A program made the translations under genes and the position numbers. From Primulina eburnea (taxonomy: Eukaryota; Streptophyta; Magnoliopsida; Lamiales; Gesneriaceae), in contig NW_027331436.1 of the NCBI RefSeq assembly GCF_022965805.1, positions 186,001 through 250,000 on the forward strand: a stretch of DNA of 64,000 nt. The letters run 5' to 3'. The notes under the pieces are model-generated. The model was not told the DNA's origin. It saw nothing but the letters and a program-made list of their open reading frames with translations, and did not search any database. This document shows positions 1-64,000 of the stretch, piece by piece (the stretch's first letter is position 1; each line of letters begins with the position of its first letter).

Positions 1-1521
1 CTTCTCAGTCCTAGGCAACCCCAAAATAAAGTCCATAGAAATGTCAATCCAAGTTCTTTTTAAGAATAGCACGCAAAAGTGTTCCCAAAGTTCTATTGAC
101 AACTTCAGTTTGTCCATCCGTTTGAGGATGACAAGTAGTAGATTACAACAATATTGAGCAAAGTTTAGCCCTTAAAGTAATCCAAAAATAGAATCCCTCC
201 CCTTCTTAGTCCTAGGCAACCCCAAAATAAAGTGCATAGAAATGTCAATCCATGTTCTTTTTAAGAATAGCACGCAAAAGTGTTCCCAAAGTTCTATTTA
301 CAACTTCAGTTTGTCCATCCGTTTGAGAATGACAAGTAGCAGATTACAACAATATTGAGCAAAGGTTAGGCCATATAAGTTCTTTGACAACTTCAGTTTT
401 TCCATCCGTTTGAGGATGACAAGTAGTAGATTACAACAATATTGAGCAAAGTTTAGCCCATAAAGTAATTCAAAAATAGAATCCCTCCCCTTCTTAGTCC
501 TAGGCAACCCCAAAATAAAGTGCATAGAAATGTCAATCCAAGTTCTTTTTAAGAATAGCACGCACAAGTGTTCCCAAAGTTCTATTTACAACTTCAGTTT
601 GTCCATCCGTTTGAGGATGACAAGTAGTAGATTACAACAATATTGAGCAAAGTTTAGCCCATAAAGTAATCCAAAAATAGAATCCCTCACCTTCTTAGTC
701 CTAGGCAACCCCAAAATAAAGTGCATAGAAATGTCAGTCCAAGTTCTTTTAAGAATAGCACGCAAAAGTGTTCCCAAAGTTCTATTTACAACTTCAGTTT
801 GTCCATCCGTTTGAGGATGACAAGTAGTAGATTACAACAATATGGAGCAAAGTTTAGCCCATAAAGTAATGCAAAAATAGAATCCCTCCCCTTCTTAGTC
901 CTAAGGCAACCCCAAAATAAAGTCCATAGAAATGTCAATCCAAGTTCTTTTAAGAATAGCACGCACAAGTGTTCCCAAAGTTCTATTTACAACTTCAGTT
1001 TGTCCATCCGTTTGGGGATGACAAGTAGTAGATTACAACAATATTGAGCAAAGTTTAGCCCATATAAGTTCTATTGACAACTTCAGTTTGTCCATCCGTT
1101 TGAGGATGACAAATAGTAGATTACAACAATATTGAGCAAAGTTTAGCCCATAAAGTAACCAAAAATAGAATCCCTCCCCTTCTTAGTCCTAGGCAACCCC
1201 AGAATAAAGTGCATAGAAATGTCAATCCAAGTTCTTTATAAGAATAGCACGCAAAAGTGTTCTCAAAGTTCTATTTACAACTTCAGTTTGTCCATCCGTT
1301 TGAGGATGACAAGTAGTAGATTACAACAATATTGAGCAAAGTTTAGCCCATAAAGTAATCCAAAAATAGAATCCCTCACCTTCTCAGTCCTAGGCAACCC
1401 CAAAATAAAGTGCAGAGAAATGTCAATCCAAGTTCTTTTTAAGAATAGCACGCAAAAGTGTTCCCAAAGTTCTATTTACAACTTCAGTTTGTCCATCCGT
1501 TTGAGAATGACAAGTAGTAGA

Positions 1522-4500
1522 TTACAACAATATTGAGCAAAGTTTAGCCCATATAAGTTCTATTGACAACTTCAGTTTGTCCATCCGTTTGAGGATGACA
1601 AGTAGTAGATTACAACAATATTGAGCAATGTTTAGCCCATAAAGTAATCCAAAAATAGAATCCCTCCCCTTCTTAGTCCTAGGCAACCCCAAAATAAAGT
1701 GCATAGAAATGTCAATCCAAGTTCTTTTTAAGAATAGCACGCACAAGTGTTCCCAAAGTTCTATTTACAACTTCAGTTTGTCCATCCGTTTGAGGATGAC
1801 AAGTAGTAGATTACAACAATATTAAGCAAAGTTTAGCCCATAAAGTAATCCAAAAATAGAATCCCTCACCTTCTTAGTCCTAGGCAACCCCAAAATAAAG
1901 TGCATAGAAATGTCAGTCCAAGTTCTTTTAAGAATAGCACGCAAAAGTGTTCCCAAAGTTCTATTTACAACTTCAGTTTGTCCATCCGTTTGAGGATGAC
2001 AAGTAGTAGATTACAACAATATGGAGCAAAGTTTAGCCCATAAAGTAATGCAAAAATAGAATCCCTCCCCTTCTTAGTCCTAGGCAACCCCAAAATAAAG
2101 TCCATAGAAATGTCAATCCAAGTTCTTTTAAGAATAGCACGCACAAGTGTTCCCAAAGTTCTATTTACAACTTCAGTTTGTCCATCCGTTTGGGATGACA
2201 AGTAGTAGATTACAACAATATTGAGCAAAGTTTAGCCCATAAAGTAATGCAAAAATAGAATCCCTCCCCTTCTTAGTCCTAGGCAACCCCAAAATAAAGT
2301 CCATAGAAATGTCAATCCAAGTTCTTTTAAGAATAGCACGCACAAGTGTTCCCAAAGTTCTATTTACAACTTCAGTTTGTCCATCCGTGTGGGGATGACA
2401 AGTAGTAGATTACAACAATATTGAGCAAAGTTTAGCCCATATAAGTTCTATTGACAACTTCAGTTTGTCCATCCGTTTGAGGATGACAAATAGTAGATTA
2501 CAACAATATTGAGCAAAGTTTAGCCCATAAAGTAATCCAAAAATAGAATCCCTCCCCTTCTTAGTCCTAGGCAACCCCAAAATAAAGTCCATAGAAATGT
2601 CAATCCAAGTTCTTTTTAAGAATAGCACGCAAAAGTGTTCCCAAAGTTCTATTTACAACTTCAGTTTGTCCATCCGTTTGGGGATGACAAGTAGTAGATT
2701 ACAACAATATTGAGCAAAGTTTAGCCCATATAAGTTCTATTGACAACTTCAGTTTGTCCATCCGTTTGAGGATGACAAGCAGTAGATTACAACAATATTG
2801 AGCAATGTTTAGCCCATAAAGTAATCCAAAAATAGAATCCCTCCACTTCTTAGTCCTAGGCAACTCCAAAATAAAGTGCATAGAAATGTCAATCCAAGTT
2901 CTTTTTAAGAATAGCACGCACAAGTGTTCCCAAAGTTCTATTTACAACTTTCAGTTTGTCCATCCGTTTGAGGATGACAAGTAGTAGATTACAACAATAT
3001 TGAGCAAAGTTTAGCCCATAAAGTAATCCAAAAATAGAATCCCTCACCTTCTTAGTCCTAGGCAACCCCAAAATAAAGTGCATAGAAATGTCAGTCCAAG
3101 TTCTTTTAAGAATAGCACGCAAAAGTGTTCCCAAAGTTCTATTTACAACTTCAGTTTGTCCATCCGTTTGAGGATGACAAGTAGTAGATTACAACAATAT
3201 GGAGCAAAGTTTAGCCCATAAAGTAATGCAAAAATAGAATCCCTCCCCTTCTTAGTCCTAGGCAACCCCAAAATAAAGTCCATAGAAATGTCAATCCAAG
3301 TTCTTTTAAGAATAGCACGCACAAGTGTTCCCAAAGTTCTATTTACAACTTCAGTTTGTCCATCCGTTTGGGGATGACAAGTAGTAGATTACAACAATAT
3401 TGAGCAAAGTTTAGCCCATATAAGTTCTATTGACAACTTCAGTTTGTCCATCCGTTTGAGGATGACAAATAGTAGATTACAACAATATTGAGCAAAGTTT
3501 AGCCCATAAAGTAAACCAAAAATAGAATCCCTCCCCTTCTTAGTCCTAGGCAACCCCAGAATAAAGTGCATAGAAATGTCAATCCAAGTTCTTTTTAAGA
3601 ATAGCACGCAAAAGTGTTCTCAAAGTTCTATTTACAATTTCAGTTTGTCCATCCGTTTGAGGATGACAAGTAGTAGATTACAACAATATTGAGCAAAGTT
3701 TAGCCCATAAAGTAATCCAAAAATAGAATCCCTCACCTTCTCAGTCCTAGGCAACCCCAAAATAAATTGCATAGAAATGTCAATCCATGTTCTTTTTTAG
3801 AATAGCACGCAAAAGTGTTCCCAAAGTTCTATTTACAACTTCAGTTTGTCCATCCGTTTGAGAATGACAAGTAGCAGATTACAACAATATTGAGCAAAGG
3901 TTAGGCCATATAAGTTCTTTGACAACTTCAGTTTTTCCATCCGTTTGAGGATGACAAGTAGTAGATTACAACAATATTGAGCAAAGTTTAGCCCATAAAG
4001 TAATTCAAAAATAGAATCCCTCCCCTTCTTAGTCCTAGGCAACCCCAAAATAAAGTGCATAAAAATGTCAATCCAAGTTCTTTTTAAGAATAGCACGCAC
4101 AAGTGTTCCCAAAGTTCTATTTACAACTTCAGTTTGTCCATCCGTTTGAGGATGACAAGTAGTAGATTACAACAATATTGAGCAAAGTTTAGCCCATAAA
4201 GTAATCCAAAAATAGAATCCCTCACCTTCTTAGTCCTAGGCAACCCCAAAATAAAGTGCATAGAAATGTCAGTCCAAGTTCTTTTAAGAATAGCACGCAA
4301 AAGTGTTCCCAAAGTTCTATTTACAACTTCAGTTTGTCCATCCGTTTGAGGATGACAAGTAGTAGATTACAACAATATGGAGCAAAGTTTAGCCCATAAA
4401 GTAATGCAAAAATAGAATCCCTCCCCTTCTTAGTCCTAAGCAACCCCAAAATAAAGTCCATAGAAATGTCAATCCAAGTTCTTTTAAGAATAGCACGCAC

Positions 4501-4785
4501 AAGTGTTCCCAAAGTTCTATTTACAACTTCAGTTTGTCCATCCGTTTGGGGATGACAAGTAGTAGATTACAACAATATTGAGCAAAGTTTAGCCCATATA
4601 AGTTCTATTGACAACTTCAGTTTGTCCATCCGTTTGAGGATGACAAATAGTAGATTACAACAATATTGAGCAAAGTTTAGCCCATAAAGTAAACCAAAAA
4701 TAGAATCCCTCCCCTTCTTAGTCCTAGGCAACCCCAGAATAAAGTGCATAGAAATGTCAATCCAAGTTCTCTTTAAGAATAGCAC
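1522..4785 (-). repeat. Segmental duplication within the array, copy 1 (offset 7557 bp)
   Basis: The order and private variants of monomers here, such as ctccacttcttag with caactcc and an extra t in acaactttcag near 2945, are repeated at a constant offset of 7557 bp (9078-12342). That offset equals six 1178-bp units plus one 489-bp block. Confidence 0.75.
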
Positions 4786-5499
4786 GCAAAAGTGTTCTCA
4801 AAGTTCTATTTACAACTTCAGTTTGTCCATCCGTTTGAGGATGACAAGTAGTAGATTACAACAATATTGAGCAAAGTTTAGCCCATAAAGTAATCCAAAA
4901 ATAGAATCCCTCACCTTCTCAGTCCTAGGCAACCCCAAAATAAAGTGCATAGAAATGTCAATCCAAGTTCTTTTAAGAATAGCACGCACAAGTGTTCCCA
5001 AAGTTCTATTTACAACTTCAGTTTGTCCATCCGTTTGGGGATGACAAGTAGTAGATTACAACAATATTGAGCAAAGTTTAGCCCATATAAGTTCTATTGA
5101 CAACTTCAGTTTGTCCATCCGTTTGAGGAAGACAAATAGTAGATTACAACAATATTGAGCAAAGTTTAGCCCATAAAGTAAACCAAAAATAGAATCCCTC
5201 CCCTTCTTAGTCCTAGGCAACCCCAGAATAAAGTGCATAGAAATGTCAATCCAAGTTCTTTTTAAGAATAGCACGCAAAAGTGTTCTCAAAGTTCTATTT
5301 ACAATTTCAGTTTGTCCATCCGTTTGAGGATGACAAGTAGTAGATTACAACAATATTGAGCAAAGTTTAGCCCATAAAGTAATCCAAAAATAGAATCCCT
5401 CACCTTCTCAGTCCTAGGCAACCCCAAAATAAAGTGCATAGAAATGTCAATCCATGTTCTTTTTAAGAATAGCACGCAAAAGTGTTCCCAAAGTTCTAT
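3833..5499 (-). repeat. Expanded higher-order repeat unit, 1667 bp (7 full + 3 half monomers)
   Basis: Successive ttcagttt landmarks near 3836, 3923, 4122, 4322, 4522, 4612, 4811, 5011, 5101, 5302 and 5503 give seven ~200-bp and three ~89-bp steps. The unit repeats at 5500 with nearly the same sequence. Its length equals the 1178-bp unit plus a 489-bp block (two full monomers and one half). Confidence 0.8.
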
Positions 5500-7366
5500 T
5501 TACAACTTCAGTTTGTCCATCCGTTTGAGAATGACAAGTAGCAGATTACAACAATATTGAGCAAAGGTTAGGCCATATAAGTTCTTTGACAACTTCAGTT
5601 TTTCCATCCGTTTGAGGATGACAAGTAGTAGATTACAACAATATTGAGCAAAGTTTAGCCCATAAAGTAATTCAAAAATAGAATCCCTCCCCTTCTTAGT
5701 CCTAGGCAACCCCAAAATAAAGTGCATAAAAATGTCAATCCAAGTTCTTTTTAAGAATAGCACGCACAAGTGTTCCCAAAGTTCTATTTACAACTTCAGT
5801 TTGTCCATCCGTTTGAGGATGACAAGTAGTAGATTACAACAATATTGAGCAAAGTTTAGCCCATAAAGTAATCCAAAAATAGAATCCCTCACCTTCTTAG
5901 TCCTAGGCAACCCCAAAATAAAGTGCATAGAAATGTCAGTCCAAGTTCTTTTAAGAATAGCACGCAAAAGTGTTCCCAAAGTTCTATTTACAACTTCAGT
6001 TTGTCCATCCGTTTGAGGATGACAAGTAGTAGATTACAACAATATGGAGCAAAGTTTAGCCCATAAAGTAATGCAAAAATAGAATCCCTCCCCTTCTTAG
6101 TCCTAAGCAACCCCAAAATAAAGTCCATAGAAATGTCAATCCAAGTTCTTTTAAGAATAGCACGCACAAGTGTTCCCAAAGTTCTATTTACAACTTCAGT
6201 TTGTCCATCCGTTTGGGGATGACAAGTAGTAGATTACAACAATATTGAGCAAAGTTTAGCCCATATAAGTTCTATTGACAACTTCAGTTTGTCCATCCGT
6301 TTGAGGATGACAAATAGTAGATTACAACAATATTGAGCAAAGTTTAGCCCATAAAGTAAACCAAAAATAGAATCCCTCCCCTTCTTAGTCCTAGGCAACC
6401 CCAGAATAAAGTGCATAGAAATGTCAATCCAAGTTCTCTTTAAGAATAGCACGCAAAAGTGTTCTCAAAGTTCTATTTACAACTTCAGTTTGTCCATCCG
6501 TTTGAGGATGACAAGTAGTAGATTACAACAATATTGAGCAAAGTTTAGCCCATAAAGTAATCCAAAAATAGAATCCCTCACCTTCTCAGTCCTAGGCAAC
6601 CCCAAAATAAAGTGCATAGAAATGTCAATCCAAGTTCTTTTAAGAATAGCACGCACAAGTGTTCCCAAAGTTCTATTTACAACTTCAGTTTGTCCATCCG
6701 TTTGGGGATGACAAGTAGTAGATTACAACAATATTGAGCAAACTTTAGCCCATATAAGTTCTATTGACAACTTCAGTTTGTCCATCCGTTTGAGGATGAC
6801 AAATAGTAGATTACAACAATATTGAGCAAAGTTTAGCCCATAAAGTAAACCAAAAATAGAATCCCTCCCTTTCTTAGTCCTAGGCAACCCCAGAATAAAG
6901 TGCATAGAAATGTCAATCCAAGTTCTTTTTAAGAATACACGCAAAAGTGTTCTCAAAGTTCTATTTACAATTTCAGTTTGTCCATCCGTTTGAGGATGAC
7001 AAGTAGTAGATTACAACAATATTGAGCAAAGTTTAGCCCATAAAGTAATCCAAAAATAGAATCCCTCACCTTCTCAGTCCTAGGCAACCCCAAAATAAAG
7101 TCCATAGAAATGTCAATCCAAGTTCTTTTTAAGAATAGCACGCAAAAGTGTTCCCAAAGTTCTATTGACAACTTCAGTTTGTCCATCCGTTTGAGGATGA
7201 CAAGTAGTAGATTACAACAATATTGAGCAAAGTTTAGCCCATAAAGTAATCCAAAAATAGAATCCCTCCCCTTCTTAGTCCTAGGCAACCCCAAAATAAA
7301 GTGCATAGAAATGTCAATCCATGTTCTTTTTAAGAATAGCACGCAAAAGTGTTCCCAAAGTTCTAT

Positions 7367-8544
7367 TTACAACTTCAGTTTGTCCATCCGTTTGAGAATG
7401 ACAAGTAGCAGATTACAACAATATTGAGCAAAGGTTAGGCCATATAAGTTCTTTGACAACTTCAGTTTTTCCATCCGTTTGAGGATGACAAGTAGTAGAT
7501 TACAACAATATTGAGCAAAGTTTAGCCCATAAAGTAATTCAAAAATAGAATCCCTCCCCTTCTTAGTCCTAGGCAACCCCAAAATAAAGTGCATAGAAAT
7601 GTCAATCCAAGTTCTTTTTAAGAATAGCACGCACAAGTGTTCCCAAAGTTCTATTTACAACTTCAGTTTGTCCATCCGTTTGAGGATGACAAGTAGTAGA
7701 TTACAACAATATTGAGCAAAGTTTAGCCCATAAAGTAATCCAAAAATAGAATCCCTCACCTTCTTAGTCCTAGGCAACCCCAAAATAAAGTGCATAGAAA
7801 TGTCAGTCCAAGTTCTTTTAAGAATAGCACGCAAAAGTGTTCCCAAAGTTCTATTTACAACTTCAGTTTGTCCATCCGTTTGAGGATGACAAGTAATAGA
7901 TTACAACAATATGGAGCAAAGTTTAGCCCATAAAGTAATGCAAAAATAGAATCCCTCCCCTTCTTAGTCCTAAGCAACCCCAAAATAAAGTCCATAGAAA
8001 TGTCAATCCAAGTTCTTTTAAGAATAGCACGCACAAGTGTTCCCAAAGTTCTATTTACAACTTCAGTTTGTCCATCCGTTTGGGGATGACAAGTAGTAGA
8101 TTACAACAATATTGAGCAAAGTTTAGCCCATATAAGTTCTATTGACAACTTCAGTTTGTCCATCCGTTTGAGGATGACAAATAGTAGATTACAACAATAT
8201 TGAGCAAAGTTTAGCCCATAAAGTGAAACAAAAATAGAATCCCTCCCCTTCTTAGTCCTAGGCAACCCCAGAATAAAGTGCATAGAAATGTCAATCCAAG
8301 TTCTTTATAAGAATAGCACGCAAAAGTGTTCTCAAAGTTCTATTTACAACTTCAGTTTGTCCATCCGTTTGAGGATGACAAGTAGTAGATTACAACAATA
8401 TTGAGCAAAGTTTAGCCCATAAAGTAATCCAAAAATAGAATCCCTCACCTTCTCAGTCCTAGGCAACCCCAAAATAAAGTGCATAGAAATGTCAATCCAA
8501 GTTCTTTTTAAGAATAGCACGCAAAAGTGTTCCCAAAGTTCTAT
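7367..8544 (-). repeat. Higher-order repeat unit, 1178 bp (5 full + 2 half monomers)
   Basis: A marker monomer (gagaatgacaagtagcag followed by caaaggttaggccatataag) recurs at 7367 and 8545, giving a 1178-bp period. The same period separates 11390 and 12568; 12568 to 14923 is twice it (2355) and 298 to 3833 is three times it (3535). Five ~200-bp units plus two ~89-bp half units account for the length. Confidence 0.8.
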
Positions 8545-9077
8545 TTACAACTTCAGTTTGTCCATCCGTTTGAGAATGACAAGTAGCAGATTACAACAAT
8601 ATTGAGCAAAGGTTAGGCCATATAAGTTCTTTGACAACTTCAGTTTTTCCATCCGTTTGAGGATGACAAGTAGTAGATTACAACAATATTGAGCAAAGTT
8701 TAGCCCATAAAGTAATTCAAAAATAGAATCCCTCCCCTTCTTAGTCCTAGGCAACCCCAAAATAAAGTGCATAGAAATGTTAATCCAAGTTCTTATAAGA
8801 ATAGCACGCACAAGTGTTCCCAAAGTTCTATTTACAACTTCAGTTTGTCCATCCGTTTGAGGATGACAAGTAGTAGATTACAACAATATTGAGCAAAGTT
8901 TAGCCCATAAAGTAATCCAAAAATAGAATCCCTCACCTTCTTAGTCCTAGGCAACCCCAAAATAAAGTCCACAGAAATGTCAGTCCAAGTTATTTTAAGA
9001 ATAGCACGCAAAAGTGTTCCCAAAGTTCTATTTACAACTTCAGTTTGTCCATCCGTTTGGGGATGACAAGTAGTAGA

Positions 9078-12000
9078 TTACAACAATATTGAGCAAAGTT
9101 TAGCCCATATAAGTTCTATTGACAACTTCAGTTTGTCCATCCGTTTGAGGATGACAAGTAGTAGATTACAACAATATTGAGCAATGTTTAGCCCATAAAG
9201 TAATCCAAAAATAGAATCCCTCCCCTTCTTAGTCCTAGGCAACCCCAAAATAAAGTGCATAGAAATGTCAATCCAAGTTCTTTTTAAGAATAGCACGCAC
9301 AAGTGTTCCCAAAGTTCTATTTACAACTTCAGTTTGTCCATCCGTTTGAGGATGACAAGTAGTAGATTACAACAATATTAAGCAAAGTTTAGCCCATAAA
9401 GTAATCCAAAAATAGAATCCCTCACCTTCTTAGTCCTAGGCAACCCCAAAATAAAGTGCATAGAAATGTCAGTCCAAGTTCTTTTAAGAATAGCACGCAA
9501 AAGTGTTCCCAAAGTTCTATTTACAACTTCAGTTTGTCCATCCGTTTGAGGATGACAAGTAGTAGATTACAACAATATGGAGCAAAGTTTAGCCCATAAA
9601 GTAATGCAAAAATAGAATCCCTCCCCTTCTTAGTCCTAGGCAACCCCAAAATAAAGTCCATAGAAATGTCAATCCAAGTTCTTTTAAGAATAGCACGCAC
9701 AAGTGTTCCCAAAGTTCTATTTACAACTTCAGTTTGTCCATCCGTTTGGGGATGACAAGTAGTAGATTACAACAATATTGAGCAAAGTTTAGCCCATAAA
9801 GTAATGCAAAAATAGAATCCCTCCCCTTCTTAGTCCTAGGCAACCCCAAAATAAAGTCCATAGAAATGTCAATCCAAGTTCTTTTAAGAATAGCACGCAC
9901 AAGTGTTCCCAAAGTTCTATTTACAACTTCAGTTTGTCCATCCGTGTGGGGATGACAAGTAGTAGATTACAACAATATTGAGCAAAGTTTAGCCCATATA
10001 AGTTCTATTGACAACTTCAGTTTGTCCATCCGTTTGAGGATGACAAATAGTAGATTACAACAATATTGAGCAAAGTTTAGCCCATAAAGTAATCCAAAAA
10101 TAGAATCCCTCCCCTTCTTAGTCCTAGGCAACCCGAAAATAAAGTCCATAGAAATGTCAATCCAAGTTCTTTTTAAGAATAGCACGCAAAAGTGTTCCCA
10201 AAGTTCTATTTACAACTTCAGTTTGTCCATCCGTTTGGGGATGACAAGTAGTAGATTACAACAATATTGAGCAAAGTTTAGCCCATATAAGTTCTATTGA
10301 CAACTTCAGTTTGTCCATCCGTTTGAGGATGACAAGCAGTAGATTACAACAATATTGAGCAATGTTTAGCCCATAAAGTAATCCAAAAATAGAATCCCTC
10401 CACTTCTTAGTCCTAGGCAACTCCAAAATAAAGTGCATAGAAATGTCAATCCAAGTTCTTTTTAAGAATAGCACGCACAAGTGTTCCCAAAGTTCTATTT
10501 ACAACTTTCAGTTTGTCCATCCGTTTGAGGATGACAAGTAGTAGATTACAACAATATTGAGCAAAGTTTAGCCCATAAAGTAATCCAAAAATAGAATCCC
10601 TCACCTTCTTAGTCCTAGGCAACCCCAAAATAAAGTGCATAGAAATGTCAGTCCAAGTTCTTTTAAGAATAGCACGCAAAAGTGTTCCCAAAGTTCTATT
10701 TACAACTTCAGTTTGTCCATCCGTTTGAGGATGACAAGTAGTAGATTACAACAATATGGAGCAAAGTTTAGCCCATAAAGTAATGCAAAAATAGAATCCC
10801 TCCCCTTCTTAGTCCTAGGCAACCCCAAAATAAAGTCCATAGAAATGTCAATCCAAGTTCTTTTAAGAATAGCACGCACAAGTGTTCCCAAAGTTCTATT
10901 TACAACTTCAGTTTGTCCATCCGTTTGGGGATGACAAGTAGTAGATTACAACAATATTGAGCAAAGTTTAGCCCATATAAGTTCTATTGACAACTTCAGT
11001 TTGTCCATCCGTTTGAGGATGACAAATAGTAGATTACAACAATATTGAGCAAAGTTTAGCCCATAAAGTAAACCAAAAATAGAATCCCTCCCCTTCTTAG
11101 TCCTAGGCAACCCCAGAATAAAGTGCATAGAAATGTCAATCCAAGTTCTTTTTAAGAATAGCACGCAAAAGTGTTCTCAAAGTTCTATTTACAATTTCAG
11201 TTTGTCCATCCGTTTGAGGATGACAAGTAGTAGATTACAACAATATTGAGCAAAGTTTAGCCCATAAAGTAATCCAAAAATAGAATCCCTCACCTTCTCA
11301 GTCCTAGGCAACCCCAAAATAAAGTGCATAGAAATGTCAATCCATGTTCTTTTTAAGAATAGCACGCAAAAGTGTTCCCAAAGTTCTATTTACAACTTCA
11401 GTTTGTCCATCCGTTTGAGAATGACAAGTAGCAGATTACAACAATATTGAGCAAAGGTTAGGCCATATAAGTTCTTTGACAACTTCAGTTTTTTCATCCG
11501 TTTGAGGATGACAAGTAGTAGATTACAACAATATTGAGCAAAGTTTAGCCCATAAAGTAATTCAAAAATAGAATCCCTCCCCTTCTTAGTCCTAGGCAAC
11601 CCCAAAATAAAGTGCATAAAAATGTCAATCCAAGTTCTTTTTAAGAATAGCACGCACAAGTGTTCCCAAAGTTCTATTTACAACTTCAGTTTGTCCATCC
11701 GTTTGAGGATGACAAGTAGTAGATTACAACAATATTGAGCAAAGTTTAGCCCATAAAGTAATCCAAAAATAGAATCCCTCACCTTCTTAGTCCTAGGCAA
11801 CCCCAAAATAAAGTGCATAGAAATGTCAGTCCAAGTTCTTTTAAGAATAGCACGCAAAAGTGTTCCCAAAGTTCTATTTACAACTTCAGTTTGTCCATCC
11901 GTTTGAGGATGACAAGTAGTAGATTACAACAATATGGAGCAAAGTTTAGCCCATAAAGTAATGCAAAAATAGAATCCCTCCCCTTCTTAGTCCTAAGCAA

Positions 12001-12342
12001 CCCCAAAATAAAGTCCATAGAAATGTCAATCCAAGTTCTTTTAAGAATAGCACGCACAAGTGTTCCCAAAGTTCTATTTACAACTTCAGTTTGTCCATCC
12101 GTTTGGGGATGACAAGTAGTAGATTACAACAATATTGAGCAAAGTTTAGCCCATATAAGTTCTATTGACAACTTCAGTTTGTCCATCCGTTTGAGGATGA
12201 CAAATAGTAGATTACAACAATATTGAGCAAAGTTTAGCCCATAAAGTAAACCAAAAATAGAATCCCTCCCCTTCTTAGTCCTAGGCAACCCCAGAATAAA
12301 GTGCATAGAAATGTCAATCCAAGTTCTCTTTAAGAATAGCAC
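9078..12342 (-). repeat. Segmental duplication within the array, copy 2
   Basis: Partner of 1522-4785. It shares the private extra t near 10503 and the caactcc variant near 10427. Confidence 0.75.
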
Positions 12343-12567
12343 GCAAAAGTGTTCTCAAAGTTCTATTTACAACTTCAGTTTGTCCATCCGTTTGAGGATG
12401 ACAAGTAGTAGATTACAACAATATTGAGCAAAGTTTAGCCCATAAAGTAATCCAAAAATAGAATCCCTCACCTTCTCAGTCCTAGGCAACCCCAAAATAA
12501 AGTGCATAGAAATGTCAATCCAAGTTCTTTTTAAGAATAGCACGCAAAAGTGTTCCCAAAGTTCTAT
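11390..12567 (-). repeat. Higher-order repeat unit, 1178 bp (second example)
   Basis: Same order of monomer subtypes as 7367-8544, beginning at the same marker monomer and repeating at 12568. Confidence 0.78.
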
Positions 12568-15500
12568 TTACAACTTCAGTTTGTCCATCCGTTTGAGAAT
12601 GACAAGTAGCAGATTACAACAATATTGAGCAAAGGTTAGGCCATATAAGTTCTTTGACAACTTCAGTTTTTCCATCCGTTTGAGGATGACAAGTAGTAGA
12701 TTACAACAATATTGAGCAAAGTTTAGCCCATAAAGTAATTCAAAAATAGAATCCCTCCCCTTCTTAGTCCTAGGCAACCCCAAAATAAAGTGCATAGAAA
12801 TGTTAATCCAAGTTCTTATAAGAATAGCACGCACAAGTGTTCCCAAAGTTCTATTTACAACTTCAGTTTGTCCATCCGTTTGAGGATGACAAGTAGTAGA
12901 TTACAACAATATTGAGCAAAGTTTAGCCCATAAAGTAATCCAAAAATAGAATCCCTCACCTTCTTAGTCCTAGGCAACCCCAAAATAAAGTCCACAGAAA
13001 TGTCAGTCCAAGTTATTTTAAGAATAGCACGCAAAAGTGTTCCCAAAGTTCTATTTACAACTTCAGTTTGTCAATCCGTTTGGGGATGACAAGTAGTAGA
13101 TTACAACAATATTGAGCAAAGTTTAGCCCATAAAGTAATGCAAAAATAGAATCCCTCCCCTTCTTAGTCCTAGGCAACCCCAAAATAAAGTCCATAGAAA
13201 TGTCAATCCAAGTTCTTTTAAGAATAGCACGCACAAGTGTTCCCAAAGTTCTATTTACAACTTCAGTTTGTCCATCCGTGTGGGGATAACAAGTAGTAGA
13301 TTACAACAATATTGAGCAAAGTTTAGCCCATATAAGTTCTATTGACAACTTCAGTTTGTCCATCCGTTTGAGGATGACAAATAGTAGATTACAACAATAT
13401 TGAGCAAAGTTTAGCCCATAAAGTAATCCAAAAATAGAATCCCTCCCCTTCTTAGTCCTAGGCAACCCCAAAATAAAGTCCATAGAAATGTCAATCCAAG
13501 TTCTTTTTAAGAATAGCACGCAAAAGTGTTCCCAAAGTTCTATTTACAACTTCAGTTTGTCCATCCGTTTGGGGATGACAAGTAGTAGATTACAACAATA
13601 TGGAGCAAAGTTTAGCCCATAAAGTAATGCAAAAATAGAATCCCTCCCCTTCTTAGTCCTAAGCAACCCCAAAATAAAGTCCATAGAAATGTCAATCCAA
13701 GTTCTTTTAAGAATAGCACGCACAAGTGTTCCCAAAGTTCTATTTACAACTTCAGTTTGTCCATCCGTTTGGGGATGACAAGTAGTAGATTACAACAATA
13801 TTGAGCAAAGTTTAGCCCATATAAGTTCTATTGACAACTTCAGTTTGTCCATCCGTTTGAGGATGACAAGCAGTAGATTACAACAATATTGAGCAATGTT
13901 TAGCCCATAAAGTAATCCAAAAATAGAATCCCTCCACTTCTTAGTCATAGGCAACCCCAAAATAAAGTGCATAGAAATGTCAATCCAAGTTCTTTTTAAG
14001 AATAGCACGCACAAGTGTTCCCAAAGTTCTATTTACAACTTCAGTTTGTCCATCCGTTTGAGGATGACAAGTAGTAGATTACAACAATATTGAGCAAAGT
14101 TTAGCCCATAAAGTAATCCAAAAATAGAATCCCTCACCTTCTTAGTCCTAGGCAACCCCAAAATAAAGTGCATAGAAATGTCAGTCCAAGTTCTTTTAAG
14201 AATAGCACGCAAAAGTGTTCCCAAAGTTCTATTTACAACTTCAGTTTGTCCATCCGTTTGAGGATGACAAGTAGTAGATTACAACAATATGGAGCAAAGT
14301 TTAGCCCATAAAGTAATGCAAAAATAGAATCCCTCCCCTTCTTAGTCCTAGGCAACCCCAAAATAAAGTCCATAGAAATGTCAATCCAAGTTCTTTTAAG
14401 AATAGCACGCACAAGTGTTCCCAAAGTTCTATTTACAACTTCAGTTTGTCCATCCGTTTGGGGATGACAAGTAGTAGATTACAACAATATTGAGCAAAGT
14501 TTAGCCCATATAAGTTCTATTGACAACTTCAGTTTGTCCATCCGTTTGAGGATGACAAATAGTAGATTATAACAATATTGAGCAAAGTTTAGCCCATAAA
14601 GTAAACCAAAAATAGAATCCCTCCCCTTCTTAGTCCTAGGCAACCCCAGAATAAAGTGCATAGAAATGTCAATCCAAGTTCTTTTTAAGAATAGCACGCA
14701 AAAGTGTTCTCAAAGTTCTATTTACAATTTCAGTTTGTCCATCCGTTTGAGGATGACAAGTAGTAGATTACAACAATATTGAGCAAAGTTTAGCCCATAA
14801 AGTAATCCAAAAATAGAATCCCTCACCTTCTCAGTCCTAGGCAACCCCAAAATAAAGTGCATAGAAATGTCAATCCATGTTCTTTTTAAGAATAGCACGC
14901 AAAAGTGTTCCCAAAGTTCTATTTACAACTTCAGTTTGTCCATCCGTTTGAGAATGACAAGTAGCAGATTACAACAATATTGAGCAAAGGTTAGGCCATA
15001 TAAGTTCTTTGACAACTTCAGTTTTTCCATCCGTTTGAGGATGACAAGTAGTAGATTACAACAATATTGAGCAAAGTTTAGCCCATAAAGTAATTCAAAA
15101 ATAGAATCCCTCCCCTTCTTAGTCCTAGGCAACCCCAAAATAAAGTGCATAGAAATGTCAATCCAAGTTCTTTTTAAGAATAGCACGCACAAGTGTTCCC
15201 AAAGTTCTATTTACAACTTCAGTTTGTCCATCCGTTTGAGGATGACAAGTAGTAGATTACAACAATATTGAGCAAAGTTTAGCCCATAAAGTAATCCAAA
15301 AATAGAATCCCTCACCTTCTTAGTCCTAGGCAACCCCAAAATAAAGTGCATAGAAATGTCAGTACAAGTTCTTTTAAGAATAGCACGCAAAAGTGTTCCC
15401 AAAGTTCTATTTACAACTTCAGTTTGTCCATCCGTTTGAGGATGACAAGTAGTAGATTACAACAATATGGAGCAAAGTTTAGCCCATAAAGTAATGCAAA

Positions 15501-18500
15501 AATAGAATCCCTCCCCTTCTTAGTCCTAAGCAACCCCAAAATAAAGTCCATAGAAATGTCAATCCAAGTTCTTTTAAGAATAGCACGCACAAGTGTTCCC
15601 AAAGTTCTATTTACAACTTCAGTTTGTCCATCCGTTTGGGGATGACAAGTAGTAGATTACAACAATATTGAGCAAAGTTTAGCCCATATAAGTCCTATTG
15701 ACAACTTCAGTTTGTCCATCCGTTTGAGGATGACAAATAGTAGATTACGACAATATTGAGCAAAGTTTAGCCCATAAAGTAAACCAAAAATAGAATCCCT
15801 CCCCTTCTTAGTCCTAGGCAACCCCAGAATAAAGTGCATAGAAATGTCAATCCAAGTTCTTTTTAAGAATAGCACGCAAAAGTGTTCTCAAAGTTCTATT
15901 TACAACTTCAGTTTGTCCATCCGTTTGAGGATGACAAGTAGTAGATTACAACAATATTGAGCAAAGTTTAGCCCATAAAGTAATCCAAAAATAGAATCCC
16001 TCCCATTCTTAGTCCTAGGCAACCCAAAATAAAGTGCATAGAAATGTCAATCCAAGTTCTTTTTAAGAATAGCACGCAAAAGTGTTCTCAAAGTTCTATT
16101 TACACCTTCAGTTTGTCCATCCGTTTGAGGATGACAAAGTAGTAGATTACAACAATATTGAGCAAGTTTAGCCATAAAGTAATCCAAAAATAGAATCCCT
16201 CCCCTTCTTAGTCCTAGGCAACCCCAAATAAAGTCCATAGAAATGTCAATCCAAGTTCTTTTTAAGAATAGCACGCAAAAGTGTCCCAAAGTTCTATTTA
16301 CAACTTCAGTTTGTCCATCCGTTTGAGGATGACAAGTAGTAGATTACAACAATATTGAGCAAAGTTTAGCCCATAAAGTAATCCAAAAATAGAATCCCTC
16401 ACCTTCTTAGTCCTAGGCAACCCCAAAATAAAGTCCACAGAAATGTCAGTCCAAGTTATTTTAAGAATAGCACGCAAAAGTGTTCCCAAAGTTCTATTTA
16501 CAACTTCAGTTTGTCCATCCGTTTGGGATGACAAGTAGTAGATTACAACAATATTGAGCAAAGTTTAGCCCATATAAGTTCTATTGACAACTTCAGTTTG
16601 TCCATCCGTTTGAGGATGACAAGTAGTAGATTACAACAATATTGAGCAATGTTTAGCCCATAAAGTAATCCAAAAATAGAATCCCTCCCCTTCTTAGTCC
16701 TAGGCAACCCCAAAATAAAGTGCATAGAAATGTCAATCCAAGTTCTTTTTAAGAATAGCACGCACAAGTGTTCCCAAAGTTCTATTTACAACTTCAGTTT
16801 GTCCATCCGTTTGAGGATGACAAGTAGTAGATTACAACAATATTGAGCAAAGTTTAGCCCATAAAGTAATCCAAAAATAGAATCCCTCACCTTCTTAGTC
16901 CTAGGCAACCCCAAAATAAAGTGCATAGAAATGTCAGTCCAAGTTCTTTTAAGAATAGCACGCAAAAGTGTTCCCAAAGTTCTATTTACAACTTCAGTTT
17001 GTCCATCCGTTTGAGGATGACAAGTAGTAGATTACAACAATATGGAGCAAAGTTTAGCCCATAAAGTAATGCAAAAATAGAATCCCTCCCCTTCTTAGTC
17101 CTAGGCAACCCCAAAATAAAGTCCATAGAAATGTCAATCCAAGTTCTTTTAAGAATAGCACGCACAAGTGTTCCCAAAGTTCTATTTACAACTTCAGTTT
17201 GTCCATCCGTTTGGGGATGACAAGTAGTAGATTACAACAATATTGAGCAAAGTTTAGCCCATAAAGTAAACCAAAAATAGAATCCCTCCCCTTCTTAGTC
17301 CTAGGCAACCCCAGAATAAAGTGCATAGAAATGTCAATCCAAGTTCTTTTTAAGAATAGCACGCAAAAGTGTTCTCAAAGTTCTATTTACAATTTCAGTT
17401 TGTCCATCCGTTTGAGGATGACAAGTAGTAGATTACAACAATATTGAGCAAAGTTTAGCCCATAAAGTAATCCAAAAATAGAATCCCTCACCTTCTCAGT
17501 CCTAGGCAACCCCAAAATAAAGTGCATAGAAATGTCAATCCATGTTCTTTTTAAGAATAGCACGCAAAAGTGTTCCCAAAGTTCTATTTACAACTTCAGT
17601 TTGTCCATCCGTTTGAGAATGACAAGTAGCAGATTACAACAATATTGAGCAAAGGTTAGGCCATATAAGTTCTTTGACAACTTCAGTTTTTCCATCCGTT
17701 TGAGGATGACAAGTAGTAGATTACAACAATATTGAGCAAAGTTTAGCCCATAAAGTAATTCAAAAATAGAATCCCTCCCCTTCTTAGTCCTAGGCAACCC
17801 CAAAATAAAGTGCATAGAAATGTCAATCCAAGTTCTTTTTAAGAATAGCACGCACAAGTGTTCCCAAAGTTCTATTTACAACTTCAGTTTGTCCATCCGT
17901 TTGAGGATGACAAGTAGTAGATTACAACAATATGGAGCAAAGTTTAGCCCATAAAGTAATGCAAAAATAGAATCCCTCCCCTTCTTAGTCCTAGGCAACC
18001 CCAAAATAAAGTCCATAGAAATGTCAATCCAAGTTCTTTTAAGAATAGCACGCACAAGTGTTCCCAAAGTTCTATTTACAACTTCAGTTTGTCCATCCGT
18101 TTGGGGATGACAAGTAGTAGATTACAACAATATTGAGCAAAGTTTAGCCCATATAAGTTCTATTGACAACTTCAGTTTGTCCATCCGTTTGAGGATGACA
18201 AATAGTAGATTACAACAATATTGAGCAAAGTTTAGCCCATAAAGTAATCCAAAAATAGAATCCCTCCCCTTCTTAGTCCTAGGCAACCCTAGAATAAAGT
18301 CCATAGAAATGTCAATCAAAAGTTCTTTTTAAGAATAGCACGCAAAAGTGTTCTCAAAGTTCTATTTAAAACTTCAGTTTGTCCATCCGTTTGAGGATGA
18401 CAAGTAGTAGATTACAACAATATTGAGCAAAGTTTAGCCCATAAAGTAATCCAAAAATAGAATCCCTCACCTTCTCAGTCCTAGGCAACCCCAAAATAAA

Positions 18501-19378
18501 GTGCATAGAAATGTCAATCCAAGTTCTTTTTAAGAATAGCACGCAAAAGTGTTCCCAAAGTTCTATTTACAACTTCAGTTTGTCCATCCGTTTGAGAATG
18601 ATAAGTAGTAGATTACAACAATATTGAGCAAAGGTTAGGCCATATAAGTTCTTTGACAACTTCAGTTTTTCCATCCGTTTGAGGATGACAAGTAGTAGAT
18701 TACAACAATATTGAGCAAAGTTTGGCCCATAAAGTAATCCAAAAATAGAATCCCTCACCTTCTTAGTACTAGGCAACCCCAAAATAAAGTCCACAGAAAT
18801 GTCAGTCCAAGTTCTTTTAAGAATAGCACGCAAAAGTGTTCTCAAAGTTTTATTTACAACTTAGTTTGTCCATCCGTTTGGGGTTGACAAGTAGTAGATT
18901 ACAACAATATTGAGCAAAGTTTAGCCCATATAAGTTCTATTGACAACTTCAGTTTTTCCATCCGTTTGAGGATGACAAATAGTAGATTACAACAATATTG
19001 AGCAAAGTTTAGCCCATAAAGTAATCCAAAAATAGAATCCCTCCCCTTCTTAGTCCTAGGCAACCCAAGAATAAAGTCCATAGAAATGTCAATCCAAGTT
19101 CTTTTTAAGAATAGCACGCAAAAGTGTTCTCAAAGTTCTATTTACAACTTCAGTTTGTCCATCCGTTTGAGGATGACAAGTAGTAGATTACAACAATATT
19201 GAGCAAAGTTTAGCCATAAAGTAATCCAAAATAGAATCCCTCCCCTTCTTAGTCCTAGACAACCCCAAAATAAAGTGCATAGAAAATGTCAATCCAAGTT
19301 CTTTTTAAGAATAGCACGCAAAAGTGTTCCCAAAGTTCTATTTACAACTTCAGTTTGTCCATCCGTTTGAGGATGACA

Positions 19379-19395
19379 AGTTGTAGATTACAACT
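19379..19395. repeat. Dyad-bearing monomer subtype (agttgta-gat-tacaact)
   Basis: In this subtype linked substitutions convert the usual agtagtagattacaaca into a perfect 7-bp dyad around gat, followed by ttattgtgc in place of atattgagc. Further copies are at 24425, 25026, 27319, 42162, 49793, 54643 and 57513, with a slightly altered one near 26717. Confidence 0.8.
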
Positions 19396-22300
19396 TTATT
19401 GTGCAAAGTTTAGCCCATAAAGTAATCCAAAAATAGAATCCCTCCCCTTCTTAGTCCTAGGCAACACCAAAATAAAGTCCATAGAAATGTCAATCCAAGT
19501 TCTTTTTAAGAATAGTACGCAAAAGTGTTCCCAAAGTTCTATTTACAACTTCAGTTTGTCCATCTGTTTGAGGATGACAAGTAGTAGATTACAACAATAT
19601 TGAGCAAAGTTTAGCCATAAAGTAATCCAAAAATAGAATCCCTCCCCTTCTTAGTCCTTGGCAACCCCAAAATAAAGTCCATAGAAATGTCAATCCAAGT
19701 TCTTTTTAAGAATAGCACGCAAAAGTGTTCCTAAAGTTCTATTGACAACTTCAGTTTGTCCATCCGTTTGAGGATGACAAGTAGTAGATTACAACAATAT
19801 TGAGCAAAGTTTAGCCCATAAAGTAATCCAAAAATAGAATCCCTCCCCTTCTTAGTCCTAGGCAACCCAAGAATAAAGTCCATAGAAATGTCAATCCAAG
19901 TTCTTTTTAAGAATAGCACGCACAAGTGTTCCCAAAGTTCTATTTACAACTTCAGTTTGTCCATCCGTTTGAGGATGACAAGTAGTAGATTACAACAATA
20001 TTGAGCAAAGTTTAGCCCATAAAGTAATCCAAAAATAGAATCCCTCCCCTTCTTAGTCCTAGGCAACCCCAAAATAAAGTGCATAGAAATGTCAATCCAA
20101 GTTCTTTTTAAGAATAGCACGCACAAGTGTTCCCAAAGTTCTATTTACAACTTCAGTTTGTCCATCCGTTTGAGGATGACAAGTAGTAGATTACAACAAT
20201 ATTGAACAAAGTTTAGCCCATAAAGTAATCTAAAAATAGAATCCCTCACCTTCTTAGTCCTAGGCAACCCCAAAATAAAGTACATAGAAATGTCAGTCCA
20301 AGTTCTTTTAAGAATAGCACGCAAAAGTGTTCCCAAAGTTCTATTTACAACTTCAGTTTGTCCATCCGTTTGAGGATGACAAGTAGTAGATTACAACAAT
20401 ATTGATCAAAGTTTAGCCATAAAGTAATCCAAAAATAGAATCCCTCCCCTTCTTAGTCCTAGGCAACCCCAAAATAAAGTGCATAGAAATGTCAATCCAA
20501 GTTCTTTTTAAGAATAGCACGCAAAAGTGTTCCCAAAGTTCTATTTACAACTTCAGTTTGTCCATCTGTTTGAGGATGACAAGTAGTAGATTACAACAAT
20601 ATTGAGCAATGTTTAGCCCATAAAGTAATCCAAAAATAGAATCCCTCCCCTTCTTAGTCATAGGCAACCCCAAAATAAAGTGCATAGAAATGTCAATCCA
20701 AGTTCTTTTTAAGAATAGCACGCACAAGTGTTCCCAAAGTTCTATTTACAACTTCAGTTTGTCCATCCGTTTGAGGATGACAAGTAGTAGATTACAACAA
20801 TATTGAGCAAAGTTTAGCCCATAAAGTAATCCAAAAATAGAATCCCTCCCCTTCTTAGTCCTAGGCAACCCCAAAATAAAGTGCATAGAAATGTCAATCC
20901 AAGTTCTTTTTAAGAATAGCACGCACAAGTGTTCCCAAAGTTCTATTTACAACTTCAGTTTGTCCATCCGTTTGAGGATGACAAGTAGTAGATTACAACA
21001 ATATTGAACAAAGTTTAGCCCATAAAGTAATCTAAAAATAGAATCCCTCACCTTCTTAGTCCTAGGCAACCCCAAAATAAAGTACATAGAAATGTCAGTC
21101 CAAGTTCTTTTAAGAATAGCACGCAAAAGTGTTCCCAAAGTTCTATTTACAACTTCAGTTTGTCCATCCGTTTGAGGATGACAAGTAGTAGATTACAACA
21201 ATATGGAGCAAAGTTTAGCCCATAAAGTAATGCAAAAATAGAATCCCTCCCCTTCTTAGTCCTAGGCAACCCCAAAATAAAGTCCATAGAAATGTCAATC
21301 CAAGTTCTTTTAAGAATAGCACGCACAAGTGTTCCCAAAGTTCTATTTACAACTTCAGTTTGTCCATCCGTTTGGGGATGACAAGTAGTAGATTACAACA
21401 ATATTGAGCAAAGTTTAGCCCATATAAGTTCGATTGACAACTTCAGTTTGTCCATCCGTTTGAGGATGACAAATAGTAGATTACAACAATATTGAGCAAA
21501 GTTTAGCCCATAAAGTAAACTAAAAATAGAATCCCTCCCCTTCTTAGTCCTACGCAACCCCAGAATAAAGTGCATAGAAATGTCAATCCAAGTTCTTTTT
21601 AAGAATAGCACGCAAAAGTGTTCTCAAAGTTCTATTTACAACTTCAGTTTGTCCATCCGTTTGAGGATGACAAGTAGTAGATTACAACAATATTGAGCAA
21701 AGTTTAGCCCATAAAGTAATCCAAAAATAGAATCCCTCACCTTCTCAGTCCTAGGCAACCCCAAAATAAAGTGCATAGAAATGTCAATCCAAGTTCTTTT
21801 TAAGAATAGCACACAAAAGTGTTCTCAAAGTTCTATTTACAACTTCAGTTTGTCCATCCGTTTGAAAATGATAAGTAGTAGATTACAACAATATTGAGCA
21901 AAGGTTAGGCCATATAAGTTCTTTGACAACTTCAGTTTTTCCATCCGTTTGAGGATGACAAGTAGTAGATTACAACAATATTGAGCAAAGTTTAGCCCAT
22001 AAAGTAATCCAAAAATAGAATCCCTCACCTTCTTAGTACTAGGCAACCCCAAAATAAAGTCCACAGAAATGTCAGTCCAAGTTCTTTTAAGAATAGCACG
22101 CAAAAGTGTTCTCAAAGTTCTATTTACAACTTCAGTTTGTCCATCCGTTTGGGGATGACAAGTAGTAGATTACAACAATATTGAGCAAAGTTTAGCCCAT
22201 ATAAGTTCTGTTGACAACTTCAGTTTGTCCATCCGTTTGAGGATGACAAATAGTAGATTACAACAATATTGAGCAATGTTTAGCCCATAAAGTAATCCAA

Positions 22301-25300
22301 AAATAGAATCCCTCCCCTTCTTAGTCCTAGGCAACCCCAAAATAAAGTGCATAGAAATGTCAATCCAAGTTCTTTTTAAGAATAGCACGCACAAGTGTTC
22401 CCAAAGTTCTATTTACAACTTCAGTTTGTCCATCCGTTTGAGGATGACAAGTAGTAGATTACAACAATATTGAGCAAAGTTTAGCCCATAAAGTAATCCA
22501 AAAATAGAATCCCTCCCCTTCTTAGTCCTAGGCAACCCCAAAATAAAGTGCATAGAAATGTCAATCCAAGTTCTTTTTAAGAATAGCACGCACAAGTGTT
22601 CCCAAAGTTCTATTTACAACTTCAGTTTGTCCATCCGTTTGAGGATGACAAGTAGTAGATTACAACAATATGGAGCAAAGTTTTGCCCATAAAGTAATGC
22701 AAAAATAGAATCCCTCCCCTTCTTAGTCCTAGGCAACCCCAAAATAAAGTACATAGAAATGTCAGTCCAAGTTCTTTTAAGAATAGCACGCAAAAGTGTT
22801 CCCAAAGTTCTATTTACAACTTCAGTTTGTCCATCCGTTTGAGGATGACAAGTAGTAGATTACAACAATATGGAGCAAAGTTTAGCCCATAAAGTAATGC
22901 AAAAATAGAATCCCTCCCCTTCTTAGTCCTAGGCAACCCCAAAATAAAGTCCATAGAAATGTCAATCCAAGTTCTTTTAAGAATAGCACGCACAAGTGTT
23001 CCCAAAGTTCTATTTACAACTTCAGTTTGTCCATCCGTTTGAGGATGACAAATAGTAGATTACAACAATATTGAGCAAAGTTTAGCCCATAAAGTAATCC
23101 AAAAATAGAATCCCTCCCCTTCTTAGTCCTAGGCAACCCCAGAATAAAGTCCATAGAAATGTCAATCCAAGTTCTTTTTAAGAATAGCACGCAAAAGTGT
23201 TCTCAAAGTTCTATTTACAACTTCAGTTTGTCCATCCGTTTGAGGATGACAAGTAGTAGATTACAACAATATTGAGCAAAGTTTAGCCCATAAAGTAATC
23301 CAAAAATAGAATCCCTCACCTTCTCAGTCCTAGGCAACCCCAAAATAAAGTGCATAGAAATGTCAATCCAAGTTCTTTTTAAGAATAGCACGCAAAAGTG
23401 TTCCCAAAGTTCTATTTACAACTTCAGTTTGTCCATCCGTTTGAGAATGACAAGTAGTAGATTACAACAATATTGAGCAAAGGTTAGGACATATAAGTTC
23501 TTTGACAACTTCAGTTTTTCCATCCGTTTGAGGATGACAAGTAGTAGATTACAACAATATTGAGCAAAGTTTAGCCCATAAAGTAATCCAAAAATAGAAT
23601 CCCTCCCCTTCTTAGTCCTAGGCAACCCCAAAATAAAGTGCATAGAAATGTTAATCCAAGTTCTTTTAAGAATAGCACGCACAATTGTTCCCAAAGTTCT
23701 ATTTACAACTTCAGTTTGTCCATCCGTTTGAGGATGACAAGTAGTAGATTACAACAATATTGAGCAAAGTTTAGCCCATAAAGTAATCCAAAAATAGAAT
23801 CCCTCACCTTCTTAATCCTAGGCAACCCCAAAATAAAGTCCACAGAAATGTCAGTCCAAGTTCTTTTAAGAATAGCACGCAAAAGTGTTCCCAAAGTTCT
23901 ATTTACAACTTCAGTTTGTCCATCCGTTTGGGATGACAAGTAGTAGATTACAACAATATTGAGCAAAGTTTCGCCATATAAGTTCTATTGACAACCTCAG
24001 TTTGTCCATCCGTTTGAGGATGACAAATAGTAGATTACAACAATATTGAGCAAAGTTTAGCGCATAAAGTAATCCAAAATAGAATCCCTCCCCTTCTTAG
24101 TCCTAGGCAACCCAAGAATAAAGTCCATAGAAATGTCAATCCAAGTTCTTTTTAAGAATAGCACGCAAAAGTGTTCTCAAAGTTCTATTTACAACTTCAG
24201 TTTGTCCATCCGTTTGAGGATGACAAGTAGTAGATTACAACAATATTGAACAAAGTTTAGCCATAAAGTAATCCAAAAATAGAATCCCTCCCCTTCTTAG
24301 TCCTAGGCAACCCCAAAATAAAGTGCATAGAAATGTCAATCCAAGTTCTTTTTAAGAATAGCACGCAAAAGTGTTCCCAAAGTTCTATTTACAACTTAGT
24401 TTGTCCATCCGTTTGAGGATGACAAGTTGTAGATTACAACTTTATTGTGCAAAGTTTAGCCCATAAAGTAATCCAAAAATAGAATCCCTCCCCTTCTTAG
24501 TCCTTGGCAACCCCAAAATAAAGTCCATAGAAATGTCAATCCAAGTTCTTTTAAGAATAGCACGCAAAAGTGTTCCTAAAGTTCTATTGACAACTTCAGT
24601 TTGTCCATCCGTTTGAGGATGACAAGTAGTAGATTACAACAATATTGAGCAAAGTTTAGCCCATAAAGTAATCCAAAAATAGAATCCCTCCCCTTCTTAG
24701 TCCTAGGCAACCCAACAATAAAGTCCATAGAAATGTCAATCCAAGTTCTTTTTAAGAATAGCACGCAAAAGTGTTCTCAAAGTTCTATTTACAACTTCAG
24801 TTTGTCCATCCGTTTGAGGATGACAAGTAGTAGATTACAACAATATTGAGCAAAGTTTAGCCATAAAGTAATCCAAAAATAGAATCCCTCCCCTTCTTAG
24901 TCCTAGGAAACCCCAAAATAAAGTGCATAGAAATGTCAATCCAAGTTCTTTTTAAGAATAGCACGCAAAAGTGTTCCCAAAGTTCTATTTACAACTTCAG
25001 TTTGTCCATCCGTTTGAGGATGACAAGTTGTAGATTACAACTTTATTGTGCAAAGTTTAGCCCATAAAGTAATCCAAAATAGAATCCCTCCCCTTCTTAG
25101 TCCTTGGCAACCCCAAAATAAAGTCCATAGAAATGTCAATCCAAGTTCTTTTTAAGAATAGCACGCAAAAGTGTTCCTAAAGTTCTATTGACAACTTCAG
25201 TTTGTCCATCCGTTTGAGGATGACAAGTAGTAGATTACAACAATATTGAGCAAAGTTTAGCCCATAAAGTAATCCAAAAATAGAATCCCTCCCCTTCTTA

Positions 25301-28300
25301 GTCCTAGGCAACCCAAGAATAAAGTCCATAGAAATGTCAATCCAAGTTCTTTTTAAGAATAGCACGCAAAAGTGTTCTCAAAGTTCTATTTACAACTTCA
25401 GTTTGTCCATCCGTTTGAGGATGACAAGTAGTAGATTACAACAATATTGAGCAAAGTTTAGCCATAAAGTAATCCAAAAATAGAATCCCTCCCCTTCTTA
25501 GTCCTAGGCAACCCCAAAATAAAGTGCATAGAAATGTCAATCCAAGTTCTTTTTAAGAATAGCACGCACAAGTGTTCCCAAAGTTCTATTTACAACTTCA
25601 GTTTGTCCATCCGTTTGAGGATGACAAGTAGTAGATTACAACAATATTGAGCAAAGTTTAGCCCATAAAGTAATCCAAAAATAGAATCCCTCCCCTTCTT
25701 AGTCCTAGGCAACCCCAAAATAAAGTGCATAGAAATGTCAATCCAAGTTCTTTTTAAGAATAGCATGCACAAGTGTTCCCAAAGTTCTATTTACAACTTC
25801 AGTTTGTCCATCCGTTTGAGGATGACAAGTAGTAGATTACAACAATATTGAACAAAGTTTAGCCCATAAAGTAATCTAAAAATAGAATCCCTCACCTTCT
25901 TAGTCCTAGGCAACCCCAAAATAAAGTACATAGAAATGTCAGTCCAAGTTCTTTTAAGAATAGCACGCAAAAGTGTTCCAGAAGTTCTATTTACAACTTC
26001 AGTTTGTCCATCCGTTTGAGGATGACAAGTAGTAGATTACAACAATATGGAGCAAAGTTTAGCCCATAAAGTAATGCAAAAATAGAATCCCTCCCCTTCT
26101 TAGTCCTAGGCAACCCCAAAATAAAGTCCATAGAAATGTCAATCCAAGTTCTTTTAAGAATAGCACGCACAAGTGTTCCCAAAGTTCTATTTACAACTTC
26201 AGTTTGTCCATCCGTTTGGGGATGACAAGTAGTAGATTACAACAATATTGAGCAAAGTTTAGCCAATATAAGTTCGATTGACAACTTCAGTTTGTCCATC
26301 CGTTTGAGGATGACAAGTAGTAGATTACAACAATATTGAGCAAAGTTTAGCCCATAAAGTAATCCAAAAATAGAATCCCTCTCCTTCTTAGTCCTAGGAA
26401 ATCCCAGAATAAAGTCCATAGAAATGTCAATCCAAGTTCTTTTTAAGAATAGCACGCAAAAGTGTTCTCAAAGTTCTATTTACAACTTCAGTTTGTCCAT
26501 CCGTTTGAGGATGACAAGTAGTAGATTACAACAATATTGAGCAAAGTTTAGCCCATAAAGTAATCCAAAAATAGAATCCCTCACCTTCTCAGTCCTAGGC
26601 AACCCCAAAATAAAGTGCATAGAAATGTCAATCCAAGTTCTTTTTAAGAATAGCACGCAAAAGTGTTCCCAAAGTTCTATTTACAACTTCAGTTTGTCCA
26701 TCCGTTTGAGGATGACAAATTGTAGATTACAACTTTATTGTGCAAAGTTTAGCCCATAAAGTAATCCAAAAATAGAATCCCTCCCCTTCTTAGTCCTTGG
26801 CAACCCCAAAATAAAGTTCATAGAAATGTCAATCCAAGTTCTTTTTAAGAATAGCACGCAAAAGTGTTCCTAAAGTTCTATTGACAACTTCAGTTTGTCC
26901 ATTCGTTTGAGGATGACAAGTAGTAGATTACAACAATATTGAGCAAAGTTTAGCCCATAAAGTAATCCAAAAATAGAATCCCTCCCCTTCTTAGTCCTAG
27001 GCAACCCAACAATAAAGTCCATAGAAATGTCAATCCAAGTTATTTTTAAGAATAGCCGCAAAAGTGTTCTCAAAGTTCTATTTACAACTTCAGTTTGTCC
27101 ATCCGTTTGAGGATGACAAGTAGTAGATTACAACAATATTGAGCAAAGTTTAGCCATAAAGTAATCCAAAAATAGAATCCCTCCCCTTCTTAGTCCTAGG
27201 AAACCCCAAAATAAAGTGCATAGAAATGTCAATCCAAGTTCTTTTTAAGAATAGCACGCAAAAGTGTTCCCAAAGTTCTATTTACAACTTCAGTTTGTCC
27301 ATCCGTTTGAGGATGACAAGTTGTAGATTACAACTTTATTGTGCAAAGTTTAGCCCATTAAGTAATCCAAAAATAGAATCCCTCCCCTTCTTAGTCCTTG
27401 GCAACCCCAAAATAAAGTCCATAGAAATGTCAATCTAAGTTCTTTTTAAGAATAGCACGCAAAAGTGTTCCTAAAGTTCTATTGACAACTTCAGTTTGTC
27501 CATCCGTTTGAGGATGACAAGTAGTAGATTACAACAATATTGAGCAAAGTTTAGCCCATAAAGTAATCCAAAAATAGAATCCCTCCCCTTCTTAGTCCTA
27601 GGCAACCCAAGAATAAAGTCCATAGAAATGTCAATCCAAGTTCTTTTTAAGAATAGCACGCACAAGTGTTCCCAAAGTTCTATTTACAACTTCAGTTTGT
27701 CCATCCGTTTGAGGATGACAAGTAGTAGATTACAACAATATTGAGCAAAGTTTAGCCCATAAAGTAATCCAAAAATAGAATCCCTCACCTTCTCAGTCCT
27801 AGGCAACCCCAAAATAAAGTGCATAGAAATGTCAGTCCAAGTTCTTTTAAGAATAGCACGCAAAAGTGTTCCCAAAGTTCTATTTACAACTTCAGTTTGT
27901 CCATCCGTTTGAGGATGACAAGTAGCAGATTACAACAATATGGAGCAAAGTTTAGCCCATATAAGTTCGATTGACAACTTCAGTTTGTCCATCCGTTTGA
28001 TGATGACAAATAGTAGATTACAACAATATTGAGCAAAGTTTAGCCCATAAAGTAATCCAAAAATAGAATCCCTCCCCTTCTTAGTCCTAGGCAACCCCAA
28101 AATAAAGTGCATATAAATGTTAATCCAAGTTCTTTTAAGAATAGCACGCACAAGTGTTCCCAAAGTTCTATTTACAACTTCAGTTTGTCCATCCGTTTGA
28201 GGATGACAAGTAGTAGATTACAACAATATTGAGCAAAGTTTAGCCCATAAAGTAATCCAAAAATAGAATCCCTCACCTTCTTAGTCCTAGGCAACCCCAA

Positions 28301-30754
28301 AATAAAGTCCACAGAAATGTCAGTCCAAGTTCTTTTGAGAATAGCACGCAAAAGTGTTCCCAAAGTTCTATTTACAACTTCAGTTTGTCCATCCGTTTGG
28401 GGATGACAAGTAGTAGATTACAACAATATTGAGCAAAGTTTAGCCCATATAAGTTCTATTGACAACTTCAGTTTGTCCATCCGTTTGAGGATGACAAATA
28501 GTAGATTACAACAATATTGAGCAAAGTTTAGCCCATAAAGTAATCCAAAAATAGAATCCCTCCCCTTCTTAGTCCTAGGCAACCCAAGAATAAAGTCCAT
28601 AGAAATGTCAATCCAAGTTCTTTTTAAGAATAGCACGCAAAAGTGTTCTCAAAGTTCTATTTACAACTTCAGTTTGTCCATCCGTTTGAGGATGACAAGT
28701 AGTAGATTACAACAATATTGAGCAAAGTTTAGCCATAAAGTAATCCAAAAATAGAATCCCTCCCCTTCTTAGTCCTAGGCAACCCCAAAATAAAGTGCAT
28801 AGAAATGTCAATCCAAGTTCTTTTAAGAATAGCACGCAAAAGTGTTCCCAAAGTTCTATTTACAACTTCAGTTTGTCCATCTGTTTGAGGATGACAAGTA
28901 GTAGATTACAACAATATTGAGCAATGTTTAGCCCATAAAGTAATCCAAAAATAGAATCCCTCCCCTTCTTAGTCCTAGGCAACCCCAAAATAAAGTCCAT
29001 AGAAATGTCAATCCAAGTTCTTTTTAAGAATAGCACGCAAAAGTGTTCCCAAAGTTCTATTTACAACTTCAGTTTGTCCATCTGTTTGAGGATGACAAGT
29101 AGTAGATTACAACAATATTGAGCAAAGTTTAGCCATAAAGTAATCCAAAAATAGAATCCCTCCCCTTCTTAGTCCTTGGCAACCCCAAAATAAAGTCCAT
29201 AGAAATGTCAATCCAAGTTCTTTTTAAGAATAGCACGCAAAAGTGTTCCTAAAGTTCTATTGACAACTTCAGTTTGTCCATCCGTTTGAGGATGACAAGT
29301 AGTAGATTACAACAATATTGAGCAAAGTTTAGCCCATAAAGTAATCCAAAAATAGAATCCCTCCCCTTCTTAGTCCTAGGCAACCCAAGAATAAAGTCCA
29401 TAGAAATGTCAATCCAAGTTCTTTTTAAGAATAGCACGCAAAAGTGTTCTCAAAGTTCTATTTACAACTTCAGTTTGTCCATCCGTTTGAGGATGACAAG
29501 TAGTAGATTACAACAATATTGAGCAAAGTTTAGCCATAAAGTAATCCAAAAATAGAATCCCTCCCCTTCTTAGTCCTAGGCAACCCCAAAATAAAGTGCA
29601 TAGAAATGTCAATCCAAGTTCTTTTTAAGAATAGCACGCAAAAGTGTTCCCAAAGTTCTATTTACAACTTCAGTTTGTCCATCTGTTTGAGGATGACAAG
29701 TAGTAGATTACAACAATATTGAGCAATGTTTAGCCCATAAAGTAATCCAAAAATAGAATCCCTCCCCTTCTTAGTCCTAGGCAACCCCAAAATAAAGTGC
29801 ATAGAAATGTCAATCCAAGTTCTTTTTAAGAATAGCACGCACAAGTGTTCCCAAAGTTCTATTTACAACTTCAGTTTGTCCATCCGTTTGAGGATGACAA
29901 GTAGTAGATTACAACAATATTGAGCAAAGTTTAGCCCATAAAGTAATCCAAAAATAGAATCCCTCCCCTTCTTAGTCCTAGGCAACCCCAAAATAAAGTG
30001 CATAGAAATGTCAATCCAAGTTCTTTTTAAGAATAGCACGCACAAGTGTTCCCAAAGTTCTATTTACAACTTCAGTTTGTCCATCCGTTTGAGGATGACA
30101 AGTAGTAGATTACAACAATATGGAGCAAAGTTTAGCCCATAAAGTAATGCAAAAATAGAATCCCTCCCCTTCTTAGTCCTAGGCAACCCCAAAATAAAGT
30201 CCATAGAAATGTCAATCCAAGTTCTTTTAAGAATAGCACGCACAAGTGTTCCCAAAGTTCTATTTACAACTTCAGTTTGTCCATCCGTTTGGGGATGACA
30301 AGTAGTAGATTACAACAATATTGAGCAAAGTTTAGCCCATATAAGTTCGATTGACAACTTCAGTTTGTCCATCCGTTTGAGGATGACAAATAGTAGATTA
30401 CAACAATATTGAGCAAAGTTTAGCCCATAAAGTAATGCAAAAATAGAATCCCTCCCCTTTTTAGTCCTAGGCAACCCCAAAATAAAGTCCATAGAAATGT
30501 CAATCCAAGTCTCTTTAAGAATAGCACGCACAAGTGTTCCCAAAGTTCTATTTACAACTTCAGTTTGTCCATCCGTTTGGGGATGACAAGTAGTAGATTA
30601 CAACAATATTGAGCAAAGTTTAGCCCATATAAGTTCGATTGACAACTTCAGTTTGTCCATCCGTTTGAGGATGACAAATAGTAGATTACAACAATATTGA
30701 GCAAAGTTTAGCCCATAAAGTAATCCAAAAATAGAATCCCTCCCCTTCTTAGTC

Positions 30755-30759
30755 CTAGG
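30755..30759. repeat. Target-site duplication (ctagg), left
   Basis: Five bases ctagg directly precede the LTR start tgtgggg at 30760 and are repeated at 40863-40867. Removing the insert restores an uninterrupted array monomer. Confidence 0.95.
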
Positions 30760-30849
30760 TGTGGGGACCCGGGCTCTAACTCTTTTCTTTGGGATTTAAA
30801 TGGATCATTAATATAAAAAGTGGGTCAAATTTTTGCTTTTACAACATCA

Positions 30850-30854
30850 AATCT
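30850..30854. repeat. Target-site duplication (aatct) of the nested solo LTR, left
   Basis: aatct at 30850-30854 recurs at 32331-32335. The uninterrupted site is visible in the other LTR as catcaaatctaatgtat near 39085. Confidence 0.95.
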
Positions 30855-31144
30855 TGTGGGGACCCGGGCTCTAAATCTTTTTCTTGGGATTAAATGGATT
30901 GTTATTCTAAAATGTGGGTCAATTTTTCGCTTTTATATTTAAATCAAAATGTAACTAGACAAGCACAAGTTCTTTATTTAATTTACAACATACAAACATA
31001 AAATCTATGTCCTGTTCCGTATGTCCTCAACTAACCAGTAATAAAATACAGTACATAACAAAAGACAACTACTGGTCCGTCTGCTAGGCCCGAGATCTCC
31101 ACGCTAACACGATCATCTCTGTCTCGACCCAAATCCTGCCCCAC

Positions 31145-31190
31145 CTGTTGTTATGCACACATACAGACATAACAACAGCCGGAAAACCGG
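31145..31190. other. Invariant double inverted repeat in the solo LTR
   Basis: ctgttgttatg (31145-31155) and cataacaacag (31168-31178) form a perfect 11-bp inverted repeat with a 12-base loop. A ccgg-aaaa-ccgg hairpin (31179-31190) follows immediately. The same block occurs at 32535-32580 and 39292-39337 in the other LTR family. Confidence 0.85.
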
Positions 31191-31343
31191 TGAGAACACA
31201 TCCCAGTATAAACATGTGAACATGCATATAAATACTATAAAACATGAAACATGCTGATATGAATGTCATTCATATAAAATCATGAAATGCGAGCCTAATC
31301 ATGTCTAGATGCGACTCGACTAAAACTCTAGGGATCCCGGTGT

Positions 31344-31501
31344 GAATAAGACGATCTATCACCTACCCTCCCAATCGGGGTGACGGTACGTCTTATTCCT
31401 AGACTTCGGCCTGATCTGTATCCACGTCTACAAAGGGGCGGTGATCTTCCCCTAAGCTGGGATAGAACCGAACATCTAGAAGTCTGCCTGATCTCCAGAC
31501 T
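31344..31501 (-). other. Putative structured RNA domain in the LTR leader (solo LTR copy)
   Basis: Stems readable by eye: gaataagacg/cgtcttattc (31344-31353 with 31389-31398); ctaga..ttcgg with ccgaa..tctag (31399-31409 with 31468-31479); inner tatcc/ggata; agggg/cccct (31434-31453); agtctg/cagact (31481-31501). The segment aligns with 32705-32858, where different bases form the same stems. It lies downstream of the TATA-like box on the minus strand, so it would be transcribed. Confidence 0.6.
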
Positions 31502-31546
31502 GTCCTATCTTAATGCATGAATACAAAATCTGTAAACAAGCATAAT

Positions 31547-31680
31547 CATCTAATGCAATGTAACATGATCTGTAAACAAAGCATAATAAGAATTGAATAC
31601 AAGTTCTAATAAACATCTAATGCAATGTAACATGATCTGTAAACAAAGCATAGCGAGATTTGCATACAAGATCTATAAAC
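31547..31680 (-). repeat. 67-bp tandem duplication in the solo LTR
   Basis: catctaatgcaatgtaacat begins at 31547 and again at 31614, followed in both by gatctgtaaacaaagcata. The ends of the two copies have diverged. A third degenerate copy may lie just to the left (tctgtaaacaagcata). Confidence 0.75.
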
Positions 31681-31748
31681 AAATCTATAATAATAATACC
31701 TATATCAAGATATAAACAATAAAACTCGTATGTGGTTTTGGTTGGGAA

Positions 31749-31772
31749 ACTCAAATGTGATCTCATTTGAGT
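31749..31772 (-). other. Hairpin actcaaatg-tgatct-catttgagt (solo LTR)
   Basis: Perfect 9-bp inverted repeat with a tgatct loop. It corresponds to the 11-bp hairpin at 33066-33091 in the related LTR, where the innermost shared pair is a-t instead of g-c. Confidence 0.75.
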
Positions 31773-31918
31773 CGTGATTCCCCAAAACAAAACATGTATT
31801 ATACCTTTCGTCGTAGAATTGCTGTTACAGTCGTGAAGATGAATCTGCAATAGAATGTCTAACACTTTCTAGGAAATGTTTCTTTAACACTTACTAATCA
31901 AATGAAATCTCGCGCCTC

Positions 31919-31926
31919 TATTTATA
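31919..31926 (-). promoter_or_regulatory. TATA-like box of the solo LTR
   Basis: The plus strand reads tatttata, which is TATAAATA on the minus strand. It is the best TATA match in this LTR and sits just downstream of the GC-rich palindrome array, as expected for a U3 core promoter. Confidence 0.6.
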
Positions 31927-31932
31927 GACAAT

Positions 31933-32185
31933 GATCGGAAGATCCGATCCACTTCGGACGCTCCGATCTGACACACTTCGGACGCTCCGAACTCACTTCG
32001 GACGTTCCGAATCCTGCATGTCTTCCACGTCTCTAGCCAACTGTCTCGGATGATCCGAACTACGATCGGTCGATCCGAACTCTGCATGCCATCCATGTGT
32101 CCAGCCACCTGGCTCGGACGCTCCGAACGCCGAACGGACGATCCGAACGCATCGGACGATCCGATCCTGGTTCGGTCCTTCCGGT
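31933..32185. promoter_or_regulatory. U3 palindrome array of the solo LTR (about ten 15-bp dyads)
   Basis: Ten copies of a degenerate palindrome approximating ttcggacgntccgaa, for example ttcggacgctccgat, ttcggacgttccgaa, ctcggatgatccgaa, gatcggtcgatccgaa and atcggacgatccgat. They are spaced irregularly upstream (minus-strand sense) of the TATA-like box. They could be transcription-factor sites or DNA cruciform elements; no factor is identified. Confidence 0.7.
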
Positions 32186-32330
32186 CTCACCAAAATATAA
32201 ATAATCCAACATTCTCGATATCGGTCAATCTAATCTCAATAGATATCATTTCTTATTTCTTATGGTTATGTACAATCTTCACAACATATCTATGAATTCG
32301 TACATGTCAATCATTGCTCTGGGCATTACA

Positions 32331-32335
32331 AATCT
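32331..32335. repeat. Target-site duplication (aatct) of the nested solo LTR, right
   Basis: Second copy of the 5-bp duplication, after which the host LTR sequence resumes. Confidence 0.95.
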
Positions 32336-32534
32336 AATGTATATAAACAACATACATGCCTTATTTAAATTACCAACGTAAGGTACAATATGTCTTGTTT
32401 CAACTACTCTGAACAACTAGTAATAAAATACAGTACATGTCAAAGTACAACTACTAGCCATCTGCTATGCCCGTGATCACCACGCTATGTCATATCTGTC
32501 TCTCATCCTCTGCGTGACCCAGATCCTGCCCCAC

Positions 32535-32580
32535 CTGTTGTTATGCACACATACAGACATAACAACAGCCGGAAAACCGG
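32535..32580. other. Invariant double inverted repeat, 3' LTR
   Basis: Same ctgttgttatg/cataacaacag and ccgg-aaaa-ccgg block as in the solo LTR, identical here despite divergence of the surrounding sequence. Confidence 0.85.
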
Positions 32581-32704
32581 TGAGAACAAATCCCAGTATA
32601 AACATGAACATGCTATCATGAATGACCTCATATGCACATGCAATGCAATGCGAACCAAACCATGTCTGGACTCGACTCGACTAGAACTCTAGGGATCCCG
32701 GGGT

Positions 32705-32858
32705 GAATAAGACGTCACTACCTACCCTCCACTCGGGGTAATGAACGTCTCATTCCTAGACTTCGGTCTGAGCTGTATCAACGGCGGCAATAAGAGTAAT
32801 GCCTACTCCTATGCTGAGATACACCGAAACGTCTAGATATTTGACAATGCCTGTCAAA
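32705..32858 (-). other. Putative structured RNA domain, 3' LTR
   Basis: Stems: gaataagacg with cgtctcattc (32705-32714/32746-32755), in which the single non-Watson-Crick position is U-G only on the minus strand; ctagac..ttcggt with accgaa(ac)gtctag (32756-32767/32823-32836); inner gtatc/gatac; gagta-atgcc-tactc (32794-32808); tttgaca-atgcc-tgtcaaa (32840-32858). It is the counterpart of 31344-31501. Confidence 0.6.
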
Positions 32859-33065
32859 GACTCTCCTATCTCAAATGCAATGAATATCAATATGTAAACA
32901 ACGTATAATCATATTCATGGCTGAATATCACACTGATCATACATGCTTGAATACAATTCTGAAATCAAAGCATAAACATGTTAAAAGATTGAATATAATA
33001 CTATACACAATTCATAAACATGTTACAATATATCTAATAATACTCGTATGTGATTTTGGTTGGGA

Positions 33066-33091
33066 AACTCAAATAATATCTTATTTGAGTT
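33066..33091 (-). other. Hairpin aactcaaataa-tatc-ttatttgagtt (3' LTR)
   Basis: Perfect 11-bp inverted repeat with a 4-base loop. A second copy is at 39823-39848 and a structural homologue in the solo LTR at 31749-31772. Confidence 0.8.
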
Positions 33092-33731
33092 ACATCTCCC
33101 CAAACAAAACATGACTTATACCTTTCGTTGCTAAACCTTTAACGATGTCGAGGTCTCGATGTCGAAGTGACGTAGGATAAATCTGAAATGGTAATGTATA
33201 GGAGTAGCATATCAACATTCTACCCCAAGATAACTCTTACACAATTCAATAATCATTCTCGGTACAATTTAACGGCATAACGACGTGATTTCTCGATACC
33301 GATTAATCCAATTCTCAACAATCAATAACCTCAACTCATAATCATTTATAATTCATCACAATATCAATCTAGAACACTATACTACTGCCCCATCTATCAT
33401 AACACATGCTGAAAAATCGTAATAATAGCATACGATGTCCGTTCTTCCATCCGATTGTGAATATCATCTCACCATATTCATAAGAACATATATCTACCAT
33501 TATATTAAAGTTTCTCCAACATGAAATCTTCAAAACTTGTTGAAACATCAAAATACTTACATCCTTTTGTAGCTAATACGGAGAGGAGTTCAAAACCGCA
33601 ATCGGATTTAAATTTGGATGCTAGAATCTTGCAAAATCTCAATATAAGATGAAGAAGTGTTGAAGCTATTTCCTTAGCAATTCTCTCGGTGACCTTAGCT
33701 GAAAATGGGAGAGAATGAGTCATACTAACAC

Positions 33732-33741
33732 ATATATATAT
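33732..33741 (-). promoter_or_regulatory. TATA-like repeat of the 3' LTR
   Basis: An at-dinucleotide run about 50 bp downstream (minus sense) of the GC-rich hairpin array. It is 2 bp longer here than in the other LTR (40489-40496). It is the likely core promoter element, inferred by position only. Confidence 0.45.
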
Positions 33742-33791
33742 CTTGCATGCAACTCCTACGTGTCTTCCTTAGAATTTGCCAAAATTCATTT

Positions 33792-34002
33792 GGCGCTCGG
33801 GCGGTGATATCTTACCGCTCGGGCGCGAGCTCGGCGCTCGGGCGGTAAGATTCGACCGCCCGGGCGCGGAGGATTCTGCCCGCAAGTGCTGTTCTGGCGC
33901 TCGGGCGGTAATAAACTTCCGCCCGGGCGCCACACCTTCTGCCCGAACGTGATTTTGTTGAACAATGGCGCTCGGGCGGGCTTTTTCTACCGCTCGGGCG
34001 CC
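33792..34002. promoter_or_regulatory. U3 GC-rich hairpin array, 3' LTR (four inverted pairs)
   Basis: Eight copies of a 13-14-bp motif (ggcgctcgggcggt and its near inverse accgctcgggcgc) are arranged as four facing pairs separated by 8-11 bases. A degenerate unit (ctgcccgaacg) lies between the third and fourth pairs. The array lies at the start of U3, upstream of the TATA-like run. Confidence 0.75.
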
Positions 34003-34107
34003 ACTCATGCTGTTTCAAAATTGTACTCTTCACCTTCTTTGACTAATCTAATCTCGATTAACTACTAAAATCACAATTTCACCGATTTAACATTTCCGAG
34101 CTTTACA

Positions 34108-34120
34108 TTTCTCCCCCTCT
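34108..34120 (-). other. Polypurine tract of the Tekay-like element
   Basis: The minus strand reads agagggggagaaa, immediately followed by the 3' LTR (tgtaaagc). This is the expected primer site for plus-strand DNA synthesis. Confidence 0.85.
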
Positions 34121-34206
34121 GAGATATAAGTTCGTCCTCGAACTTGCAACAATAACTTAAATCATATGAAAGGTGTAATGACATCAAAATTAAGTAATTA
34201 CTCACA
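34121..34206 (-). other. 3' untranslated spacer of the Tekay-like element
   Basis: 86 bp between the gag-pol stop and the polypurine tract. No ORF or repeat seen. Confidence 0.7.
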
Positions 34207-37200
34207 TCATAGGAATAACTCGGGATGTTTCTGTCTCATATCTGCTTCTGTTTCCCAAGTCGCTTCTTCGACGCCATGACGACTCCATTGAACTTTCACA
34301 AGTGGAATATTCTTCGTTCTAAGTTCCTTGTTTTTCCGATCCAGAATCTGTATCGGTTGTTCCACATAGCTCAACGTCTGATCAAGTTCAGCTTCGTCAG
34401 GTTGAATGACATGAGAAACATCTGGCATATATTTTCGTAACATTGATACATGAAACACGTCATGTATTCCGGATAGAGAAGGAGGAAGGGCAAGTCGATA
34501 AGCTCGGTCGCCAATCTTTTCAAGAATCTCGTAAGGACCAATGTATCGAGGAGATAGTTTCCCGCGTTTGCCAAATCTAACAACGCCTCTGAATGGAGAA
34601 ATCTTCAAGAATACTCTATCTCCTACCTCAAATACTAACGGTCTACGTCGAATATTGGCGTACTTTGCTTGTCGATCTTGTGCTGTCTTCATTCTCTTCT
34701 GAATGAGTTTCACCTTCTCTGTCATGTCACGAATCATATCTGGCCCAAGTTCTGGCACTTCTGAGATATCATCCCAATATAGCGGAGATCTGCACTTCTT
34801 GCCATATAACGCTTCAAACGGTGCCATCTCAATGCTCGTCTGATAGCTGTTATTATAGGAGAATTCACAAAGAGGTAGGGATTCTTGCCAACTAGTACCA
34901 AAGTCTAGTACTACGGCTCTCAACATATCCTCTAATGTCTGGATAGTCCGCTCTGACTGTCCGTCTGTCTGAGGATGATAAGCAGTACTCAGGTGTAAAG
35001 TCGTACCTAAGGCCTGCTGTAAACTGTGCCAAAAGTGTGAAGTGAATCGTGGATCACGATCTGATACGATAGACTTCGGCACACCATGTAATTTGACTAC
35101 CTCTCGAACATATATCTCCGCCATTTGATCATGTCTGAAAGTCATTCTATACGGAATAAAACAAGCTGATTTGGTCAGTCGGTCGATAACGACCCAAATC
35201 GCATCGCAGCCTCGAGAAGATCGGGGTAACTTCGTCACAAAATCCATGGAGATGTGGTCCCATTTCCATTCAGGAATAGACAAACTCTGAAGTAACCCTC
35301 CGGGCTTCTTCCTCTCGGCCTTCACTTGTTGGCAATTCAAGCATTTAGATACAAATTCCGCAATGTCTGACTTCATCTGCTTCCACCAGAACTGTGTCTT
35401 CAGATCATTGTACATCTTTCGGCCACCAGGATGAATACTAAACCGACTACAATGTGCTTCAGACATAATCTGATGTCTCAACTCTGAAACATCCGGCACA
35501 ACCAGACGGTTATTTACGTACAACACATTCTCACGCACCCGATATTCTGATACGTGTCCTGTTCTGACCATCTGAATCGATCTCTGCACATTCTGATCTG
35601 TTCTTTGTGCTTCTTTTATTCTTCTGATCAAGTTTGGCTCGACTTGAATAGTAGCAAGTCGTAGTGGCTTCCTATCTGTATCAAATTCTAATCCAGCAAA
35701 ACAGCAATTTTCAACGAGTTTCGTAACACCTATCGTCGATAAGGATAAGGCACATACCTTTCGACTCAAGGCGTCTGCCGCTGCATTTGACTTTCCCGGG
35801 TAATATTTGATCTCGCAATCAAAATCTTTTAACAGATCAAGCCATCTACGCTGTCGCATATTCAACTCCGACTGAGAAAACAAGTACTTTAAGCTTTTGT
35901 GGTCTGAATAGATCTCGAATTTCTCGCCATAAAGATAATGGCGCCAGATCTTTAGCGCAAATACAATAGCCGCCAATTCAAGATCATGAATGGGGTATCG
36001 CGTCTCGTGAGTCTTCAATTGTCTCGAGGCATATGCAACCACATGCCCTCGCTGCATAAGAATACATCCCAAACCTCTGTGAGAAGCATCACAATATACA
36101 ACAAAATTACCCGTACCTGAAGGAATCATCAGGACAGGTGCGCTGGTCAGCCTCTTCTTCAATTCCAAAAAGCTAGACTCACACTCCTCAGACCATAAGA
36201 ACGGTGCATTCTTCTGTGTCAATTGCGTAATTGGCTTCGCAATACGGGAGAAATCTTGGATGAATCGTCTATAGTATCCCGCGAGACCCATGAAACTGCG
36301 TATTTCAGGTACAGAAGTCGGTCTCGGCCAACTAATCACAGCTTCCACTTTACTCGGATCTACGGAGATACCATCTCCCGATATGATATGTCCCAAAAAG
36401 ACAACTCGGTTCAACCAAAATTCGCACTTTGACAATTTGGCATACAATTTCTCATTTCTCAGTGTTTGCAACACAATTCTGAGATGTTCTGCATGCTCAA
36501 TCCTGTTCTTAGAATACACCAAAATATCATCGATAAAGACAATAACAAAATCATCCAAATACCTCTGAAAGATTTGATTCATCAAGCCCATGAATACCGC
36601 CGGAGCATTTGTCAAACCAAAAGGCATAACAATGAATTCGTAATGCCCATACCTGGTTCGAAATGCTGTTTTCGGTATGTCTACATCTCGAACTCGAAGC
36701 TGATGATATCCGGATCGCAAGTCAATCTTAGAATACACAGAGGATCCCTGCAACTGATCAAATAGGTCATCGATCCTAGGCAAAGGATATTTGTTCTTGA
36801 TCGTTGCCTTATTCAACTGCCGGTAATCGATACACAACCGCATCGATCCATCTTTCTTTCGCACGAATAGCACTGGTGCACCCCAAGGAGATACACTAGG
36901 TCTGATATATCCCTTGGCCAGAAGATCTTCTAACTGTGCTTTCAGTTCTTTGAGTTCGATGGGTGCCATCCTATATGGAGCTCTCGAAATAGGAACGGTA
37001 CCGGGTGCAAGTTCAATGCTAAAATCTACCTCTCGAACCGGAGGTAATCCTGGGATTTCGTCTGGAAAAATATCTGGAAATTCCCGTACGACTGGCAGAT
37101 CTGACAATGCCGGGCTCGACTTTTGCATATCTACAGCATAAATAAAGAAACCATCCGCTCCTTTCTGTAGCAATCTATTCATAGTAAGAGCCGAAATCAA

Positions 37201-38745
37201 GGGAATCCGAGATCTGGAACCCTTCCCGTAGAATTTCCACTCGTCTGTCATCTCGGGTCTGAATCTGACAATCTTGTGGAAACAATCCACGGTGGCTCGA
37301 TACTTCGTTAGCATGTCAATACCAACTATACAATCAAAATCAGCTAGACCCAACACTATACACTCTAGGTCAATCTCATGCCCCTCAAACTGTAGAATGC
37401 AATGTCTAACCGTAGTTACAGATATCAATCCACTTCCCAACGGAGAATTAATAGACACAACATCTAGCAAAGACTCAACAGGCAAAGAATGCAACAATGC
37501 AAATCGCTCTGAAATGAATGTATGCGATGCACCCGTATCTATCAATATATAAGCAGGATAACCGCAAAGGAAACAGTTACCTGCAATGACATCATCTGGG
37601 GCATCCTGTGCTTGCTCTTCAGTCAAGGCAAACACCTGAGCCTGTTGTCTCTGAGACTGACTCCCTGGCTGGCCACCTCTGGCTCGAGGCTGGGTTTGTG
37701 CAGGTGGCGGCTGAAATGAGTGAACAGATGAAGCTTGCCTCTCAGGCTGAGTCACGGAGGCAGACGATCCTGCAGCCTGGAATCTTGATGCACCACTCCT
37801 CTGAGGACAGACCTTGGCATAATGCCCCTGTTGTTTGCATACGTTACACCTGCCCACTACACCTTGACATTGTTCTGTGGCATGCTTACCTCCACAAGTA
37901 CTGCAATATCCACTTGCCACCTCTAGACTCTGGCCAAAACCTCTCTGTCTTGACCCGCTGGAGCTCGAAGAACTGCTCCCTGCCCTCTTAAACTGTTTAC
38001 CCTTTGCTTTCAACTGATCTTTGCGTCCGCTACTGCTACCACCACTTTCGAATCGAGGAGGAGGAACTTGGGATGGAGGTAGTGGCGGTCTCGGACTCGG
38101 AGCCACATACGGAACACTTCGTTGTCTCAGCAACCCTGCTTCTGCTCCTTTGGCACGATTCAATGCATCCGAGAAATTATCGGGTCTCCCGGTATTGACC
38201 AACGTAAAGATATCTGGATTTAGGCCATTTATAAACTGATCCGCCATGGCCTCATCATTACCGGAAACGTGAGGTGCAAAACGAAGCAAAGAAGAAAATT
38301 TAGCAACGTACTCTTCGATATTCAGTTGCCCTTGCCTCAGGTTTGCAAATTCAGCGCCTTTATCTTTCCGGTAGGATACAGGGAAGAATCGCTGATAGAA
38401 CTCAGTCTTGAACACTTTCCATGTAATCTCAGTACCACGCTGTTCTAGTGCTCTTCTCATATTCACCCACCAATACTTAGCCACGTCTTGCAGTTGATGG
38501 CCAATGAGCTTCACTCTCTTCTCATCACTGTACCCTAGAGACTCGAACAACATCTCGATATCCTCCAACCAGCTTTCGCATTCAATTGCATTTTCTGTAC
38601 CCTTTAAGGTCGGTGGTCGGAATGACTGGAATCGCTTTAATAGAGTCTCCATGGGCGTAGCAGTGACATCCATCGTATCTCCGGATGTGCTACCCTGCTC
38701 TGGCGCTGGTGGTCGTACTGGCACAACTGCTCTTCTAGGAGGCAT
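34207..38745 (-). CDS. Gag-Pol polyprotein, Ty3/gypsy chromovirus (Tekay/Del-like), intact
   Basis: A single 1512-residue ORF supplying the capsid and enzymes for retrotransposition. Order: gag core (about 30-210); Ser/Pro-rich linker; two zinc knuckles (C281-C293 as CX2CX3HX4C and C300-C313 as CX2CX4HX4C); aspartic protease with DTGA at 403-406; reverse transcriptase (about 580-760) with D675 and FIDD 737-740; RNase H with D885, E923, D948 and D991; integrase zinc domain H1098, H1105, C1135, C1138; catalytic D1168, D1229 and E1265, with 35 residues between the last two (DD35E); GPY motif near 1403; chromodomain-like C-terminus about 1458-1510 (VKVQW..EEATWE). In this family the chromodomain is thought to guide integration to modified chromatin. 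All catalytic residues I looked for are present, so the copy could be active. The start is the first Met (MPPRR), 252 bp inside the 5' LTR. Confidence 0.96.
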
Positions 38746-38979
38746 GTATCTACTAATCCAACTGATTAGAATACAAGATATACAACTATCTCAGCCCTCC
38801 TCTAGTCAGTTACCTCTGATCTAGAATCGGTTCTGATTCAGTTTATTACATGCTGTAATCACATCAGATACAATACAACACATAATAGGGAAAGCAATAA
38901 TCATGCTAGCACACAAAAGCAAAGAAGATGACTCGATCTACCCCGCTCATTCTACTTTATTTCAGTCTACAGAACCTAA
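38746..38979 (-). other. 5' leader of the Tekay-like element
   Basis: Untranslated region between the primer-binding site and the gag-pol start codon. AT-rich; I see no ORF or repeat in it. Confidence 0.7.
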
Positions 38980-38992
38980 GGCTCTGATACCA
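38980..38992 (-). other. Primer-binding site (initiator tRNA-Met type)
   Basis: The minus strand reads tggtatcagagcc, the classic plant retrotransposon sequence complementary to the 3' end of initiator tRNA-Met. It lies five bases inside the 5' LTR (38998-40862). Confidence 0.9.
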
Positions 38993-39291
38993 CCTGTTGT
39001 GGGGACCCGGGCTCTAACTCTTTTCTTTGGGATTTAAATGGATCATTAATATAAAAAGTGGGTCAAATTTTTGCTTTTACAACATCAAATCTAATGTATA
39101 TAAACAACATACATGCCTTATTTAAATTACCAACGTAAGGTACAATATGTCTTGTTTCAACTACTCTGAACAACTAGTAATAAAATACAGTACATGTCAA
39201 AGTACAACTACTAGCCATCTGCTATGCCCGTGATCACCACGCTATGTCATATCTGTCTCTCATCCTCTGCGTGACCCAGATCCTGCCCCAC

Positions 39292-39337
39292 CTGTTGTTA
39301 TGCACACATACAGACATAACAACAGCCGGAAAATCGG
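39292..39337. other. Invariant double inverted repeat, 5' LTR
   Basis: ctgttgttatg/cataacaacag is intact. The following hairpin reads ccgg-aaaa-tcgg; this is the only substitution found between the two LTRs, and it weakens the stem on the transcript strand. Confidence 0.85.
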
Positions 39338-39461
39338 TGAGAACAAATCCCAGTATAAACATGAACATGCTATCATGAATGACCTCATATGCACATGCAA
39401 TGCAATGCGAACCAAACCATGTCTGGACTCGACTCGACTAGAACTCTAGGGATCCCGGGGT

Positions 39462-39615
39462 GAATAAGACGTCACTACCTACCCTCCACTCGGGGTAATG
39501 AACGTCTCATTCCTAGACTTCGGTCTGAGCTGTATCAACGGCGGCAATAAGAGTAATGCCTACTCCTATGCTGAGATACACCGAAACGTCTAGATATTTG
39601 ACAATGCCTGTCAAA
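39462..39615 (-). other. Putative structured RNA domain, 5' LTR
   Basis: Identical to 32705-32858. It lies roughly 0.9-1.0 kb downstream of the TATA-like run, so it would be in the transcript leader. Confidence 0.6.
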
Positions 39616-39822
39616 GACTCTCCTATCTCAAATGCAATGAATATCAATATGTAAACAACGTATAATCATATTCATGGCTGAATATCACACTGATCATACA
39701 TGCTTGAATACAATTCTGAAATCAAAGCATAAACATGTTAAAAGATTGAATATAATACTATACACAATTCATAAACATGTTACAATATATCTAATAATAC
39801 TCGTATGTGATTTTGGTTGGGA

Positions 39823-39848
39823 AACTCAAATAATATCTTATTTGAGTT
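39823..39848 (-). other. Hairpin aactcaaataa-tatc-ttatttgagtt (5' LTR)
   Basis: Same 11-bp perfect inverted repeat as 33066-33091. Confidence 0.8.
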
Positions 39849-40488
39849 ACATCTCCCCAAACAAAACATGACTTATACCTTTCGTTGCTAAACCTTTAAC
39901 GATGTCGAGGTCTCGATGTCGAAGTGACGTAGGATAAATCTGAAATGGTAATGTATAGGAGTAGCATATCAACATTCTACCCCAAGATAACTCTTACACA
40001 ATTCAATAATCATTCTCGGTACAATTTAACGGCATAACGACGTGATTTCTCGATACCGATTAATCCAATTCTCAACAATCAATAACCTCAACTCATAATC
40101 ATTTATAATTCATCACAATATCAATCTAGAACACTATACTACTGCCCCATCTATCATAACACATGCTGAAAAATCGTAATAATAGCATACGATGTCCGTT
40201 CTTCCATCCGATTGTGAATATCATCTCACCATATTCATAAGAACATATATCTACCATTATATTAAAGTTTCTCCAACATGAAATCTTCAAAACTTGTTGA
40301 AACATCAAAATACTTACATCCTTTTGTAGCTAATACGGAGAGGAGTTCAAAACCGCAATCGGATTTAAATTTGGATGCTAGAATCTTGCAAAATCTCAAT
40401 ATAAGATGAAGAAGTGTTGAAGCTATTTCCTTAGCAATTCTCTCGGTGACCTTAGCTGAAAATGGGAGAGAATGAGTCATACTAACAC

Positions 40489-40496
40489 ATATATAT
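40489..40496 (-). promoter_or_regulatory. TATA-like repeat of the 5' LTR
   Basis: atatatat, about 50 bp from the GC-rich hairpin array. The presumed promoter of the element's genomic RNA; 2 bp shorter than in the 3' LTR. Confidence 0.45.
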
Positions 40497-40546
40497 CTTG
40501 CATGCAACTCCTACGTGTCTTCCTTAGAATTTGCCAAAATTCATTT

Positions 40547-40757
40547 GGCGCTCGGGCGGTGATATCTTACCGCTCGGGCGCGAGCTCGGCGCTCGGGCGG
40601 TAAGATTCGACCGCCCGGGCGCGGAGGATTCTGCCCGCAAGTGCTGTTCTGGCGCTCGGGCGGTAATAAACTTCCGCCCGGGCGCCACACCTTCTGCCCG
40701 AACGTGATTTTGTTGAACAATGGCGCTCGGGCGGGCTTTTTCTACCGCTCGGGCGCC
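40547..40757. promoter_or_regulatory. U3 GC-rich hairpin array, 5' LTR
   Basis: Same four inverted pairs as 33792-34002, identical by eye. CpG-dense within AT-rich DNA. Confidence 0.75.
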
Positions 40758-40862
40758 ACTCATGCTGTTTCAAAATTGTACTCTTCACCTTCTTTGACTA
40801 ATCTAATCTCGATTAACTACTAAAATCACAATTTCACCGATTTAACATTTCCGAGCTTTACA

Positions 40863-40867
40863 CTAGG
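40863..40867. repeat. Target-site duplication (ctagg), right
   Basis: Matches 30755-30759 and directly follows the LTR end gctttaca. Confidence 0.95.
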
Positions 40868-43800
40868 CAACCCCAGAATAAAGTCCATAGAAATGTCAAT
40901 CCAAGTTCTTTTTAAGAATAGCACGCAAAAGTGTTCTCAAAGTTCTATTTACAACTTCAGTTTGTCCATCCGTTTGAGGATGACAAGTAGTAGATTACAA
41001 CAATATTGAGCAAAGTTTAGCCCATAAAGTAATCCAAAAATAGAATCCCTCACCTTCTCAGTCCTAGGCAACCCCAAAATAAAGTGCATAGAAATGTCAA
41101 TCCAAGTTCTTTTTAAGAATAGCACGCAAAAGTGTTCCCAAAGTTCTATTTACAACTTCAGTTTGTCCATCCGTTTGAGAATGACAAGTAGTAGATTACA
41201 ACAATATTGAGCAAAGGTTAGGCCATATAAGTTCTTTGACAACTTCAGTTTTTCCATCCGTTTGAGGATGACAAGTAGTAGATTACAACAATATTGAGCA
41301 AAGTTTAGCCCATAAAGTAATCCAAAAATAGAATCCCTCCCCTTCTTAGTCCTAGGCAACCCCAAAATAAAGTGCATAGAAATGTTAATCCAAGTTCTTT
41401 TAAGAATAGCACGCACAAGTGTTCCCAAAGTTCTATTTACAACTTCAGTTTGTCCATCCGTTTGAGGATGACAAGTAGTAGATTACAACAATATTGAGCA
41501 AAGTTTAGCCCATAAAGTAATCCAAAAATAGAATCCCTCACCTTCTTAGTCCTAGGCAACCCCAAAATAAAGTCCACAGAAATGTCAGTCCAAGTTCTTT
41601 TAAGAATAGCACGCAAAAGTGTTCCCAAAGTTCTATTTACAACTTCAGTTTGTCCATCCGTTTGGGGATGACAAGTAGTAGATAACAACAATATTGAGCA
41701 AAGTTTCGCCATATAAGTTCTATTGACAACCTCAGTTTGTCCATCCGTTTGAGGATGACAAATAGTAGATTACAACAATATTGAGCAAAGTTTAGCGCAT
41801 AAAGTAATCCAAAAATAGAATCCCTCCCCTTCTTAATCCTAGGCAACCCAAGAATAAAGTCCATAGAAATGTCAATCCAAGTTCTTTTTAAGAATAGCAC
41901 GCAAAAGTGTTCTCAAAGTTCTATTTACAACTTCAGTTTGTCCATCCGTTTGAGGATGACAAGTAGTAGATTACAACAATATTGAGCAAAGTTTAGCCAT
42001 AAAGTAATCCAAAAATAGAATCCCTCCCCTTCTTAGTCCTAGGAAACCCCAAAATAAAGTGCATAGAAATGTCAATCCAAGTTCTTTTTAAGAATAGCAC
42101 GCAAAAGTGTTCCCAAAGTTCTATTTACAACTTCAGTTTGTCCATCCGTTTGAGGATGACAAGTTGTAGATTACAACTTTATTGTGCAAAGTTTAGCCCA
42201 TAAAGTAATCCAAAAATAGAATCCCTCCCCTTCTTAGTCCTTGGCAACCCCAAAATAAAGTCCATAGAAATGTCAATCCAAGTTCTTTTTAAGAATAGCA
42301 CGCAAAAGTGTTCCTAAAGTTCTATTGACAACTTCAGTTTGTCCATCCGTTTGAGGATGACAAGTAGTAGATTACAACAATATTGAGCAAAGTTTAGCCC
42401 ATAAAGTAATCCAAAAATAGAATCCCTCCCCTTCTTAGTCCTAGGCAACCCAAGAATAAAGTCCATAGAAATGTCAATCCAAGTTCTTTTTAAGAATAGC
42501 ACGCAAAAGTGTTCTCAAAGTTCTATTTACAACTTCAGTTTGTCCATCCGTTTGAGGATGACAAGTAGTAGATTACAACAATATTGAGCAAAGTTTAGCC
42601 ATAAAGTAATCCAAAAATAGAATCCCTCCCCTTCTTAGTCCTAGGCAACCCCAAAATAAAGTGCATAGAAATGTCAATCCAAGTTCTTTTTAAGAATAGC
42701 ACGCACAAGTGTTCCCAAAGTTCTATTTACAACTTCAGTTTGTCCATCCGTTTGAGGATGACAAGTAGTAGATTACAACAATATTGAGCAAAGTTTAGCC
42801 CATAAAGTAATCCAAAAATAGAATCCCTCACCTTCTTAGTCCTAGGCAACCCCAAAATAAAGTGCATAGAAATGTCAGTCCAAGTTCTTTTAAGAATAGC
42901 ACGCAAAAGTGTTCCCAAAGTTCTATTTACAACTTCAGTTTGTCCATCCGTTTGAGGATGACAAGTAGTAGATTACAACAATATGGAGCAAAGTTTAGCC
43001 CATAAAGTAATGCAAAAATAGAATCCCTCCCCTTCTTAGTCCTAGGCAACCCCAAAATAAAGTCCATAGAAATGTCAATCCAAGTTCTTTTAAGAATAGC
43101 ACGCACAAGTGTTCCCAAAGTTCTATTTACAACTTCAGTTTGTCCATCCGTTTGAGGATGACAAGTAGTAGATTACAACAATATTGAGCAAAGTTTAGCC
43201 CATATAAGTTCTATTGACAACTTCAGTTTGTCCATCCGTTTGAGGATGACAAGTAGTAGATTACAACAATATTGAGCAATGTTTAGCCCATAAAGTAATC
43301 CAAAAATAGAATCCCTCCCCTTCTTAGTCCTAGGCAACCCCAAAATAAAGTGCATAGAAATGTCAATCCAAGTTCTTTTTAAGAATAGCACGCACAAGTG
43401 TTCCCAAAGTTCTATTTACAACTTCAGTTTGTCCATCCGTTTGAGGATGACAAGTAGTAGATTACAACAATATTGAACAAAGTTTAGCCCATAAAGTAAT
43501 CTAAAAATAGAATCCCTCACCTTCTTAGTCCTAGGCAACCCCAAAATAAAGTACATAGAAATGTCAGTCCAAGTTCTTTTAAGAATAGCACGCAAAAGTG
43601 TTCCCAAAGTTCTATTTACAACTTCAGTTTGTCCATCCGTTTGAGGATGACAAGTAGTAGATTACAACAATATGGAGCAAAGTTTAGCCCATAAAGTAAT
43701 GCAAAAATAGAATCCCTCCCCTTCTTAGTCCTAGGCAATCCCAAAATAAATTCCATAGAAATGTCAATCCAAGTTCTTTTAAGAATAGCACGCACAAGTG

Positions 43801-44593
43801 TTCCCGAAGTTCTATTTACAACTTCAGTTTGTCCATCCGTTTGGGGATGACAAGTAGTATATTACAACAATATTGAGCAAAGTTTAGCCCATATAAGTTC
43901 GATTGACAACTTCAGTTTGTCCATCCGTTTGATGATGACAAATAGTAGATTACAACAATATTGAGCAAAGTTTAGCCCATAAAGTAAACCAAAAATAGAA
44001 TCCCTCCCCTTCTTAGTCCTAGGCAACCCCTGAATAAAGTGCATAGAAATGTCAATCCAAGTTCTTTTTAAGAATAGCACGCAAAAGTGTTCTCAAAGTT
44101 CTATTTACAACTTCAGTTTGTCCATCCGTTTGAGGATGACAAGTAGTAGATTACAACAATATTGAGCAAAGTTTAGCCCATAAAGTAATCCAAAAATTGA
44201 ATCCCTCACCTTCTCAGTCCTAGGCAACCCCAAAATAAAGTGCATAGAAATGTCAATCCAAGTTCTTTTTAAGAATAGCACGCAAAAGTGTTCCCAAAGT
44301 TCTATTTACAACTTCAGTTTGTCCATCCGTTTGAGAATGACAAGTAGCAGATTACAACAATATTGAGCAAAGTTTAGCCCATATAAGTTCGATTGACAAC
44401 TTCAGTTTGTCCATCCGTTTGATGATGACAAATAGTAGATTACAACAATATTGAGCAAAGTTTAGCCCATAAAGTAATCCAAAAATAGAATCCCTCCCCT
44501 TCTTAGTCCTAGGCAACCCCAAAATAAAGTGCATAGAAATGTTAATCCAAGTTCTTTTAAGAATAGCACGCACAAGTGTTCCCAAAGTTCTAT

Positions 44594-47500
44594 TTACAAC
44601 TTCAGTTTGTCCATCCGTTTGAGGATGACAAGTAGTAGATTACAACAATATTGAGCAAAGTTTAGCCCATAAAGTAATCCAAAAATAGAATCCCTCACCT
44701 TCTTAGTCCTAGGCAACCCCAAAATAAAGTCCACAGAAATGTCAGTCCAAGTTCTTTTAAGAATAGCACGCAAAAGTGTTCCCAAAGTTCTATTTACAAC
44801 TTCAGTTTGTCCATCCGTTTGGGGATGACAAGTAGTAGATTACAACAATATTGAGCAAAGTTTAGCCCATATAAGTTCTATTGACAACTTCAGTTTGTCC
44901 ATCCGTTTGAGGATGACAAATAGTAGATTACAACAATATTGAGCAAAATTTAGCCCATAAAGTAATCTAAAAATAGAATCCCTCCCCTTCTTAGTCCTAG
45001 GCAACCCAAGAATAAAGTCCATAGAAATGTCAATCCAAGTTCTTTTTAAGAATAGCACGCAAAAGTGTTCTCAAAGTTCTATTTACAACTTCAGTTTGTC
45101 CATCCGTTTGAGGATGACAAGTAGTAGATTACAACAATATTGAGCAAAGTTTAGCCATAAAGTAATCCAAAAATAGAATCCCTCCCCTTCTTAGTCCTAG
45201 GCAACCCCAAAATAAAGTGCATAGAAAATGTCAATCCAAGTTCTTTTTAAGAATAGCACGCAAAAGTGTTCCCAAAGTTCTATTTACAACTTCAGTTTGT
45301 CCATCCGTTTGAGGATGACAAGTAGTAGATTACAACTTTATTGTGCAAAGTTTAGCCCATAAAGTAATCCAAAAATAGAATCCCTCCCCTTCTTAGTCCT
45401 AGGCAACCCCAAAATAAAGTCCATAGAAATGTCAATCCAAGTTCTTTTTAAGAATAGCACGCAAAAGTGTTCCCAAAGTTCTATTTACAACTTCAGTTTG
45501 TCCATCTGTTTGAGGATGACAAGTAGTAGATTACAACAATATTGAGCAAAGTTTAGCCATAAAGTAATCCAAAAATAGAATCCCTCCCCTTCTTAGTCCT
45601 TGGCAACCCCAAAATAAAGTCCATAGAAATGTCAATCCAAGTTCTTTTTAAGAATAGCACGCAAAAGTGTTCCTAAAGTTCTATTGACAACTTCAGTTTG
45701 TCCATCCGTTTGAGGATGACAAGTAGTAGATTACAACAATATTGAGCAAAGTTTAGCCCATAAAGTAATCCAAAAATAGAATCCCTCCCCTTCTTAGTCC
45801 TAGGCAACCCAAGAATAAAGTCCATAGAAATGTCAATCCAAGTTCTTTTTAAGAATAGCACGCAAAAGTGTTCTCAAAGTTCTATTTACAACTTCAGTTT
45901 GTCCATCCGTTTGAGGATGACAAGTAGTAGATTACAACAATATTGAGCAAAGTTTAGCCATAAAGTAATCTAAAAATAGAATCCCTCCCCTTCTTAGTCC
46001 TAGGCAACCCCAAAATAAAGTGCATAGAAATGTCAATCCAAGTTCTTTTTAAGAATAGCACGCAAAAGTGTTCCCAAAGTTCTATTTACAACTTCAGTTT
46101 GTCCATCTGTTTGAGGATGACAAGTAGTAGATTACAACAATATTGAGCAATGTTTAGCCCATAAAGTAATCCAAAAATAGAATCCCTCCCCTTCTTAGTC
46201 CTAGGCAACCCCAAAATAAAGTGCATAGAAATGTCAATCCAAGTTCTTTTTAAGAATAGCACGCACAAGTGTTCCCAAAGTTCTATTTACAACTTCAGTT
46301 TGTCCATCCGTTTGAGGATGGCAAGTAGTAGATTACAACAATATTGAGCAAAGTTTAGCCCATAAAGTAATCCAAAAATAGAATCCCTCCCCTTCTTAGT
46401 CCTAGGCAACCCCAAAATAAAGTGCATAGAAATGTCAATCCAAGTTCTTTTTAAGAATAGCACGCACAAGTGTTCCCAAAGTTCTATTTACAACTTCAGT
46501 TTGTCCATCCGTTTGAGGATGACAAGTAGTAGATTACAACAATATTGAACAAAGTTTAGCCCATAAAGTAATCTAAAAATAGAATCCCTCACCTTCTTAG
46601 TCCTAGGCAACCCCAAAATAAAGTACATAGAAATGTCAGTCCAAGTTCTTTTAAGAATAGCACGCAAAAGTGTTCCCAAAGTTCTATTTACAACTTCAGT
46701 TTGTCCATCCGTTTGAGGATGACAAGTAGTAGATTACAACAATATGGAGCAAAGTTTAGCCCATAAAGTAATGCAAAAATAGAATCCCTCCCCTTCTTAG
46801 TCCTAGGCAACCCCAAAATAAAGTCCATAGAAATGTCAATCCAAGTTCTTTTAAGAATAGCACGCACAAGTGTTCCCAAAGTTCTATTTACAACTTCAGT
46901 TTGTCCATCCGTTTGGGGATGACAAGTAGTAGATTACAACAATATTGAGCAAAGTTTAGCCCATATAAGTTCGATTGACAACTTCAGTTTGTCCATCCGT
47001 TTGAGGATGACAAATAGTAGATTACAACAATATTGAGCAAAGTTTAGCCCATAAAGTAAACCAAAAATAGAATCCCTCCCCTTCTTAGTCCTACGCAACC
47101 CCAGAATAAAGTGCATAGAAATGTCAATCCAAGTTCTTTTTAAGAATAGCACGCAAAAGTGTTCTCAAAGTTCTATTTACAACTTCAGTTTGTCCATCCG
47201 TTTGAGGATGACAAGTAGTAGATTACAACAATATTGAGCAAAGTTTAGCCCATAAAGTAATCCAAAAATAGAATCCCTCACCTTCTCAGTCCTAGGCAAC
47301 CCCAAAATAAAGTGCATAGAAATGTCAATCCAAGTTCTTTTTAAGAATAGCACGCAAAAGTGTTCTCAAAGTTCTATTTACAACTTCAGTTTGTCCATCC
47401 GTTTGAGAATGATAAGTAGTAGATTACAACAATATTGAGCAAAGGTTAGGCCATATAAGTTCTTTGACAACTTCAGTTTTTCCATCCGTTTGAGGATGAC

Positions 47501-49065
47501 AAGTAGTAGATTACAACAATATTGAGCAAAGTTTAGCCCATAAAGTAATCCAAAAATAGAATCCCTCACCTTCTTAGTCCTAGGCAACCCCAAAATAAAG
47601 TGCATAGAAATGTCAGTCCAAGTTCTTTTAAGAATAGCACGCAAAAGTGTTCCCAAAGTTCTATTTACAACTTCAGTTTGTCCATCCGTTTGAGGATGAC
47701 AAGTAGTAGATTACAACAATATGGAGCAAAGTTTAGCCCATAAAGTAATGCAAAAATAGAATCCCTCCCCTTCTTAGTCCTAGGCAACCCCAAAATAAAG
47801 TCCATAGAAATGTCAATCCAAGTTCTTTTAAGAATAGAATAGCACGCAAAAGTGTTCTCAAAGTTCTATTTACAACTTCAGTTTGTCCATCCGTTTGAGG
47901 ATGACAAGTAGTAGATTACAACAATATTGAGCAAAGTTTAGCCATAAAGTAATCCAAAAATAGAATCCCTCCCCTTCTTAGTCCTAGGCAACCCCAAAAT
48001 AAAGTGCATAGAAATGTCAATCCAAGTTCTTTTAAGAATAGCACGCAAAGTGTTCCCAAAGTTCTATTTACAACTTCAGTTTGTCCATCCGTTTGAGGAT
48101 GACAAGTAGTAGATTACAACAATATTGAGCAAAGTTTAGCCCATAAAGTAATCCAAAATAGAATCCCTCCCCTTCTTAGTCCTAGGCAACCCCAAAATAA
48201 AGTCCATAGAAATGTCAATCCAAGTTCTTTTAAGAATAGCACGCAAAAGTGTTCCCAAAGTTCTATTACAACTTCAGTTTGTCCATCCGTTTGAGGATGA
48301 CAAGTAGTAGATTACAACAATATTGAGCAAAGTTTAGCCCATAAAGTAATCCAAAAATAGAATCCCTCCCCTTCTTAGTCCTTGGCAACCCAAAATAAAG
48401 TCCATAGAAATGTCAATCCAAGTTCTTTTAAGAATAGCACGCAAAAGTGTTCCTAAAGTTCTATTTACAACTTCAGTTTGTCCATCCGTTTGAGGATGAC
48501 AAGTAGTAGATTACAACAATATTGAGCAAAGTTTAGCCCATAAAGTAATCCAAAAATAGAATCCCTCCCCTTCTTAGTCCTAGGCAACCCAAGAATAAAG
48601 TGCATAGAAATGTCAATCCAAGTTCTTTTTAAGAATAGCACGCAAAAGTGTTCTCAAAGTTCTATTTACAACTTCAGTTTGTCCATCCGTTTGAGGATGA
48701 CAAGTAGTAGATTACAACAATATTGAGCAAAGTTTAGCCCATAAAGTAATCCAAAAATAGAATCCCTCCCCTTCTTAGTCCTAGGCAACCCCAAAATAAA
48801 GTGCATAGAAATGTCAATCCAAGTTCTTTTAAGAATAGCACGCACAAGTGTTCCCAAAGTTCTATTTACAACTTCAGTTTGTCCATCCGTTTGAGGATGA
48901 CAAGTAGTAGATTACAACAATATTGAGCAAAGTTTAGCCCATAAAGTAATCCAAAAATAGAATCCCTCCCCTTCTTAGTCCTAGGCAACCCCAAAATAAA
49001 GTGCATAGAAATGTCAATCCAAGTTCTTTTAAGAATAGCACGCACAAGTGTTCCCAAAGTTCTAT
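44594..49065 (-). repeat. Long higher-order repeat unit, 4472 bp
   Basis: Monomers at 44594, 44840, 45673, 46086, 46934 and 47378 recur in the same order, with the same private variants, at +4472 bp (49066, 49312, 50145, 50558, 51406, 51850). Part of the same block also appears at 28172-30045, before the inserted retrotransposon. Confidence 0.8.
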
Positions 49066-52000
49066 TTACAACTTCAGTTTGTCCATCCGTTTGAGGATGA
49101 CAAGTAGTAGATTACAACAATATTGAGCAAAGTTTAGCCCATAAAGTAATCCAAAAATAGAATCCCTCACCTTCTTAGTCCTAGGCAACCCCAAAATAAA
49201 GTCCACAGAAATGTCAGTCCAAGTTCTTTTAAGAATAGCACGCAAAAGTGTTCCCAAAGTTCTATTTACAACTTCAGTTTGTCCATCCGTTTGGGGATGA
49301 CAAGTAGTAGATTACAACAATATTGAGCAAAGTTTAGCCCATATAAGTTCTATTGACAACTTCAGTTTGTCCATCCGTTTGAGGATGACAAATAGTAGAT
49401 TACAACAATATTGAGCAAAGTTTAGCCCATAAAGTAATCCAAAAATAGAATCCCTCCCCTTCTTAGTCCTAGGCAACCCAAGAATAAAGTCCATAGAAAT
49501 GTCAATCCAAGTTCTTTTTAAGAATAGCACGCAAAAGTGTTCTCAAAGTTCTATTTACAACTTCAGTTTGTCCATCCGTTTGAGGATGACAAGTAGTAGA
49601 TTACAACAATATTGAGCAAAGTTTAGCCATAAAGTAATCCAAAAATAGAATCCCTCCCCTTCTTAGTCCTAGGCAACCCCAAAATAAAGTGCATAGAAAA
49701 TGTCAATCCAAGTTCTTTTTAAGAATAGCACGCAAAAGTGTTCCCAAAGTTCTATTTACAACTTCAGTTTGTCCATCCGTTTGAGGATGACAAGTTGTAG
49801 ATTACAACTTTATTGTGCAAAGTTTAGCCCATAAAGTAATCCAAAAATAGAATCCCTCCCCTTCTTAGTCCTAGGCAACCCCAAAATAAAGTCCATAGAA
49901 ATGTCAATCCAAGTTCTTTTTAAGAATAGCACGCAAAAGTGTTCCCAAAGTTCTATTTACAACTTCAGTTTGTCCATCTGTTTGAGGATGACAAGTAGTA
50001 GATTACAACAATATTGAGCAAAGTTTAGCCATAAAGTAATCCAAAAATAGAATCCCTCCCCTTCTTAGTCCTTGGCAACCCCAAAATAAAGTCCATAGAA
50101 ATGTCAATCCAAGTTCTTTTTAAGAATAGCACGCAAAAGTGTTCCTAAAGTTCTATTGACAACTTCAGTTTGTCCATCCGTTTGAGGATGACAAGTAGTA
50201 GATTACAACAATATTGAGCAAAGTTTAGCCCATAAAGTAATCCAAAAATAGAATCCCTCCCCTTCTTAGTCCTAGGCAACCCAAGAATAAAGTCCATAGA
50301 AATGTCAATCCAAGTTCTTTTTAAGAATAGCACGCAAAAGTGTTCTCAAAGTTCTATTTACAACTTCAGTTTGTCCATCCGTTTGAGGATGACAAGTAGT
50401 AGATTACAACAATATTGAGCAAAGTTTAGCCATAAAGTAATCTAAAAATAGAATCCCTCCCCTTCTTAGTCCTAGGCAACCCCAAAATAAAGTGCATAGA
50501 AATGTCAATCCAAGTTCTTTTTAAGAATAGCACGCAAAAGTGTTCCCAAAGTTCTATTTACAACTTCAGTTTGTCCATCTGTTTGAGGATGACAAGTAGT
50601 AGATTACAACAATATTGAGCAATGTTTAGCCCATAAAGTAATCCAAAAATAGAATCCCTCCCCTTCTTAGTCCTAGGCAACCCCAAAATAAAGTGCATAG
50701 AAATGTCAATCCAAGTTCTTTTTAAGAATAGCACGCACAAGTGTTCCCAAAGTTCTATTTACAACTTCAGTTTGTCCATCCGTTTGAGGATGGCAAGTAG
50801 TAGATTACAACAATATTGAGCAAAGTTTAGCCCATAAAGTAATCCAAAAATAGAATCCCTCCCCTTCTTAGTCCTAGGCAACCCCAAAATAAAGTGCATA
50901 GAAATGTCAATCCAAGTTCTTTTTAAGAATAGCACGCACAAGTGTTCCCAAAGTTCTATTTACAACTTCAGTTTGTCCATCCGTTTGAGGATGACAAGTA
51001 GTAGATTACAACAATATTGAACAAAGTTTAGCCCATAAAGTAATCTAAAAATAGAATCCCTCACCTTCTTAGTCCTAGGCAACCCCAAAATAAAGTACAT
51101 AGAAATGTCAGTCCAAGTTCTTTTAAGAATAGCACGCAAAAGTGTTCCCAAAGTTCTATTTACAACTTCAGTTTGTCCATCCGTTTGAGGATGACAAGTA
51201 GTAGATTACAACAATATGGAGCAAAGTTTAGCCCATAAAGTAATGCAAAAATAGAATCCCTCCCCTTCTTAGTCCTAGGCAACCCCAAAATAAAGTCCAT
51301 AGAAATGTCAATCCAAGTTCTTTTAAGAATAGCACGCACAAGTGTTCCCAAAGTTCTATTTACAACTTCAGTTTGTCCATCCGTTTGGAGATGACAAGTA
51401 GTAGATTACAACAATATTGAGCAAAGTTTAGCCCATATAAGTTCGATTGACAACTTCAGTTTGTCCATCCGTTTGAGGATGACAAATAGTAGATTACAAC
51501 AATATTGAGCAAAGTTTAGCCCATAAAGTAAACCAAAAATAGAATCCCTCCCCTTCTTAGTCCTACGCAACCCCAGAATAAAGTGCATAGAAATGTCAAT
51601 CCAAGTTCTTTTTAAGAATAGCACGCAAAAGTGTTCTCAAAGTTCTATTTACAACTTCAGTTTGTCCATCCGTTTGAGGATGACAAGTAGTAGATTACAA
51701 CAATATTGAGCAAAGTTTAGCCCATAAAGTAATCCAAAAATAGAATCCCTCACCTTCTCAGTCCTAGGCAACCCCAAAATAAAGTGCATAGAAATGTCAA
51801 TCCAAGTTCTTTTTAAGAATAGCACGCAAAAGTGTTCTCAAAGTTCTATTTACAACTTCAGTTTGTCCATCCGTTTGAGAATGATAAGTAGTAGATTACA
51901 ACAATATTGAGCAAAGGTTAGGCCATATAAGTTCTTTGACAACTTCAGTTTTTCCATCCGTTTGAGGATGACAAGTAGTAGATTACAACAATATTGAGCA

Positions 52001-53915
52001 AAGTTTAGCCCATAAAGTAATCCAAAAATAGAATCCCTCACCTTCTTAGTATTAGGCAACCCCAAAATAAAGTCCACAGAAATGTCAGTCCAAGTTCTTT
52101 TAAGAATAGCACGCAAAAGTGTTCTCAAAGTTCTATTTACAACTTCAGTTTGTCCATCCGTTTGGGGATGACAAGTAGTAGATTACAACAATATTGAGCA
52201 AAGTTTAGCCCATATAAGTTCTATTGACAACTTCAGTTTGTCCATCCGTTTGAGGATGACAAATAGTAGATTACAACAATATTGAGCAAAGTTTAGCCCA
52301 TAAAGTAATCCAAAAATAGAATCCCTCCCCTTCTTAGTCCTAGGCAACCCAAGAATAAAGTCCATAGAAATGTCAATCCAAGTTCTTTTTAAGAATAGCA
52401 CGCAAAAGTGTTCTCAAAGTTCTATTTACAACTTCAGTTTGTCCATCCGTTTGAGGATGACAAGTAGTAGATTACAACAATATTGAGCAAAGTTTAGCCA
52501 TAAAGTAATCCAAAAATAGAATCCCTCCCCTTCTTAGTCCTAGGCAACCCCAAAATAAAGTGCATAGAAAATGTCAATCCAAGTTCTTTTAAGAATAGCA
52601 CGCAAAAGTGTTCCTAAAGTTCTATTGACAACTTCAGTTTGTCCATCCGTTTGAGGATGACAAGTAGTAGATTACAACAATATTGAGCAAAGTTTAGCCC
52701 ATAAAGTAATCCAAAAATAGAATCCCTCCCCTTCTTAGTCCTAGGCAACCCCAAATAAAGTCCATAGAAATGTCAATCCAAGTTCTTTTTAAGAATAGCA
52801 CGCAAAAGTGTTCTCAAAGTTCTATTTACAACTTCAGTTTGTCCATCCGTTTGAGGATGACAAGTAGTAGATTACAACAATATTGAGGAAAGTTTAGCCA
52901 TAAAGTAATCCAAAAATAGAATCCCTCCCCTTCTTAGTCCTTGGCAACCCCAAAATAAAGTCCATAGAAATGTCAATCCAAGTTCTTTTTAAGAATAGCA
53001 CGCAAAAGTGTTCCTAAAGTTCTATTGACAACTTCAGTTTGTCCATCCGTTTGAGGATGACAAGTAGTAGATTACAACAATATTGAGCAAAGTTTAGCCC
53101 ATAAAGTAATCCAAAAATAGAATCCCTCCCCTTCTTAGTCCTAGGCAACCCAAGAATAAAGTCCATAGAAATGTCAATCCATGTTCTTTTTAAGAATAGC
53201 ACGCAAAAGTGTTCTCAAAGTTCTATTTACAACTTCAGTTTGTCCATCCGTTTGAGGATGACAAGTAGTAGATTACAACAATATTGAGGAAAGTTTAGCC
53301 ATAAAGTAATCCAAAAATAGAATCCCTCCCCTTCTTAGTCCTAGGCAACCCCAAAATAAAGTCCATAGAAATGTCAATCCAAGTTCTTTTTAAGAATAGC
53401 ACGCAAAAGTGTTCTCAAAGTTCTATTTACAACTTCAGTTTGTCCATCCGTTTGAGGATGACAAGTAGTAGATTACAACAATATTGAGCAAAGTTTAGCC
53501 CATAAAGTAATCCAAAAATTGAATCCCTCACCTTCTCAGTCCTAGGCAACCCCAAAATAAAGTGCATAGAAATGTCAATCCAAGTTCTTTTTAAGAATAG
53601 CACGCAAAAGTGTTCCCAAAGTTCTATTTACAACTTCAGTTTGTCCATCCGTTTGAGAATGACAAGTAGCAGATTACAACAATATTGAGCAAAGTTTAGC
53701 CCATATAAGTTCGATTGACAACTTCAGTTTGTCCATCCGTTTGATGATGACAAATAGTAGATTACAACAATATTGAGCAAAGTTTAGCCCATAAAGTAAT
53801 CCAAAAATAGAATCCCTCCCCTTCTTAGTCCTAGGCAACCCCAAAATAAAGTGCATAGAAATGTTAATCCAAGTTCTTTTAAGAATAGCACGCACAAGTG
53901 TTCCCAAAGTTCTAT
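49066..53915 (-). repeat. Long higher-order repeat unit, 4850 bp
   Basis: Monomers at 49066, 50145, 50558, 51406, 51850, 52183 and 53014 recur at +4850 bp (53916, 54995, 55408, 56256, 56700, 57033, 57864). Shared rare variants include gaggatggcaag (50788, 55638) and tagtattagg (52050, 56900). Confidence 0.8.
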
Positions 53916-56900
53916 TTACAACTTCAGTTTGTCCATCCGTTTGAGGATGACAAGTAGTAGATTACAACAATATTGAGCAAAGTTTAGCCCATAAAGTAAT
54001 CCAAAAATAGAATCCCTCACCTTCTTAGTCCTAGGCAACCCCAAAATAAAGTCCACAGAAATGTCAGTCCAAGTTCTTTTAAGAATAGCACGCAAAAGTG
54101 TTCCCAAAGTTCTATTTACAACTTCAGTTTGTCCATCCGTTTGGGGATGACAAGTAGTAGATTACAACAATATTGAGCAAAGTTTAGCCCATATAAGTTC
54201 TATTGACAACTTCAGTTTGTCCATCCGTTTGAGGATGACAAATAGTAGATTACAACAATATTGAGCAAAGTTTAGCCCATAAAGTAATCCAAAAATAGAA
54301 TCCCTCCCCTTCTTAGTCCTAGGCAACCCAAGAATAAAGTCCATAGAAATGTCAATCCAAGTTCTTTTTAAGAATAGCACGCAAAAGTGTTCTCAAAGTT
54401 CTATTTACAACTTCAGTTTGTCCATCCGTTTGAGGATGACAAGTAGTAGATTACAACAATATTGAGCAAAGTTTAGCCATAAAGTAATCCAAAAATAGAA
54501 TCCCTCCCCTTCTTAGTCCTAGGCAACCCCAAAATAAAGTGCATAGAAAATGTCAATCCAAGTTCTTTTTAAGAATAGCACGCAAAAGTGTTCCCAAAGT
54601 TCTATTTACAACTTCAGTTTGTCCATCCGTTTGAGGATGACAAGTTGTAGATTACAACTTTATTGTGCAAAGTTTAGCCCATAAAGTAATCCAAAAATAG
54701 AATCCCTCCCCTTCTTAGTCCTAGGCAACCCCAAAATAAAGTCCATAGAAATGTCAATCCAAGTTCTTTTTAAGAATAGCACGCAAAAGTGTTCCCAAAG
54801 TTCTATTTACAACTTCAGTTTGTCCATCTGTTTGAGGATGACAAGTAGTAGATTACAACAATATTGAGCAAAGTTTAGCCATAAAGTAATCCAAAAATAG
54901 AATCCCTCCCCTTCTTAGTCCTTGGCAACCCCAAAATAAAGTCCATAGAAATGTCAATCCAAGTTCTTTTTAAGAATAGCACGCAAAAGTGTTCCTAAAG
55001 TTCTATTGACAACTTCAGTTTGTCCATCCGTTTGAGGATGACAAGTAGTAGATTACAACAATATTGAGCAAAGTTTAGCCCATAAAGTAATCCAAAAATA
55101 GAATCCCTCCCCTTCTTAGTCCTAGGCAACCCAAGAATAAAGTCCATAGAAATGTCAATCCAAGTTCTTTTTAAGAATAGCACGCAAAAGTGTTCTCAAA
55201 GTTCTATTTACAACTTCAGTTTGTCCATCCGTTTGAGGATGACAAGTAGTAGATTACAACAATATTGAGCAAAGTTTAGCCATAAAGTAATCTAAAAATA
55301 GAATCCCTCCCCTTCTTAGTCCTAGGCAACCCCAAAATAAAGTGCATAGAAATGTCAATCCAAGTTCTTTTTAAGAATAGCACGCAAAAGTGTTCCCAAA
55401 GTTCTATTTACAACTTCAGTTTGTCCATCTGTTTGAGGATGACAAGTAGTAGATTACAACAATATTGAGCAATGTTTAGCCCATAAAGTAATCCAAAAAT
55501 AGAATCCCTCCCCTTCTTAGTCCTAGGCAACCCCAAAATAAAGTGCATAGAAATGTCAATCCAAGTTCTTTTTAAGAATAGCACGCACAAGTGTTCCCAA
55601 AGTTCTATTTACAACTTCAGTTTGTCCATCCGTTTGAGGATGGCAAGTAGTAGATTACAACAATATTGAGCAAAGTTTAGCCCATAAAGTAATCCAAAAA
55701 TAGAATCCCTCCCCTTCTTAGTCCTAGGCAACCCCAAAATAAAGTGCATAGAAATGTCAATCCAAGTTCTTTTTAAGAATAGCACGCACAAGTTTTCCCA
55801 AAGTTCTATTTACAACTTCAGTTTGTCCATCCGTTTGAGGATGACAAGTAGTAGATTACAACAATATTGAACAAAGTTTAGCCCATAAAGTAATCTAAAA
55901 ATAGAATCCCTCACCTTCTTAGTCCTAGGCAACCCCAAAATAAAGTACATAGAAATGTCAGTCCAAGTTCTTTTAAGAATAGCACGCAAAAGTGTTCCCA
56001 AAGTTCTATTTACAACTTCAGTTTGTCCATCCGTTTGAGGATGACAAGTAGTAGATTACAACAATATGGAGCAAAGTTTAGCCCATAAAGTAATGCAAAA
56101 ATAGAATCCCTCCCCTTCTTAGTCCTAGGCAACCCCAAAATAAAGTCCATAGAAATGTCAATCCAAGTTCTTTTAAGAATAGCACGCACAAGTGTTCCCA
56201 AAGTTCTATTTACAACTTCAGTTTGTCCATCCGTTTGGAGATGACAAGTAGTAGATTACAACAATATTGAGCAAAGTTTAGCCCATATAAGTTCGATTGA
56301 CAACTTCAGTTTGTCCATCCGTTTGAGGATGACAAATAGTAGATTACAACAATATTGAGCAAAGTTTAGCCCATAAAGTAAACCAAAAATAGAATCCCTC
56401 CCCTTCTTAGTCCTACGCAACCCCAGAATAAAGTGCATAGAAATGTCAATCCAAGTTCTTTTTAAGAATAGCACGCAAAAGTGTTCTCAAAGTTCTATTT
56501 ACAACTTCAGTTTGTCCATCCGTTTGAGGATGACAAGTAGTAGATTACAACAATATTGAGCAAAGTTTAGCCCATAAAGTAATCCAAAAATAGAATCCCT
56601 CACCTTCTCAGTCCTAGGCAACCCCAAAATAAAGTGCATAGAAATGTCAATCCAAGTTCTTTTTAAGAATAGCACGCAAAAGTGTTCTCAAAGTTCTATT
56701 TACAACTTCAGTTTGTCCATCCGTTTGAGAATGATAAGTAGTAGATTACAACAATATTGAGCAAAGGTTAGGCCATATAAGTTCTTTGACAACTTCAGTT
56801 TTTCCATCCGTTTGAGGATGACAAGTAGTAGATTACAACAATATTGAGCAAAGTTTAGCCCATAAAGTAATCCAAAAATAGAATCCCTCACCTTCTTAGT

Positions 56901-58052
56901 ATTAGGCAACCCCAAAATAAAGTCCACAGAAATGTCAGTCCAAGTTCTTTTAAGAATAGCACGCAAAAGTGTTCTCAAAGTTCTATTTACAACTTCAGTT
57001 TGTCCATCCGTTTGGGGATGACAAGTAGTAGATTACAACAATATTGAGCAAAGTTTAGCCCATATAAGTTCTATTGACAACTTCAGTTTGTCCATCCGTT
57101 TGAGGATGACAAATAGTAGATTACAACAATATTGAGCAAAGTTTAGCCCATAAAGTAATCCAAAAATAGAATCCCTCCCCTTCTTAGTCCTAGGCAACCC
57201 AAGAATAAAGTCCATAGAAATGTCAATCCAAGTTCTTTTTAAGAATAGCACGCAAAAGTGTTCTCAAAGTTCTATTTACAACTTCAGTTTGTCCATCCGT
57301 TTGAGGATGACAAGTAGTAGATTACAACAATATTGAGCAAAGTTTAGCCATAAAGTAATCCAAAAATAGAATCCCTCCCCTTCTTAGTCCTAGGCAACCC
57401 CAAAATAAAGTGCATAGAAAATGTCAATCCAAGTTCTTTTAAGAATAGCACGCAAAAGTGTTCCCAAAGTTCTATTTACAACTTCAGTTTGTCCATCCGT
57501 TTGAGGATGACAAGTTGTAGATTACAACTTTATTGTGCAAAGTTTAGCCCATAAAGTAATCCAAAAATAGAATCCCTCCACTTCTTAGTCCTAGGCAACC
57601 CCAAATAAAGTCCATAGAAATGTCAATCCAAGTTCTTTTTAAGAATAGCACGCAAAAGTGTTCCCAAAGTTCTATTTACAACTTCAGTTTGTCCATCTGT
57701 TTGAGGATGACAAGTAGTAGATTACAACAATATTGAGCAAAGTTTAGCCATAAAGTAATCCAAAAATAGAATCCCTCCCCTTCTTAGTCCTTGGCAACCC
57801 CAAAATAAAGTCCATAGAAATGTCAATCCAAGTTCTTTTTAAGAATAGCACGCAAAAGTGTTCCTAAAGTTCTATTGACAACTTCAGTTTGTCCATCCGT
57901 TTGAGGATGACAAGTAGTAGATTACAACAATATTGAGCAAAGTTTAGCCCATAAAGTAATCCAAAAATAGAATCCCTCCCCTTCTTAGTCCTAGGCAACC
58001 CAAGAATAAAGTCCATAGAAATGTCAATCCATGTTCTTTTTAAGAATAGCAC
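53916..58052 (-). repeat. Long higher-order repeat, third and incomplete copy
   Basis: Matches 49066-53202 at a constant 4850-bp offset. Beyond it, ordinary monomers continue to the sharp end of the array at 59100. Confidence 0.75.
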
Positions 58053-59100
58053 GCAAAAGTGTTCTCAAAGTTCTATTTACAACTTCAGTTTGTCCATCCG
58101 TTTGAGGATGACAAGTAGTAGATTACAACAATATTGAGGAAAGTTTAGCCATAAAGTAATCCAAAAATAGAATCCCTCCCCTTCTTAGTCCTAGGCAACC
58201 CCAAAATAAAGTGCATAGAAATGTCAATCCAAGTTCTTTTTAAGAATAGCACGCAAAAGTGTTCCCAAAGTTCTATTTACAACTTCAGTTTGTCCATCTG
58301 TTTGAGGATGACAAGTAGTAGATTACAACAATATTGAGCAATGTTTAGCCCATAAAGTAATCCAAAAATAGAATCCCTCCCCTTCTTAGTCCTAGGCAAC
58401 CCCAAAATAAAGTGCATAGAAATGTCAATCCAAGTTCTTTTTAAGAATAGCACGCACAAGTGTTCCCAAAGTTCTATTTACAACTTCAGTTTGTCCATCC
58501 GTTTGAGGATGACAAGTAGTAGATTACAACAATATTGAGCAAAGTTTAGCCCATAAAGTAATCCAAAAATAGAATCCCTCCCCTTCTTAGTCCTAGGCAA
58601 CCCCAAAATAAAGTGCATAGAAATGTCAATCCAAGTTCTTTTTAAGAATAGCACGCACAAGTGTTCCCAAAGTTCTATTTACAACTTCAGTTTGTCCATC
58701 CGTTTGAGGATGACAAGTAGTAGATTACAACAATATTGAACAAAGTTTAGCCCATAAAGTAATCTAAAAATAGAATCCCTCACCTTCTTAGTCCTAGGCA
58801 ACCCCAAAATAAAGTACATAGAAATGTCAGTCCAAGTTCTTTTAAGAATAGCACGCAAAAGTGTTCCCAAAGTTCTATTTACAACTTCAGTTTGTCCATC
58901 CGTTTGAGGATGACAAGTAGTAGATTACAACAATATGGAGCAAAGTTTAGCCCATAAAGTAATGCAAAAATAGAATCCCTCCCCTTCTTAGTCCTAGGCA
59001 ACCCCAAAATAAAGTCCATAGAAATGTCAATCCAAGTTCTTTTAAGAATAGCACGCACAAGTGTTCCCAAAGTTCTATTTACAACTTCAGTTTGTCCATC

Positions 59101-60018
59101 CTGATATGAATCTTGATACGAATAAATAGCAAACACGATTAAAAATAAATCGCACCCTCTATTCAATTACGATATTAAGATTCGTGTGTTTTTCCCGATC
59201 TTTTGAATCAAGTAATATGTGATATTCGCCTCTAAACTAGCAAGAGTTTAGCAACAAATAAACACGAGGATAAACAATCGAAAACTATACGAACCTTCGA
59301 AGAACTTTGCCTACGACAATCCGCACAAGCAACGATCGACAAACGCCACAAAGTTAAAAACTTTGATAAGTTTGATTTGATTTGACAAAGCTTGGCTTTG
59401 AAAAGTTGAGAGAAAATTCTCAAAAGTTTTGATAAACTCAAAATAAAATATGTATTGTGTGTAATTTTTCGTCCAACATAGTCAATATATCAAAAGATAC
59501 CATGCAATCTAGTCTCCCAAAATAATAAAACTCTAGAAAAGGAAACAAATCCGCGCAGAAAACAGAGGACACGGACCCCGTGCAGACGTCCGTAGACGGG
59601 TCCGTGTACATACTGTAAAACTCTTCAATCGGGATCAAGCGACACGGACCCCGTGCTCACCTCCGTGTACGGGTCCGTGTAGGCACTGTATTTGCCAACT
59701 TCAAAGGGCACGGACCCCGTGCCTGGGTCCGTCTCCAGGTCCGTGGAGCCACTGTAAAAACCCTCCCCAGCTTGTGAAGGACATGGACCCCGTGTGCAGG
59801 TCCGTGTACTGGTCCGTCCAGACTCGGTAAGCAACACCAATGTTTGAACGACTTTCCGTTGGCCTCCAAACGTACTCCCATGCATCGCGACCTCTTCAGG
59901 CTTACTCATGACTCCTTGTAGCGCCTCCTTGAATCTCTTTAGTCGACCCCTCGTGATTGGTCCCTCCGGCAACTGCAAAGGATCCCATGTTTTCCTTGGG
60001 ACGTCCACGTTCGCATCA
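59101..60018 (-). repeat. Proposed 3' LTR of the CRM-like element (918 bp)
   Basis: The left end is set by the abrupt loss of array sequence at 59100 and the start tgatatgaatc. The right end is set by the purine tract aagaaggggagga followed at once by tgatgcg on the minus strand. The LTR would then run TGAT..ATCA. The last ~131 codons of the pol ORF would lie inside it. The second LTR is outside the window, so the right border is unconfirmed. Confidence 0.6.
59568..59825. promoter_or_regulatory. U3 GC-rich repeat array of the CRM-like LTR (four units)
   Basis: Four imperfect tandem units start near 59568, 59641, 59707 and 59779. Each holds a dyad (cacgg-acc-ccgtg or close) followed by gtccgt..ggtccgtg, and the first three also carry an actgta box. 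The array lies within the U3 side of the proposed LTR and overlaps the end of the pol ORF. Confidence 0.7.
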
Positions 60019-60031
60019 TCCTCCCCTTCTT
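60019..60031 (-). other. Candidate polypurine tract of the CRM-like element
   Basis: The minus strand reads aagaaggggagga directly before the proposed LTR start tgatgcg. It also encodes part of the polyprotein (QEGED region), as expected if coding sequence overlaps the LTR. Confidence 0.55.
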
Positions 60032-60540
60032 GAAAAGGATTTGTCCTCAAATCTTGCTCATCACCTACATCAAACAACGACAAATCACTAACATTAAATG
60101 TAGAACTTACGTTGTACTCACCTGGCAAGTCGAGTTTGTAGGCGTTGTCATTGATCCTCTCAAGTACTTGAAATGGTCCATCGCCCCTAGGTAATAGCTT
60201 TGAGCGTCGCTTCTCCGGAAACCTCTCCTTCCTCAAGTGTAACCACACCCAATCGCCCTTCTCGAATACCACCTTCTTTTTCCCCTTGTTAGCTTGCTTA
60301 GCATATTGCTCATTTCGCTTCTCAATATTGGCTTTTACCTTCTCATGCAAACTCCTAACGAATTCAGCCTTCTTTTTACCGTCTAAGTTTAACCTTTCAC
60401 TCACAGGTAAAGACATCAAATCCAACGGAGTCAAAGGATTAAAACCGTATACAATTTCAAATGGTGAATAGCTAGTAGTAGAATGCACACAACGATTATA
60501 AGCAAATTCAACAAATGGCAAGCAATTTTCCCAATTCTTT

Positions 60541-60680
60541 AAGTTCTTCTTGAGAATAGCACGTAATAAAGTTCCTAACGTCCTATTAACTACCTCAGTT
60601 TGACCATCAGTCTGAGGATGACAGGTCGTAGAAAACAGTAATTTAGTGCCAAGTTTAGCCCACAGTGTTTTCCAGAAATA
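60541..60680 (-). other. Parent-like segment B of the array monomer (integrase, E-residue side)
   Basis: Aligns without large gaps to the monomer from gttcttttaagaatagcacg through tttagcccataaag to ccaaaaata. It encodes the integrase stretch from WAKL through the catalytic Glu to AILKKN. Confidence 0.85.
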
Positions 60681-60836
60681 ACTTAGGAATTTAACATCAC
60701 GGTCCGACACAATGGTCCTAGGCATGCCATGTAGCCTAACAACTTCTCTAAAGAATAGGTCCGCAATATTAGATGCATCATCAGTCTTGTGACAAGCAAT
60801 GAAGTGTGCCATTTTAGAAAACCTATCCACAACAAC

Positions 60837-60911
60837 AAATATAGAGTCCCTCCCCTTCTTTGTCCTAGGTAATCCCAAAACAAAGTCCATAGATATATCA
60901 ACCCAAGGTTC
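60837..60911 (-). other. Parent-like segment A of the array monomer (integrase, first-Asp side)
   Basis: Aligns to the monomer from aatagaatccctcc through agtcctaggcaacccc to tcaatccaagttc. It encodes the stretch around the first catalytic Asp (DISMDF..RDSIF). The 156 bases between it and segment B are absent from all full monomers I read. Confidence 0.85.
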
Positions 60912-61874
60912 GCTAGGGACGGGAAGTGGTGTATATAATCCATGTGGTAGTGTCCTAGACTTAGCTTGTCTACAAGTTATGCACTTCTCACAAATACGCT
61001 CAACATCACGTTTCATGTGTGGCCAATAAAAATGTTCATGCAATGCACTTAAAGTTTTAGCCACCCCAAAGTGTCCCATTAGTCCACCCCCATGTGCCTC
61101 CCTAACAAGTAATTCACGAATCGATGACTTGGGAATGCACAATCTATCCTCTCTAAACAAGAAACCTTTATGCAAGTAGAATTTATCATGTGGACCATGC
61201 ATACAAGTTTCAAACACTTCCTTAAAATCATCATCTAGCACATACAACTCTTTAACAAGTTCAAACCCCAATATTTTAGATTCCAAAGTAGAGAAAAGTA
61301 CATACCTCCGTGATAGTGCGTCGGCCACTACATTTTCCTTACCTTGCTTATACTTGATCATGTAGGGGAATGTCTCTATGAAGGCCACCCACTTAGCATG
61401 CCGCTTGTTCAGCTTTTGTTGCCCCTTGAGGTGCTTTAGAGACTCATGATCCGTATGAATCACAAACTCTTTAGGCCTCAAGTAGTGCTGCCACGTCTCA
61501 AGAGTCCTCACAAGTGCATAGAACTCCTTGTCATACGTAGGATAGTTCAGCGCTGCCCCATTGAGCTTCTCACTAAAGTACGCCACCGGCCTTCCTCCTT
61601 GCATCAACACGCCACCAATACCTACACCTGAAGCATCACATTCAATTTCAAAAGTATTAGCAAAATCAGGTAACACAAGTAAAGGAGCATTAATTAATTT
61701 TTGCTTGATAATATTAAAGGACTTCTCTTGCTCCTCGCCCCAATAGAATGGAACGTTCTTCTTGATGACCGCCGTCATCGGTGCCGCCAATGTGCTAAAA
61801 TCCTTTACAAACCTCCTATAGAAGCTTGCAAGACCATGAAAGCTTCGAACTTGACCAACAGTAGTAGGCGTTGG

Positions 61875-64000
61875 TCAATCTCGAATGGCACTTACCTTGT
61901 CTTCATCAACTTGTATACCTTGTGAACTCACAACGAAACCAAGAAACACAAGTTTGTTTGTACAAAAATCACACTTCTTTAAGTTAGCATACAAATTTTC
62001 AGCCCTTAATGTGATTAGTACAAGTTTCAAGTGTTGAACATGCTCTTCAAGATTCTTGCTATACACTAGGATATCATCAAAGTAAACCACAACAAATTTA
62101 CCTATATGTGCACGCAAGACATGATTCATTAACCTCATAAAGGTGCTAGGTGCATTAGTTAAACCAAAAGGCATAACCATCCACTCATACAACCCATATT
62201 TAGTTTTGAAAGCAGTTTTCCACTCATCACCTTCTCTCATCCTAATTTGATGGTAGCCACTCCTCAAATCAATTTTGCTAAAAATGCAAGAACCATGCAA
62301 TTCATCTAACATATCATCTAGTCTAGGTATGGGATGCCTATACTTAATGGTTATGTTATTGATTGCCCTACAATCTACACACATACGCCATGAGCCATCT
62401 TTCTTAGGGACTAGCAAAACAGGCACCGCACAAGGTGACATGGACTCACGCACATAACCTTTATCTAATAACTCACTTACCTGCCTTTGAAGCTCCTTAG
62501 TCTCCTCCGGATTGCTCCTATAAGCTGGACGGTTCGGCAAGGCACTCCCGGGCACCAATTCAATTTGGTGCTCAATTCCCCTCAATGGTGGTAAACCTTG
62601 AGGTAGCTCCTCCGGAAATACATCGTCAAATTCCTGCAATAGTGAAACAACAATGCTCGGAAGGGATCCGGCTATATCACTTGTGTTAAGGAGGATCTCC
62701 TTGTAAAGAATTAACACAAGTGGCTCATGTGTGTGCAACAAGTGTTTTACCTCACCTTTTTGGGCCATATAAGAATTCTTTTTGGCCTCTTTCCTCTCTT
62801 TTTCTTTTCTCTCATTTTCTTTCCTCTCTTTTTTTGTTTTTGTGGCTATCTCACTCTTTTGATCACTCTTTTTTTCAGCCACTTCATTTTTGTTTTCAAA
62901 GGCCATCTCACTTTTTAGTTCACTCTTTTTTTCGGCCTCATCTCTCTTTTTCTTTTTCAAGTGGTCCTCCAATACTTGCTTTGGGGACAATGGAAGTAAG
63001 ACAACTGTTTCTTTTTTCAAGACAAACGAGTACTTATTTTTGAACCCATCGTGAGTCACTCGCTTATCAAATTGCCATGGCCTACCCAACAAGATATGAC
63101 AAGCATGCATGGGCACCATGTCACACAAAACCTCATCTTTGTACTTCCCAATTGAGAATGACACTAGAACTTGCCTATTAACCCTCACTTCCGCACAATC
63201 GTTCAACCATTGAAGCCTATATGGTTGAGGATGTTTTATTGTAGGCAACCCCAATTTTTCAACCATCTCAACACTAGCCACATTGGTGCAACTACCCCCA
63301 TCGATGATTACATTGCACACCTTACCATTCACAAAACATCTAGTGTGGAACAAGTTCTCTCTTTGGTTAACTTCCTCATCTTTGACTTGGGCACTCATGA
63401 TTCGCCTAGTCACTAGAGCTTCTCCTACAACCGCCCCATATCCCTCATCGGGATCCTCCAACTCCGGCATATCATCATCACTACCCTCGCCATCCCCCTC
63501 ACTTTGAGACTCATACTCACCATAATCATTTAAGAACATGACTCTCTTATTAGGACAATCACTAGAAATATGACCCATCCCTTGACACCTAAAACATCTA
63601 ACATCTCTAGAGCGATTAGAAGGAGTTTCAGATTTACCTTGGACTCCTTGCTTAGGCGCCTCTTGTTTGGTCTCAAATTTGGGCTTGGCCACCACTTTGT
63701 TCTCCTCACGCTTCCCCACATTTGATCTCCAAGAAGATGATGCACCTCCGGTTTGATTGGTGCGGCCAACTCCTCGCCTCTTGAGTTGTTGCTCCACCTT
63801 TATGGCCATTTGCACCATCTCGTCTAGATCTAAGTAGTGCCGAAGCTCCACTTGATCTTGGATCTCCCTGTTCAAACCACAAAGAAAACGAGCCATAGTT
63901 GCTTCATTATCCTCCTCAGTATTTGCCCTAATCATGAGTACTTCCATCTCCTTATAGTAGTCCTCAACACTCTTCAACCCTTGCCTCAAAGTTTGTAACC
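61875..64000 (-). pseudogene. Gag-protease-reverse transcriptase part of the CRM-like element (5' partial, ends at a premature stop)
   Basis: The reading frame is open through the right window edge, so the gag N-terminus is missing. Counting from codon 63987-63989: end of the gag core (1-75); zinc knuckle C132, C135, H140, C145; protease with a DGGS active-site variant at 230-233; a Lys/Glu-rich linker (about 343-403); reverse transcriptase about 480-660 with D574 and YFDD 636-639. The ORF ends at TGA (61875-61877) just after the RT fingers/palm, and the frame continues unchanged on the other side. This is therefore a single nonsense change rather than a normal gene end, and this copy is probably not autonomous. 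Confidence 0.9.

What the first reader, a model, noticed from the sequence alone, without database searches (positions are those of the whole stretch)
1..59100. A ~49-kb satellite whose monomer is built from retrotransposon integrase coding sequence
The ~200-bp monomer, read on the minus strand, encodes recognisable integrase segments and aligns with 60541-60680 and 60837-60911 of the CRM-like element in the same window. Most known retrotransposon-derived satellites that I recall come from LTRs or untranslated regions. One from the catalytic core of integrase, amplified to roughly 245 monomer equivalents with higher-order structure, is unusual.
Basis: partly seen in the sequence, partly recalled or inferred. 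Interest (0 to 1): 0.88.

Follow-up and report, generated by a model that had tools for sequence, protein, structure and literature searches.

The report
Satellite DNA made from integrase gene
A plant genome carries a 49,000-base tandem repeat whose 201-base unit is two joined scraps of a jumping gene's integrase coding sequence, an unusual origin for satellite DNA that shows how repeat DNA can be born from coding DNA.

Summary
Positions 1-30,759 and 40,863-59,100 form one satellite array (48,992 bp without the retrotransposon inserted at 30,760-40,862): 217 full units (consensus 201 bp) and 59 short units (86-91 bp), with higher-order repeats. The unit is two pieces of minus-strand integrase sequence, homologous to 60,541-60,680 and 60,837-60,904 of the Ty3/gypsy element at the window's right end, fused across a ~161-163 bp deletion. 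It keeps the first and third catalytic positions and lacks the second.

New here: the founder was not the neighbouring element. Differences from it sit in third codon positions (29 of 40; dN/dS about 0.03), while variation among array copies shows no third-position excess. A related but separate element, still under coding constraint, most likely seeded the array. Six further amino-acid changes are satellite-specific.

The host is probably in Gesneriaceae. Coding-derived satellites are known (gag, LINE ORF2, transposase); the one review table read lists none from integrase. New variant of a known kind. Copy number and chromosomal place are untested: the own-genome search did not complete.

The parts
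1..30759 (.). Left part of the satellite array (open at the window's left edge)
   Evidence: 134 full and 42 short units
40863..59100 (.). Right part of the same array; last unit cut after 37 bp at 59,100
   Evidence: 83 full and 17 short units
30760..40862 (-). Tekay/Del-like Ty3/gypsy retrotransposon (lineage name recalled) inserted in the array; target-site copies CTAGG at 30755-30759 and 40863-40867; one 1512-aa gag-pol ORF at 34207-38745; LTR copies differ by 1 of 1865 aligned bases plus one 2-bp indel
30855..32330 (.). Solo LTR of a related element nested in the left LTR, flanked by AATCT direct repeats
   Evidence: boundaries; about 76% identical to the host LTR over roughly 700 aligned bases
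59101..64000 (-). CRM-like Ty3/gypsy element, 3' end; its presumed LTR end (TGATAT on + strand) abuts the array in mid-unit, as an insertion into the array would; pol is split into two ORFs by an in-frame stop at 61875-61877
   Evidence: the other LTR lies outside the window, so insertion is inferred
60541..60680 (-). Homologue of monomer segment A: integrase core end with the Glu (codon 60594-60596)
60681..60843 (-). Integrase stretch absent from the unit (~161-163 bp, holds the second catalytic Asp near 60702); AAATA on both sides in this element
60837..60907 (-). Homologue of monomer segment B: first part of the integrase core with the first Asp (codon 60885-60887); AAG at its end is shared with 60541-60543 at the unit-to-unit joint
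49016..50943 (.). Example of higher-order repetition: 1,928 bp identical to 53866-55793 (period 4,850 bp)
   Evidence: array coordinates 38908 and 43758, plus 10108
2579..3766 (.). Example of higher-order repetition in the left part: 1,188 bp identical to 10136-11323 (period 7,557 bp)

Best explanation
A satellite born from a deleted integrase gene. A Ty3/gypsy (CRM-like) element of a lineage related to, but separate from, the one now beside the array lost ~161-163 bp inside integrase at a short AT-rich homology. The two remaining pieces (about 200 bp) were duplicated head to tail at a 3-bp homology (AAG). Unequal exchange and segmental duplication spread the unit into an array; a second loss of about 113 bp (from the unit lengths) made the short variant; blocks with periods of 1.2-9.3 kb were duplicated on top. 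The unit does not code: segments A and B are in different frames, the consensus has a stop codon, and the first catalytic position is no longer Asp in 126 of 217 units. Later a Tekay-like element, and probably the CRM-like element, inserted into the array. Shown: the two-piece make-up, the missing middle, the higher-order repeats, the Tekay insertion, the coding signature of the divergence. Inferred: deletion before duplication, unequal exchange as the driver, the separate parent element (not seen), the CRM-like element being an insertion, and a pericentromeric place.
For: Two-piece homology in one orientation, no trace of the deleted part. AAATA at both deletion ends (5 bp; 0.7% of random breakpoint pairs in this stretch have 5 bp or more) and AAG at the tandem joint (3 bp; 5.9% have 3 or more). 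Third codon positions carry 29 of 40 differences from the element (p = 3e-7; 30 of 41 when the joint is counted twice); dN/dS 0.032, bootstrap 0.012-0.095 from the 783 of 1000 resamples with a usable ratio; each of 217 units shows a third-position share of 0.58-0.75. Variation inside the array: 19 of 66, 17 of 68 and 20 of 67 sites at codon positions 1, 2, 3. Of 8 amino-acid differences, 6 satellite states are found in 0-2 of the 116-119 relatives covering them. First Asp: 91 of 217 D, 114 H, 12 others. Full units 94.7% alike on average; 71% of 150-mers recur exactly. Among the 120 listed homologues, Primulina integrases and the window's own score best against the unit.
Against: The parent element was not found. 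dS is near saturation (1.78 on 45 sites), so the distance between lineages is rough. The microhomologies are read from the neighbour, not the parent, and 3 bp is weak. The Glu codon is kept in 216 of 217 units, which I take as a well-homogenised site, not selection. Counted by copies rather than sites, array variation is uneven with most at first positions (562, 333, 364 cells). Part of the array could be shaped by the assembler. No copy number, no location.
Confidence: 0.72

Rival explanations
1. The satellite comes directly from the CRM-like element now next to it (or its immediate family) and decayed neutrally to 80% identity.
For: Adjacent; within 1 point of the best score among 122 integrases compared.
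Against: Neutral decay would spread differences evenly over codon positions; 29 of 40 are in third positions, whereas segregating sites inside the array are even. If only the element's branch had been constrained, an equally long neutral satellite branch should show far more than 11 changes in 138 first and second positions.
Confidence: 0.08
2. The satellite is old and close to the ancestral integrase sequence, because host DNA mutates more slowly than a retrotransposon copied by reverse transcriptase; nearly all differences then lie on the element's branch.
For: Would also give third-position bias, since the element's branch is constrained. Faster change of reverse-transcribed elements is recalled general knowledge.
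Against: Units 94.7% alike with long identical blocks look recent, though homogenisation can hide age. Six replacement changes on the satellite side show that its own branch is not negligible.
Confidence: 0.12
3. The tandem repeat first arose inside an element (as in Ogre 3' regions) and was spread by transposition before growing into this array.
For: A known route for plant satellites (PMC7004042, passages).
Against: The part of the CRM-like element in the window holds the two segments once each and nothing else matching the array; the Tekay-like element has one 30-bp match. Both tests see only these two copies.
Confidence: 0.05
4. The array is an assembly artefact of a short tandem repeat.
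For: Long identical blocks can be assembled falsely; the assembly could not be checked.
Against: Units differ (mean 96.6% to consensus, 19 clusters of which 6 are single units), two length classes in ordered patterns, a clean 5-bp target-site duplication around the inserted element.
Confidence: 0.03

Closest known systems
CRM1TR and CRM4TR of maize (PMC3648361, abstract and passages read)
   Same: Tandem repeats made wholly from centromeric Ty3/gypsy elements, with other retrotransposons inserted later that help date them
   Different: They come from LTR plus UTR (CRM1TR up to 97%, CRM4TR 95-98% similar to the parent; CRM4TR units about 1.4 kb); here the source is integrase coding sequence with an internal deletion, a 201-bp unit and about 80% identity to the element at hand
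Ogre-derived satellites of Lathyrus sativus (PMC7004042, passages) and PisTR-A of pea (PMC9659126 table)
   Same: Satellites from Ty3/gypsy elements
   Different: They start from short tandem arrays downstream of the coding region (Lathyrus) or from the 3' UTR (pea); no such array was seen in the element part held here
gag-derived repeats: Aegilops speltoides (cereba) and rye E3900 (PMC9659126 table and passages)
   Same: Coding sequence of an LTR retrotransposon as satellite source
   Different: gag, not integrase
LINE ORF2 satellites (PROsat, Pvc 20, HinfI) and the CACTA Tnp2-transposase satellite of Chenopodium (PMC9659126 table)
   Same: Coding sequence of a mobile element, including a transposase, turned into tandem repeats
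   Different: Different element classes; the table gives no fusion of two pieces

Membership tests
Satellite DNA | Long head-to-tail array of a non-coding unit | tested here: met
   276 classified units of 278 in about 49 kb; one ORF of 100 aa or more in the array, 125 aa
Satellite DNA | High copy number in the genome, chromosomal block | not tested
   Own-genome search tried five times, not answered
Retrotransposon-derived satellite | Unit homologous to part of a retrotransposon beyond chance | tested here: met
   with shuffle and second-element controls
CRM-derived tandem repeat (CRM1TR/CRM4TR kind) | Unit made of LTR and UTR | tested here: not met
   Unit lies in integrase coding sequence
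Ogre-type element-borne satellite | Short array of the unit present inside the element | tested here: inconclusive
   Only single copies of the two segments in the part of one element held here; other copies of the family not seen
CRM clade chromovirus (element at 59101-64000) | RT - RNase H - integrase order of Ty3/gypsy | tested here: met
   with ORF positions
CRM clade chromovirus (element at 59101-64000) | LTR ending T/CATCA (PMC3059260, passages) | tested here: inconclusive
   Minus strand reads ATATCA up to the array at 59101, which fits, but only one LTR end is in the window
CRM clade chromovirus (element at 59101-64000) | RT phylogeny within the CRM clade; CR motif at the integrase C-terminus | not tested
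   No reference set used; no chromodomain (PF00385) hit in either element, so Pfam does not discriminate
Centromeric satellite | CENH3 association | not testable with these tools
   Needs ChIP or FISH

The most novel reading that the evidence does not exclude
A young centromeric satellite made of a centromeric retrotransposon's own integrase gene, into which elements of that same family insert: the family's coding DNA has become its own landing platform.
Probability: 0.2. Interest if true: 0.7.

Novelty: new variant of a known kind. Interest (0 to 1): 0.47.

Why it matters
How satellites start is hard to document because founders are usually lost. Here the unit still shows its source gene, the deletion that made it and both joints, and the codon signature separates a coding past from a non-coding present. 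Birth, founder lineage and later decay become separately measurable. It also suggests that neither an LTR nor a ready tandem repeat inside the element is needed to start a satellite.

Tried and rejected
Direct descent from the neighbouring element: disfavoured by the codon-position test. Host gene or unrelated protein as a better match: a Pfam scan of the 125-aa array ORF gave five families at E 0.0006-0.19, all below their curated cut-offs and judged chance, and the typed 67-aa joined peptide gave none, so Pfam neither confirms nor denies integrase at this length. A protein search with the 125-aa ORF gave 14 hits; of the 5 I read all carry the DISMDF..GLPR stretch of integrase once, and none is a tandem copy of this unit; 5 of the 14 carry the integrase core family PF00665. 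Satellite in viral contigs: one 26-base exact pattern, 0 matches. Tekay-like element as the source: one 30-bp match, low peptide score. Papers on Gesneriaceae satellites: two listings (7 of 7 shown; 10 of 877 shown), nothing relevant in what was shown. The potato centromere paper (Gong et al. 2012) is not held. The unit as a selected protein: rejected (frame change, stop codon, loss of the first Asp in 126 of 217 units).

The confidences of the main and rival readings were lowered so that they add up to 1, because they exclude each other (main 0.80 to 0.72; rivals 0.10, 0.12, 0.08, 0.05 to 0.08, 0.12, 0.05, 0.03).
Full report
Observation. Tandem Repeats Finder shows a near-continuous array of units of about 200 and 88 bp over 1-30,759 and 40,863-59,100. 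An anchor-based split gives 278 units: 217 full (197-205 bp, consensus 201), 59 short (86-91 bp) and 2 cut by the insertions; mean identity to consensus is 0.966 for full and 0.969 for short units. Between the two parts lies a 10,103-bp retrotransposon with a CTAGG target-site copy on each side; without it and one copy the array is 48,992 bp. The finding's figures of about 49 kb and 245 units are right; its span includes this insert.

Integrase origin. BLASTN of 59,101-64,000 against the array gives 498 matches at E <= 1e-5, all in one orientation and all within about 60,540-60,690 or 60,830-60,920. The consensus aligns without gaps to 60,541-60,680 (A) and 60,837-60,904 (B), 77.7% over 139 bp and 85.3% over 68 bp with the joint counted in both, 80.1% over 201 bp with the joint counted once. 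B encodes IDISM(H/D)[17 protein letters not shown] encodes the core end with [26 protein letters not shown] in a different frame. The peptide score against this integrase is 328, at most 73 for 200 shuffles, and 157 for the Tekay-like element. The deleted middle and the rest of the element in the window have no match in the array at E <= 0.1. Which residues are catalytic is recalled knowledge: first Asp codon 60,885-60,887, second near 60,702 (lost), Glu 60,594-60,596. In the array the Glu is kept in 216 of 217 full units; the first Asp is D in 91, H in 114 and something else in 12.

How the unit was made. In the element at hand AAATA stands at both ends of the deleted stretch (161 bp by that alignment, 163 by the ungapped one) and AAG at both sides of the unit-to-unit joint; random breakpoint pairs in this stretch give 5 bp or more in 0.7% and 3 bp or more in 5.9% of trials. 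This fits joining at short homologies, the first well, the second weakly. The short unit lacks about 113 bp by length.

Who was the founder. Of 40 differences between consensus and element, 29 are in third codon positions (p = 3e-7; 30 of 41, where the joint counts twice). Nei-Gojobori counts give dN 0.058, dS 1.78, ratio 0.032 (0.012-0.095, from the 783 of 1000 resamples with a usable ratio). As a control, sites that vary within the array are even over codon positions (19 of 66, 17 of 68, 20 of 67); weighted by copies they are not even, but the excess is at first, not third, positions (562, 333, 364). Each of 217 units alone shows a third-position share of 0.58-0.75 (the units are not independent). 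So both lines seem to have evolved as coding sequence for most of the time since they split. Of the eight amino-acid differences, six satellite states (H, I, C, S, I, stop) occur in 0-2 of the 116-119 relatives covering the site, and two V/I differences are common variants (relatives are 119 of the 120 listed of 7,572 hits). This is what decay after the founder stopped coding would leave. A rival, that the satellite is old but mutates slowly compared with a reverse-transcribed element, is not excluded.

Higher order. Identical 150-mers recur most at 4,850, 9,322, 4,472, 7,557, 1,667, 5,890 and 1,178 bp, with identical blocks up to 1,928 bp; 71% of 150-mers recur. Clustering at 3% gives 19 unit types (6 of them single units) in ordered strings; the left part repeats patterns such as HCB.ED and the right part GAIAFAAACB.ED (dots are short units). 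Mean pairwise identity of full units is 0.947.

Later insertions. The Tekay-like element (lineage name recalled) has a 1,512-aa ORF with gag, protease, RT, RNase H and integrase domains (the integrase core family itself scores below its curated cut-off), and LTR copies with 1 substitution and one 2-bp indel over 1,865 aligned bases: a very recent insertion, so the array is older than that. Its left LTR holds a solo LTR of a related element with AATCT on both sides. The CRM-like element's presumed LTR end meets the array inside a unit at 59,100/59,101; its other end is outside the window, so insertion is inferred. Its pol is split by an in-frame stop.

Host. Against the unit's peptides the best of 122 sequences are a Primulina integrase, the window's own and a second Primulina one (names). 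By full-length score the Primulina hits rank only 47th and 87th of 120, behind plants of other families. The Tekay-like polyprotein has Henckelia pumila as its two best hits, and 15 of its 46 hits are Henckelia or Primulina; Asteraceae also appear there. Both genera are in Gesneriaceae. The host is probably in or near that family; the species is not known to me.

Known kinds. The review table in PMC9659126 (section read in full) lists LTR, UTR and gag origins for plant LTR-retrotransposon satellites, ORF2 for LINEs and a transposase for one CACTA satellite, and none from integrase. Against too much novelty: the legend of its Figure 2 names POL (reverse transcriptase) among possible source regions, and a row on human minisatellites says any region of an element may serve. 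CRM1TR and CRM4TR are LTR-UTR (PMC3648361, abstract and passages). Ogre satellites start downstream of the coding region (PMC7004042, passages). Jujube centromere repeats are traced to LTR segments (PMC12596083, abstract and passages). Passages of PMC12371157, PMC5278356, PMC6947457, PMC6444444, PMC8122249, PMC7644871 and PMC4107277 named no integrase-derived satellite. Listings (30 of 157 shown; none) showed no title or abstract start announcing one. The library lacks most subscription papers, so absence from print is not shown.

Verdict. A real satellite with a secure integrase origin, most likely a separate founder lineage, and an unusual two-piece make-up: a new variant of a known kind. 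A role, if any, is untested; most likely it is ordinary heterochromatic repeat DNA, possibly pericentromeric (inferred from the CRM-like neighbour only).

Noticed in passing
window 30855-32330: A solo LTR (about 76% like its host LTR over roughly 700 bp) sits inside the LTR of an element whose own LTRs differ by one substitution, so insertion and LTR-LTR recombination both happened within a short time.
   Followed up: partly
window 59560-59840: Several diverged copies of a motif like CACGGACCCCGTG...GTCCGTGTA stand in the 3' end of the CRM-like element, within or near its LTR (seen by eye).
   Followed up: no
window 31935-32164: Short tandem copies of TCGGACG(C/A)TCCGAAC-like units lie inside the nested solo LTR.
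   Followed up: no
monomer codon matching 60885-60887: The 217 full units are split between His (114) and Asp (91) at the first catalytic position, a possible marker for unit lineages.
   Followed up: partly
window 34958-34987: A 30-bp stretch of the Tekay-like element's own pol matches the array (best E 0.003), as expected of two distantly related integrases.
   Followed up: partly
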